A stretch of DNA of 64,000 nucleotides, taken from positions 744,001 to 808,000 of the forward strand of contig WJXW01000013.1 of the NCBI GenBank assembly GCA_015832175.1, read 5' to 3'. The notes beneath the pieces are model-generated. The model worked only from the letters and a program-made list of their open reading frames with translations, searched no databases and was not told where the DNA came from. The translations under genes and the position numbers were made by a program. Source of the stretch: Paraphaeosphaeria minitans (Eukaryota; Ascomycota; Dothideomycetes; Pleosporales; Didymosphaeriaceae). Positions 1 to 64,000 of the stretch are shown one piece after another; position 1 is the stretch's first letter, and each line of letters opens with the position of its first letter.

Positions 1-214
1 TCTGGCCGCCCTGCTGGCCGTTTTGCTGATCGGTGGTACTGTTCTGACGCTCATTGTCAGATTTGGGGGTCAGGGAGGGCGGAGTGTTGTTATGCTGGCT
101 ATCGTGAGTGGTAGAGCTTGCCGAGGGCGACAGATGTAGCGCCAGACGCGACGAGTCGGCGGATTCTTGGGCCTGGGTCCAAAAGGCGGGATCCACCCCA
201 GCCGAGACGGCCAT
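1..214 (-). CDS. N-terminus of an unrecognised Gln/Asn/Ser-rich protein (partial)
   Basis: On the minus strand a frame starts at an ATG at 214-212 in a good context (A at -3, G at +4) and stays open to the left edge, giving the first 71 residues of a protein that continues outside the window. It opens MAVSAGVDPAFW and becomes rich in Ser, Thr, Gln, Asn and Gly, ending in a run of Gln, Asn and Gly. No domain is visible. The frame is open further upstream (T-Y-P-L-A-T-G-N precedes the Met), so the start could lie further in. Such compositions are common at the N-termini of fungal transcription factors, but that is only a guess. It is transcribed in the same direction as the epimerase gene to its right. 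Confidence 0.5.
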   Translation of the reverse strand, partial: MAVSAGVDPAFWTQAQESADSSRLALHLSPSASSTTHDSQHNNTPPSLTPKSDNERQNSTTDQQNGQQGGQ

Positions 215-1104
215 GTTGCCGGTAGCCAGCGGGTAGGTAGGGCTGCGATGCGATGTTGGAAGCGAGCGGGGCGCGATACAGACAGCGACAGCACACTCAA
301 TTGCTGGAGTCGTCCGGACAGCCTCTGGACGCGATCACGGTGGGAAGATGAATGTCGTGCTGCGGCTCGCATTCAGGAGCGGGCCTGTCACGTGCAGCTC
401 ACCTAGCGCTCCTGGTGGAACCGCCCCTCCCGCATTTTGCCGCATCGAGCATCGACCGCGTACTTGGCGCCGTGGCTGCAAACATCAATCCTCACTCCTT
501 GCGCTCGCCCTAGCGCTGCCCAACGCCTCTTTGTTTCACGCCGTGCCATCTAATCTCGTTGCTCGTCCTGGCGCCCTCGTTGTCCCTCTCCATCTCAGAT
601 GCTCTATCTCAGACGCCAAGATGTCGCGAATTCCGTGACAGGGACCATGGTTCCGTCTGGACAGCAGGTCAGGCGAAATCACATCGCCATCTCAGCTTGA
701 AATGACTTCTTTCGCCACTCTGCCAGCTAGCATCTTCGTCATGACTGCTGAATCTCTTCGAACCATGACTCCTTGGACTTGGTTCTCCACGCTGGAGCGC
801 GCCACCTATCTATTCGGGCCGACATGACCACGACCATGCTACGCGGCCAACCGCCCTGGCAGATCTCACCCTACAGTCATGTTCTGTTTCTGCCATACAA
901 GAGATATGTTTTGATTACGCCAGGCCTTTTGAGGCCAGTTATTGAGAAGAGCATCTTAGACGCTGGGATATGCGAGGCCGGATATCGAACGCCCAAACAC
1001 CTTGCTAAGCCTCCAGAAACCACCTCTACCCGAATGTGGTCTTGGAGAATGTTGATCAAATCACAGGAGCTCACCGAGAATGCCTTCCCATGCCCGCTCT
1101 AGCC
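215..1104. other. Intergenic, no gene seen
   Basis: About 890 bases lie between the 5' end of the left-edge gene and the 3' end of the epimerase gene. All frames hold only short, compositionally random stretches. The part next to 214 presumably carries the promoter of the left-edge gene. No RNA gene or repeat was recognised. Confidence 0.4.
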
Positions 1105-2634
1105 CTAGCTTTCCATCTCGTCTGGTCCTGGACACCTTCCTTTCGTAAAGTTCCATACGTCTACAGAACAGTCCTTCAACGTCTTCTGTGCCGTCCATGC
1201 AAGCTCCGTCTCGGCTCGTCGAACCTCTGCAACACAGAAGCCAACGTCACCTGCTCTCCGGCCTACCTCACGCACAGGAATCGTTCGTCCTGAGGTACTC
1301 TGCAGGCTCTCGTGGACTTCTCGCACTGTATGTCCCCGCCCAGTCCCTGATGGTGGTTAGCAACGTTGTTCAAAGTGCTCTTGGTCAAACTTACCCAGGT
1401 TGTATGTCCGGAAAGGGGCCTTGACACGGCCAGCTGCAGACGCTGCCAAAGCAGCAATATGGCCTCGGGCTAGGTCGACGACGTGGATGAAATCTCGAAC
1501 AGCTGTACCGTCGGGGGTATTCCAGTCGGTACCAAAGATGTCCAAGACTGGCTTTGCGCCTGTCAGGACGGTGGCAATTACAGGGATGAGGTTGCTCGGT
1601 TTCTGGCGAGGATCTTCACCCAGCAATCCCGAATGATGGCATCCAACCTAGTCAACGCTCATCAGCATGTGTCCAATCGGAAAACACGGGTCACCTACCG
1701 GGTTAAAGTATCGCAGGGCTGTGATCGACCACGATGCATCGGACCGCGCAATGTCCGCCAGAATGGATTCACACATGAACTTCGATCGGCCATATGGCGA
1801 GGTGAGACCCATCACTCCGGGTGTCGCTTGTCGCTCAAAGCCGTCGCTGTCGAAGAAGGTTTCGTGGTGATGCACGCAGAGCTCTTCACGCAGTGGGGCA
1901 CCACAGTTGGCGCCTTCGCCGTACACCGTTGCCGAAGATGAGAAGACGAAGTTCTTGATACCGAATTCCTCGAGCAAACCAAGAAACTCCACCATGCCGC
2001 ACACATTGTTCATGTAATATTTGAGTGGCATGCGGATGCTCTCCTCGACCGATTTGTAGGCAGCAAAGTGAATCACACCGGTAATTCTGGACTGGCGTTG
2101 AAGTGTCTGCTCTGGTGCGTCTTCTGGTTCAATTTCGATTCCGGAGTCGGTGCGTTGAAGGGTTGAATACGGAAAATGCGCCGTTGAACTGGCTTTAGGC
2201 TTGCTGCATACGCTGTATGAGGAGTAGCTTGCAAGGACCGATCTCATCAGCGGGCTTCGGTAGTCCAGCTGCTGGAATTGCAATGCCGGAATTGGCTTGT
2301 TGAGCATCGCGCAATGTTCGGCTGCTAATGTCTGGATACGGTGCAAGACGCTTTCGTACGAGTTACTCAAGTCGTCAATGACCAGGACGTTGTAGTCCGC
2401 CTTCAATAACTCGAGCACAGTGTGAGAGCCGATGTACCCAAGGCCTCCCACCACCATGATGAAGGAAGGTGAAGCATTTTCGGCAATATCCAATGGATCC
2501 GCCGCAATTTCTTCGTCAAACAGGATTGACTTTTGGGTGTCCGGGGTGCTGACAGATTGGGGCGACTCAGTGACTGACAGAGAGAAGCTGAAAGGAGACG
2601 ATGCTCCCGTATTCGCCTCCATGTAACATTCCAT
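1105..2634 (-). CDS. uge3: UDP-glucose 4-epimerase, Uge3/GalE type (galactosaminogalactan cluster)
   Basis: Interconverts UDP-glucose and UDP-galactose, and in Uge3 also UDP-GlcNAc and UDP-GalNAc, supplying precursors for galactosaminogalactan in the cytosol. Three exons: 2634-1699, 1647-1395 and 1346-1105, with 51 and 48 bp GT-AG introns, giving 476 aa. The splices restore the family stretches RYFNP-VG and YNLG-TGRG. An NAD-binding Rossmann motif GGLGYIG lies at residues 63-69, the catalytic Ser in SSSATVYG near 234, and the YxxxK pair at Tyr281/Lys285. It is an extended SDR without the mutarotase half found in yeast Gal10. Unusual parts are a Ser-rich N-terminal extension of about 58 residues and an insertion of about 45 residues (about 138-183) before the ITGVIHFAA strand. 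It could be a general Gal10-type epimerase, but its neighbours favour Uge3. An internal Met (residue 6) is an alternative start. Confidence 0.93.
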
Positions 2635-5600
2635 GGCGATATCGAAGAGTTGAGAAGTTTCAAAGAGTGACTGCGATTCTCGACGTTACCTGAAACCAGT
2701 ACCTGCTATCGCCTTATATATGTCGAAGCTTTGAAAATGCTCACGAAGCATACCCCAATCTGGTGGAGTATATTTCGATGCAAGGTTTTTTTTCAGTACT
2801 GCCCAATATCGTTTATGCTGGGCCGTCCCTTGGCACGTTCCGGCCGCTTCATCCCGATTTATTCTTGTCAGAAGCTGGCCCTCCGGTCTACCACTTTCGA
2901 ATATAGGCTTTCCTCGGTTACATCCCTGTACAATTTGTACGGCATCACACTGGGCTACGTATTCCCATATGGTGCGCAAGCGCAGCCTCCAGATGCTTCT
3001 CTGGGATTTTGCAGACCATGCAAGTAGGATCTGGCCTGCAACAAGACGCATACCAATGCCGCTTGATCTGGCCCACACCATCACGCCTACAACCGCTCGT
3101 TTTACTACTTTTGGCCTCACACATATAGACATAACTTCGCAGCATGCATTCACAGATGCTGCACCCTCTCCGGTCCCTCCCCGGCTAGCCTTGCTCAGTC
3201 CTCACAACAGGCAGGTAGGTACACGTGCGCGATTAGCCTCGACCGCCTCCGTTATTCTCCCGCTTCAAGATTTCCCCTCGACCGGAGCGTGGCCTCCCGT
3301 CTTTCAGCTTTACGAAATCTTCCTGGAGCATCCCGTCACTTTGGTTCGAGAGGCATATTTTCTGACCAACGAACGGCTTGACTGAATCCACAAGTACTGC
3401 TCACGGCAATCGAAGACCCGAACAATGAACCCGGTGGTATCGTTACCGCCGAGGGAGCACTTCTAGCATGGTAGTCACAAATTGCACACAGTCAAGTATG
3501 TATGCATAGTCGGTTACATGTCTACCACGTGGTGCTAAAATTTTACTGTGAGTCCTTCACGGAGCTACAGTCTACTTGGGAAGGCATTTGCATGCTGCCA
3601 TGCTCGCACTACTGTATAGAATGTCCATGGTATGTGGACCAGAACCTGCCTCACGTCGCCCAGATTTCCCAGCAGCTGCTTGAAATTTACGGTTCAAGGG
3701 AGGGCTGCAATGGTCAGGAACGCTCCTTTCATTTCGGCATTGGGCATAAGGCAGCACTTGTACTCCCGCACGAGGCGGCGTAGGCTCTGCGGGTCGTATA
3801 GAATTTGTTCGCCCGGACTGACCAGGTTTCGCGGCTGTGGACCTGGCAATCGGATTGTTCAAGGTTTCGGCAGTTGGAGAGTCTGCCACTAAAGTACATT
3901 GGAATGCTTGATCCGGGAGCAAAAAAGCGGCATGCTGTGCAAACATCCTCGAGGTTTTTACGTTATCACTGTGGTCTTCGACAACTTTCTCGTCACTGTA
4001 CGCCGTGTGTACATACTCTGTCTCAGTCGGCGCAATCTTTAAAATCAGTTGAAAGCAATCGCGCTTACGTGGATCTAAAGAAGTACCACCACAAACTGTG
4101 CTTTCTCGAATCGTATCGATTCAATACACTGGGGCATTGGCGTAATGGAGCAAACAAGAATACAACTAGCAACTCGTACATCCCTCTCTTCTAGTCTGGG
4201 GTAATCCTCTCACTCGCCATGTGTTCGTTCGAAGCACCTTCGATGCATAGTGCAGAACGATTTGGATAACAATACGCTCAGACTTGCTCAGCGAAGTCAG
4301 GCTGACTCCGTACTCTGGTTCGGGCTCGGATTCCGATTCACCACCGAGCAACAGCGTGAGTAGTTTGCAAATCCAATCATGCATGCGGTAGCACGTCATA
4401 TTCCTGGCAATCATCGTCAAAGCATTAGTCGCGGACGGTGGCATCTGGTTGAGTGCGTTGACCATCCCCGATCAGCTCTCATCAATCAGGCGGTCGAGCA
4501 CTCTGGCGGGATGCTAAGATTGTGAGAGGTTGGCTGGATACGCGAGTCGATGTGACTGACCCAATCAACTGACGTCCTAGTCTGCGCGGACCGTGAGCCC
4601 GACGACGGAAATTGTTGCCGCTGAGCTACGCCACCAGGAACAGGAATGGCCAGATCATGAAAGGGTGTGCGATCGCGGAAACAAGCAACGAACACTACAC
4701 CCTCCTCTTTCCCCGCGAACCTCGAAGTCCTTCACAACCAGGCGGCAGCGTGGCCTCTCGCCGCTTTTACTTCACCAGGAAGGCAAACCCCTGACCAATC
4801 TTGGTACTGATCTCATCCCTGGGCGCGCTAGAACCCTACCTCTGCACCTTTCCTGCATAACTGCAGCGGTCAACCCGTACCGGTGCCGTCTGGCCAGCAA
4901 GCTGTATATTCGTCCTATACAGCTTCAATCCGGTCTCCACAATTGGCTCACAGCTTGACGTTGCGCCTTTGGTGTTGACGTGGCGTTCATTACCGTACGC
5001 CTACGGCTCCGAGGGTTACAAACTGGCGAACTTTGCTGTGACAATGCCTGTCATCCCGGAAATTCCCAGTTCAATCAGATTGCCGACGCGGCTCTTCGAA
5101 TTTCTCGAAGCCTCCTCCGCTGTCGAATCGCTTGAGGCGAAGCCGCGTGTCAGCATCGTCAACTGATTGGGAAATATATCGGCGCCACTGCCAACGAAAT
5201 GATCGCCATCCGCCACTGCTTCAATACATGCATATCTGCTGTACGACGTTGACACGCATATACGGTAATCGCACGAACATCAACGCTGAGTCGTTTCGAG
5301 CACGGAGCGATCAGGAAGGCTCTACGTCGAAGCGACGAAAATGTTGTTGCTATTCATGGACACGACTTTCCATGTTTGTACATCCCCAAGAGCGTAGTCG
5401 TTCGGATTCAGACACCATCAGCCCATCGCGATATTTCGCAGGTTCAGCCCCAAGCGCTTCGTGATGCGGACTAATGCGAACAAGGCTTTTGTCCAGGCAT
5501 TCAGTTCTCGGAGTGGTGTGAATACCCTCTTTACCTATGCATGTTCTATTGTCTCATGCTCCGTCAAGACTCTAGTGTACGTGCTGAGCACTACCAGGAG

Positions 5601-7493
5601 GGTTCTGGAAGTCCTACTGATGCTATGCATAAGGGGGGAACAACTATCGATTCTGCAAGTGCGACTGACACCTCCGCTTGTGCACCAGTCTACGAAGACC
5701 ACCTTCCTCGGTGTTTCTTGACCTGTATGTCTCAATCTTCTTGTTTAGCGTAGCTCTCTCGCAGGAAGGTGAGCTGAACCGAAGATCACGACATGCAAAG
5801 CCTCCCGCGGAGACAATACCAAGAGGTCACGACATGCAGAATGCATTGCCGACCCAAGATACCGTCCTGCAGAATTGCCTCGCGAGCCCAAGAGGGGGTG
5901 TCATTTCAGCGTTGTGGTCGTGCTTTCCCTCAACCGCATAGAGACACCTGAGGAAACTTTTTACACACCGATCGGATCGTGTAACAATTGCTGTAGCCCA
6001 ACGTTCAGAGTTTGTGACTTTTGTCACGCTGAGACGCATTTCACACACGATTGTGGAGTCTGCAAAACTTTTCACCAACATGGCCAACCATTCGTTAGGT
6101 GCAGTCTACGCTCGTATTGACTAACAGCAGCAGAAGTTTACGTGTCTCGGCATAGCTGGCCCGGTACAAGCAAGTCGGGGCCCATGGGACACACTGGAAG
6201 AACAATCTTCCCCCAAGCCGTTCCTAGGCGCCGAGCTGCAATGCTCATCGCACTGTTTACGGTTCGGACATCGGCCATGCTTCGGGATGCTCATGCCACC
6301 GTAAGCGAGTTTCTTGCAACCGACAGGCGCTAATAGACTGGTACATGCGCAAGAACACTGGCTCTATTACCTCCTGCTCCTTTTCAACCACCCTCAACAG
6401 GGGTTTTTTTTTGAATTAGGGACGCGTACTCCCTGCTTCACAACGCCTTGCGGAATTAGCAGGGTTCTTGAGCATCCCCTGCTGGCGCCTTGTGCCGATC
6501 TCCTTACCTACCCTTGGATCTGGTACAATTCTTCCGCATTTCACCCGTTCGCTGGACCCCAGTCCTCATGTACCAGCACAGAATTCACCTCCTCGATCCG
6601 GTGAAATAACCGCGGACAAATGCCCCACAGTCCCGACTCCAGTGATAGAGGGTTGCAGCAACTCTGCGTTAGCGATGTTTGGGCACTCGTCAACAGCATC
6701 GCGATGTAGCGCACGAGTCGCGGACTAGTGTTGAGTTACTTCGTTCATCGTGTTCGGACATGGCTTTCTACCTAGGACACGGAGACTAAGGGAGTGGATC
6801 TTCTGGCCCACAACCTTAAAATCCACGGTTCTCAGGAAGCTGGCCACTGCAGACGACGACCTTTGAAACGCCACCTTCATCAATAAGCACGCAAAATGCC
6901 GTTTCTTATGAGGCTCAAGTCAGATGAATTCCGGTGATTAGCAGTGTATATTGGAGATGCGGTTTACGGCCGTCGCGGATGATATTGGAGAAGAATCAAA
7001 TGTCCCACAGGCTTTCACCCGCACTTGCCGCCGCGGTGTGTTTTGCCGCACCGGTATATGGCATTTCAAAAAGCTTTCTCTTTGATTGCGCTGACGAAGC
7101 TTACTCTGACATGCCTGCGCCTGCTCCCCACGCGCTGCACCCCGCAGTTCCCAAACTCGTCGGCAGAAATGCGAGACAAGGTACCTCGACCAGGTCGTAG
7201 CCGCATCGGGGCTTACGGGCTGGTGTAGGAAGGAGAATACCGGCGTCCAGTCCTTGCCGTGACATGGTGTTCCACACACGCCTGAATCTGCGCCTTGCGC
7301 GTGATGTTGTTCAGGTCCACTTGCTCTCGTCAAACTTTGCGCGAACCCTTGTGTGCGCCGGATCATGCATAGCTCTTTTCTAGATGCGCAAGTTTCCCAT
7401 TCCGTAGCGTCACCGCTTGCGAAATGCCTCGTTCTTATCGCGTGTCTTCAAGATAACGGTTATGCTGATGATATCGGTAGGTGGTCGGACGTT
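2635..7493. other. 4.9 kb stretch without a recognisable gene (position expected for sph3)
   Basis: Both strands hold only short overlapping frames with no continuous domain and no convincing exon chain. I looked for the GH135 (Sph3/spherulin-4) hallmarks, namely a GIFFDE-like stretch, an NPG strand and a GYV(S/T)T strand, and saw none. The right part should include the 3' region of the GH114 gene and the left part the epimerase promoter. A minus-strand frame at 2945-3145 is Cys-rich, and another at 5016-5255 has plausible composition, but neither shows a family signature. A small imperfect duplication (TCACGACATGCA) occurs at about 5786-5840. The region may hold a decayed gene, a long regulatory region or a lineage-specific gene with many introns. 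Confidence 0.5.
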
Positions 7494-8669
7494 TCATCTC
7501 GCAGAATCTGTGCCGTTCACTGCCGTGATCCTCACATCCTCATCGCAATATTCCACCCAGCCATCCAGGTCCATTTTTTTCAACACGGTGCTGAACCCAC
7601 CGGATCCCGCCGCAGCATCCTGGTCCCCGCAGTACTTGTGCACGACGCTCTTCTTCAGCCCGCTTTTGTCGCCTGCCCCATCGGGGTATTCGATGTGGAA
7701 GACAGGCTTATCGGCGGCGATGAAGGGTGCGAAGGTGTCGCACTCGCTCTCTTCGACGCACTGCTCGTTGACGGAGAAGTGCACGATAGGCAGTACCTCG
7801 GTGATGATGTCGCCGGCGTTCTTGAGGCCGAGCGCGAGGTGTAGCGGGACTGTTAGGTTGGAGAGATAGGCCATGAAGTCGACACTATCGGCGGCGGTGA
7901 GGCCGAGCCCGTTCTCGTTTTGCTGCGGCACAGTCAGTCCTGCGTCCTCGTCTGTCACATGGCAGGCAGATGTCATGTCGAGCTGCCCTGGCAGCAGCAG
8001 CAACAACAGCAATTGGAGCGCGCAAAGAAACAGCCTACTCACGTATCCATCAACGTTGTCTGGATCCACCCCGTCGCACCCCTTCTGCCCCGCCAACTCC
8101 ACCCTCCCCCTCATGATCCGCCTTACATTTTCACTCCCCAACTTCAGCCACCTCTCCCCAGGCCATCCTTCCAATTCCTTTCCCATATCCTCCTCCTTGA
8201 AGTCCCCGCTGTCTGGCCGTCCAGGCTCGTAGCTGCCCCCGCTGAAGTAGCAGATCACTTTCTTGCCAAGGCGGTGCAGCGTGGCGATTGTCTCGGCGGG
8301 TGTATCGAAGAGGTCAATGTCGTAGACGGCAACATCCGGGGTCACACTCGTGGCGTCTTCATCCAGTATCATGTTGGACTGGAGGATGATCTGCCACGTG
8401 ACGTTTACCTTTGGTGTCCACGTGACATTTCCGGTAGGCGTCGGGAGGGGCGGCGAGGTAGGCGTTGGCGACCCATCATGGCCGCCACCGTTTCCGTCGT
8501 TGTCATCGTCGCCGCCGTCGTTGTCGCGCCCGATGGTCAGCCCGAGCCCGAGCCCCAGCGCAAGCGCCAGCACCGCGAGCGCGAGCGCGCCGCCCAGGAC
8601 GAGCTTCCGCCGGAGAGACCACGGCCGGCGGGACGCAGGCTTCTTGGATAGTACCGTTGTTTCGTTCAT
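7494..8669 (-). CDS. ega3: Membrane-anchored GH114 endo-alpha-1,4-galactosaminidase, Ega3-like
   Basis: GH114 enzymes cleave alpha-1,4-linked galactosamine in deacetylated galactosaminogalactan. Two exons, 8669-8043 and 7922-7494, joined across a 120 bp intron to restore DPDNVDGY-QNENGLG; 351 aa. After a short basic cytosolic tail a Leu/Ala/Gly-rich transmembrane segment lies near residues 20-42, then an Asp/Gly/Asn-rich and Pro/Thr-rich linker, then the catalytic barrel. The barrel has VAVYDIDLFDT, KKVICYFSGGSYEPGRPD, GCDGVDPDNVDGY and a VGLKN-like strand (LALGLKN). This is a type II membrane topology with the enzyme outside. The frame is open to another ATG at 8753, which would add 28 Ser-rich residues. 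I prefer 8669 (AAG before the ATG). The intron is a multiple of three and has no stop, so retention would keep the frame. It sits between the epimerase and deacetylase genes, as in the Aspergillus cluster. Confidence 0.9.
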   Translation of the reverse strand: MNETTVLSKKPASRRPWSLRRKLVLGGALALAVLALALGLGLGLTIGRDNDGGDDDNDGNGGGHDGSPTPTSPPLPTPTGNVTWTPKVNVTWQIILQSNMILDEDATSVTPDVAVYDIDLFDTPAETIATLHRLGKKVICYFSGGSYEPGRPDSGDFKEEDMGKELEGWPGERWLKLGSENVRRIMRGRVELAGQKGCDGVDPDNVDGYVSRLFLCALQLLLLLLLPGQLDMTSACHVTDEDAGLTVPQQNENGLGLTAADSVDFMAYLSNLTVPLHLALGLKNAGDIITEVLPIVHFSVNEQCVEESECDTFAPFIAADKPVFHIEYPDGAGDKSGLKKSVVHKYCGDQDAAAGSGGFSTVLKKMDLDGWVEYCDEDVRITAVNGTDSAR

Positions 8670-8753
8670 CTTGTGTGCAGTCGTAGGTACACTTTCCGAC
8701 GAGGGGACAGACACGATGGCTTTTGTACTCCCCCTCCCCCTCCCGCTGAGCAC

Positions 8754-10318
8754 GCTGAGATGAAAACGCGTACCTACCTACACAGGAACACCGGAAGGAT
8801 TTCCGTTCCGGGCCCTCTAATGAAATTCCTCTTAGGCAAAACGAAACGGTCCTTTGCGGTGTACGCAGCGACGTATCAAACTCGTCGTCAGCGACGGGCT
8901 CGAGGCGCAGGCGGAGGCGGTGCGGTGCGGTGCTCCTTCGGCGGGTTGGCACAAGGGCAACGTGGACAGTGGCAGAGGCAGAGGCAGGGGAAAGCGAAAG
9001 CCGTGCAACGTTCTGCTGACATGAGGATTGGGTAGGTAATATGGGCAATGCAATGGGTGGTGCTGGATGGGGCTTAGTGCGTGTGCAGGCGGGTGATATG
9101 GGATTGTGGCGCACGGTAGAGGTAGGCTTTGTGGGGTATGGCGTTGGACACATTGGGGTAGGTATGCATTCGTTTTGGGCAGCTGGATGAATTTTCAGAT
9201 GCATCTTGGCTTGTGGAGAGGAAGTTGATGGCCGCTGGCCGGTGTAGGAGTTGCATCAGACCCAGCACGCAGGTAGGTATGGTACCTACCTGCCTACCTA
9301 TGATGTCGCTCATCCAGCCATCGCGAAGAATTTCACAAAAGGTACCTAAACCAAAGCCGCCCTCGCAACAATAGCGCTCTCCCGGACCGCAAGGAGAAGC
9401 AATTTATCTCCATCCTCATCCAGCTAGTCCGTATCTTCCTCCGCTCGCGCTGAGGCTGAGCCCAATCCCAAATTCACAAACGACTCGCGGAACGAACACG
9501 ATTTACCTACCCTACCCTACGGTACCTACCTACCTAGATACGGTACGGTAGTCCGAGAGAACCATTGCAGAATGCACCAGCACGTACCCACGACCTAGGT
9601 ACATGCATGCATGCATACATACATACAGTACGGTACGGTACGAGAAACAGAGCACCGGCCCGTCGCGTCCCTCAGCCGCACGCATCTCGTATCCATCCAA
9701 AAACATCACGGAGGAGAAAGGACGTCCGCGCATCGGGTCCGAAGACGAAGGTCGCGTCCGTGGGAGAGGTAGCTAGATGGTCTAGTCTAGTCTAGTATAC
9801 ACTGCCTAGGTACCTAGGTCACCTAGCGCGCGTGCGTACGGGACGTCGTGATTGGCGGGCCCAACGCCAACACTACCTAGGAATCCTGTTTGGGAAGATG
9901 CGGATTGTCTGGGCAATGGAATTGCATGCAGTGGGCGCGCGTACGGGTGCCGGTGATTCCCGCGAGGAAGAGATTCTCATTACGTTTTCGATGTATATGT
10001 TGAGGGATCGTGGAGGGTGGCATGGGCATGGGGCGCATTAGGTACCGTACGGTAGGTGCGTTTTGCACCGGGGCGGAATGGAAATGTGTGGTTGGGTTGA
10101 CCGTGCTTGCGATGAGAAGGCTCCAGGGCCAGGCTATTCACTTCGTGGCTCCATGGGAACAAATCAGGACCTTTGCAAAGAGAACTTATTTTGCTGTTGG
10201 GTATAGCAGTACACTAGGTAGGTAGGTATGTACGTCCAGCATTTCCACCGTCGAAGCGAATGCAGGCATCTCTCCCTCCTTGCGTATCTAAATGTACAAT
10301 CCATCCAACACCCCCAAC
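8754..10318. repeat. Intergenic stretch with clustered GGTACC/TACCTACC/GTACGGTA motifs
   Basis: Between the GH114 start and the 3' end of the deacetylase gene there is no credible gene. The stretch is dense in short repeats: paired GGTAGGTA and TACCTACC blocks near 8772, 9271-9302 and 9506-9540; GTACGGTACGG runs near 9540 and 9625-9645; a GCATGCATGCAT/ACATACATACAT run at 9603-9627; TCTAGTCTAGTCTAGT at 9780-9795; GGTACCTAGGTCACCTAG near 9809; GTACCGTACGGTAGG near 10041; and AGGTAGGTAGGTATG near 10216. Many can pair with neighbours as inverted repeats. It should also carry the GH114 promoter. Confidence 0.6.
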
Positions 10319-12671
10319 CTACAAGGGCAGCGCCTTGTTGAACGTGTACGTCCGACTCGCGCCGCTCATGGTGACCCAGTATGTCAGCGGATCCGTGCCA
10401 ACCTGCTCCTTCGTCGCGCCGGTCGACTGCGCCGGCGTGATGGGAAACGTGACCGGAATCGTGGTACCGCACTTGTTGCCGCCCGCGGTGTAAACTGTCA
10501 CGCTCTCGATGCCCTTGCCGTCCGCGCTGATTTGCCAGGTGAGGCTGGGGCGGCACTGGTCGCGGGTTTGGCGGGCGATGAAGGTTGCGGCGAGGTCGTC
10601 GTGTTTGAGCGTCTTGAAGGGCCAGGTTGTGCTAGAATAGTTAGCAGGTGCAGTGGAATATAGAGAAAGGAAACTACCCACAGGCGCATGATCTCCGCGG
10701 TGACGGTTTCTACCCAAGTCATTAGGAGGGAGAACTGGCCCTTTTGCCCGTTGACAGTGGTTTGGGGGACGTCGTTGACCCGGAGGTTTGCTTGGTGGAA
10801 CATGTAGCTGTGACTTTGGTTAGAACAAGGAGCTACAACAGAGGATGGACTTACGCATCCCAGTGCAGGCCGAAGAGGTTGCGCACGGCCGTGTCGCGTG
10901 CGTTGGCCAATAGGTCATTGAAGGTGCCCTTTCCGCCCGAGGTGTTGATCCATTCCTGTAGAGTGCAGGCCGGAAGATCGCAGTTGTAGTAGATGACTGT
11001 GGCCCATCGCGGCATCACATTGATGCCCGCATAGCCGTTGTTAGCTACAGTGGTGTTCAGAGGCCAGAAACGGTTCACTGTGTTCAGCAGTAACGGTCTC
11101 GTGTTGTCGCCGACGACGTTGACGATACCGTTGTCTTTCCAAGCCTGAAGAGCATCCGCGTTGTGCAGGCCAGTGATGGCAGGAGGAATGATACCCTTCG
11201 GGCTGAAGCGTGCAGCAGCATCTAGTCCGACCTGCTTTAGCCAGGCCTGATTGAACGAGATCTCATTGGAAGTATCCGCGTATGTTGCATTGGTGAGATC
11301 CTCGTGAGTACTATTTAGGTTAGTCAGGGTCAAATGACTCAGGTGCAGTGCTTACAAAGTGTGCGAGATGTGGGCGAAAGCGTCGCGGTTGGATCCATCT
11401 GCAAACCAGTTTAAGAGATCATCAATCTCATTACACTCCAAAGACCACGTATACTTGGTCGGAGTTTTTGGCCAGATGTCCTTGCCCGTACCCGGTGGCT
11501 TGGTGTAATCGGGAGGTCCATCGATCTGATCGGGATATTCAATAGCGGTATTCGGATTGCAAGTGCGCTCGCCTTCGGAAGTGTCTGTTGCAGCCTCGAT
11601 AGCTCCATTTCCGTTGTGCCCGATCTCGACGAAGTATTCGGAGCCTTTTGGCATCTTCGCATTGAGCGTAGTCTGCCAACCGACATGTGTAGTGAGATCG
11701 TCAGGTTTGCAGCGGTATGTTTGGCCAGATGGTGTGTAAAGCGGGGTCTCCAGAAACATGTCGTCCACCTGTGTGCTAAAGTATAGCCTGCGGAAGCCTA
11801 CATAGAGACCTCTTGTGACCCAGTTGATCCATGCATGTTGTAGGTAGTTCGAAGATGGAGCCCAATCCAGCGCAAATGGTAGAAACCATGTCATCTGTTG
11901 GCGCGTGCCAATCTGGTTGATGACACCAGCTGTTCCCGAGTTACTGAACTTGGCGAACTCCCAAGCGATTGAAGAGTTGGTGATTTGTGCTGGGTTGTGG
12001 AAGATGCCCGCGATTGTGACATTCGCGCCCCTGATCAATCCGTCAGTTACACTGCAGCTTCGGGTATTGGAGGCATTGGCATTGACCAGGATCGTAGAAG
12101 ATCCTCAGACTTATGCAAAGTCAGCGCAAGGTGGAACTCACGATTTCAAGCCTGCAGTAGAGAAACCAGTAACGTTGGTGAAGACAACTGGCTCATCCTT
12201 AACATTGCCACCAAGACTCACAACCCCAAAATCGCTTGTGGGGAAAACGTCGAGGCGCACCATGCGCACACCAAAGTTTGTCTGGTAGTTGTAGAGCTGA
12301 TTCCATTGCGCTCTTGTGAGAGCACTGTAGTATTGATCACCGTAGTTGTAGCCAACCTCACTGACTACAACAATACCACCGTAGTTCCCGTGGGTGGCGG
12401 ATGCATTGAGTATCGGTAGACTGCCAATCCCGGCCTGGGGGATAGTGATTACTTCGAACGGAATCCCATAGCCTTGGAGACCCGACGTGGCACCATTTTG
12501 TGCAGATGTGTCGTCTCGTGCAAGGACAAGGATGGTGCTGGAGATGGTCGCAGCTGAGATAGCCGCTGGAGATCCGTCATCGGGGGCTGTTCCATTCTGC
12601 TGCGCGAACGTGCTCAGAGTGAAGAGAGTACATGTGAGGAGGAACAACGACGCAAAGAATGATGGCGCCAT
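10319..12671 (-). CDS. agd3: Secreted exopolysaccharide deacetylase, Agd3-like (CE18)
   Basis: Agd3 removes acetyl groups from GalNAc units of galactosaminogalactan, making the polymer cationic and adhesive. Five exons: 12671-12142, 12030-11356, 11310-10855, 10807-10682 and 10631-10319 (introns 111, 45, 47, 50 bp), giving 699 aa. A cleavable signal peptide (MAPSFFASLFLLTCTLF, Ala-Gln border) starts the protein. The metal-binding features of this polysaccharide deacetylase fold are visible: an Asp pair in STQVDDMF (about 266-267) and an HxxxH in SHTFTHEDL (about 400-404), the latter created only by joining exons 2 and 3. Several N-glycosylation sequons fit a secreted protein. The C-terminal exons form a beta-rich tail. 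The start is the Met opening the signal peptide; an in-frame Met at 12827 would bury it. The first intron is long and could hide a small exon. The gene is divergent from the giant glycosyltransferase. Confidence 0.92.
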
Positions 12672-14287
12672 TTCGTGAGCAGTGTCAAAGAGCAACAGCG
12701 TGAAGAAACCAAAATTTGGGGCGTTTTGTCGTATTAATAAATCTGGGCTCAGCAGAAGGACCACGGTATCTATTGGGAAATGGCCAGGCCATTGGTCTAA
12801 ATGGAGAATAGAGAAAAATATACGCACAAGCCAGAACTATCGATTCGCAATGCTCAACGGGGTGCCGTTTCCCATTGTAGAACTGGCCTAGATCTATGAC
12901 GCGGCATGGTGAGTATTCGATACGCATCTGGCAGTGTGCACTGCAACCCCAAAGCTACTTTGTTTATGATGGGTAGCGTGAGCAGGAAGCCTGGTGGCGC
13001 TGAGCAGATATAGTTTAACAGGGTTCTTGGCAGGGACACGAGATGGCAGAATCTGGGCCACGTGTGGAGGCACCCTTTAGGTGATATCACCGTATAAGAA
13101 ACGTGACAGCAAGGCATTGCATTGAGTATGCAGGCCGGTAGAACGTGCAGGTGGACGACCGGGAACGTGCCACTGTCTAGGCAGGCTGTGGAAGAGCATT
13201 GCGGAGAGTACCGACTTTCCCAGACAGAGAGAACCGCCATGGGCATGTCCGCTGCAGAGTTCCGCAAAACGGGAGTGCCGTCGGCTGTGGCAGAGGTGAA
13301 GGAGTATTGGAGGCGATGCGTTCCCTACCGAAGAAGTCGTGTGGTCAGCCGCCACGCAAGCTCGTCATTTGGCAATTCGGTAGGTCGTATAGGTCCCTGC
13401 CGTTCATGTCGAGCATACGCCTTGTGTAGCATAGAGTCATTGATAGCATATTGAGTGCATATGGAGAAGGTGGTTAGGCTAAAGGGACGGAGCCGATTCC
13501 CGCGCTAGTTAGAGCAGCATCGTGCACGGATCGGGCGCTAACGCTTCTCCCGTGCCCTTGTTAAGCCTCTGCGCACGGACCAGCTCGTCGCTGGCGTCAC
13601 GCTTCTGCACGTCGTGACTGCACGTCTTCACCGTCCTCGTTGTACTGCCGCCCTGCCCCACTCACAAAACCGGCCGTCGACGATATATTGCAGCTGCACA
13701 CCCTCGCGGCTTGGCTGCCGAAGATGTCCAGTCTCCGTCTGGCAGGGTCCGGCCGAAAGGCTGCGGCTGCGCAAAGTTCCACTATGTCCGTCGTTCACTA
13801 CCCAATATGGCAGCCAAGCTTCGTTTCACGAGCTTCTCGAAGGATGGCAATGCTTCGTTGTTGCAGACCCTGTCTGTCCGGCGCCATACATACGGCAGCA
13901 CGCGGTTGTGCGATTAGCTGACGTTGCTGCTGAACGAGAACTAGGCACAGGACTGCTAGTACATTTCCTGTCTATGGGCATCTACCCGGCTCATGAACGG
14001 CTAACCACAATACCGGCATTTATATGCCACTGACCTATAGAGAGCCATTACGGTAGCGAATCTCTCGCCGACCATTTTTGCTCCGTTGTCCACCACAACA
14101 CCAGTATCGTTTAGCATGAAACATTCATACTCTCTTTAAACATCATGCTTCCTCGTCTTAGCAGACCATAATCCTAATCTAAGTCTCTTGTTTCCTACGT
14201 CTCGGAATCAAGCTTTCGGGTTCACCCCGCTCTGGCGTGGTCATCGCCAAATTTTGCACCTTGCGTTCCTCTACATGACACAGGAAC
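12672..14287. promoter_or_regulatory. Shared divergent upstream region of agd3 and gtb3
   Basis: This 1.6 kb segment separates the start codons of the deacetylase (minus) and the glycosyltransferase (plus), so it must hold both promoters. Frames in it (for example about 13.6-14.0 kb) have no family features and I treat them as chance. Co-regulation through this region is an inference from the divergent layout. I could not assign specific binding sites by eye. Confidence 0.5.
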
Positions 14288-17200
14288 ATGCCAGAAATAC
14301 TCGGCATCACTGCTTTCAAGTCTGGTGTAGAGGTACACGAATGGTGGGAATGGACCCTAGTAGCAATACTCGCTGCGAGCGCCTTGATCGGAATCGTTGC
14401 ACTGGTTTGGACCTCTTATGATAGCATTAAGAAACTCCTCCAGGTGAGTACCAGTATGTTCAGAGAGCCACAAAGCTGACAGTTCTGATCTAGCATGACT
14501 CCGACGAAGAACTTCTACCACAATCGGTCCAAGAGCGGCTACTTGTTCTATCCCATACAGCGCATTGTGTCCGGCCGAAGCAGCCCCTTCCTGCTAAACC
14601 GTCTTCTTTCGGCGTATACCTCGGCTTGCTCAGTGTACCTGTCTTGCAGGAAGAGATACAGATACTGGAAGCATGGGACATGGTAGTTCTTGATCTGGGG
14701 CAGCCAGGTGTCTTGCAGGCAATCAGCGACGAGAGCATCGCTCTGGGTCCACACCTCATTGCTCGGCTAGACCTGTTCAAGGTTCTCCCATTTGTTGCCA
14801 AGGACAATGAAATAGATATGCTGAAAGCGATACATCTTATCTCTCTGTTCCTGAACGATGCCGTACGGCGGCCTGACCAACGGAGGTATTGCACTGGCGT
14901 TCTTGTTTCCGGCTGGCGGGAACGAACCTGTATCCGCGTGCTCAACGCCCTCGCCAAACTTTTCCGTGCTTATGGCCTGGACGTGTACCTCGAAGTTGCT
15001 GGGCCGGAATTCCTAGATGAGGTCAAAAAGCTCGATTTCAAGCTTGTTGCTGGCATGGTAGTACGAAATGGTACGATAATGGAGAATGGGGAACGAAGAG
15101 ATTACTTTGCGATGGATAAGATGAAGACGACTACCAAAGCATTTGTGTCGCAGGCATGCTTGCGACCTTTTCTCACGATGATGTGGGACACCGTGGACGA
15201 CCAGGCCGATCTATCGCACGCTGTCACGAGGAGAGCGCACATGTGGTGCAGCTATCATGGGGCGATTCCATACTTTGCGCGGCGTTGCGCTCTGACGGAC
15301 ATTGCCGAGGTGCGCTCTTGCGCAGAACCGTTAGCTGCGTTCCAATGGCTCAAAGATCGGAGAGTCATGAACGTGCATGAGAAATTTCGGACCACTCGAG
15401 TTGTGAGTTGCGAGTTGCACTTATAGAGATTTGTGGAGCTTTCGTGCTAACAATCCCAGCTATCGTCGGAGTTCTCGAGCATCATTGATGACTACCTTCC
15501 GTTGCAGTCAATATTTCCGCTTCTGGGAACCATCATCTCCGGCTTAGACATTCCCGATGAATCAGATGGCGAAGACAACTCAAGCTCTTCGACACTTACC
15601 GTACAATTTCCAGAGATTGATGAGAATGGGGTTCTTTTGTCCTTGGAACCGACGTCTCCTGCGTCGACAGGATTGAACTGGAGTACCGCTGTGGAGAAAC
15701 GTGTCGCAAACCCGTTATCGTGCTCTTACTCTGGCACAATCTACGGATCTCTAGGCTGCTTTCCCATTGGTTTCGACGCCACTCAGACCGACTTCGATCA
15801 CGTTATTCGGTCACAACAGCGCCTACGAAAGCTCAATCTGCTGAGTAAGCTACCCGCGAAACGGCTGCATGAAGTTGCACAGCAGATTCTCAGCTACAGC
15901 ACTTCATCAAGCCGTTACGTTGACCTGGTTCCCACCGCCCGGGACAACCTTTCCACTTTCGCAAACGCCCTCTTGCGGACGAATGATGAGACCGATGATT
16001 ATCATCAAGTGCGGGTGTTTATTGGACTCGACTCCGGGTTCCATACCCCATCAGGGAGCCAGTTTTGGGCAGTGTGGGAAGCCGAGCAGAGAACTTTCAC
16101 TCAAGTCATTTACCTATCAAAGTCGGTGCAGGACATCGCAGGCGCATTGTTACATACCTACTTGAGCAAGTCGCGCTTTACGAGGTACCAGTGTTTCCTC
16201 TTAGAGTACGGACTGAACGAGCACGAGACTGCTTCTGGTCAAATCAAGAAGCTTCCGCGTCGAATAGGACAGGATCTGTCCCTTTTGTCGTCCTCGGATC
16301 TTCTTCTTTATATGCAGCACCTGCAGCACACAGAATGGGACGAGTCTTGTCCTTTACTCTCAGAAATACGTAACCACTGCCAGGAACTACTTATTGATGT
16401 CCCGACATACCGGCAACTCAAGAAGCTCAGCAACATGGACTACATCAGTGGGGCGATAACAGACGAGCAGCTTGTGCACGCTCGGCTCAAATGGTATCGG
16501 CTTTGTCGCCTGCCTTGCCTGGAGCGGGCAGAGGCATTGACGCTTTTCCGTCACATAGACTCGAACTTTCACAACGCTCTATGGTGGCGCGACCACAAAA
16601 GTCTCGACACCATCACGGCCGCGATCGAAGATTTGACGGCTCGGGAAGATGTCGACTCGGTGACGGATTTCGTTTTGTTCTGTATCTTCTGCACAGCTAG
16701 AAAAGCCGCGTTCGAAGAGGTTTACATTGAGGTTTCGGATCGCAATCCTCTATTCAACCAATACTCTGACCAGAGTGCCGCCTTTGCGGAGCTCTTTGCT
16801 TTAGGCTCTCGGTGCGAGGCTTATTTTGACATCATGCCAAGCGACATCGGTATATTGCTCTCGAAGAAGCACAGAGACTACTACAACGAATCTGGGCACC
16901 AGCCTCCAATGTGGATCTTTAATGCACCATCCTTCGCTTCCGCATACGCTGCAGCCCAAACAGACATAGACCCCGATCAGAAAGCCTCAGTTATGCCCGG
17001 CTACCGTCGTTTCACATTCCTCAGCGTATTCGCCATCCCGGCGCTTGTTGGTGGGTTTAATACCAAAGTTCTTTCTCACACCAGCTGACTGTGGTAGACA
17101 TCTTACTTCTTTCTACGACGGGACACGGACTTTACCTCAGTGCCAAGATGCTGCCGGAAGAATCCAAATATGCTACCTACGCTCTGATGACTTCGCTGTT

Positions 17201-20200
17201 ACTTTCAGGGGCCATCGGAACGTGGATCTCGATTGGTGGCACCTACTACCTGATCTCCATGGCTTTTTCTGCTGCGAACATGTTCGTCTTGACCCGACTG
17301 ATCGGTGGCCTCGCTTTCACCCTTGCTGGCAGCCTCATCGGGTTCATCGTCATATCTTTTATCGATGGCCCTCGGCTCGGGGCAATATACTTCTTCTACT
17401 TGGTCGGTCTCACTTCGTATCTTTCTGTATTGGCCGTGCTCTCCACATATCAGATACCAGGATCTTCATTTCTTAACGGCCGCCGAGTCATCATTGCTGT
17501 GGTCCCCACGCTCATCATCTCGCCTATTCTTACTATCTGGATCGAAGGATACGACATTATCATATATCCTTGTGTCCTATTTGTGTTTGTATCGTTACTT
17601 CTACTGGGTACTCGACACGTCGCAACTCAATGGGTGGCATGGTATCACAACATCAAGACCCTCAATGACTCTGACGTGAAGGATTGGTATGTGCAGATAA
17701 GCGCCAAAAGGCAAGCGCAAACCGGTGGCGACCGCACTCGTACGTTTTCTCGTAGTATGGTTGCTGAAGAAGTACTAATATTGCATTAGTGAAGCGCTTG
17801 AGCAAAGGCCCTAGGACTTCAACGGCTATATCCTCATCCCTTGCGCCGTCTACCGAAACCACGACTGATCCAGCTGAGCTGTTTCATGGTCTGAGCGAGC
17901 CAGCTATTCTCGCCTTGTGTCGCACCGAGCTCTACAATGCTGTGATAAAAGAAAAGAAACGCCATTTCTGGACCAGGCCTACCGAGGACACGTTTGTCAG
18001 ACAGCTCGCGGGGTGCTGGGAGTCAACCCTCTTCTTACTGGATTGGTATTGTCGACTCACGGACACAAAACGTCCAATTCCCTTCAGCTCCACTTGGAAT
18101 CTCGAGACGCAGGTCGCTCTGGAGAGTATGCAACAGTCACAGAAAGGAATACGCATGCACAACTCATTCATTCACTGGCGGAATGCTGGCGATGAAATAG
18201 GCTGTGGTATCCTATACTTCCTTACGGCGCTTATGGATCGCTGGCTCGATCTGCTCAACGGCGTGCCAACCTACTATGGATACCTTCCAGCGTTGAACGA
18301 GACACTTCGGCTATCTGTAGGCTTTGGGCTAGCGTACTATTTGATTGGTGCCGTACTTCTCGATTACAAAGCCCAACATTTGCATCAGCTATCGGAACAG
18401 ATGGCGCCGGTATCGATCGAGAACGTTTCCTATGTACGGAAGGCCAAATCCAACGATATGATATTTCGGCGGCATCTTTACTGGAACACGCTTTGTCACT
18501 TTATCGGCGTGCACGTTTGGGCTTTGGCAATAAGCACTGCACTGGTCTGGATCTTCAACAGCTCTCCCCTTGGCACAATCATGTTCTTGGCATACGTGGG
18601 AGCATACAGCGGACTGTTGCTATACCAGTACAACAAAATATTCTCCGGACCACATGCCATAATGCCTCTCCTATGCGCGGTTATTCTTGGATTCATCCTC
18701 GGAAGCCTCCTCAGGAAAGCGCATCCAAACTACCAGTACAACAACGTAATTGCCTTAGCTGCAGCGACGTGGACTGCAGCTCTTCTTTCCTTCAGCACAG
18801 CCAAGCTCGGTCTTCCAGAAGCCTTTGACATCAAAAGGTTGATATCTGAGAAGCTAGAAAGATTCCAACGCCGACCAAAGCTTCCCAATGACTCATCTGA
18901 CTCTGTGCACATTCTTGGTCTTCCCTCTCGGTATCGTATCCACTGGTCAAGCGCAGAAAAGTTCCATGCATACAATGGGACTGGTGTGAATGCTGAATGG
19001 AGTCAGAGCGAGCTTCAAGCGTTTGCTGACAAACTTCGTGCTGCTCCAAAAGAGGATCGCTTCAGAGTTCTGCCATATGGTCATCCTGGGGATCAGGTTA
19101 CCGTGATATTGCTATCGTGCACGCATGAGTCACTCTCGCGGCTCGCGTTGCAAGCATATCCCACAATGCCTTTTCTTGTCCAAAGGACCGTACTAGCATG
19201 GCAAAATGGACTGATAAAAGTTTTCATCGTCCCTATGCAGTCAGTCACGGACGACAAGACTGATCTTCGAGCCATCTCGCAATACTCAGACGGCCGTCTG
19301 ACCTTGTTCGTTGCTTCGGATGCCAAAGGAACCACGTCCGGAGAGATGAACATCAACAGTAACTCTCGTGTAATCGCGGAGACATTGCTACATGCCTGTG
19401 CTGAGACCATGTTTGGTATGCCACACCATCAAGCCGATATTACCGAGTCAATGCTGGTGTGTCGGCCCGCGGGCGATGAACCGTACGTCGTCTCCGAATG
19501 CAGCAAACGCTCGATGCCTTCTAAGACGAACGGTCCTGAAGCCATAGCGTTTCAGACCCTTTGTAGGAAAGAGCTGCTATGTAACCTTTGTCTTGGATAC
19601 GACCCTGACACACAGTGGGATGTTCTGCCTCTCGACATACGAAGAATGTTTCTGCGACGATGCCTTGGGGCTCGCGGGCCATACACCAACACTGAGATGG
19701 CATGGATTCTCTCCAACGTTGAAGCGGAAGAGGCTTGTACAATACTGTCCCGACTGGCAAGATATGATCTCGGGGCGTTCTTGTCCGTGCACAAGTATAA
19801 TTACTTCAGAAACCGTGGCGACCAAGCCCTCAGCGAAAAGGAGTACCGGCAAATTACTGCTGACATCCAAGAGACTCACCATCCCATTCTCAACCGCTCC
19901 ACAACCATGATATTGAGTTATTACACCGCACGGATCAAAGCACCTTTCGAACATGTATATCACTTGATTGGTACTTGGATCAAGTTCTTCGTATTGGCAA
20001 CCATGGCTGACCCTGAGTATCAACGCGAGTTGAACTGCGCATTGGGCAGAACACCGAGGTTCATAGCGAAGCCAGCAACCTTCGTACTTACAGGACTCTG
20101 GATATACAGTCGAGCGGCGATGTCGATTGCGCTTCCCTTCTTCCTCTACCACAATCGAAAAGATATCTCCGACCTCGCTAGCACTGTGAAAGGGAGCCTT

Positions 20201-23200
20201 GTGTCCCAGAAAAAAGACAGGCTTGTTATTCGCAGCTATGGAGAGACAGAAACGGCATTCTTCCATCCTCTGGATGGCCATGGCTTCAAGCTCGTCTTCT
20301 ATCAAGGCAGTTGGAAGCAGGAGCCAACTTGGAATCACACACGTGTCTCAGAATACGGCAAAGACATGCGTATCACCAATCGTAAAGAGTACAAAAATGG
20401 CAATGTTACCAATGAGTTCACCTACGAGTACCCGAGAAGACCAGTGTCTCGATTCGGAAGAATCACAAAGCTCCACAGCACTAGGCTACCACTCGCCCGA
20501 ACCTGTCTTCAGGGCAGCGATGACAGTGCCAAGGTGCAGTACAATGCGAAGGGCCACATTGAGTCCGGAAGCTACATGCAACATGGCAACTTGGTCCGCT
20601 TCAAGTACCATTACCGGAAGAATGCGAAGTACGACGACGAGTTGCTTAGAGCCGAATTCGTGCTTCCGCACATGTCCGTCAATGTCAGTTGGTGTGCGCC
20701 GCCGGTACGTCATGCAGAGAAGATGGAGCGATGGATTCCGACACCTCGGGTTCATGAGGCGGTTTTTGTGCAGGGGGCCGACGTCTACGAGTGTTCTTGG
20801 TTGTACGATCACAAGTTTCACCCAGTTATCTCAACGAAGCTCAACGGAGAGACTGTAGACACGCCCGATATGATACGTCACGACTGGTTAGGCGTCTTGA
20901 AGAAACCGACGCGCTGCACCTTCATGGACGAGAATCCCCTCTTGGACTTCAATACCCCAACGTCAAGCTTCATGAGCCGCTTCTTTCGAACCAACATCAA
21001 ACGACAAGAGATATCTACTTCCCGAGCACGCTCGCAGCTCTGGAAAGCATGGAAGAAGCGACTTGACCTTGACGGTGTGGTTGTTCGCTTCGTGGACGAG
21101 GAGCTTGTTCGTAAGGCATCGCTTTTACGGCCTTACTGGCGTCGGCGTGATCGTGGAAGCCTCATGAAAGCTGAAGATTACTTGGCACTACATGCAGATG
21201 CGATCATGGCAAGTGCAGATCTCACCAGCGACATCAGTGCCTGGACACCCCTTGCTATTCGGATGAGCGACCTCTTCAGCTTTGGACAGGGTGGTGACGC
21301 AGTCATCTTCACGCGCACAAAAACGCTCCAGCAAGATACAGAGAACAATCTTCATGTCATTGCGGTTGATACGGGTACGTGGCCTAATGAGGGTGGCGGC
21401 GTGTCGGCTTGTCGTCGCGACTTGATCAACAATCTTCGCACCATCAAGTGGCACATGGTGGTTGAGTCTGCCAACGATTTTGGTCTTCCGAAGCACCAGA
21501 CGGAAGAGAACGTCGAGTCCCTAAAGATCATCCCACTTTGGGGCCTCGACTTCCTTCACCCTTCACACGGCATGTTCACGAACAAACTGGATAGCGAAGT
21601 TGACCATCTGGTCAAGGACGCAACAATCAATGATATCAAAGTGAACTTCATTCCAACGTTGACTGCGCTGGTCCGCGGAGCGCGCTCGGTCAACATGACT
21701 GCAGCAGATGTCAAGCAAGCTACGCGAGCGCTGGTCAATCTCAATACTTATTTCGAGGATTCCCGCCATTGGAAGGAGGTGTGGACAAGCGAGATTGTCA
21801 AGGACACTTGGAGGAAGCTGTGGCTAGCGGACGACATGCCGAACGCGCAGCCACCGTCCGAGTGGTTTCGCACCGAGCTGCCTACGCTTGGGCACCTCGA
21901 TACTGCTCTGGAGCTGTGGTTCAGATGTAAAGATATAACCATCGCCCCTTGAGAGGCTTTGTGCTGACCATGCCAGATCTTTTCATCTTTTCTATTCCTA
22001 TTCCTGACAAGATCCCAAGCGTTTTCCAGGCCTCGCATCACAGCGTGTCAGCGTCCTACGGAATCGTTTGCAAGCTGAAGAGGAACTGTACCCTTCAGAT
22101 CTGGGATCACGCCATCTCTTGGCGTGAGACGAACCTCTACCTCTCCTCCGCTATGTGTACTTTGCCGCCATTCATCCGAAACTCCCTGCTTGGCTTGATG
22201 AAATTGACATCGTGTTTGATACTGCATCACGCTGATCAGATTCTCCCATGTGCAGGTAAGTTGTGTCCACGGAATCACCAGATATCTGCTAACCTGTCTA
22301 GACTTCTTCAATCCTGGTTGGGAAGTTGAGATCGGCTCTTCGAAGGGTCAACTGACCCACCGAAATGTCTTCCGACGGAAGGTCGATCCGATCGTAAACG
22401 GCATACCCGATATGACCAAGTTCGCTCCTGTGACCGAAATCAAAACGAAATCACCCACTGTTACCATGCTCTCCCACGTGTGGTTCGCAAAAGACATCAA
22501 GAACGCACTCCTTGCCGCCGACATCATCTCCAACGAATGGGGCTTCAAGGACTACAAACTCGACATATACGGGGCACTGAACAAATCGCCAGTTTACTCA
22601 TCAGAATGTCAAGAGATCCTTGCTTGCAAAGGTCTCGGGGAGAGTTGTACTCTTAGAGGAACTGCAGACCCCGCCATGGTCCTGGCCAATAGCTGGCTCT
22701 TCCTAAACTCCTCCGTCTCCGAAGGTCTGCCTCTGGCTCTCGGCGAAGCTGCACTGACCGGCGCACCTGTTGTCTGTACAGATGTCGGTGCTTCCCTACG
22801 CGTGCTCACTGATCCCGATGACGGCAAGCGCTATAGCGAGGTTGTTGCACCAAACGACGCATACGGACTCGCACGTGCACAGATCAACCTCCTCGCTATG
22901 CTCGACGAGTGGGCGCAATATGCAGAGGACCCCCCAGACGAACCGGCGCCAATTCTACCACATAAACCAACACCCCAAGATGTGGAGATCATCACCCGCC
23001 GCATGTACGAGAAGACCGAACAGCGCCGCAAACTCGGCATGATGGCCCGCACGATTGTGCAGAAGTCTTTCGGCGGCGAGCGCTATCTCCGCGAACACGA
23101 GCAGATGCTTTGGATAGGAAAAGCCTGCTATGAGATGCTCGGTCTCGAGAAGCGCATTCCTCCCCCGCCGAAGCATCCCGGCCGCATGCTCTCGCTCAAG

Positions 23201-23800
23201 CGCAAGTCCCGCCAACCCCCGTACACCGACACTGCCTCAAGCAACGCCATCGACCCCCAGCTCGAGAAAATGCAACACCCCCGGCCTCCGCTCGCACGCC
23301 AATTCTCCGCCGCGACGTCGTTCTCGTCCGTCTACATCGACGAGCCCGTCGGTCCCTCGGACGCCATCTATCGCGAAGAACTTTGGGGCCCCGTCACGCC
23401 GGAGTCATCGTTCTACCCCAGATCCGACGTCTCCGCCAAAGAATCTAACTTCAACAATGCCTCGCACATTTCACTTCCGTCACGCACCTACGTGCGGACA
23501 CAAGCGTCGAACGCTTGGCCTGCGAGCTCCTCCATCGCTGTTGGGAAACGGCCTGTGCAGTACGGCTATGGCTATGGGCACGCAGGCGGCTTCAAACATG
23601 TTCCTGCCGCGGTGCCAAGGATGGATCCGCGGAGGAGCGCGCTGATGAGGCAGAGTATGGTGGGTGGAAGTGCTAGGAGCAGTGTCCGGACGAGAAGTTA
23701 TCTCAACGAGGTTGAGGTAGCGGAGTATCCGATGGAAGGGTACGGAAATATGGTTGAGGTCAACGGAGGTGCTGGGGTGGAGCTTGGGGAAAGAATGTGA
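14288..23800 (+). CDS. gtb3: Giant multi-domain membrane glycosyltransferase, Gtb3/Gt4c-like (GT4)
   Basis: Putative galactosaminogalactan synthase. Seven exons: 14288-14443, 14494-15402, 15460-17050, 17098-17739, 17790-21926, 21977-22255 and 22302-23800, with 46-57 bp introns; 3,070 aa. A single transmembrane helix lies near residues 20-42, followed by a long cytosolic region. A polytopic block (about 887-1075, TVVDILLLSTTGHGLYLSAK onward) has roughly six to seven helices. More helices lie near 1280, 1337-1435 and 1830-1890. A GT4 domain begins near 2290 with GTWPNEGGGVSACRRDL and ends with the EX7E motif in SEGLPLALGEAALTGAP near 2711. The C-terminal 250 residues are Pro/Ser/Arg-rich and probably disordered. 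The GT4 part resembles the bacterial PelF type; whether the helical blocks correspond to PelG/PelE-like export parts is inference. Splice choice at 17051/17097 was set by frame and the CTGAC branch site. Confidence 0.9.
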
Positions 23801-23998
23801 CACAATAGGACGATGGGGACAAGAGGAACGGAGCGATATGGGGATCGGGCGTTTTGGTTATTTGTGAAACATGTGTGTTTGTTTTGCATTTTGGGTGTTG
23901 GGAATAGGGGTCACACTCATTCGCTTATCTGGGGTCGCATTGATTGAGGGGATGGCGTTTCAGTCTGGGGAAATCTGTCATAATGGCACTCCGAATGC

Positions 23999-24256
23999 TC
24001 ACATCGCATATGCTTCATACTGATCCTGTTTCTTTGTCTCGCACCGTCTCGTCATCAGGAACAACATGTCAAACGATCCCCTTGGTGATGCCGTCTGCCC
24101 TCTCACAACAGCATACAGCGTCGCTGTGAAACCTCCATGCGTTCGATATAGCAGCACACTCGCATCGACGACCCTCAGATTTGCAATCCCGTACACCTTC
24201 AGTTGCGGATCCACAACGTCGCCTAGCTTCCGTACCATCATCACAGCCGTGCGCAT
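23999..24256 (-). pseudogene. Relic of the C-terminus of a GMC oxidoreductase
   Basis: On the minus strand, about 55 residues match the last part of glucose-methanol-choline oxidoreductases: GDVVDPQLKVYGIANLRVVDAS followed by a degraded GGFTATLYAVV in place of the usual gn.qat.yaiaE helix. The sequence upstream on that strand shows no SCRMG or FAD-binding part, so only a fragment remains. It has an ATG at 24256 by chance. It lies just beyond the 3' end of the GAG synthase gene and probably marks an old insertion or rearrangement at the cluster border. Confidence 0.6.
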
Positions 24257-24737
24257 GGATCGTATACTCGCGTTGTCAGTAAGCTTAAGCTTTAGCGTCC
24301 TAAGCTATACCTACCTATATCGGGGTATTATCGAAATTTCCAATGTACAGGTGGAGGGCAGATACTCGGCCCAATTGGCATCCGTCACATTCTCCGGAAA
24401 TACCTCGAGTGTTGGTCTACAACATGACAAACAACCGAGGTCCGATAAATTTGCTCGACAGCCAGGGGTGCACTTCTCCGAGAAGATTTCAGAGCTCAAA
24501 ATTGCGCAAGAACAGCTGAAGCGAAAGTATGAAGCAACTATTTCCCAGCAAGCCGATTTAAAAGTAGTACCAGAGAGGCCGGATGCGACCCATGCCGCCA
24601 TAAGTCGATCTGCTGAACTCGTACCAATGGTTCAAAAGGAAATGGTCGACCTGTTCAGCGGCATAGCCGTGCTCCACAGCCTCAAAAACGACCAGATGGA
24701 GTTTCGTCACTCCAAGATATCCGAGGCTTATTCATAA
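24255..24737 (+). CDS. Possible small protein with signal-anchor and coiled coil (uncertain)
   Basis: A plus-strand frame of 160 codons starts with an ATG at 24255. It has a hydrophobic N-terminus (MDRILALSVSLSFSVLSYTYLY) and then a charged, Gln/Lys/Glu-rich stretch that could form a coiled coil (about residues 80-110). The frame is open a further 63 codons upstream without a clear function, and it overlaps the GMC relic on the other strand. No family is recognised. It may be a real orphan gene or a chance frame. Confidence 0.25.
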   Translation: MDRILALSVSLSFSVLSYTYLYRGIIEISNVQVEGRYSAQLASVTFSGNTSSVGLQHDKQPRSDKFARQPGVHFSEKISELKIAQEQLKRKYEATISQQADLKVVPERPDATHAAISRSAELVPMVQKEMVDLFSGIAVLHSLKNDQMEFRHSKISEAYS

Positions 24738-25923
24738 ATCTTCAGTCTATTGTTATCGAAGTGCTTCGAGCCATGGCTCAAAAGTACCAATCAGATATAA
24801 CGGGCCAGCGGTAGCGGTAGAAGTACGCTAATTAAATGCATAGTTAGTATCACAATCTCGTGTTTTGCTAATCAGTCTTAAAGGTTTGTTGCGGACCTTT
24901 CTGTTCGAGATCCTACAGAGTTACCCAGCGCTGATCAAATCCGTGGCTCGTGAATTCTGAAATCATGGGCAGGGAGCAGTTACCAGATCTGCCCGTTGGA
25001 GCAAAACTAGCCAGCTGACCACCAACGACGTGCACACTTTCCTCGAAAACGACACAAGGACGCAGCGCAACCCCCATCCACCAAAAAAAAAAGAACAAGG
25101 CTTCGGGCAGCACGTCGATATCCACCTTTGAAAAGTCTCACGCAAGCACACACCAAGTTTCCAATCATCACATCGGGAACAAAAAAATAAAGCGCCCATG
25201 TAAAAAGGTAGCAAAAGTATGGTATAAACCCCTCAAACTCATTCGTAAACTATGCCTTAGCCTCAGCCTTGCTTGCCCTCTCCCTCCCTTTTCCCCCTTC
25301 CCCTTCCCGCTTCAATACACAAAACAAGCAGCCCAACATATAAAGAAACGCCCACGCCCGAACCAAGCGAATGGGGTAGCCCGTAAGACGTACGCACGTT
25401 TTAAAGCAACCAACAACGATTCGGACAAGACATCGACCAGTTCGCACCCGCAATCACGAGCGCAAGCTACCCTTCATTCCCAGCAAGCGCCGTACCCTAT
25501 CAGATTAAGACTTTCCCTTTAGCAAGCACCCGTATCAAAGCAACCAAGCACCGTAAATCTCGCCACCGCACCAGCCCATGCTCCGGAGACAACAAGGAAA
25601 AAGGAAAAAAACCAGTTGTACTGTAGTGAGAGGAAAAGGTAAGTAGCTTGTGGAACGAACAAGGAGAAAAAATGGGTAACGGGTATATGAACGTTTTTGT
25701 GCGTCGGACCGACAGGTGGGTGACAGCCAGCCGACTGCAACTCTTCTGTCCTCTCCGGCGGTTGGGTCTTTCGTGGCATGCGGCCAATGGTGTATACGAC
25801 TCTTCCTCAAAGATTCGACAAACAGATCCGCAAGGGATTCGGCTCCTGTACAAAAAGCGTTGCAGGGGCACCGGCAGACCTCTGGCATGGCAACCGACAA
25901 ACCCTGGAACGAGAGGCCAATCC
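24738..25923. other. Intergenic, 3' flank of the SomA-like gene
   Basis: No credible gene. The segment is pyrimidine- and adenine-rich with short A and T runs, which fits a 3' untranslated region of the minus-strand regulator gene ending at 25924 and the trailing flank of the plus-strand genes to the left. Confidence 0.4.
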
Positions 25924-28321
25924 CTAGTTGGCTTCAGCTTCTATATCTCCAAAGCCAAAATCGGTCCCTAACGAGCCAAAGCCGGTCGAGTCATCGCCGA
26001 CGTGAAGGAATGAATCGAAGTCGAAGTTTTCCAGAGTATTCGAATCATCAAACGCAAGGCCTAGGTTGTCGAACGAAGGCTGGCAGTCATTAGCTACGGT
26101 GGCTGGTTGAATACATCTGGTGACTTACATCTTCGTTCACACTGAGTTGACCAAATGCCCCAGGGCCGTTGTTGTCCATGGGCGGCGGTTGCTGTTGTGC
26201 AGGTTGCTGCGATTGAGCGGCCTGAGGAGGCTGCTGCTGTTGTCCGTTCGGACCACCGAAAGATGACTTGGGATGTACCGGTGTAATCGGAGCGGTCGGA
26301 GTCGCTGGTTCTTCGCCACCGGAAGCTGCTGGAGTCGCACCTGTTGCCACTTTCTTGTTTGCGGGCTTCTAATATCAATATCAACGATGCTCGGAGGGGG
26401 AGATGTAGCGCGCAACTTTACCTTATTGTCTTTTGTGTTCTTCTTCTTGGGGTTCCCTTTGCTGGATTGTGAGGGCGTCGGAGGCGCAGCGGGCTGGGAA
26501 GGCGACGGCTCTGTACGAGGCTGCTCACCAGCAGGTGCTGGAGGAGGTGGCATCTGGCGATTCTGCTGAGGATTGGCGCCCATGGGACCCATATGTTGCT
26601 GTCCAGGCATCATTCCAGGTTGGCCTTGGGGTCCACGCCAAACAACACCGTTCTGCATGACGGCCATCTGGTTCCTTTGCATGATCTGCAATTGCTCCTG
26701 TGTTACCTGCTGTCCGTTGAACTGCGGATGTGAGCTTGGAGGCCTCATCATCTGTGGGTTCATTCCGTTTGGATAGTTGGCGAACTGCGGAGGCATTCCC
26801 GGAGGCATGGTGTTGGGATCGAATGCTACACCAGGCGCAGGGGAATTCCTTTGTGGTTGCATCGCACCTTCTGGCATAGGCGATCCGGGAAGGCCTTGCG
26901 GACCCATGCGTGGGGTGGCGCCCTTCTTCATTTGATCACTGGGGTTAGGCGAAGGCCCAGCCCTGCTACCTTGTGGCGACATATTAGGGGGGAAACCGGG
27001 GCCAACCCCGGGTCCCTGTGCGTGTTGACCGGACATGCTATCTTGCTCCTGCCGGGCCATTAGTAATCGCTTTTTGTTCTGCTGCTCGAGCAGCATCAGC
27101 TGCATCTGATAATCTTGCAGCGCATGGTTTCCTTGGGGCGGAGCGCCTCCAGCAGGCATTCCAGCCGGTCGCGGTTGGTTGCCGACAAAGATTTCTCCCT
27201 CACCAGGCAGGCCGGACTGGTTCATCGGAGAGCCTTGTGCGACATTGTTCATCCCCTGATGGTTATTGAGCGCCATTCTCTGTTGTTGGGCCAGACTTTG
27301 GGCATATACCTCGATTTGCTTTTGTTGCGCATTCTGCCCCTGCTGGGCGAATTCTCCAAACTGGTTCCCGGGCATGTTGCCCGCATTCATTGCACCTGCA
27401 AAGGGCACATGGTTAGCCTCGGAGCGAGAATGATCCATGTACGCTTGTCGCAAGCTTTGGCTGCGTGCGAGCGCCGTTCGCGGGCTAATGGAATGGGTAC
27501 CTTCAACACGTTGACGCTTGTTTGGGGATCCTCCGTTCTCGTTGGAGCCGGGCGACTGAGGCCGTTGTCCGTTCATCTCCATCTGCGAGCCGTCTCGTTG
27601 CATCTGTGCCGACATCATGGCCTGGTTCTTCATTTGATTCATATTCGCCATGGGGTTGCCGTTCCTAGAAGACGCCAAGTGTGAGCAAGGACGCGGTTTC
27701 CCATCATGTAGGGAGTACATACGGACGGTTGTTCATGGCGGCGGCGCGCTTGAGGTCATTTGGAGGGGCACCGTTTGGCATGGCCCGCATCATGTTCTGG
27801 TACTGGGCGCCGTTCATGCCGCTCTGCATCGTCATGCGCTGGTTTCGGTTGTCATGCTGAGCTTGCATTACGTTCTGCACGTGTCAGTCAGACAACGTCC
27901 TGCAAAGGCAGGATAGACTTACACGAGCATGGGCGATGTACTGGCTTCCCTTGCTCTTGATGCCACGGGCAGCGCTGAAAATGTCCCAGAACTGAACCCA
28001 CCAGTCGAGCAGGAACGACGTGTCGGTATTCTGATTGGGCGGCATGTTGGGCTCAGGCAGATCTCCCGGACCAACGCCATTGACGTTCCTTCCGCTCGGA
28101 CTCGATTTTGGCTTCAAGTTGACGGTCATGTCGGCATCAAGCATGGCCTTGGCAAGTTTGTGGTTCTCGGTCCGGATGAAGTAATCGTAGATGTACGTGT
28201 TGAGCTGGTCGCGTGGATCTCCTGGCTGGCGCTGGCCGTTGCCCATGACGGTTGTGCCATCGAGGGGACCTGCGCCGGCGTTCATGTTGGCCATCTGAGC
28301 GGCCATCTGGGGGTTCTGCAT
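25924..28321 (-). CDS. somA: SomA/Flo8-type LisH transcriptional regulator
   Basis: Nuclear regulator of the Flo8/Som1/SomA family, which in Aspergillus acts with PtaB to control adhesion, conidiation and galactosaminogalactan genes. Five exons: 28321-27923, 27874-27723, 27664-26422, 26368-26129 and 26079-25924, introns 48-58 bp; 729 aa. The LisH motif is near residues 38-64 (DQLNTYIYDYFIRTENHKLAKAM), followed by the family block KSSPSGRNVNG and SFLLDWWVQFWDIF (about 72-115). The middle 500 residues are Gln/Met/Asn/Pro-rich, typical of co-activators. The last exon encodes an acidic, Phe-rich tail (ENFDFDSFLHVGDD and FGFGD), conserved in character in this family. Assignment to the family is strong. 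Orthology to SomA rather than another LisH protein rests on the SFLLDWW block and the tail. Confidence 0.88.
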
Positions 28322-29435
28322 CGCGACAGGAGGGGGTCAAGGCGACTGTAGCAGACGCCAGCAATGAGTTATGCGCGCGACAAGGCAGCCCGGAAGGACT
28401 CGGTGGGCTGTTTTCTTTTGCGATTATCGACCCTCGACGCGGTAGCTGGGCGTGACTTAGAGCTGCATGGACCACGAGGCGTGGCGACGGTGGTGGGTGC
28501 GGAGGAGGGCCGCGAATGCTCTCTCGTGCGGCGCGAGCGGAGAGGCGCGGCACGACTGCGATGCAATGCGATGCGATTGCGCGCGAAATGGATGGGGGTG
28601 GTGGGCGCGCGGGTGGTGATGTACGGTATGGATGGGGAGCGCGGGCGGAGCGCAGCAGGGTCTAGCGATGGCGTGGTGAGCGAGGAGCCTGCGGCAGTGG
28701 GCAGGCAGTGGGCAGACAGGCAGGCAGGCAGACAGGCACGGTGTGATTCCTGATGACCTGCGGGCGCGGGGACGTGTGGACAGGGAGGCGCGAGGCGTGC
28801 TGGATTCGCGGGCGTGCGGTGCAGTGTTGCAGGCCGCCGAGATGGGCGCGATGGGCGAGGGTGGAAGTCAGCACAGCGAGAGAGTAGCGGGCAACTGCGA
28901 CCTCCACGAGGGGGGCGGCCAAGGATGGCAGGCGCGCCAAGGAGGTCACACGTGACCTCTCTATAATTGGGTTTCCCCCAGCCTCTCCATGGATCCATCC
29001 ATCCATCCTCGCCACGGGACAGCACACTCACCTCACGTTCACGGTCAAGTGCCATCTGCACGTCTTGCACGTCTTGCACTTTTGCATCACCATTGTTTGC
29101 ACCTCTCGGATGGTTGTGTGCGTCTTGGGTTGGCTACGCTGCCAGTCATCTGACAGCGACATGATGTGCAGTGCAGAGCTGTAGATAGCGCTCGGAGGCC
29201 CACAACGCCGACTCAACCCGCCCTACTTTCTGCACACCGGCCCGCACATGCACAGCGCAGCCCTCGGTCCCACATTGGCACCTCGCCCCAAAGTCCACTT
29301 CCTCCTCGTTTGGGAGGGCGCCTGTGAAGACGCGCCCAAGTGCAATTCTCCGCCATGACACGACGGCTCCTCCAATGCATCTATCTAACTGAATGGGTAT
29401 TCGCCTTCTCCTGGCCGCTGCAAACCATCGCGCCC
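28322..29435. promoter_or_regulatory. Upstream region of the SomA-like gene
   Basis: About 1.1 kb between the SomA-like start and the 3' end of the Bet3 gene. Frames here are Arg/Ala/Pro-rich and random. It contains a CAGG/CAGA-type simple repeat at about 28697-28738 and CTTGCACGTCTTGCAC repeats near 29056-29080. It should contain the SomA promoter and leader; no specific site is assigned. Confidence 0.4.
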
Positions 29436-30211
29436 TCATTCGTCGTCGGGCGGCATCTCGTCGTCGATGTAGCGGATGAGCGATATCCGCATCTCGGTAG
29501 TGTCGTTGCCGCGCAGTAAATCGCTGGTGAAGTGCGCCTCCACCTGCATCTGCACCTATGCGTGCGTCAGTCTCAATGGCCAACTGCACAACAGCAACAT
29601 GCAACGTACCATTTCCAACGCGCCCCTCAGCACGCCGACAAGGATATTCGAGAACCATAGCTCATCCTGCGCTCGGCCGTCGTCCGGCAGCTCCACAAAA
29701 TCTGCCAGCGGGTTCTCCTCAAAGATGAGAGAGAACTGCTTGTTGTCGCTCGACCAGTTTGTAATCGTCGGTGTGATGTTCAGGAATATCTTGAAGCCGA
29801 CCTGGGACGCCCCATCAGCCTCGCTCGCCTCAGTGATGCTGCGGGCTTACCTTGGATATCATCTCGGCCACTTCGCGGAAGTTTGTGCACGCCGGAGCAC
29901 TCGATTTAGCAAGAAAGTCCTCGATCAGACGCAGGCCGATGTTGTAGCCCATACGGTCCAGCTGCTTGTTGACCTCCGGGTAGTTGAACTCGTAATCTTT
30001 GCATAGCTGCGCGACTATCGTGCCGTACGTGAGCGTGACGAGCTCGGCACTGACCTTGTCGACACGCGTCCTTGAGGGTCAGACTGAATCCTACAAGTAG
30101 AGGTGGAAACTTACTTCCATACTCTGACAACGATTAGCGCATGCCTCGGATGTACGCTGGGCAGGGTGGAGCTCACTCCTCGCCCAAACGGCCGGCTTTT
30201 GACGAAGCCAT
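29436..30211 (-). CDS. bet3: TRAPP complex subunit Bet3 (TRAPPC3)
   Basis: Core subunit of the TRAPP complexes that activate the Rab Ypt1 in ER-Golgi and Golgi traffic; cytosolic face of Golgi membranes. Five exons: 30211-30177, 30123-30115, 30070-29851, 29801-29610 and 29555-29436, giving 191 aa. The second exon is only 9 nt; including it restores EEVWKTRVDKV, the expected start of helix 1. Further family blocks are [59 protein letters not shown] (its Cys matches the site acylated in mammalian Bet3) and [18 protein letters not shown] near the C-terminus. Length matches the family. Start chosen at [12 protein letters not shown]. It is divergent from the U5 snRNP gene with about 310 bp between starts. 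Confidence 0.95.
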
Positions 30212-30521
30212 CTTGCAGGGCTCGGCGCCTCTGTATCTCCAGCGGTCAGGGGGTCCGTGGGCGTGCGGTCTTGAGTTCGGCGTGTGCGGGCTGCTTCGGA
30301 GTCGTCGACATAAGGTTAAGCTGGTCGAGCAGGTGCTGGAGTGCCCTACCTCGCAGATCCAGATTAGTAAGCCAGCAGCCTCGCGCTAGCACGCCGCGCC
30401 CTGCTCTAGAGTCTACAACCGCAGCGACGGCCTGCAATGCTGCGCCTGAGGTCTTCATAGACGCATACCGCACACCGCACCACGACCGTATACCGATCGC
30501 ATACCCCCGACCTGCTGTGAC
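30212..30521. promoter_or_regulatory. Bidirectional promoter between bet3 and the U5 snRNP WD40 gene
   Basis: Only 310 bp separate the two divergent start codons, so both promoters must lie here. No TATA box or known site stands out. Confidence 0.5.
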
Positions 30522-32049
30522 ATGTCGGCCGAGAAGCGACCCGCCGCCGACTCGTTCGGCTCCACCCAGCTGGTCAAACGCGCAAAGCCAGACGCAAATA
30601 CCAACGGAAGCTCTGTGGTGGCCGTGGCCAATGGCTCAGCGCATGATGGAGCACTCATGCACGCGGTATGCTCGACCTTGACTACTCCCGAGAAACACAT
30701 TTTGCTAAAGATGCCGCGACTGACAGGCATGATAGGTCCCGCGCGGCGGCGTGCTGCAGTCGCCTGTCATGGAATTGACCGGGCACAGCGGGGAGGTGTT
30801 CGCAGCCCGATTCGACCCTACCGGCCAGATTATTGCATCTGGATCTATGGACCGCTCAATATGTCAGTCGAGCTCGCCCCGAATCAGCCACGTACACCCA
30901 CTGACGAAACCCAGTACTTTGGCGGAGCTCTGGAGATTGCGACAACTACCGAATCCTCACTGGCCACAAGCAAGCAGTGCTGGACCTGCATTGGTCGCGC
31001 GACTCAAAGGTGCTCTTCTCTGCGTCCGCAGACATGCACCTGGCAAGCTGGGACGTGGAAACCGGGGAGAGAATACGAAGGCACCCGGGCCACGAAGAAG
31101 TTATCAATTGCATGGACGTGAGCAAGCGCGGTGAAGAGATGCTTGTCAGCGGCTCTGACGACGGATACATTGGTGCAAGTCAGCTCGTTTGAAGCTCTTG
31201 GGATATTGCTAATTGTGAACAAGCTCTGGGACACGAGAACCAAGGACGCCGTCAGTTTCATACCGACCGAGTTCCCCATCACAGCGATAGCCTTGTCCGA
31301 GGCTGGCAACGAGCTCTTCACCAGTGGCATCGACAACGACATCAAGGTCTGGGATCTGAGGAAGAAGGCGGTCACATATTCGCTTTTGGGCCATGCCGAT
31401 ACTGTCACATCGCTGCAGCTGTCGCCGGATAACACGCTCCTGCTGTCCAACGCACACGACTCGACGGTTCGCACGTGGGATGTACGGCCATTTGCGCCAG
31501 CGGACCGAGCAGTAAAAACATACGATGGAGCTCCTACAGGGCAGGAGCGCAACTTGCTCAAGGCAAGCTGGGACGCGGAGGGCAAGCGGATTGCAGCTGG
31601 CAGCGGAGACCAAAGCGTAGCCATTTGGGATGCCAGCACCGGAAAGCTTCTGCACAAGCTGCCTGGCCACAAAGGAGCGGTAAACGACGTCCGCTTTCAC
31701 CCACGGGATGAACCTCTCCGTAAGTTCTTACTTTTTCTTGCGCTCTGTCGCGTGATCTTGTTCAAAATTGCGCTTCGTATATCGCAGGCCCATGGTTTCA
31801 ATCTTTGGAGCGCAATGAGGGCAACGAGCGGTGAGGGCGATGGCAAGCTTCCAAGCCACCAAGTTCATACCGTTCATACCGTGGCACGCGTGTGAAGCGG
31901 CTTGAGCGTACTCCGTGGGACCACCTATCCCACATTCCTATTCCAATCGCACAATAACACCAGACAAGTGGACCGAGCTGACTTGGCGATCTCCAGTGGT
32001 CTCGGCATCTTCAGACCGGACACTCCTTCTGGGGGAGTTGGCGAAGTGA
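30522..32049 (+). CDS. U5 snRNP 40 kDa WD40 protein (SNRNP40/Cwf17/Spf38 type)
   Basis: WD40 propeller that contacts Prp8 in the U5 snRNP, needed for pre-mRNA splicing in the nucleus. Five exons: 30522-30665, 30736-30862, 30915-31174, 31224-31719 and 31997-32049, giving 359 aa. Family blocks are VPRGGVLQSPVMELTGHSGEV, ASGSMDRSILLW, GHEEVINCMDVSKRGEEMLVSGSDDGYIGLWDTRTKD, TSGIDNDIKVWDLRKK and NAHDSTVRTWDVRPFAP. Two splice oddities were needed to keep the fold. Intron 3 (31175-31223) begins with GC (GCAAGT), not GT. The last intron (31720-31996) is 277 bp, far longer than its neighbours, and its acceptor brings in LLVSASSDRTLLLGELAK, the canonical closing strand. Without this last exon the protein would lose the C-terminal part of the last blade. 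Confidence 0.93.
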
Positions 32050-33283
32050 GCAAATCACCGCAGAGACTCTTGGCTGCGGCTCTTGCAGCCCACCGAGATG
32101 GCGCAAAGCGTGGCAAGAAACAAAAGGGCTTCAAAAGACCTTCCGTACGATCACCGAGGCCCCGCATTGTCACAGGGGCGCTGCTTACACACTGGACACG
32201 CCGGTGCGACATGCAGAGTAGGGGACGAGGGGACCTGAGGGAGCGAAACGGTGGCGACGACGCGCGCAGAACGCGCACATGTAAATTAGCTGCAGTGCAA
32301 CGACACGCTCGGAAGATTGTCAACGAAGAGATTTGATAAACACAATTTGGGCGTTCATGCCCCTTCTGACGGACGCGTGCAATGGCAGCGTTCATGGGGT
32401 CTGTCAAGGGCTGCGCGCTTCGATGCAGGTTGATTGGAGTTGGGGAGTTCACATCGTTTTGGAAAATTCTACGACGGTCCAGTGACGCGCCATCGTCCTG
32501 CCACATCCACAACGCGCAGACAACGCAACCCGTTCTGCTCAATTCACGACGAACCACGCTCAAAGTAGATCGCACTCGCCGCTCGAACTGCCAGACAGCC
32601 CGTGGCCACGCGGAAAATCGCAGCGCCATCGCGTTTCATCATGGGCGAGGCCGCGGTCTGATACGCGAGCTGTTGCAGGCCATGGCCCGCGCGTGCAATG
32701 CTTCAACCCCAGAGATCACGACCACCAGCAACCGTCCTTGCAGCGCGGCCTCGTGCGACTTGCGGCTGCACTGCGTTCCCCACGTTCCCTTCCCTCTCAT
32801 TAAGCCCTGCTTTTTTCTTCTTCTTCTCTGGTCATTCGTTGTGCGTGAGCTGTGCTGTTGACCACCAGTTCCGCGGCGCTTTTGCCAGACTGCTTTCGTT
32901 GGCTCAAGAGCGAGGTCGGAGTGCAGTCGCTCACTGTGGGCTGTTGGACGTTGGTTGTTCGACGTGTCGGTTTGTGAAGAGCTTGTGGGACTCTAGCTAA
33001 CAGTTCACGCGTTCTACATGCATGCCTCCTCTTGACACGGACGGGCTCCAGTCATTCTTACTTTCTATTCGTTTCCCTTCCCTCGCACCGTTCACCCTCT
33101 GCCGCACGGTCGGTTCTTCTATCTATTCATTCGCCATCGCCCGGAGCAAGGAGTAAGGTTCTTTTGGACAGTTGTTGCACCCAGTATACAAGGGGAAAGT
33201 GAAGACATACGACACTACGAGCCTATATACACAGACGTTGGGCAGAACCCACGCGCCCCAGACGACAACACCAACACGTCAAA
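32050..33283. other. Intergenic, no gene seen
   Basis: About 1.2 kb between two plus-strand genes. The frames are short or of random composition. The part before 33284 is pyrimidine-rich with a CT-type leader (TTCTATCTATTCATTCG and similar) and is probably the promoter and 5' leader of the next gene. Confidence 0.4.
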
Positions 33284-34700
33284 ATGCCTATGCCGACATT
33301 GTGGAAGTGGTCGCCACGACCGGGCCAAACACCAGATGGCTCCCCGGCATCGCAGAGCCCCTCACGCTTCGGCGCCCTCCACTCCAACGTGCGCTCCATG
33401 ATCAACGGATCTTCGATATACTCACGCTCACCCACTCTCGGCGGAGATGCGAGTCCCAAAACCCCCTTCATGGGCTTCTTCCGCCGCGAACATTCCCCGC
33501 CCGCGCCCATCGACGTGGATGCCGCCAACGAGCCACCCCGAGACTCGAGCGACTCCCATTCGCCTCTCCACCCACAACACACAGCAGGCTCCTACATGCG
33601 GACTATCGCGCCGCTCCAGCACCCACAGGAACCACCTACCGTGTACCGCCGAGACTCGGATATACTCAACCGCCACCCCGCAGACGTTCAGCTCGACTAC
33701 CGCGCCAGCGTCGACCCCGAGACGGAGGTGCTCAGCGACGAAGTCCAGCAGCGCCGCCGCCGCCGCCGTCACAGGCGGAGGAAGCACTCGCACCCACGCA
33801 GCCAGCGCGCGTGGATGCGTCGTAAGCACGAGAAGCGGGGCTGCATGCCGTTCGTGCGCGGGTCCGCCGCCCGCGGGAAGTTCACCGCGAGCATGATATC
33901 GGGGCTCTTTCTCGCGACCGTGTTGGCAGTGTGTATGTGACCCCCATCTTCCCCTCCATCAACCAACAAACAAACAAACACACCACAACAAAGCCTGACC
34001 ATGATGCAAAACAGACCTTGTGCTCGCCCTCACGCGCCACGACCTTGGCCAGGAAGTCCACGTCGTCTTCATCATGATCGTGCTCGGCACCACCATCTTC
34101 TTCTGCCACTCGCTGATCCGGCTGTGCATGCTGATCCTGCACCCGTCCGTCGCGGACCCGAATCGGCCGAACTTCCCCAACATGAGTGCCCCCGAGGGTT
34201 TCGTCCCTGTGCGTCCGATCCGCGTGCATCTCGTGCGCGACGAGGAGCTCGCGGACGCATATGCGTCGTCTGACGACGACGACGACGACGACGAAGCCCG
34301 GGACGACCGCAGAGACAGGGAAGCTACCGCCGACCTCGAGAAAGGCCCCAAACTCCCGCCCCCCGCGTACGGTCTCTGGCGCAGCAGCGTGCGCGTCGAC
34401 CCCAACCTGCTGCACTGGCAGCGCGTCGACTCGTCCCCAGCGCCGCCTCGGATCCCCGGCGGCGACTCGCGAGGCTCCTCGCGCACGGCGAGCAGGTCTG
34501 GCAGCGTGTCCGGCGCCGCGGCAGAAGCGCCGCGGCCGCCGTCGTACGTCTCGGACGACGGCGTGGGATATGCCGTCGATGCGGCGCCGCGGAGTGTCGC
34601 GCCGAGCCATTCGGGTGTGAGTGATATCCATCCTGCGTGGCGGCCGGGGTATGCGGTCAGTGAAGTGCCGACAGAGTGGCCGCGGGGGGTTCGCGTGTAA
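33284..34700 (+). CDS. Unrecognised fungal membrane protein with two transmembrane helices
   Basis: Two exons, 33284-33932 and 34015-34700, joined across an 82 bp intron; 444 aa. The start is in a good context (AAAATGCC). The N-terminal 200 residues are Ser/Pro-rich and likely cytosolic, with an Arg/His run near 160-175 (QQRRRRRRHRRRKHSH). Two hydrophobic helices follow, about 202-224 (split by the intron) and 233-257 (VVFIMIVLGTTIFFCHSLIRLCM), separated by a short turn, so both tails should face the same side. The C-terminal tail has an Asp run (about 303-310) and Pro/Ser-rich sequence. Fungal genomes carry conserved proteins of this layout, but I know no function. Both exon halves keep biased codon use, which supports a real gene. 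Confidence 0.75.
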
Positions 34701-36236
34701 ATGGAAAGGCAGTTGCGTTTTGTGGAGTCTAGTTGCATTGCGTCGTTGAGCGTTTGGGCGGGTTGTGATGGGTACTTGGTTGTCGTGCATTTGGGTTTCT
34801 TGGGCATGTGTGAGCGAGGCGTTGGTGGGGTTGTAGGATCGGGGGTGTGACCGTCGAGCGTATAGAATGAAGCGCAGCAAAATGGTTGTGGGCTTCAATC
34901 TTGCTGACTGAGCGTGATCTGGACATGTTCAATGTGGTGTCCTTTCATGGCGTTCAGTCCGCAGATCAAGCTTGAGGGTCCAAGGGTTGTGTGCCAAAGT
35001 TAGACTATCGTATCGCACCCAGTATCTCCTGTCAGCACGAATCCGAACATTGCTCTAGGTACTTTCTCTTGAAGGATTCCCGATGCAGTAAGTTTTCTTC
35101 CAGCCTGTGTTCCCTGAGTAACCGAATACCCAGTGCATGACGCCCAATGTTTGTTTGTTTTGCAACGCGAAGGGACTCCCCTATAAGCAACAAGTAGAGT
35201 ACCTACCCAACATGCGCTGGAGATTAGGGTACCGCCGAGCTTCGGTACCTACCGTACGGTAATGCATAAAGGAGCAGATTGACCTTCTCATTCGGAAGCT
35301 CCGATGGCACCAAGATAGCCATGTACACGCGCAAGCATACACATCTCCAAGCCCCTGGACAAGGCTCTGACAGAACGTCGAAATTCGTTTGATTCGTCGA
35401 GGCGTGGTATTTTCCAAGATTGGACGGCGCGGGCGACATTATATACTCGATGCGCTTCAGACCCCTGATTCGCTGCTCGGTAAATGTTCCGCAGCAGTGA
35501 TCGTCTGCCAAGAGGGGGCAGAGTCGCCCACGTCGCCCTCAGGCCTTGCCACTGCGGGTGCTTCATTCGAATCTCTCCGATTCTCATCCAGTCTTTGCCA
35601 TGCGTTTAGCAAATGGCCTTCTCTGCTGCCTTGACCCAAACCACTGCGGCTGGATACGATACGGTAGTCCTCTGAAAGTCTTGACTCTTGCGCCATGCAG
35701 GAACGATCTTCCTCTGTCAAGCTCCCTGCAATAGGTACGGTAGGTAGGTAGACGAAACGAAGCATACCTACCTACTGATCGCCCTAGATATTGTAGGTAT
35801 CCAGGCTATGGCTGTTTCTATGCTCGCCTCCAGCCGTTGCGGGTTCATGATCGGCGCGCCCAGCCCTCATCAGCCCGGAAGGGCCAGTATTAGAGCAGAA
35901 CAGCTTTGATATAGACATGTCGTTCTGCCTAAAAGAACGATGAAACACGCGAACCGCCTCTTGCGCCATCTCGTCGGGGCAATGCAGCCTCAAGCGACTC
36001 AGTCAGTTCAGCCTTGTAGCCAATGAGGACTACACTGCATATGTTTGTACGATACCAATCATGTTTGCAACAGATTGTCCTGTCAAGTGGTTTTGACGAT
36101 CCCGAGGTCGCCAGCTCTTTGAAGTACTTTTTAGTCGTTGCTGGCTAGTCCATCCATCCACTCGTTCATTCACTCATTCACTTGCAATTGTCACTCATTC
36201 TCTTCCCGCTCCACTGGTCTCGAATACCTTAGAAAG
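34701..36236. other. Intergenic with GGTACC/GTAGGTAGG motifs
   Basis: No credible gene. Motif blocks occur near 35245-35262 (GGTACCTACCGTACGGTA), 35734-35752 (AGGTACGGTAGGTAGGTAG) and 35764-35778 (TACCTACCTACT), the last two facing each other. The minus-strand frame at 35457-35765 has ordinary protein-like composition but no family feature. The segment just before 36237 has a CATTCA/CACTCATT-rich leader and should be the promoter of the protease gene. Confidence 0.4.
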
Positions 36237-37475
36237 ATGCATTCATTCAAGATAGCCCTTGCTTTCGCAGCCGTACTGCCCGCAGTACTTGCGCAACTCA
36301 GCGCAAAGATCAACCGCATCCAAAACGAGCATACCATCGCGGGCTCATGGGTTGCCCGTATCGAGGAGAATGAACTCCTCGAGGGTGTTCTCTCTACCGT
36401 TCTAGACCTCGCTGGCGTTGAATTAAAGGAGACCTACTCCGTTGGAGGTGTCAAAGGCTTCACTTTCGATGGCGACGACGCCATCCTGGATATCTTCGAG
36501 AACCTTGGCGCCATCAAGTCTGTCGAGCCTGACTTCAAGATGTGGGCTTCTGTCCCCGTCGGCTTCCGCACACCTACTGCGGGTGTGTTTCCGTTTGCCA
36601 ACGGGACTAACGGGACTCTCGTCTCGCAGCAAGACTCCCCCTGGGGCCTTGGCCGCATCAGTCATAGGGAAGCTGGCGTGGAAGCGTACACTTACGACAG
36701 CTCAGCTGGCGAGGACACCTACATCTATGTCATCGACACCGGAATCAACACCGAGCACAATGATTTCGGCGGCCGGGCCACCATCGGAAAGAGCCTCATT
36801 GCCTCCTCCGACGGCGAGGATGACCAAGGCCACGGCACGCACTGCTCCGGAACCGCTGCTGGCACTACGTTCGGCGTAGCCAAGAAGGCCAACCTCATCG
36901 GCGTAAAGGTCCTTGGCGCGGACGGGTCTGGCAGCAACTCCGGCGTCCTGCGCGGCATCGAATGGGCCGTCAACGACGCCACGGAGAAGGGACGCATGAA
37001 CCGCACCGTCCTCTCCATGTCCCTGGGCGGTCCCTTCTCGCAGACCACCAACGACGCGATCCAGTCCGCCGTCGAAGCGGGCGCTTTCGTCTCCGTCGCC
37101 GCCGGCAACGAAGGCGAAGACGCATCCAAGTCGTCTCCCGCGTCGGCGCCCCAGGCGTGCACCGTCGGCGCCACCACCGACCGCGATGCCATGGCCTCCT
37201 TCTCCAACTTCGGCAAGCTCGTCGACATCTTCGCTCCGGGGGAGGACATCGCCAGCGCGTGGATCGGCGGAGCTACCGCCACAAACACCATCAGTGGAAC
37301 GTCGATGGCTTGCCCGCACATCGCTGGCCTCGCGGCGTATCTCATTGCGCTGGAGGGCCCGCGGGCGCCGGCGGCCCTGTGCGAGCGCATCCGGGAGCTT
37401 GCGACGAAGGATGCCATCACCAACTCTGTTCGGGGCAGCCCGAACCTCATTGCGTACAACGGCAACGGCGCTTAG
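36237..37475 (+). CDS. Secreted proteinase K-like subtilase (S8A) with I9 propeptide
   Basis: Extracellular serine endopeptidase. Single exon, 412 aa. Signal peptide MHSFKIALAFAAVLPAVLA, then an I9 inhibitor-type propeptide (about 25-105: HTIAGSWVARIEEN, VKGFTFDGDDAILDIFENL, VEPD), then the catalytic domain from about 128. The triad is visible: Asp167 in YVIDTGIN, His199 in GHGTHCSGTAAG, Ser356 in GTSMACPHIAG. The oxyanion Asn is in VAAGNEG. Two Asn-linked sequons (NGTNGT) lie at the propeptide border. The frame is open upstream to an ATG at 36138, but that would hide the signal peptide, so I start at 36237. Length and layout fit secreted alkaline proteases such as the Alp/Prb family. Broad secreted protease; substrate unknown. 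Confidence 0.95.
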   Translation: MHSFKIALAFAAVLPAVLAQLSAKINRIQNEHTIAGSWVARIEENELLEGVLSTVLDLAGVELKETYSVGGVKGFTFDGDDAILDIFENLGAIKSVEPDFKMWASVPVGFRTPTAGVFPFANGTNGTLVSQQDSPWGLGRISHREAGVEAYTYDSSAGEDTYIYVIDTGINTEHNDFGGRATIGKSLIASSDGEDDQGHGTHCSGTAAGTTFGVAKKANLIGVKVLGADGSGSNSGVLRGIEWAVNDATEKGRMNRTVLSMSLGGPFSQTTNDAIQSAVEAGAFVSVAAGNEGEDASKSSPASAPQACTVGATTDRDAMASFSNFGKLVDIFAPGEDIASAWIGGATATNTISGTSMACPHIAGLAAYLIALEGPRAPAALCERIRELATKDAITNSVRGSPNLIAYNGNGA

Positions 37476-38475
37476 ATGGTGCGCTATCAATGTCTTGTTC
37501 TAACAGATGACTGCGGCTCGGTGGTATGGAGGGATTACAAGATGCGTATGGAGGGCAGGGTAGTTTCTTGCGGCCAGGCTCTGTACAGCACTGCTGTAAT
37601 GGTCAGGTAGATGTGGATCTGGGCGTGGATATGATGGTGGTGGGTATAATACTGGTTCTCTACTAGTCAATGGGCACAATGATACCAACGTGTTTGTCAA
37701 AATCTTATTCTTCAGGACCAGACGTTCGCTTCCTAGCTCCCGGTGAAGCTCACATTGGAAGAATGGAGCCTAACGCAAACAGATAGTACAACTGCCGTCC
37801 TGGCCCATCTTCTTCGTGTCATCGTGAATAACGAATGAATGTATGATTTGTTGTACTCTTTTTTCTTTTGGTCCAGCTCCCCACCAACTTAGTGTCTGAG
37901 ATATCCCTAACTTACGTCCAGTACGGCGTGAAGTTCCTCTACTATCCCCCATGTTACATTGCTCACCAAGGCACAACAGGTCGGCAATCTATTGAGCAAA
38001 GTCCAGCCGCATCTGCATCCGACTCGAGGGGTAATGAGACGCAGAGCATTTATGCAACAAGGCCAGCGATGTTGAAGCAATGAAAATCGCCTCCTTGATG
38101 GTGTATCAAAGCTACACTTCAAACACATGTCCAGAGATGCCAGACTACACAGTAGCTACAAATCAGCAAAGGGGACATTGACAACCCAAAAAGAAAAAAA
38201 AACATAGGAGTGCTGGAATGACATCAACATGGAAACATGCCGCGATATTTCTCGTCAAATCTCCCGCAGCTCTATGCACCATCAAAGATGCTTTTTCTAC
38301 AGAAAGTGAGGGTCGGCACGCGAGGTATGTCCTGATCCACAGGATGGAAGAGACATAGCATCGGGTCCCCGAAGTCGCGCTCGAGCATGCGCTGGTCGCG
38401 ATTTGGTTCGTCACTTGCACATATTAGGCAGATCGGAGAGAATTAAGCAAAGATACTCATCATCATTGGCTATCA
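37476..38475. other. Intergenic, no gene seen
   Basis: Between the protease stop and the tandem duplication there are only short frames. The first part is the 3' flank of the protease gene. No RNA gene or mobile element was recognised. Confidence 0.4.
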
Positions 38476-38929
38476 GGGGTTGGTGCATAAATGCAGAACC
38501 CGATCCATCACGGCATTTCGTTTCCCAGACAAATAGACTGGTCTTGAAATAACCTTAGAAACCACCAAAGTGAGACTTGTTCAGTCCAGCTTCCCGTTGT
38601 GCTTTCGCATAGCTGCTAAGCATCTGATCGCAGATGACGAAGACACAACGGCGATTGCTCTAGCAATCGTCAAGCAACGTTTCAATCTCCTTGCGCTTCA
38701 GGGGTTGGTGCATAAGCGCAGAACCCCATCCACCACGCCATTTCGTCCCCCAGATAATTGGGCTGGTCTTGAAATATCCTTAGAAACCACCAAATCAAGA
38801 CCCGCTCATTCCAGCTTCCCGTTGTGCTTTGGCATAGCTGCTGAGACAGCATCTGATCGCAGATGACGAAGACACAAGGGCGATTGCTCTAGCAATCGTC
38901 AAGCAACGTTTCGTTCTACCTGCGCTTCA
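38476..38929. repeat. Direct tandem duplication, about 225 bp unit, two copies
   Basis: Copy 1 is 38476-38700 and copy 2 is 38701-38929. Both start GGGGTTGGTGCATAA and end TGCGCTTCA, and share long stretches such as CTGATCGCAGATGACGAAGACACAA and GCTCTAGCAATCGTCAAGCAACGTTTC (in part). By eye they are around 85-90% identical, with an extra GAGACA near 38850 in copy 2. The right end of copy 2 reaches into the 3' end of the adjacent minus-strand gene, including its stop codon. Confidence 0.85.
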
Positions 38930-41200
38930 TCCGATGATCACTACGTCCCGCGTTCTCCGGCCAGCCTTCGGCAGAGATCTGGTCGTAGTGCTGCTGATGG
39001 AGCCTCTTCCTTCCCCAAGTATTCTGCTCCCGAGCCTGTTTATCCTGCTGCTCTGTGACGGCGTCCATAACAGCCATATTACAAGCGCAGTCCCGTCGAT
39101 AGTATGGGTCATATGGACCGAATCTAGCTGTTTGCATATCAGTTCCATGTTTCAACAGTAAGTAGATAATAGACGTACCATAGGCTGCTGCCCATTCAGC
39201 AACTTGCCACGACATTGAGTTGACCATCTGCAGGTAGGTGCACAAAGCTATGGTCGAGTAGGTTTGCACGCAATATCGTGACATATCAGCGACTGCGGTA
39301 TCCTTCGTCCACCCGAGGCAGACTTGGCCAAGACCGTCCATCCAGATATGGGGGTATGTCGGTCCAATCCTGCCATACTCCCAACACAGCGGGTCGATCT
39401 CGCCACACTGTGGATATTCTGGGACTGTGTTGGGTTCTATGTGCGAAATGATGGCATGGAGAGCAGAAAGGACGCAGAAGCGAAGACTCTGCAATTTGAC
39501 GACGTGCTCGATACGATTGCCCGATGCTTTGCCTTTGCGTGTGCGAATGGAGATGACGATTTCGACATCCTTATCTCCAATGGAGTGGCTGATTGGCGCT
39601 GTCGCCCAAATAAGATCGGAAGCGTCGATCCGCACATCTTTGGGAGAAACGCGCTTCTCCAATTCTAAGTCCAGGTGGATGCGTAGGCCTTGCACACGTC
39701 CCAACGCCGTCATGCCCCCAACCATACTGAGCCAACGACGAATAGATACGAAACCAGAAAAGGACGTGTAAGATGCATGCGAAGTGCAGGTTAGCTTTAG
39801 CGGTCTGGTATGCCAAAGCCTCGACTTGTGTATCAGGTTGGTGCATGAGGAGACCGACGGTTCGATCTCTTCGAGCACCGTCTCCCTGTCTAGATCAATC
39901 GACAGATATCCCTGAGGGCAGATCTGATACATTGCAATTGACTTCAACACGGGCTCTGGCAGCTCAAGCATCTTTGGTGTGGCAGCATTCTTGTCAAGAT
40001 TCCAGACCAGTCCAAGGCCATTATGATCAAAGTCCCTATACGTTTGAGGGCATGAGTGATAATAGCCATGTCTGTCGTATGACCAGTCTTTGTAAGATGG
40101 CACCATGCACGGTAGCTGGACTTCACCTTCAGAGTTTGGGATAGTTCCATGGTTGTTGGTTGTCTTTAGCAGGACAACCCCAGCATCGCCCCCTACGTTG
40201 ACTCCAATCCTCCCAATGACAAGGCGGGACTTTTTGAGGCCAAGTTCGTCTTCGCGGAGACGTCTCACAGTGTCATTCAACTTCGAGAAGTCGATGCTTT
40301 GTGTATAGTGGCAGTTGCTCCGGTTTGGGCTGTCTACGAAGCAGATATCAAAGGATGAGACTTGATCCCAGCTCATAAGCGTCAGTGCTGTCAGGTCCAT
40401 GAGGGGCTCCCAGCGTAGCCTCGATCCAGGCATGATGGCACTTCCGAAGAAGTTCTCGGCTCCCGTGTAAAATCTAGGGAATATTGTGCCTAGGTCGACC
40501 GTGACTTTATTGAGTCCTGCATAAGCCATCGAACCTAGTTTGCGTATCCAATACGCGGCAGCTACAAGGCTAGCTCCGTGGTTGTCGTGGAAGTAGGTGT
40601 ATTTATATCCACTGACGTTGACCTGCGGGAGGCTCAAGTGTCGTTCGGCGCGGTCGTCAGGACGAGAGAGTGGAGCGACGCTCACGATGACTCGGCCCAC
40701 GTGCATCATGATGAAGAAATTCAGATCGCCGTGCAGAACTGACATAGCCTCTTTATAGACTTGGCGACAGGTATATGCCAAGGGCAGCGTGGTGATGTGT
40801 ACGCGAACCAGGTCATGCGTCTCCCATACAAACCCAGTATCCGGTGTGAAGCAATTGCCCATGTAGCGAGAGATTTCGACTGAGAGTAGTGTCAGCACAC
40901 TGTTATAAGCGCTTTCCCAGCACACTCACCATTGTCGGTACCGCATGGCGCCAAACGTATAGCGTCGCCGGTCCAACCACCAAATGCTTTCTCATTATCG
41001 TCGCCCACCAAATGGTACAGATGAACCTCGTTGTCCTTGGTTGATCTAGCGATCTTGAGAGAGGCGGGGAACACGAAGGCGTACTTGTACACCTTGTTGC
41101 GTAGCTCGCCTGGTAAAGTGAGGAAAGAGGGTCTGTCAGGATCAACAGGTGCGCTTTCGGCTTTAGGCTTGTAAGTCTGCAGAGCCAAGGCGTCGGACAT
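38916..41200 (-). CDS. Large fungal protein with N-terminal 2EXR/F-box-like motif
   Basis: Two exons, 41200-40930 and 40879-38916, with a 50 bp intron; 744 aa. Near residue 30 it has the FLTLPGELRNKVYKYAF motif common in fungal 2EXR/F-box-like proteins, then LAYTCRQVYKEAMSVL, a second element of that fold. The rest (about 130-740) has no recognised domain. Function is unknown; such proteins are expanded in many ascomycetes and may be adaptors for protein interaction. The start is the second Met, MSDALALQTYKPK; an in-frame Met at 41296 adds 32 residues. A possible further intron of about 51 bp (GTACGTC...AACAG, near 39120-39175) is in frame and has no stop, so it cannot be decided by reading. 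The C-terminus (MKRR-stop) lies inside the tandem duplication. Confidence 0.7.
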
Positions 41201-41867
41201 CACGCTGACTGAAGGAAGGCGCGCGTGAAGATGGTGGTGTTGTTTGGGTCGGGAACTTTCGAAGTCGACGTGCAAACACGCGGGTTTTATACACACGTGA
41301 TCTTGGCTCTCCCCACCGTCACCTAGGACTCTCGTCCGCTAGTGCTTGTCTTTAAGCAGGGGTAATACGAGGAAGCTCTTCGAGTACGCCTACTCCAAAA
41401 TCTGGCAAAGCAAACCTAGAAAAGCTATGCAATAGCATAACTATTGCGCCAGAGGCTTTCCTGAAGTTGACCGCACACAACTGGCCGTCGAAACTGCTGC
41501 GGCGCCCCCCAAACAACGACCCTGAAGCCAGCAACGGAAAGCACCGTTTCACCACGCAGGCATGAGAACAGTACGCCCCTCGGGCGCCGCGAGACTCGAC
41601 ACGTAGGCCATGCGCCTCGGCCGGCTTTGGGGCCCAGTCAGAACACTCGGGCGGAATGCGTCTTAGAGATGCACGGCAGGGCTCTAGGCGCCGTCCGGAC
41701 AGAGAGGTAAGCAGGATTACTCGAGCGAGATAGAAGCTGGCTCCTACATGCTAATGAGCACCACGGCCGAACTGAGATACGCCCGCCTCTTTTTCCCGCC
41801 ACCGCCGCCGCCACCACCGAGATTGAGATGACATACAGCAAGGAGCTTGTTAGAAGCGGGCGCATCT
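41201..41867. other. Intergenic, no gene seen
   Basis: About 670 bp between the 5' end of the 2EXR-like gene and the 3' end of the pseudogene. Nothing recognised; it should contain the promoter of the 2EXR-like gene. Confidence 0.4.
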
Positions 41868-44381
41868 TCAAATCCATAAATATGGACGACACCTTTGAAG
41901 CAGAGCATTCGAAGAGCTTCGCTTACTAGAGCTCATCTTAGGATACTCGCTCGCAAATAGTGCCGCATCTCGTGGACCGTGTACCGAACCTTCGCTCGAT
42001 AAAGCCGTATGGAAGAACCGTGATATCAACCCTGGGAGACCTTCGTGAACGATCGCCCTGTATCCGAAGAGCGGTTGCAGGAGCTGCGCCGATGGACGTA
42101 TTGTCACAACACCCGTAAATTGAGGCAGAAGTCGGCCTCGCTGCCACCATGTTCCGCACAAGAAGAATATGCAGGACGAGGATCTCCATGCGCGCAGAAA
42201 AGTCCAAGGCGTCTGGTTGCAGCTCTTGAAGAGGAGGAATCGCAAATGTCCGGGCGCAAGACATGAGATCCTATACACATCGGCAGAAGCGGCGGACGAC
42301 ACTATCTCCATGAGCCATCGGGCGTCGGCGTATCTCTCAATGTTCGGGAGCGAGCTCCTCATACTAGCTCTTCTCGGCTTCTGCCTCTTGTCTAGGGACC
42401 TCGGCTGTGTGCTCGTCGGCGAAGGAACGGAAGGCTGTTGTGGGTCCCTTTCTTGACGCAAGTTATGCCCAGGAGCAGCAATACTCGGCAGCATCTGGAT
42501 AAGCGGCACGTTGTCGTTGGCTTGATCATTAGCCCACGGCTTGCCATACGGATCTATGTCAATATCTGCCTCGTCTTGATAAGGGGCTCTCGTGGTGTAG
42601 CCGCGGCCATACTCGAACACTCGCGATACGTGGATGGGATTCGTTGGAACTGCGAACTGTTATACTGTGGCGTTGAGCGGAAAATTGTTCTCGAAAGGCT
42701 CTGCAGGAGCCACATCTACATGGCCTGGCTCATTGGAGCTCCGACTAGGTCTAGGACTCGTTCTCAGGCTGCCTCCTACACCGGATGTGTAGATACTTCC
42801 GGACCAGATCAGTTCGTTGTCATCGTAGGCGACCAACTCGTGGCCAGCCACTCGTAAAATGGGCTTGGTATCTTGCTCCGCTCCAGCTTGAGCCAATACA
42901 GGAGCACCCAACGCTTTAACCGTCTCGATTGGAGACAGAGTAACGCATCGACTGAGCTGCCTACAGAGCCGCTATCATGCCCAACACCATTACGGCAACC
43001 GATATAGCAAGCCATTTGAAATTCGTAACGTACCAAAGCTCTTCGCCCGTATATTTCGCAATAAGATTCTGCCGGTTTTTTCGGACTTTTCGCTGCCCTG
43101 CCACAGCTTGTGCAGCTCGGAAAGTGTAGCCCAGAATGTGGCCCATCACATAGTTCGTCGGAGACTTCCACAGCAGCGGGCAGTACTTTACGACATTCTC
43201 TGGATACTTTGACCCTGGAATGACTTCCGTATTGGCGAACATGTCGGCATAGAAACCGTTCAGATCTTTTCTGATTGCAGGCGCACATCTCGCAGGTTTC
43301 CCTTCATTTGGGAGATCCAGAATGCCTTTTGTGAGAAAGATGGGCTGAAAAGCATCTAGGAGGCCTCGTAACGCACTTGACGTTCCATTGGCATTGGAAT
43401 TGTTCGATATGACGACAGGAAGTTCAATGATACTGAGTATATCAGATATGATCATGTTGCCTTGAATGGTGGCCGGGTACTGCATGGTAGCTGGTATCAT
43501 GCTATAGGTCTCAACAGTCACCGTCGCGATGCAGTTGTCGTTAACAGCGGAGACAAACCGAGTTTCCAGGAACAGTATTGGCACAACAATATCGCTGTTG
43601 ATGCTGAGATCACTGCTGAACAAAGTTTCGTTCAACTTGGCTGGGTCGAGCAAGTTCAGAGTCGTGGATCTTGTGGAGTTCCAAAGGTTTAGTCCAGCTG
43701 TTTTGACAAGACCTCGACATGTCCCGTTGGTCGGACAGAGATAGTTCGTCGCATTGCTCGTGGTGAGATTCTCGTTGAAGAAAGCTGCTTGGCTATTGGA
43801 GACACCAAGGCCCTTGGAAGCTTTATGCAAAGTGAACCAGCCATCAGGGATCTCAGACGCGATATCCATATTCAAGGACGTATCCCTTTTGGCTTCATGG
43901 AGCTCTGGTCGTGTAGCTTGCCGTAAAATCGGCCCTACCCCAAGCTTCGTCGCGAAAACGAGTAACGCCGCCACCGCAACCCTCCTTGCCTGCCTGCCTG
44001 CCTGCCAGAAATGCGGGGACGAGATTCTCCAGGAACCGCCCTCCGTATGCAAAATGGAGACGCTCGAGTCCCGTCCGCAATGCATCTCCACCAGATGACA
44101 GCAACACCGATGGAGAAGAGCGCTCCCAGAGCGATTACATATACACCGGCGAGTGTTGAGAGCCAAACGGCCGGTCTGATCTTCCACGCTTGGACACGAT
44201 CTTCGTGAGAGACCAGCAGTATAACGACTGCTCCTGAGATGCATGCGACCAATATCGAGAGAAGCAACAATAAAAGCAACGGCTGCTTATGCGTTGACCT
44301 TGCGCCGCGACGAACGCCGTAGGGTTTGGTGAATTCCTGTGAAGGTGGATCTAGCAGCGTTCGAGACAAGTTGTCCGCCAT
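41868..44381 (-). pseudogene. Disrupted fungal multi-pass membrane protein (DUF3176-like, tentative)
   Basis: A minus-strand gene starts at 44381 (MADNLSRTLLDPP) with two hydrophobic helices and reads to VIWWR. The family sequence then continues in a second frame (DALRTGLERLHFAYGG), then a third (VAVAALLVFATKLGVGPILRQATR onward). The shifts fall near 44087 and inside a CAGG repeat at 43987-44006; one extra repeat unit would give the second. The long extracellular part with many Asn sequons and a last helix (WLAISVAVMVLGMIAAL) ends in a stop at 42963-42961, right after which a one-base shift restores VTLSPIETVKALGAPVL, a hallmark of this family. A further in-frame TAA lies at 42662-42660, after which the frame stays open to 41868. 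None of these breaks can be a normal intron (too short). Either a decayed gene or clustered sequence errors. Confidence 0.75.
43987..44006. repeat. CCTG/CAGG tetranucleotide microsatellite inside a coding frame
   Basis: Five tandem TGCC/CAGG units lie inside the disrupted membrane-protein gene, exactly where its reading frame shifts by +1. A gain of one four-base unit produces that shift. Confidence 0.85.
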
Positions 44382-46481
44382 GGTCGTGGGGTGAGCTTCG
44401 CGCAAGGCATTCTTGGAGTGAGAATCGCGAGAAGGTGCGCAGCGCCATATTTATTCGAATCGATCCGGGGTTGTAGCCTCGATCGGGTAGGCAGCTGCCA
44501 GGCTGAGTAGCCCGTGTCTGCAGCCACAAAGAGGCTCATTGTCCGAATATAAACGTTGCATTGCGGTTGAAGCTGCGCGTGAAAACCCAAAACGGGATCT
44601 TTCATACCGCTCGGCAATATCAAGAGATGCGTTCGGCGTCCATGTCAAGGACAAGTAGTAGCTGTCTCCATGATTCGGCTCTTTATTTGCACACCGGAAC
44701 AAGAGGGCTGGGAACGTCCGTTTGTAAGGCCGAGGACAACATGGAAGAGGGGCTTCCGGCTGAGGAGGCAACCGGCTGCCATTGGAAGGGCGTCTTTCAC
44801 AGCAGGAGCACGATTACCTACAAAAACAGAATGCTCAGAGACTCTCGAGGCGCGGCACGTAATCGCGCTACATCCAGAAACGTGCAATCGACCAGAAAGA
44901 TTCCGTCTGCTGTCCGGTTTTGATTGCAAGCGCAGTTGACGCTCAGCTCAGGCTCCCTTCGAGGATACCAAAGCTCTTACCTCGTCGCCCCAGCATCAGC
45001 ACCTTCAAGAATGGGAATCATAAGCTCCCCCCACAGCGATTCGCGCCCGAAAGTCAACCGATGCTCGATGTGCAGAATGCCCTCTCGCAGGCCCGCTTTC
45101 CTCGTATCTCGTATCGCTGGTAGGGTAACCAGAAGCGTGGCGGCGGTCGGGGCCAAGTTGACGCGAATCGAGACGGTCCGCATTAAAGGTAGGTATACAT
45201 CGAATTGTTCCTCGTAAGCATGAGCATCGATGCGGCGTGCTATCGAGATGGTAATAGAGCATTGGGAGGAAAGTATGTCCTTTCGCGCACGGGGTCAGGA
45301 GCGCCAAGCCACCAGTCAACATCAACCGCAGCCTTTGTAGCCTTTGCGCTGAGCTTCACACTGTTGACTTCGGCGCTGGGCATTGGTTTCATCAGGCTAC
45401 CTTGAAGACTACCTGGGCGTCTGCACTACTTGGGTCACGTGAACAAGCCGAAGCAAGAGGCAGAATGCCTAAGGCACAGGCAAGACAGCTCATACGAGAC
45501 CTGGTCATACCGGTACCTACGGTACCTACCTACGATAGGTAACGCACTTAGATACCGGTAACGCCAGCGTATCACATTGATTGACCCATGTCTTGAGAGA
45601 CACCAGGTAAATTCTCAGCCCATCTGCGGACATATCACACCAGTGGCGAGCTACGATCAAACATTATTATCCTTAGAAGCAACATTCATCACCGACGACA
45701 AAGCTCTGCGTGGTTTCTTAGCATAGACCTCTACTTAGCACTATGCCCTATCTTATAATTTTTTTACGCCAAATTACCTACGCCCCACAGTCTCCTCCAC
45801 CGAAAATAGAAGTGAGAAAAGTCGCGAGTTATTGGAGAGAAGCATATGCTTAAATCTCAAACGGTTCCCCAGCTATCGATTCCTCTGGTCTCTCTCTTCC
45901 AGTGAGATACAAGGGTAATACCAGAATGACAGGCTTCAATGTCTCTTCTGCCTCGGCACGCGCTTGACAAGTTTGAATTTCAGGCAATACCACTCATATT
46001 TGGTCGGCACAATATCCGATAATGTCGTATTACATCCCACCCCCTCACATACATACATCTACAGTGATGTGTACATCTTACCTCCCAAACCTACAACTTG
46101 TCCAACCCACACTGCACCCAAACCCATCCTCCGACCCAATACAGATGATTCAGCATCCAATGCAGATGGACGACAAGTCACGAGCAACTTTGCTGGGCTG
46201 CATGTGTTTTGGATGGCATCGAGCCTGGTATTGAGTTTCTAGGTAAGATCGTTACCACCATAAAGAAAGAGAAACACGAGTGTAAAAGGCACGATTTCAA
46301 CATGGAAACACATCTCTAAAGATGCAGTTGTACATCCCACATGCAATCAATGCGCTCGGGCAATCGGAGCCCTAGCGCAACGCAAAACCCCATCCAGCCA
46401 GGCTATTCCATCCCAAATCCCAGTCAAACCCAAGCAAGACACGTTTGCTATTTATTCGCATGCCATATACCCCTCAGCCCC
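44382..46481. other. Intergenic, 2.1 kb, no firm gene
   Basis: Short frames only. Minus-strand 44977-45183 and plus-strand 45205-45405 have ordinary composition but no family feature. A motif block, CCGGTACCTACGGTACCTACCTACGATAGG, sits at about 45509-45539 with inverted halves. The right part (from about 45.8 kb) is AT-richer and probably the 3' flank of the nucleoporin gene. Confidence 0.4.
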
Positions 46482-48777
46482 CTACGACACGCCGCCAAAT
46501 CTCTCCGTCCGTCCCCCCCTGAAGCTTCGATAAAAGTCCTCGGTGGGATCGCTGCCGAGCCCACTCCACCCATTCGCCCCCGCGCGTTGGCCTTCCTTCT
46601 GCGCCTGCTCAATCCTCTGCTGCAATTGCATGGCGCCCGAATCGATAAGCTGGAGCTGAGCGAGCTGGTTGTTGAGCACACGGACGACCTTGGTGAGGGG
46701 GTCGTCGGGCTTTCCGGACTTGCTGAGCGTCTGGGACGTAGCGTTGATCTCCTCGATCATCTCGGTGAGGTCCTTGTTAAGCTCGTTGAGGCGGTCTTGC
46801 AGTTTTTCGGCGAGTTTGTAACTGGGGGAGTCGTTAATTCACGTTAATCAAGAGAGAAGGTCAACTTACGTTCGCTCGCGCTCTTGGTCGGGGCCGCGCA
46901 AACTGTCTGCTCGGCCGCCGATGCCATGGATCTGCATCATCTGGTCGATCTCCTTCTCGTACTTATCTAAGAAGTGATCCAGTTCAGTCTGATTGTCCTC
47001 GATGTGGGTCAGATGCTTCTCGACTTCCTGCGCATCACGCTCCGCCTGAAAGGTCTTTGAATAGAGTGACTTGACCTTATCCGAGTTCTCCACCAAGGCG
47101 CGGTCCCATTTCGCAACAGTGTTGGCCTGAGCTTGGAACTCTTTCTGGTACTTGGATAGATCAGAGGCCCAGCGGGTGATAATTTCGTCCATTGATTTGT
47201 TTTTGAGGCGCGACTGTGCGGAGGGTGCCGGCCCGGCAGTTGAGGTTGCGAAGCCGGTCTTGGCTGGGTCTCCAGATGCCCCTGATGCAGCACCGGAAGC
47301 GGTCGAAGCTGGGGCAGCGGTTGACGTGGCACCTGGTACAGATGAAGCTGCGGTAGAGGCTGCCGGCTTGTTGAAAAGTGAAGGGGCTGCTGTGCTAGTC
47401 GTTGTGCCACTCGGTGCTCCAGTTGATGTAGCACTTGGAGCGGGTGTTGCGCTGCCTTTGTTGAACAGAGAGAAGCTAGGCGTGGCCGCAGTTCCACTCG
47501 GCGCAGCTCCAGACGAGGGTGCTGAGGTTCCGGTCGCTGCGTCTGACGCTGGTTTCTGGCCCCCCAGCCCTGAGAACAGGGAAGATCCGCTTGACGCTGC
47601 TGGTGTTGCAGGCGACGAGCCTACCGAGGTCGCTGCGGGCGTCATTCGACTGAACAAGGAATTGCCAGAGCTCGAAGTGGCCGCCGGGGCGGCGGTGCCA
47701 AAAACGTTCGACATGGTGGAAGGCGTGTTACCAGTGGACGTTGGCGCGGATTTGTCTCCACCAAGGCTGAATGATGGTGTCTTGTTTCCTCCTAAGCTGA
47801 GCGCGGGCGTAGCACTTGTGGACGGTTGGGAGGTAGCAGGTTGTCCGAATCCGAAGGTTGATGTGTTTGCCGGGGTAGCTGCTGGTGTTGTGCTACCAAG
47901 ACTGAACAAAGAACCCTGAGTTGTCGCTTGCGGCGCTGCACTACCGGCCGGCTGCACAGGCGTGCTCTTGTTCGCATCCTTGGATGCATCTTTATTACCG
48001 AACCCACCGAAGGGGTTGCCGGCTGGTTGCGCAGGAGTTGAGCCCGGGGTAGCGCTGCCAAAGAGGTTCGGTGTGGAAGACGTGGTTGCGGGCTTCGCAG
48101 CGCCGCCGCCGAAGAGGGATGATGCACTGCCTGCGCCAGAGCCAGCTTGGCCAAACAAGCTGTTGCCTGGTGGGGGTCCTGCGGGTGTTGTCGAGGGAAG
48201 AGAGAATGTCTTGTTCGGGGCGGGCGTAGATGATTCTGCAGTAATGTCAGCATCCGCACACTAATAGTTTTCAATCCATGATATCGTCGGTAATAATGGG
48301 TCCATCAAACCTATCAATCATGGAAAATGTGGCCGACATACCTGCGGGCTTGCCAAACGCGAACGATGATGCCGTTGCCGTATTCCCTCCTGTTGACGCG
48401 CCAGAACTTCCTGTAGCAGCCCCGCCAAATAGCGATGGCTTCCCTCCTATCTCGGCATCGCCGCCTGTGTTTCCGAAAGAGAGGCCTCCCGAAGCGGGCT
48501 GTGATGCGCCGGACGTAGCCTGCGCGTTTCCGAAGAGGCTGGGTTTGCTGGCAGCGGGCGTGCTGGACCCGCCTCCGAATAGGTTGCCTCCCGAGCTTGC
48601 AGCGCCGCTGCCGAAGAGAGGAGGGGCTCCACCTTGTGTGCTGGTGCCTGAATTCGTGTTGTTCGCGCCGCCGAAGAGGCTCGATGTGCCGGGAGTCGCT
48701 GCACCGCCGCCAAACAGAGGCTTGTTCGGCGTGCTGCTGTTGGTGTTGTTGTTGGTTGTCCCGAACTTGAAATCCAT
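46482..48777 (-). CDS. nsp1: FG-nucleoporin Nsp1/Nup62
   Basis: Central channel component of the nuclear pore. Three exons: 48777-48342, 48235-46870 and 46821-46482, introns 106 and 48 bp; 713 aa. The N-terminal 460 residues are a low-complexity FG domain with repeats of SLFG, NLFG, LFGG and FSLG in Ser/Thr/Ala/Gly-rich spacers. From about 475 a coiled-coil Nsp1_C domain follows (MDEIITRWASDLSKYQKEFQ, TVAKWDRALVENSDKV, LYSKTFQAERDAQEVEKHLTHIEDNQTELDHFLDKYE). This is the part that binds Nup57/Nup49 and Nup82 partners. The last splice restores RERERTYKLAEKLQDRLNELNKDL. The very C-terminus (FYRSFRGG) matches family practice. Start is the first Met, MDFKFG. Long open frames on the opposite strand are shadows of the repeats. 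Confidence 0.95.
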
Positions 48778-49323
48778 GGTGAGGGATTGTTCAACCCTTG
48801 CTTGTACCCCGTGAGCTTGGTGTTGAGGTCGAGTTGAGGTCGAGCTGTTTACCTACTTGTGTTGTGCCGGCACGCGCTTTGTATAGGCAGCAGAGTTTGA
48901 GACAAGGCGCAATTACACAGTCAATGCAAGAAGTGCAACTGGCTGGTCGCGCTCGAAATCGTGAGCGGGAGCGTGGAATTAGTTGATGCGACAAACCGCT
49001 TGCCTGCAGCGTCACGGTCGCGCTGCAGCTCCAAAGTTTGGATCTCCACACGGAAAGCACGAGCCATGCCGGTGAATTGTCGGTCCGCCGCGCGCCTGCC
49101 TGAGCTCTAGAACGTCCCCCGCTGCCAGTTGCCAACTACGAATGCCCTGCGACTGGGCGGTGTCGTTTCCAAATTACAGTTCGATATCCGCACGTCACTC
49201 AGTCTCCTCACCAGCGCTGTCTTCACCCTTACCTCTCCCCTATTCCGTCTTCTCAGCTCTACGACCACCTCCCAGCTCCCTCTATTCTAGCTATTGTCTA
49301 AGCACCTTCCGCCCTCAATCTCC
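48778..49323. promoter_or_regulatory. Divergent promoter between nsp1 and the DUF5102/Laa2-like gene
   Basis: About 550 bp between divergent start codons. The plus-strand side has a pyrimidine-rich leader (CTTACCTCTCCCCTATTCC and similar). Near 48824-48845 there is a short GGTTGAGGTCGAG duplication. No specific site assigned. Confidence 0.45.
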
Positions 49324-51064
49324 ATGGCCGACGAACTGGCCCCTCCGCGCAAGAGTACCGAGCTGGAGGACTCTGGTACCAAAGATTTGGGCAAGTACCA
49401 CCCTTTCATTCTCATCACTTTGCCTAATTGGTGTACAGCCGCCGAGTCATCCAGCGACGAGCACTTTTCCGACGCTTCTGAAGGCCGCGTCGTGAAGCCC
49501 GACCGATCTACTGCCACGTCGCCTATCCCCGTCACCCGCGTGGAGCGCGTGGACGACGAGCCCAGCTATGGCGAGGTCCCCGGCACCGAGGCCTACAATA
49601 AGCGCACCCAGGATGCCGTTCCGGACGAGGTCGAAATCGTGCTTGAGGGCCAGCGCAGCCGCAGTGCTTCCAGGGTCAGCATAAGTGATCGTCCGTACAC
49701 CCCAGGAGGCACTCAAATCCCCAAGACGGTGGTGGAGAAAATAGACCCAGACGTACCCAGTCACGGTGATGTGCCCGGCACGCTGGCCCATGAATATCGT
49801 GCTGCAGACGCTGTCCCTGACATTGTGCTGAAAGCCCCAGAGCCTCCAGAAAAGAAACCCGAGGGTACGTAAGGCGAGTTTTCTTTCTCCCTACGTACGA
49901 TTGACGGAAGAAGGGACGCCAACCGCCTCCATAAGCAGATCTCCCATGAGCTCCGACAACGAAGACGACGAAATAGACGACCGAGATGCCTCTGCGGCTG
50001 ATGTCACAAAGGACGATGGTGCAGCGGAGGATGACGATGATGACGACGGCGGCAACGACGACGACGGGTTTGGCGACGATTTCGATGACTTTGAGGAGGG
50101 CGGGGAAGGGGACGATTTTGGGGATTTTGATGATGGGTTTCAGCAAGGCGAGGAAGATCCCGAGACTACATTTGACAAAGCCCCAGAACAGCCCTCTATG
50201 CCTGCCCCTTCCATGGGCCCTGTAAGTGAGAAATATTCAATCCCTGGTCTACGGTCTCTTGCGGTTCCTGTTCCACGGTGATGGATTGGCTGACGGCGTC
50301 TATGCGTAGCCTGTGCTTGATTTCGAAAACCTCACAACCCTTGAAGAGATTGCCATTGCCACCCAGCCCTACCTTGATGAAATCTACCCGTCCCAGAAAG
50401 AGATACCTAGCATTGCCACCAACCAAGCCGCTCTCCGTTCGATATTTCTTTCGGACCGGAGCGAATCGCTGTGGTCCCAGCTCGTGGCGCCACCTCCACT
50501 CCAACCGCCTGACTGGGTCCGTTCGCGAATTCGGCGTCTGTTCCTGGTGTCGCTGGGTGTACCCGTCGATCTGGACGAGATCTTACCAGCATCGAAGCAG
50601 AAAAAGTTGGTCCTCCCGTCGATACACATCCCTGGCGAGAAATCGCCAAGACCTTCCGCAGACAGCCGGAATGGGGCGCTGGGCAGAGTGAAGAAGGAAA
50701 ATGCCTCCTCGACATCAGTAGATTCGTCAGCCTCCAAGTCGGGGAAACGGAAAGGGCCGGTGCCGCCTCCTCAGCTGGACATTAGCTCTACGACCATGCT
50801 GTGCGCCACCACGGATGCTGCGCTAGGGAATTTCACAGACGAGGAGCTGCAAGCCCACGTGAAACGGCTCGAAGAACTCAAGGAGCGGGCGCACGAGGTG
50901 TTTGACTATTGGCAGAAGCGCATGGAGAGCGCGCTGGGAGACAAGGACGCTGTAAGCATGCATGAATTTCCCCACCACGGTCGAGGGTGCGCTAACCGCC
51001 TTGACACGTCTAGTTCGAGCAGGTCATCGAGAGCCTGGTCGCACACGCCAAGAAGCTGAGGTGA
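49324..51064 (+). CDS. Acidic DUF5102/Laa2-like clathrin-adaptor accessory protein
   Basis: Exons 49324-49864, 49911-50221, 50310-50951 and 51014-51064, giving 514 aa. A 48 nt segment in the first exon, from GCAAGTACC to GTGTACAG (about 49391-49438), looks like a GC-AG intron and would leave 498 aa. The acceptor at 49910 is followed three bases on by another AG (GAAGAAG), so either may be used. Features: SSDEHFSDASEG near the N-terminus, two related EPSYGEVPGTEAY / VPSHGDVPGTLAH repeats, then a strongly acidic region (DDGFGDDFDDFEEGGEGDDFGDFDDGF). Such DDFGDF motifs bind the AP-1 gamma ear. The C-terminal half is folded and ends in a helix (FTDEELQAHVKRLEELKERAHEVFDYWQ). This layout fits DUF5102 proteins such as yeast Laa2, an AP-1 partner. 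The family call is from memory of these features and moderate. Confidence 0.7.
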
Positions 51065-52540
51065 AGAGCAGCCGTTGGCACGAATGGCCAAAACAGTCGG
51101 TTCCGACGAGATTCGGACACAACAGGCATGCTCCCAGGTGGTGATTACAAGGCTAGCCCGGGAAGCCACGTGTCGGGCCGGGGGGGGGGGCGAGTACATG
51201 TGACGGGTAAGATGAATTCACGGGCAGGACAAGGCCGACGCCGAGGTAGCAACGGCTTCGGTTGGCTGTGGTGTGTGTGTTTGTTAGGTGGGGGCGGCTA
51301 GGGCCAACGATGCCGTAGCGGCTTCGACATGGTGCGAGGTGGTGTGGTGGGGCAGCGTATAGACGGCAGACACTGGACAGCGTGCTCTGCTCACGACAGG
51401 CTCGGTCCGCCAAACCGCTTGCAAGCCTCACGTGAGCCCATAGAAGCAAGCGCGGGCACGAGGCTGCGCGCGAGAAACGGACTACATTTTGAAACCGAGG
51501 TGCATGATGATGGGCACGTTTCCATGTCCACGGTGTCTGTCGTGAATGTCGATCAATCAGGGGGCGCTCTGACGGCGGGCTCGTACGGTGAGGATGACGG
51601 TGTGCCTCTGCTCTGGCATCGCGGAGGGTGAGGTGAGGATGGAATTCGATGGGGTCCCCAAGCGGACCGGATGGGACCTGGGTGCACATCTGACCGGGTC
51701 CAGGGGAATTGTTAAAACATCGACTTGCCGTTTCATTACACTCGATGTAGCTTAGTCAGCATTTGCAATGCCAGTTTACGTGCAGCGCTAACAGAGGCAT
51801 CGATACGCTAGCCCGATCGTAGCCTCGATTCCCCCTAGCAGTCCTTGGGCTAGCCCTAGTTTGACCTAGCCGCCACGTCCCTAGCCCCAGTCCGACCTAG
51901 CCTTCGCGGCACTAGCCTTAAGGCGACCTAGCCATCGCGCCCCTAGCCCCAGCTCCATCTAGCGTTCTTCGTGCTGCAGCTCAAGTCGAGTGTGATTATA
52001 CGACGGGAGAGGAGTGGAGGCACTCGGCGCGAGGGAGGGTGCAATTTCTGAGGAAACTCCCAGGGTCCTGAACAGATACCTAGATAGCGTCACGACGGCG
52101 GCGCATCGTGTGCTGTCAGCCGTTATTTGCCCCCTTGTAGGCAATTCTTGTGCATGAGGCGGGCGTGCCGGGCTAGCAGCGGTTGCCGAGTAGCCATCCG
52201 TTCCACCATCGCCCGCTGCCAGCCAGACTCCAGTATCCTCGCAGGGCCCCATGTGACGGCCAGTCCTCACCGCAACCACCGGGCAGGGAGCCCAAGTCCG
52301 ACGGCCTGGCAGAAGCAGATGTCTTGCCGCCATTACATCACCGGGCGTGGGCGAACAACGACGTGCTGTGGTAGCGCTCTGGCATGCGAGATGAGTGCTT
52401 GTCTAGCGGCGCCCTGTTCCGACACACAAAGCTGGCTGCCCCGTCTTCTGCGCCACCTGGGCGGGACGCGATGCCAGGCTAACTTCCGAGGCCTGCAGCA
52501 GCGGCTTCGTCAGATGGGGAGAAGGACTCAAGTGCTCGCT
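51065..52540. repeat. Intergenic with an 11-G run and degenerate CCTAGCC repeats
   Basis: No credible gene. A homopolymer of 11 G lies at 51180-51190. From about 51806 to 51966 a degenerate array of CCTAGCC/CTAGCCC units with Cys-box-like spacers (GACCTAGCC, CCCTAGCCCC) repeats eight or more times. The remaining sequence has no recognised element. Confidence 0.6.
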
Positions 52541-52544
52541 AGGG

Positions 52545-52605
52545 GTCAGGACGCTCAGGACGCTCAGGACGCTCAGGACGCTCAGGACGCTCAGTACGCT
52601 CAGGC
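52545..52605. repeat. GCTCAGGAC minisatellite, 9 bp unit
   Basis: About six to seven tandem copies of a 9 bp unit (GCTCAGGAC, with one GCTCAGTAC variant) lie about 570 bp upstream of the nik1 start codon. Confidence 0.9.
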
Positions 52606-52748
52606 AGGCCCAGCGACTGCTTTGTGCAAACAGTATCGCCGATCACCCTGCACCCTGCTCCTCCGCATCCCACTGTCCACTGCGCGTTCGCTTCTTCAGT
52701 GTTTCCTGTTTCTGTTTCTTGTTCGCTTCTGCTTCTGTCTCTAGCGCT

Positions 52749-52754
52749 CCTCTC

Positions 52755-52787
<33 letters not shown>

Positions 52788-52835
52788 GCTCCCCCTCTTC
52801 CCGCCCCCCCCCTCTCTCTCTCCTTTTCTCGACCT
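52749..52835. repeat. Pyrimidine (CT) tract in the nik1 leader
   Basis: A run of TCTCTTTCTC, then (CT)n, a C-run of nine or ten and again CTCTCTCTC. Pyrimidine tracts of this kind commonly mark core promoters and leaders of strongly expressed fungal genes. Confidence 0.8.
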
Positions 52836-53175
52836 TCTCTTGCATCCAGCTTCCGCTGCCCGTGACTCTGTGAAGCAGGCTGCATGGGCCCGCATCTATC
52901 GATTCTATCCTTTTGCCGCGATTCGCCTACCTATCCCTACCCCCTAGCACCCGCGCCAACCTCTTCGATACGCGCGGGGGCCTCCTAGCCAAAGCCTACA
53001 ACGACAGCCCTTTTTGGCGACGACAACACCACAGCATACCCGCCGATCTCGCCGGCTCCTTCTTCTGCTTTTCCATCTTCGACGCCGCTGTTCGCGAGAG
53101 CCCGAGCGTCGTGCTGCTGTTCCCCATGCGCCGCGAATAGCACATCCACTTCCTCCATTCGCATTCGCATCCGCG

Positions 53176-56100
53176 ATGACCACCGAAACCTACACAGGGC
53201 TGACAGCCTTTGTCAAGAACCTTGCCCGATCGCACGACCCTGGGCTCGATGCCTCCTTTCGCGCCCAGATTGCCGCGAATGCCGCCGAGCAGAGCCCCGT
53301 GGTCCTCGCCGGCTCCGACGACTCGCCAGAGAAGGCTGACCTCGAAAGGGAGCTCGCCGCTCTTGTTGCCCGCGTGCAGTACCTCGAGGCCAAGGCCAAC
53401 GTCGTAGACAACCACACATTCCCCATGACCCCTGGCGAGCCCGCCAACGCATCCTTCCTGTACGCTCCTTCCGCGCCCGCCTCCCGCAATGGCGGGCACT
53501 CCGACCGCCGCGGATCCGAAAAGCGCGCCACCTGGGTCAGCAACTGGCTGGCTGCGAAGCAGGACAACGGCGACTCTGCACAGCCCGCCACTGCGCTCAC
53601 CGAAGAGCAGCTCAACTACCTGCGGGACCACCTGAACAAGCAAGCTGACCAGATCAAAAATCAGCGCGAGCATATCGACAACCTCAGCGCCGAGGTCAAC
53701 AAGCAGCTGAACAACCAGAACACGGCCTTCGCACATGGCATCGAGGATATTGGCGCTCTCAAGCGAGAGCTCGGCAAGCACCAGCAGGCCAACTTGGCCT
53801 TCCAGAAGGCGCTACGGGAAATCGGGAGCATTGTCACAGCTGTCGCTATGGGCGATCTGAGCAAGAAGGTTCTGATTCACGCGAAAGAGATGGACCCCGA
53901 GATCACCCTGTTCAAGCGCACCATCAACCGCATGGTTGACCAGTTGCAGGATTTTGCTAGTCAGGTCACTTTCTTGGCCAAGGAAGTCGGAACCGAGGGC
54001 AGACTTGGTGGCCAAGCAGACTTGCCCGGCGTTGACGGCATTTGGGCTGAGCTTACCGACAGTGGTACGTCTTTCGACTCCTTCGTTCTGGCCAATGCTA
54101 ACACGCGACACAGTCAATGTCATGGCGAAGAACCTTACCGAGCAAGTGCGTGAAATCGCCATCGTCACCACCGCTGTGGCGCACGGGGATCTGAGCAAGA
54201 AGATTGAACGACCCGCTCGAGGAGAAATCCTGCAGCTACAGCAGACGATCAATACCATGGTGGACCAGCTGCAGTCGTTCGCCACCCAGGTCACCAAAGT
54301 CGCCAGAGATGTCGGTACCGAGGGCAAGCTGGGTGGTCAGGCCGAGATTGCCGGAGTCAAGGGCATGTGGAACGAGCTCACGGTCAATGTGAACGCCATG
54401 GCCCAGAACCTTACTACGCAAGTCAGGGATATCGCACAAGTCACAACTGCCGTCGCTCAAGGAAACCTCACACGGAAGGTCGAAGCCGAGTGCAAGGGCG
54501 AGATCCTGGAACTGAAGAACACGATCAACTTGATGGTAGATCAACTGCAGCAGTTCGCGCACGAAGTCACCAAGATTGCCCGAGAGGTCGGTTCGGAAGG
54601 TCGGCTAGGTGGCCAAGCTACCGTGCACGGTGTCGAAGGAACGTGGAAAGACCTGACTGAAAATGTGAACGGTATGGCTATGAATCTCACTACCCAAGTG
54701 CGAGAAATTGCCGAAGTCACAACCGCTGTCGCTCGGGGAGACTTGAGCCGAAAAGTCAAGGCCGAAGTCCAGGGTGAAATTCTATCTCTCAAGATTACCA
54801 TCAACACCATGGTTGACCGTCTGAACACATTTGCGCAGGAAGTGAGCAAGGTGGCTCGTGAAGTCGGCACGGACGGTATCTTGGGCGGCCAAGCCCAGGT
54901 CGACAACGTGGAGGGCAAGTGGAAAGACCTGACCAACAACGTCAACACCATGGCCCAAAACCTTACTTTGCAAGTGCGAAGTATATCCGAGGTTACCCAG
55001 GCCATTGCCAAGGGTGACATGAGCCGAAGGGTCCACGTCGATGCAGAGGGTGAAATTCGGCTCCTGAAGGACACTGTCAACGACATGGTTACGCGTTTGG
55101 ACGACTGGTCGCTAGCCGTGAAACGCGTTGCTCGTGATGTCGGTGTCGACGGAAAGATGGGTGGGCAAGCCGACGTTCAAGACATTGACGGACGTTGGAA
55201 GGAAATTACGACCGATGTCAACACCATGGCCCAGAACTTGACATCACAAGTGCGTGCATTTGGTGACATCACCAATGCGGCTATGGAAGGCAAGTTCACA
55301 CAAATCACTGTCGAAGCATCTGGTGAGATGGACGAACTGAAGAGGAAGATCAACCAGATGGTGGCTAGTCTTCGGGAGAGTATCCAGAGAAACACCGCTG
55401 CGAGGGAAGCGGCCGAGTTGGCGAACAAGACGAAATCCGAGTTCCTTGCGAACATGTCGCACGAGATCCGCACACCTATGAACGGCATCATCGGCATGAC
55501 CCAGCTCACCCTCGACACCGACCTTACTCATTCGCAGCGCGAAATGCTGACCATCGTCCATAATTTGGCTGGTCAGCTCTTAACGATCATCGATGACATC
55601 CTGGATATCAGTAAGATCGAAGCGAATCGTATGGTCATGGAAGAGATCCCGTTCTCGTTGCGAGGCACCATCTTCAATGCTCTCAAATCCTTGTCGACAA
55701 GAGCAAACGAGCGAAAACTTGATCTCGCTTACGATGTATCGTTCGACGTACCTGACTACGTGGTCGGTGACTCTTTCCGGTTAAGACAGATCATTCTCAA
55801 CCTCGTGGGCAACGCTATTAAATTTACTGAGCACGGAGAAGTCAAGGTCGCCATCTCCATGGCTCAAGATGAGCAGGAGACTGGCCAATACATCTTCCAA
55901 TTTGCAGTGTCGGACACTGGCATAGGAATCCATGGCGACAAGCTCAATCTCATTTTCGATACCTTCCAGCAGGCAGACGGATCAACAACCCGAAAGTTCG
56001 GTGGCACTGGCCTGGGTCTGTCAATCTCGAAGCGACTCGTAACGCTCATGGGCGGAAGGATGTGGGTCACATCGGATTACGGAAAGGGGAGTGTGTTCTA

Positions 56101-57241
56101 CTTTACCTGCAAGGTCCGTGCCGGAAAACCGGATCTCAGCGCCCTTCAACAACAAATAGCGCCCTACAGCAAGCACACTGTGTTGTTCGTAGATCAGGGT
56201 CACACCCGATTCTCCGAACAGATCGAAGAGCATCTGAAGATGCTCGACCTCGTGCCGATTGTTATCGGCTCTATAGATGAAGTACCAATTCCAGAGAAGC
56301 CCAGTGCAGACATGGGCTTCGACTGCGTCATCGTCGACAACGAACAGACAGCAAGGGAGCTGCGCAACGCCGAGCGCTTCAAGTATATCCCGCTGGTAAT
56401 GCTTACGCCGCGCGTTTCAATAAGCCTTCGGTCAGCACTCGAGAACGGTATTTCGAGCTACATGACCACACCTTGCTTACCGATCGATCTCGGCAACGCC
56501 CTCATCCCAGCGCTCGATGGCCGAGCAGCACCACTGGTGTCGGACCACTCGAAGTCGTTCAACATTTTACTCGCAGAAGACAACGCAGTCAATCAGAAGC
56601 TCGCCGTCCGTATCCTGGAGAAGTACCACCACCGGGTCACCGTGGCCAACAACGGTCTGGAGGCCTTCGAACACATTCAAAAGAAGCGATACGATTGCGT
56701 TCTCATGGACGTGCAGATGCCCGTCATGGTAAGACCCCTGTCCCTCCCGGCGTCACCCCATCTAACGTTTCCCCAGGGTGGATTCGAAGCCACAGCCAAG
56801 ATACGCGAATGGGAGCGCGACAACGCCATCCCCTCGACCCCCGTCATCGCCCTCACCGCGCACGCCATGGTCGGCGACCGCGAGAAGTGCCTCGCCGCTC
56901 AAATGGACGACTACCTCAGCAAGCCGCTCCGCCAGAACCATCTCATCCAGACGATCCTCCGCTGCGCGACCATGGGTGGCCACCTCTACGACCATGAGCA
57001 GCGCCACAACATAGAACACATGGCTGCGCCGGACATGTCGCTCCCGTCCTCGGACGCGCACTCGCCCAACGGCACGCCGTCCAAGGGCTCGCACCGGCGG
57101 CCGCATCTCGAAGCGCGGGGGTACACGGAGCGCGGAGGTGGAGCGGCCGGGTCGCCGAGCCTACTCGCCGCGGATCAGAGCGATCCTGTAGATAGAGTAA
57201 GTAAACGGATCAAACTCAAGCGTGGATGGGAGTGTATATAA
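53176..57241 (+). CDS. nik1: Group III hybrid histidine kinase, Nik1/Os-1/TcsC type
   Basis: Cytosolic osmosensing hybrid kinase feeding the Ypd1-Ssk1-HOG MAP-kinase pathway; the family sets sensitivity to phenylpyrrole and dicarboximide fungicides. Three exons: 53176-54064, 54114-56728 and 56777-57241, introns 49 and 48 bp; 1,322 aa. An N-terminal coiled coil (about 120-190) is followed by about six HAMP-type repeats (about 200-720), each with AVAxGDLSKKV and MVDQLQ-like blocks. The H-box [15 protein letters not shown] has its His near 745. The ATP-binding G-box is [15 protein letters not shown] receiver domain near 1115-1235 begins [12 protein letters not shown] and has its phospho-acceptor Asp in CVLMDVQMP near 1161. 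The last intron sits right after that motif, is 48 nt, and has no stop in frame. The C-terminus is Ser/Gly/His-rich. Start chosen at MTTETYTGL; no in-frame ATG lies upstream before a stop. Confidence 0.96.
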
Positions 57242-57966
57242 CAACACACGCGAGCGTTACCATGCCTGAAAATAAAGGAGAGATTGCTGATTCGTGGCTA
57301 GCAGCTTTTGCTACGGAGTCATAGCAGTTAGGATCTGAGAGGCCTACGGGAGCTGAGGGGGTGATTGGGAAAGCGGAGACGCGAATGGGGAGGTTGGGAA
57401 TGCAATTGTTTGTCGGCGAAATGTACGAAGTTGCAAGTGTGCTTTTGCGGATACCCCCGGGTCGAAATCAGATGGAAGCTGAAAGCGGTGGAAGCCGGAC
57501 GATGCTCACCTGGCGAGCGTTGGGATAGATGGACGGATGGACGGATGGATCGGGCATTTCTCATGCAACATTGTTGTGGTGTTTTTGGGTCTGCTTTCAC
57601 CTCGTTGCTCTGTTTTTTTTTTTGGGTCTTGCTGCACGCTCGCGTCGCTTGTTCGCCGCGTTGCGTCTCCCTCCCCGCCATTTTTTCCTTGTCTCATCTC
57701 TGCAAAGTTGTCTGTTCATTAGGAAGCAGATGGCATGGGCGAGATTGGAAGACGGGTACTGCATTTAGTGGCGTTGGGTCTTTTTTTGGAGGGTAGGGTA
57801 AGGTAGGGTAGGGTAGGGTAGGATAAGGTAGGATAGGATAGCATATGATTGGATAGGACTAGAGTGCCAATCGAGGCTTCATGACTTGCGAGACATGAAT
57901 TCGATGTCCGTTTGGGTGATGACTTCTAGACTTCTCCCATCGCGTCGAGATACATGCATGTCCCAT

Positions 57967-58020
<54 letters not shown>

Positions 58021-58140
58021 ACACACACATATGCGCTGCTCTCTGGGTCTCAAGAGTTCGTGAGTCGTTTTGTGAGTTTCCTCCCTGGGGCTTTCTCGTT
58101 CCTGCACGCTTGCGCGTGACAGTCGGTTTACGCACTCGGC
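57242..58140. repeat. Low-complexity flank with telomere-like G-rich tract and (TC)24
   Basis: Downstream of nik1: a T run of about 12 at 57612-57623; a G-rich tract at 57790-57860 made of GGGTA, GGTA and GGATA units (GGGTAGGGTAAGGTAGGGT and decay products); and a pure TC dinucleotide repeat of 24 units at 57969-58016 followed by (AC)n. GGACGGATGGAC repeats lie near 57530-57550. No gene was seen. Confidence 0.8.
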
Positions 58141-58370
58141 CGCGTCTTGGTCGCAAGTCCTCTTCCCGTAGGTAGTTACTTGGCCGCGTTCTCGTCCACT
58201 GAATGTCTACCCTACCCGGCCGCGTCCCCGTTATCAAAGCGCGTCTTCGGTACCTATTTGGCGACATCTTCATATACACAGAGTGCGTCTGCCGTACCTA
58301 CTTGGCGGCGTCCTCATCCCCCTCGCGATTCCCACATTTGGCTGCATCTCCATCTAGAATACGTTTAGTT
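58141..58370. repeat. Degenerate minisatellite around a GTACCTACTTGGCxGCGTCCTC core
   Basis: Four to five diverged copies of a unit of about 40-60 bp share GTA(C)CTA(C)TTGGC(C/G)GCGTC(C/T)TC, seen near 58168, 58214, 58248 and 58293. It has no coding potential of its own. Confidence 0.5.
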
Positions 58371-59226
58371 CTAAGCACATTTATCGTGGCGGTACCTGAG
58401 CGCTGAGGAAATGGCTCTGGCCACTATTGTTGCCTATCACAACGATTCGTACGAAGACGCCAAGGGTGAATGTTACGCCAGTATCTGATTTTCATAGCAG
58501 ATACCATGAGAAACTCCCAGTGACGAACTCAACTATCGGGCACGGCTCAATTCCGTATGTCGTCTCTACTAAGCACTATTTCGGTCACTGAGAGGCCAGA
58601 AGGAGGCCGAATGAGATACCGTGAAGCTGGTGCATGAGCACAAGGAATCAAATGCACACGATCTTGCATTGCAAGGGAACGGCATCTTGCTAGGTGCATT
58701 GAGCTATTTGGGTTTGCGTAACTTTCTCTCCAGAACCACCCAGCTCTTTGCTTTTATCAGGCTTTTAGCTACAGAACCTAATCGCTATGGCTTCAACGAG
58801 AAGGATATCAGTCCGAGTGAGAGTAGCAACACACTTCCGTTCTTGGCCTATATGGAACAAGGTCCAGTGTATATAGGTCATCTGTCGCGTACGTGTGATA
58901 GAGCTCTCTTTTGCACCTGCCCTTGTACGCAACACCCTACGATGCTTTTCACCTTGTCGTTGGTAGCAAAGCAAGATGGCACAAGTCACCTTTCATCGTA
59001 CAACATCATCATATTCTGGGCCTACACCATCGCGTTCCTTTCGTTCTCCAAGTCACTCCGAGGGGAAAACTGCCAAGTGAATCTAAAACCGCGTACCGGA
59101 TCGGCTGTAAGGCTGATCACAGGTTTAGCGCCAGCAAGAGGGACATTCATATGGGAGAGGACATCATATCAAAATTTCCCTCGGGCAGGACAACTCCTTC
59201 AAAGGTCACCCGAGACTAAAACTCGA
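58371..59226. other. Intergenic, no firm gene
   Basis: A plus-strand frame at about 58621-59376 is open for 251 codons but has no ATG at its beginning and no family feature. It partly overlaps the HET-like remnant region on the other strand. I treat it as unproven. Confidence 0.3.
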
Positions 59227-60103
59227 TCAAGCATGGCACAATCTACCGGAGAACCCCAGCATTTGTGTAAGTGGGCTGAGAAACGCGTGTTCTCGCTGTT
59301 CGACTACGATTCTCTGAAGCAACCCCGGCTTGGTGGGTTTTCTATCAGCGGTGCTGACACAGCGGGGCACGTCTAATACTGATTGTACGTCAGGGAATCC
59401 GTTTTCTAGTATCAATGGGATGTTTTCGTTCACTGAAGAGACTCCCAGCGGCGTATTATTCCCAAAGAATACTCTTGAGAAGTCTTGATTCTTCAGTAGT
59501 CGTATTGGTTTCGGCATACCCCTAAAAGTGACTCCATGGATCGTTGACGAATGTAGCCGGAGATTTTATCTCGAGAAACAGGCGTCTGAAATTCACAGCT
59601 TGGTAGAGAGCAAAGTATTCCAACCTGCGAAATTGGGACTTCCTGGCCCGGCCAACGATTATCACTCTAACTGCAGGCGCACCCGTGGCCAGTAGAGTAT
59701 GGAATATCTCTTCGACCGGGAAATACCCATCAACTAGACCATCGAGCCTGATGTGAGCTTCTGAATGCTCGCACGCAACATTGGTGGACTCAAAGAATTT
59801 TACTCCGTCCATGAAAAATTGGAAATGGTTTTCTCCGTGAGTGTCTTTTCCCATGATCCTCCATCTCGCAGGTCGAAGCACTCTCAACACGGGAATGGAA
59901 CACTTCATCCTAGACTCAGGCTCCTCTTGGCCATGTACGCGATCTGGCCAGCACGCAACCGCGAGTTCCTCTAAGATATATCGGTGGTAACATATCCCGT
60001 TGTCCACAGACATCCAAGTCCACGATGGTGCGCCATATTCGGCTGCCTGTTGGATGCCTTTCAGGGCCAGATGGGAGAAGCTATGTCCCTGACTAGGTAC
60101 CAC
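59227..60103 (-). pseudogene. Remnant of a HET (heterokaryon incompatibility) domain-family protein
   Basis: The minus-strand frame 60103-59522 opens near the motif AEYGAPSWTWMSVDNGICY, which matches the APSWSWASVDG.I.Y block that follows the HET domain in HET-family proteins. The N-terminal HET domain itself is missing: upstream sequence on that strand is motif-rich intergenic DNA without HET blocks. A second open piece (59517-59227) continues the strand in the same frame after a stop at 59522-59524. The piece is therefore a truncated C-terminal fragment. Alternatively it could be a short lineage-specific gene. The family call rests on the one motif. Confidence 0.5.
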
Positions 60104-61070
60104 TAGGACCGATGCAGCAGCGTTCCAGGTCCACGGGTAGGTAGGTAGACAGGTAGGTACCTACGCCAGCTGGCTGAGCCTCGCAACCCGGAAAAGCCTT
60201 GAGATGGTCCTTCCGGCATGCCTGGCGTTTAGATGCTGGAGATTCAAAGTCACTTGTCACCGCGTCGATGTCACGTCGCACGCTGGCGCTTCGTCTCCGC
60301 GCATAAGTACCTACCGGTAGGTACGGGCGGAGAGGGCTCCGATGCATCAAGAGAAGGGCGCGGACGGGGCGCGTCGAGGACCGCGCTGCGCCGCCAAGTG
60401 ACGTGCCGATCTGATTGTTTGCTGCTCCGCGACCTGCACGTCGCCGCGACATGCTGCAGCGCCCTGCAAAGGTCTTCAGCCTTGTGGACAGCACATCCTG
60501 AGAACCGGCAGCCTCATCTATTTGCGTTCGTTGGCCGCATTTCCCGTACCGTACCGTACCTAAACCATGGGTGAATGTGCGTGAACCGTCCTTCGCCTCC
60601 ACCACAGCTACTACCAATCTTTAACCCAGTTCCTCGCGAGTTGGAGATGATGATTAATGAACCGCCTTCAAGTGGCATATAAATCTCGCGCCGCCCTGTC
60701 TCTTGGTCGCCGTCCCCATGAGGCTGGAAGCTCGTTTGTGCGCCGGGCCTCAGTTGTACCGTCTATTGCTGTAACCTTTGCCTTGATGCGCCCTGCTCGA
60801 TTTGCTGTAAGCTGTGCTTTCTGATTCAGGACGTAAGGCACATTTCTTCCTGCCTTGCGTTCCATCTCGACCCGTTTCCGTGGTTTACCTGGGTCAGACT
60901 GCTCTGTTGGCCGCGTAGCCAGCTCAGCTCAGCAACGTGGAGAAGGCGAATTCGCTGTGTGAGGCGCAGCGAGCGGCGGTCGGCGAGATCGCGCCTTCCT
61001 GTTCACCTTCACCTTCACAGGCGGCCGCGCCTGCTGTTTGCGGGGACCCCCCCGCACTTGTCGACTGAAG
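60104..61070. promoter_or_regulatory. Upstream region of the Uls1-like gene with GGTAGGTA/TACCTACC inverted motifs
   Basis: Motif blocks lie near 60135-60168 (GGTAGGTAGGTAG and AGGTAGGTACCTACG), 60306-60325 (GTACCTACCGGTAGGTAC, a perfect palindrome) and 60546-60563 (GTACCGTACCGTACC). Nearer the gene lies a C run of seven (61048-61054). No gene recognised; the right part should be the promoter of the translocase gene. Confidence 0.5.
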
Positions 61071-64000
61071 ATGGCCTCGTCTTTTTTATCCATCTACACG
61101 CCAGCTTCAGGCCTGACAGAACCTACGGCCATCGAGCAGGAGCTCGATTTTTGCTTCACCCTAATGGACTCGCTGGAACCCAAGGACCCAAACTACGCGG
61201 AGAGCCGCGCTCACTATGAGCATCATATCAACGTCCTGACCGACCAGCTCGACGGCGCGTCCGCGTCCGTCACGCCTGGTTCTGCGACAGACTGGATCGA
61301 CATGTTACGCAAGCGCCCGCGAGAACTGTCTCTCTCCGACAGCGAGCAGCACTTAAATAGTCCCGCTACGCCGATCGACAACATGCCAGGTGCGTGGCCG
61401 ACATTGAAGCGCCTAAACGTCCATGGCAGCGATATTGTCCATCCCACAGACGACCGCCGGTTCACATTCAATCAACAGCTGCCTCAACAGCTACCCATGC
61501 AGCATCACCACTTTGGTTTCGTCGACCCATTCCCAGAGTTGCTTCACAATAACCAGCCCGTCTCCGTCCGGCCTGCCGACGCTTTCGTGCAAGAGACTAT
61601 GGGCAAAGATGAACTTGCTGAGTTCTTGCTCTCGCCAACGCCTGCCAGCGGTGGCTACCCATACAACCAACCTTTACTGCCACAACGAGACGCCCTCTTT
61701 CCCCCACCGCCGCTCACTCTCGGATTCCCTGCTGCCCGACCTGGTGGTGAACCGGTTTATCCTAACTGGCCGTCACCGCTTTCACCTTCACCGGATGCAG
61801 TGGACCACGACGTCGTGAATTCGCTCATCGACGGTATCAGGAGCCAGGCACACGACGACACTCCCCGCGAGCCGACCCCAAGGAAGATGAGCTGTAAGCT
61901 GATGCCGCATCAAGAGCAGGCACTCGCCTGGTTGCTCAAGATGGAGAAGGGCACAAGCAAAGGCAGTCTCTTGGCTGACGAGATGGGTCTCGGCAAGACG
62001 ATTGAGGGACTCTCGTTGATCGTCGCCAATCCTTCCAAGAACCCAGCTAGAAAAGCCACCCTGATCGTTGCCCCAGTGGCCCTCATGCGGCAGTGGGAGA
62101 AGGAGATTGAGCGACACATAAAACCAGCTCATCGCCTCAAGGTCTACACTTACCACCGGAACGGAAAGAAAGCCGACTTTAGCGTGCTTCGCGAGTACGA
62201 CATTGTGCTCACAACTTTTGGCACGCTGGCAAACGAACAGAAGCGCATCGACACCCGCAAGGAGTCGGAGGCTAATGACCGTGAGCGTCGAGACCCGGCG
62301 GCCACGCGCAAAGCGAAGGACAAGCTTGGCATTCTTGGGGATGAGTGTTACTGGTATCGAGTTATATTGGATGAAGCCCAGTGCATTAAGAATCGGAGCA
62401 CCCTTACCTCGAAAGCTGCAGCCGCTATCCAGGCTGAGCTCCGACTGTGTATGACTGGAACACCTATGCAGAACTCTGTTGAGGAACTCTATCCCCAGAT
62501 TCGGTTTCTGCGCATTTCCGCGTATCAGCAGTGGTCTTCCTTCAACGACCAGTTCGTGAAGCCTCTCAAGGCGAACAAGAACTATATGAATGAGCGGGGC
62601 ATGTTGCGCTTGCAGGCACTTATCAAATCGTTCACCCTACGCCGCGAGAAGGTTACAATCATTGACGGGAAGCCCATTGTCAATTTGCCCCCAAAGACTG
62701 TCAATATTCGACCTGTGGAATTTTCCGATGCGGAGCACGAGCTGTACAAAGCTATCGAGACCAAGTCGCAAATCCAGTTCAACCGTTACCTTAAAAAAGG
62801 ACAGGTGACTAACAACTACGCCAACATCTTGGTCCTGCTGTTGCGCTTGCGCCAGATCTGTTGCCACCCTCACCTGGCCAACGATCTGGGTGTGCAGGTA
62901 TCGACTGAGGGTATTTCGGAGGTTGACCTCAAGAGCCGTGCCAAGTAAGTCGCTTTGACGAAATTGACGAGAAGTACTGACATGCAGTAGGTCACTTGAC
63001 AAAGATGTTGTTCGCCGTCTGAAGGATAACGGAGGTGCCTTCGAATGCCCCATCTGCTATGAGGTACGTCTTGTTGGGTTCATTTCCCTTTAATCAAACC
63101 AAAGGGCGTATGAGCGAACCACTAACTGGGTGTCCAGTCGGACATCAATCCGACAATTATTATACCATGCGGACACCACACTTGCGGTGAATGCTTTCAG
63201 AAGCTTATCGACCCTTCCCGAGCCATCCAAGAGGGCAACGAGAATAGCACTCCGAAATGCCCTCATTGTCGCGGCACCCTGACTTCCGAGAAGATCACTG
63301 ACTACCGCCATTTCTGCAAAGTATTTTGCCCCGAGAAGTACGAGGAGCTCCGTGTCGCGTTTAATAATGCTACTGGAGAGGAAGATGGTGAAGACAGTGA
63401 CGGCAGTGATGTCAGCGATATCAGCGATGACGAAGAGTATGAAGATTCTAACGATACGACCCTCGGCGGGTTCATTGTGGATGATGACGACGACATAGAG
63501 GAGGACGAAGATGAAGACGTGAAGATGGAGAACGGTGCTGAGGATTCTGCTGCCGCGGTTCCTGGCCGCCACAGAAAGAAGAAAGGAAAGGTCAAGGCTA
63601 AGGCTAAGGTCAAGGAGCACCTCTCGCTTGCGCAGCTCAAGAAGTTGTCTCTTCGCAGTACGGATGCCAAGAAAATGTATATGAGGCGTCTCCAGAGGTC
63701 TTTTAAGAGTTCCGCGAAGATTGACGAGACGATGCGTTTGTTGACGGACATCCGCGAGAATGACCCCACTGAGAAAACGCTAATATTCTCATCCTTCACG
63801 ACGTTGCTTGACCTCATCGAGGTCCCTCTGCAGGAGCAGAAGTTCAATTATCAGCGTTACGACGGCAGTATGAATTTTGACGATCGAATCGATGCTGTCA
63901 ACGAGTTCATGGACAATGCGACAGAAAATATCATGCTCATCTCGATCAAGGCCGGGAACGCGGGCTTAAACTTGAACAAGGCTTCTCAAGTCATCATGCT
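61071..64000 (+). CDS. uls1: SWI2/SNF2 translocase with RING finger, Uls1/Rrp1-Rrp2 type (partial)
   Basis: DNA translocase with a ubiquitin-ligase RING, of the group that strips SUMO-modified or Rad51-bound proteins from chromatin. Exons 61071-62944, 62991-63063 and 63138 to beyond the right edge; introns 46 and 74 bp. The N-terminal 270 residues are disordered. The helicase begins at KLMPHQEQALAWLLKMEKG, with Walker A DEMGLGKT near 305, DEAQ-type Walker B (VILDEAQCIKN) near 432 and motif III (CMTGTPMQN). The C3HC4 RING (ECPICYE, IIIPCGHHTCGECF, PKCPHCRG; about 640-700) sits between the two helicase lobes, as in Uls1/HLTF-like proteins. The second intron falls inside the RING. A long acidic insert follows, then the second lobe (KTLIFSSFTTLLDLIE, YDGSMNFDDR, LISIKAGNAGLNL). 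The end is cut by the window. Rad5/HLTF is less likely because no HIRAN domain is visible. Confidence 0.9.

What the first reader, a model, noticed from the sequence alone, without database searches (positions are those of the whole stretch)
1105..23800. Galactosaminogalactan-type exopolysaccharide cluster with conserved gene order
Epimerase, GH114 hydrolase, CE18-type deacetylase and giant GT4 synthase lie side by side with only non-coding gaps between them. From established work on Aspergillus fumigatus, uge3, ega3, agd3 and gtb3 encode the GAG pathway and lie in this order. The exon models here all close in frame and keep the catalytic motifs (YxxxK, DPDNVDGY, VDD plus HTFTH, EX7E), so the set looks functional. 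It predicts that this fungus makes an adhesive, partly deacetylated galactosamine polymer.
Basis: partly seen in the sequence, partly recalled or inferred. Interest (0 to 1): 0.8.

Follow-up and report, generated by a model that had tools for sequence, protein, structure and literature searches.

The report
Sticky-sugar gene cluster missing one enzyme
A fungus that parasitises other fungi carries the known gene set for a sticky cell-surface sugar polymer, but one of the five usual genes, found necessary in other fungi, survives here only as a decayed fragment in its usual place.

Summary
At 1105-23800 lie, in order, intact genes for a UDP-glucose 4-epimerase (Uge3-like), a membrane-anchored GH114 endo-galactosaminidase (Ega3-like), a CE18/CBM87 deacetylase (Agd3-like; E 1.1e-226 to PDB 6nwz) and a 3066-residue GT4 membrane synthase (Gtb3-like, the only copy found). 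The genome is Paraphaeosphaeria minitans (Coniothyrium minitans), a mycoparasite. Galactosaminogalactan (GAG) clusters of this order are well described in print. No intact sph3 was found here. In that slot, at 3248-3535 on the + strand, is a decayed GH135 fragment: the first 74 of 243 profile positions, with a frameshift and a stop. Each of its two halves is the best-scoring place in the window; 0 of 2000 shuffles reach either. The catalytic part was not detected. Four intact GH135 genes lie on other contigs; one, on C2, is membrane-anchored but altered next to its catalytic Asp. Most likely this is a GAG locus that lost sph3, its step now dispensable or done by an unlinked GH135. Whether GAG is still made is untested. 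A modest variant of a known system.

The parts
1105..2634 (-). uge3-like UDP-glucose/GlcNAc 4-epimerase, 476 aa, exons 2634-1699, 1647-1395, 1346-1105; N-terminal extension and an internal insert relative to solved epimerases
   Evidence: spliced model; Pfam Epimerase; PDB epimerases, best 8wow E 1.8e-81; 94% identical to the row named P. sporulosa DPSP01_007022
3248..3535 (+). decayed GH135 (sph3) relic: first 74 profile positions, frameshift near 3436, in-frame TAG at 3464, 56-base intron-like jump 3332-3387; catalytic part not detected
   Evidence: tblastn pieces; frameshift-aware profile score 77.8 against shuffle mean 26.3, sd 3.8, max 43.0, n=1000; each half unmatched in 2000 shuffles and best of all window pieces; alignment, bases re-read; single copy in genome
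7494..8669 (-). ega3-like GH114 endo-alpha-1,4-galactosaminidase with N-terminal membrane anchor, exons 8669-8043, 7922-7494
   Evidence: PDB 6oj1 E 4.6e-76 with both catalytic carboxylates kept (residues named)
10319..12671 (-). agd3-like CE18 deacetylase with CBM87, 708 aa, five exons 12671-12142, 12057-11356, 11310-10855, 10807-10682, 10631-10319
   Evidence: PDB 6nwz E 1.1e-226 over residues 40-705; catalytic motifs compared; 95% identical to the row named P. sporulosa DPSP01_007025
14288..23800 (+). gtb3-like GT4 transmembrane synthase, 3066 aa, seven exons 14288-14443, 14494-15402, 15460-17025, 17085-17739, 17790-21926, 21977-22255, 22302-23800; 9 hydropathy peaks of membrane-helix type; EX7E at residue 2708
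   Evidence: only one place in the genome for its largest exon; the donor of intron 3 (17026-17084) was chosen between two in-frame options

Best explanation
A galactosaminogalactan locus of Paraphaeosphaeria minitans that lost its sph3 gene by decay while the other four genes stayed intact. Inferred mechanism: Uge3 makes UDP-Gal and UDP-GalNAc; Gtb3 polymerises them and exports the chain through its membrane helices; extracellular Agd3 removes acetyl groups, making the chain cationic and adhesive; membrane-anchored Ega3 trims deacetylated stretches. The step of Sph3, an endo-N-acetylgalactosaminidase thought to cut the acetylated chain as it leaves Gtb3, is either done by an unlinked GH135 (best candidate the membrane-anchored one on contig C2) or dispensable in this lineage. 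Shown: four intact genes with catalytic residues, the relic in the sph3 slot, four other GH135 genes. Inferred: activities, polymer, adhesion, replacement.
For: Domain and solved-structure matches. Agd3 keeps the DD, HxxxH, R and M-x-H positions, and Ega3 both carboxylates. Uge3 and Agd3 are 94-95% identical to rows named P. sporulosa, which fits constraint. Agd3 and Uge3 rows share contig length in 21 of 27 taxa. sph3 lies between uge3 and ega3 in A. fumigatus by locus tag, and between the matching genes in N. crassa; the relic is in that slot. PF12138 lists four intact loci on C2, C2, C14 and C5 and none on C13, even at E up to 10, though that search scored only 10 candidates. The C2 copy L009 has a membrane anchor and keeps the Asp and later Glu of the A. 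clavatus Sph3 site, E 4.3e-36 to 5c5g. The N. crassa GH135 mutant still adheres.
Against: sph3 deletion abolishes GAG in A. fumigatus (papers seen), and the Metarhizium Sph mutant loses lectin staining and pellets, so loss could mean that no GAG is made here. L009 has His where Sph3 has Glu beside the catalytic Asp; in its group that Glu is often lost and twice the Asp too. The relic covers only the N-terminal third, so its assignment to sph3 rather than another GH135 rests on position and motif. In the first tblastn pass, hits elsewhere in the window had similar E-values. In 6 of 8 comparable genomes locus tags leave room for two genes between uge3 and agd3, so sph3 may survive in near relatives; not read. 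No expression or chemistry.
Confidence: 0.68

Rival explanations
1. The cluster is dying: sph3 is lost, no GAG is made, and the four other genes are kept for another reason or have not yet decayed.
For: Sph3 is needed for GAG in A. fumigatus and for lectin staining in Metarhizium (papers seen).
Against: The other four genes have open frames, clean introns and catalytic residues, and two of their proteins are 94-95% identical to rows named P. sporulosa, while the relic is heavily decayed, so the loss looks old.
Confidence: 0.2
2. Ordinary five-gene GAG set whose sph3 merely moved: the membrane-anchored GH135 on C2 is the true Sph3 orthologue and the gap fragment is an old duplicate.
For: L009 has a cytosolic tail, one membrane helix and a GH135 domain, E 4.3e-36 to A. 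clavatus Sph3.
Against: Of 24 GH135 proteins read from its hit list, the first domain has His, Arg, Gln, Ser, Gly or Asn instead of Glu in 16, and Asn instead of Asp in 2 of these. Relatives lie on contigs other than Agd3 in Massarina, Byssothecium and Clohesyomyces, and tags are far apart in P. sporulosa (003706 vs 007025). The relic has a GAW-P motif where L009 and its closest relatives have AWDR or SWER types.
Confidence: 0.15
3. The gap fragment is a chance resemblance and the cluster never had sph3 in this lineage.
For: Only 74 of 243 profile positions align; the C-terminal part scores at the top of the noise (39.0; 1 of 150 shuffles and some other window pieces reach it); other tblastn hits in the window had similar E-values.
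Against: Two adjacent, collinear, same-strand halves are each the best of 1826 and 982 window pieces and unmatched in 2000 shuffles each, in the slot expected from two other fungi.
Confidence: 0.06

Closest known systems
GAG cluster of Aspergillus fumigatus (uge3-sph3-ega3-agd3-gtb3; Lee et al. 2016, PMC4817252, passages; tags of four genes seen, agd3's place recalled)
   Same: same four enzyme families in the same order; deacetylase 6nwz and galactosaminidase 6oj1 are clear homologues
   Different: sph3 is a relic here; uge3 has an N-terminal extension and insert relative to solved epimerases
Neurospora crassa GAG cluster NCU05132-NCU05137 (PMC11356417, passages)
   Same: epimerase, GH135 slot, GH114 and deacetylase in the same order
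   Different: synthase lies at the other end, an extra small gene is present, GH135 is present; its GH135 mutant remained adherent
Metarhizium robertsii and Verticillium dahliae GAG clusters (PMC8224951, PMC13245733, passages)
   Same: same gene families, with GAG production shown by deletion
   Different: five genes each, Sph included; Metarhizium order differs from Aspergillus and its Sph mutant loses lectin staining

Membership tests
GAG biosynthetic cluster | linked UDP-glucose 4-epimerase | tested here: met
   action on UDP-GlcNAc not tested
GAG biosynthetic cluster | linked GH114 endo-galactosaminidase with both catalytic carboxylates | tested here: met
   residues named
GAG biosynthetic cluster | linked CE18/CBM87 deacetylase with its four catalytic motifs | tested here: met
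   motifs named
GAG biosynthetic cluster | linked giant GT4 transmembrane synthase | tested here: met
   3066 aa and 9 hydropathy helices (V. dahliae: 2856 aa, 11). No published Gtb3 sequence was aligned
GAG biosynthetic cluster | linked intact GH135 (sph3) | tested here: not met
   relic only. Filed as a variant, not as a full member
GAG biosynthetic cluster | produces partly deacetylated Gal/GalNAc polymer | not testable with these tools
   needs chemistry or lectin staining
Sph3 (GH135), for the C2 gene L009 | membrane anchor and GH135 domain | tested here: met
   anchor judged by eye
Sph3 (GH135), for the C2 gene L009 | active-site Asp, its neighbouring Glu and the later Glu | tested here: inconclusive
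   Asp and later Glu kept, neighbouring Glu is His
Sph3 (GH135), for the C2 gene L009 | linked to the GAG cluster | tested here: not met
   contig C2, not C13

The most novel reading that the evidence does not exclude
A functional GAG pathway without canonical Sph3: P. minitans makes adhesive GAG with the cluster-linked GH135 long lost, either because chain cutting at export is not needed or because a membrane-anchored GH135 with a changed active site (Asp-His in place of Asp-Glu) took over from another contig. This would contradict the view, from Aspergillus and Metarhizium, that Sph3 is essential to the pathway.
Probability: 0.35. Interest if true: 0.5.

Novelty: new variant of a known kind. 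Interest (0 to 1): 0.35.

Why it matters
Why Sph3 is required for GAG in A. fumigatus is described as unclear in a 2020 review (passage). A natural lineage that kept the synthase, deacetylase and galactosaminidase but lost sph3 would be a test of that requirement. The host is also a mycoparasite of Sclerotinia sclerotiorum, itself listed as carrying a GAG cluster, so self-made and host GAG may meet on the same surface.

Tried and rejected
An intact sph3 elsewhere as a simple relocation: four PF12138 loci were read. Three (L010, L011, L012) start directly at the barrel with no membrane anchor that I could see; L009 is anchored but belongs to a GH135 group with a changed active site, so I did not call it the Sph3 orthologue. 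No tree was built.

Repeat-induced mutation or a transposon as the cause of decay: dinucleotide indices of the gap are unremarkable and the gap DNA occurs once in the genome. Rejected.

Catalytic part of the relic: searched in 3530-4530, score 39.0 with 1 of 150 shuffles reaching it and other window pieces up to 42.5. Not claimed.

First tblastn pass: the two best rows were 23163-23441 (E 2.9e-4) and the relic at 3236-3346 (3.2e-4), and 8019-8162 had 7.3e-4. I took up the relic because several queries hit it with collinear pieces; the profile test followed. An HMM search at loose cut-off, which scored 10 candidates, did not list the relic.

Papers on loss of sph3: searches (20 of 27 papers listed; 20 of 61; 4 of 4; 30 of 62) listed no title or abstract start that reports it; most listed papers were not opened. 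Of 26 papers holding two of the three terms GAG, Coniothyrium minitans and Paraphaeosphaeria, 20 were listed and none of these held both GAG and Coniothyrium minitans. Bamford 2015 on Sph3 is not held and is known only through citing papers.

The Metarhizium Sph result counts against dispensability, so I lowered the best explanation from 0.72 to 0.68 and the novel case from 0.40 to 0.35, and raised the dying-cluster rival from 0.15 to 0.20.
Full report
WHAT IS THERE. The window is contig C13:744001-808000 of a 47.45-Mb, 30-contig fungal assembly. A GH135 protein read from another contig of the same assembly (C2, 4,812,501 bases) is 100% identical to a protein named Paraphaeosphaeria minitans PMIN04_008361, whose longest contig has exactly that length. 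The species is therefore P. minitans (Pleosporales, Didymosphaeriaceae), also called Coniothyrium minitans, a mycoparasite of Sclerotinia (abstract starts seen).

FOUR INTACT GENES. Splicing by GT-AG junctions gives closed frames for all four genes: uge3-like 476 aa (- strand, 1105-2634), ega3-like with an N-terminal membrane helix (- strand, 7494-8669), agd3-like 708 aa (- strand, 10319-12671) and gtb3-like 3066 aa (+ strand, 14288-23800). One gtb3 junction (intron 3) had two in-frame options. Pfam names the families. Against solved structures, the deacetylase matches A. fumigatus Agd3 6nwz at E 1.1e-226, the GH114 matches Ega3 6oj1 at 4.6e-76, and the epimerase matches UDP-glucose 4-epimerases. 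By motif and spacing, Agd3 keeps the base and metal Asp pair, both metal His, the CM3 Arg and the CM4 Met and His listed in the structure paper. Ega3 keeps both carboxylates. Gtb3 keeps EX7E and shows 9 hydropathy peaks.

COPY NUMBER. The largest gtb3 exon has one place in the genome. There is a second, unlinked Agd3 on C10 (44-46% identity) and another epimerase on C2 (34-47% by piece). GH114 matches also occur on C6, C5 and C18 (31-51% identity to the cluster enzyme, by piece), plus a weak one with stops inside on C3. These searches score only the best candidates, so the counts are lower bounds.

SYNTENY. The published cluster has five genes (passages). In A. fumigatus the tags run uge3 07910, sph3 07900, ega3 07890, gtb3 07860; agd3 between ega3 and gtb3 is recalled. 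In N. crassa GH135 NCU05135 lies between the epimerase NCU05133 (with one small gene between) and GH114 NCU05136, then the deacetylase NCU05137. My two hit lists show the best 120 rows each (of 707 and 7999 hits); 27 taxon names occur in both. In 21 the Agd3 and Uge3 rows give the same longest-contig length. In six they do not: P. sporulosa and Coniosporium apollinis (multi-member rows, but tags three apart), Delitschia, Tothia, Venturia effusa and Elasticomyces (different strains named). Equal contig length is my proxy for linkage. By it, the pair is linked in many Pleosporales and in some other ascomycetes.

THE MISSING GENE. PF12138 (GH135) finds intact genes at two places on C2 and one each on C14 and C5, none on C13, also at E up to 10; each search scored 10 candidates. 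Yet tblastn of 55 GH135 queries (the 54 found plus the printed part of 5c5g) put several at 3233-3346 + and further pieces at 3385-3435 and 3449-3535, in order. On E-value alone this did not stand out: 23163-23441 and 8019-8162 had similar values.

TESTING THE RELIC. I built a GH135 profile from 29 domain sequences (243 columns). Five of the 23 hit-list proteins tried (P0152, P0169, P0170, P0137, P0140) were not used because my start-motif filter missed them; two that were used (P0149, P0167) were among the tblastn finders. I aligned the profile to DNA with gap, frameshift and intron penalties of my own choosing. The whole profile scores 77.8 in 2900-4300 +, against 120 shuffles with mean 34.3 and max 60.9, and 78 other window pieces with max 55.0. 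The score comes from the first 74 columns, at 3248-3535 +. For those columns 1000 shuffles give mean 26.3, sd 3.8, max 43.0, and among 636 window pieces on both strands the top three all overlap the relic, the next scoring 45.8. A further 256 pieces of fetched loci without known GH135, some overlapping this window, reach at most 44.7. Split in two, each half is the best of all window pieces (1826 and 982), and 0 of 2000 shuffles reach it. Intact paralogues score 298-314 on the same columns, but they are in the profile. The alignment crosses an insertion of three codons, a 56-base intron-like jump, a frameshift near 3436 and a TAG at 3464. The part with the catalytic Asp and Glu was not found. 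I read the stretch as a decayed GH135 in the sph3 slot. Because the decay is far advanced while the neighbours are 94-95% identical to rows named P. sporulosa, the loss looks old; this is inference.

RELATIVES. Locus tags or protein numbers of Uge3 and Agd3 could be compared in 8 linked genomes: three apart in 6 (P. sporulosa, Neocucurbitaria in its steps of ten, Plenodomus lindquistii, Pleosporales CAS-2024a, Coniosporium apollinis, Clohesyomyces), two apart in Coniothyrium glycines, one apart in Oculimacula. Three apart leaves room for ega3 plus one more gene, perhaps sph3. This counts against a wide loss in the order, but what that gene is was not seen.

POSSIBLE REPLACEMENT. L009 on C2 encodes a cytosolic tail, one membrane helix and a GH135 domain (E 4.3e-36 to A. 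clavatus Sph3). It keeps the Asp and the later Glu of the site (5c5g chain positions 116 and 172; 166 and 222 if the chain is offset by 50; one paper passage prints Asp196/Glu222), but has His beside the Asp. Among the 24 proteins I read of the 54 in its hit list, the first domain has Asp-Glu in 8, Asp-His in 7, Asp-Arg in 4, Asp with Gln, Ser or Gly in one each, and Asn for Asp in 2. So activity is uncertain. Its relatives are on contigs of other lengths than Agd3 in Massarina, Byssothecium and Clohesyomyces, and far away by tag in P. sporulosa.

IS GAG STILL MADE? Reports differ. A. fumigatus needs Sph3. In Metarhizium the Sph mutant loses soybean-agglutinin staining and pellets, as the Uge and Gtb mutants do. 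In N. crassa the GH135 mutant still adheres to glass (the PCR check of deletions described there names the synthase, GH114 and deacetylase genes). The best account is a GAG locus whose Sph3 step is now done elsewhere or not needed; a non-productive locus is the main rival. The system is a known kind with one informative gap, hence moderate interest.

Noticed in passing
L009 (C2:1653083-1653864) and L011 (C2:1762411-1763244); proteins P0128, P0131, P0137, P0140, P0144, P0148, P0149, P0154, P0157, P0158: In these ten ascomycete proteins a membrane-anchored-type GH135 and a second GH135 are predicted as one two-domain protein (two Pfam stretches in 5 of the 5 scanned, the rest by eye); in P. minitans the two types are separate genes about 109 kb apart on C2. 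The second domain often lacks its first exon's residues, so some fusions may be gene-prediction joins of neighbours.
   Followed up: partly
L015 (C10:1071586-1072759): A second, unlinked Agd3-type deacetylase, 44-46% identical to the cluster one; several other species also show two.
   Followed up: partly
L002 (C6), L003 (C5), L004 (C18), C3:3124452-3124861: Further GH114 genes outside the cluster; the C3 match has three stops inside. In a mycoparasite these could act on host GAG (speculation).
   Followed up: no
window 1105-2634: Uge3 carries an N-terminal extension (at least 34 residues) and an insert of about 50 residues relative to the best solved epimerase 8wow; hits of similar length are common in Pleosporales.
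   Followed up: no
window 52948-57241: Hybrid histidine kinase: the frame 53876-57241 has repeated HAMP domains, HisKA, HATPase and receiver (Pfam); looks like the fungal group III kinase (Nik1/Os-1 type; name from recall). The upstream frame from 52948 was not scanned.
   Followed up: partly
window 36135-37475, 46866-48260, 60963-62948: Other neighbours: subtilase, Nsp1-type nucleoporin, SNF2-family helicase; no link to GAG seen.
   Followed up: partly
window 24024-24737: Open frame of 237 aa just downstream of gtb3 with no Pfam match at E up to 1.
   Followed up: partly
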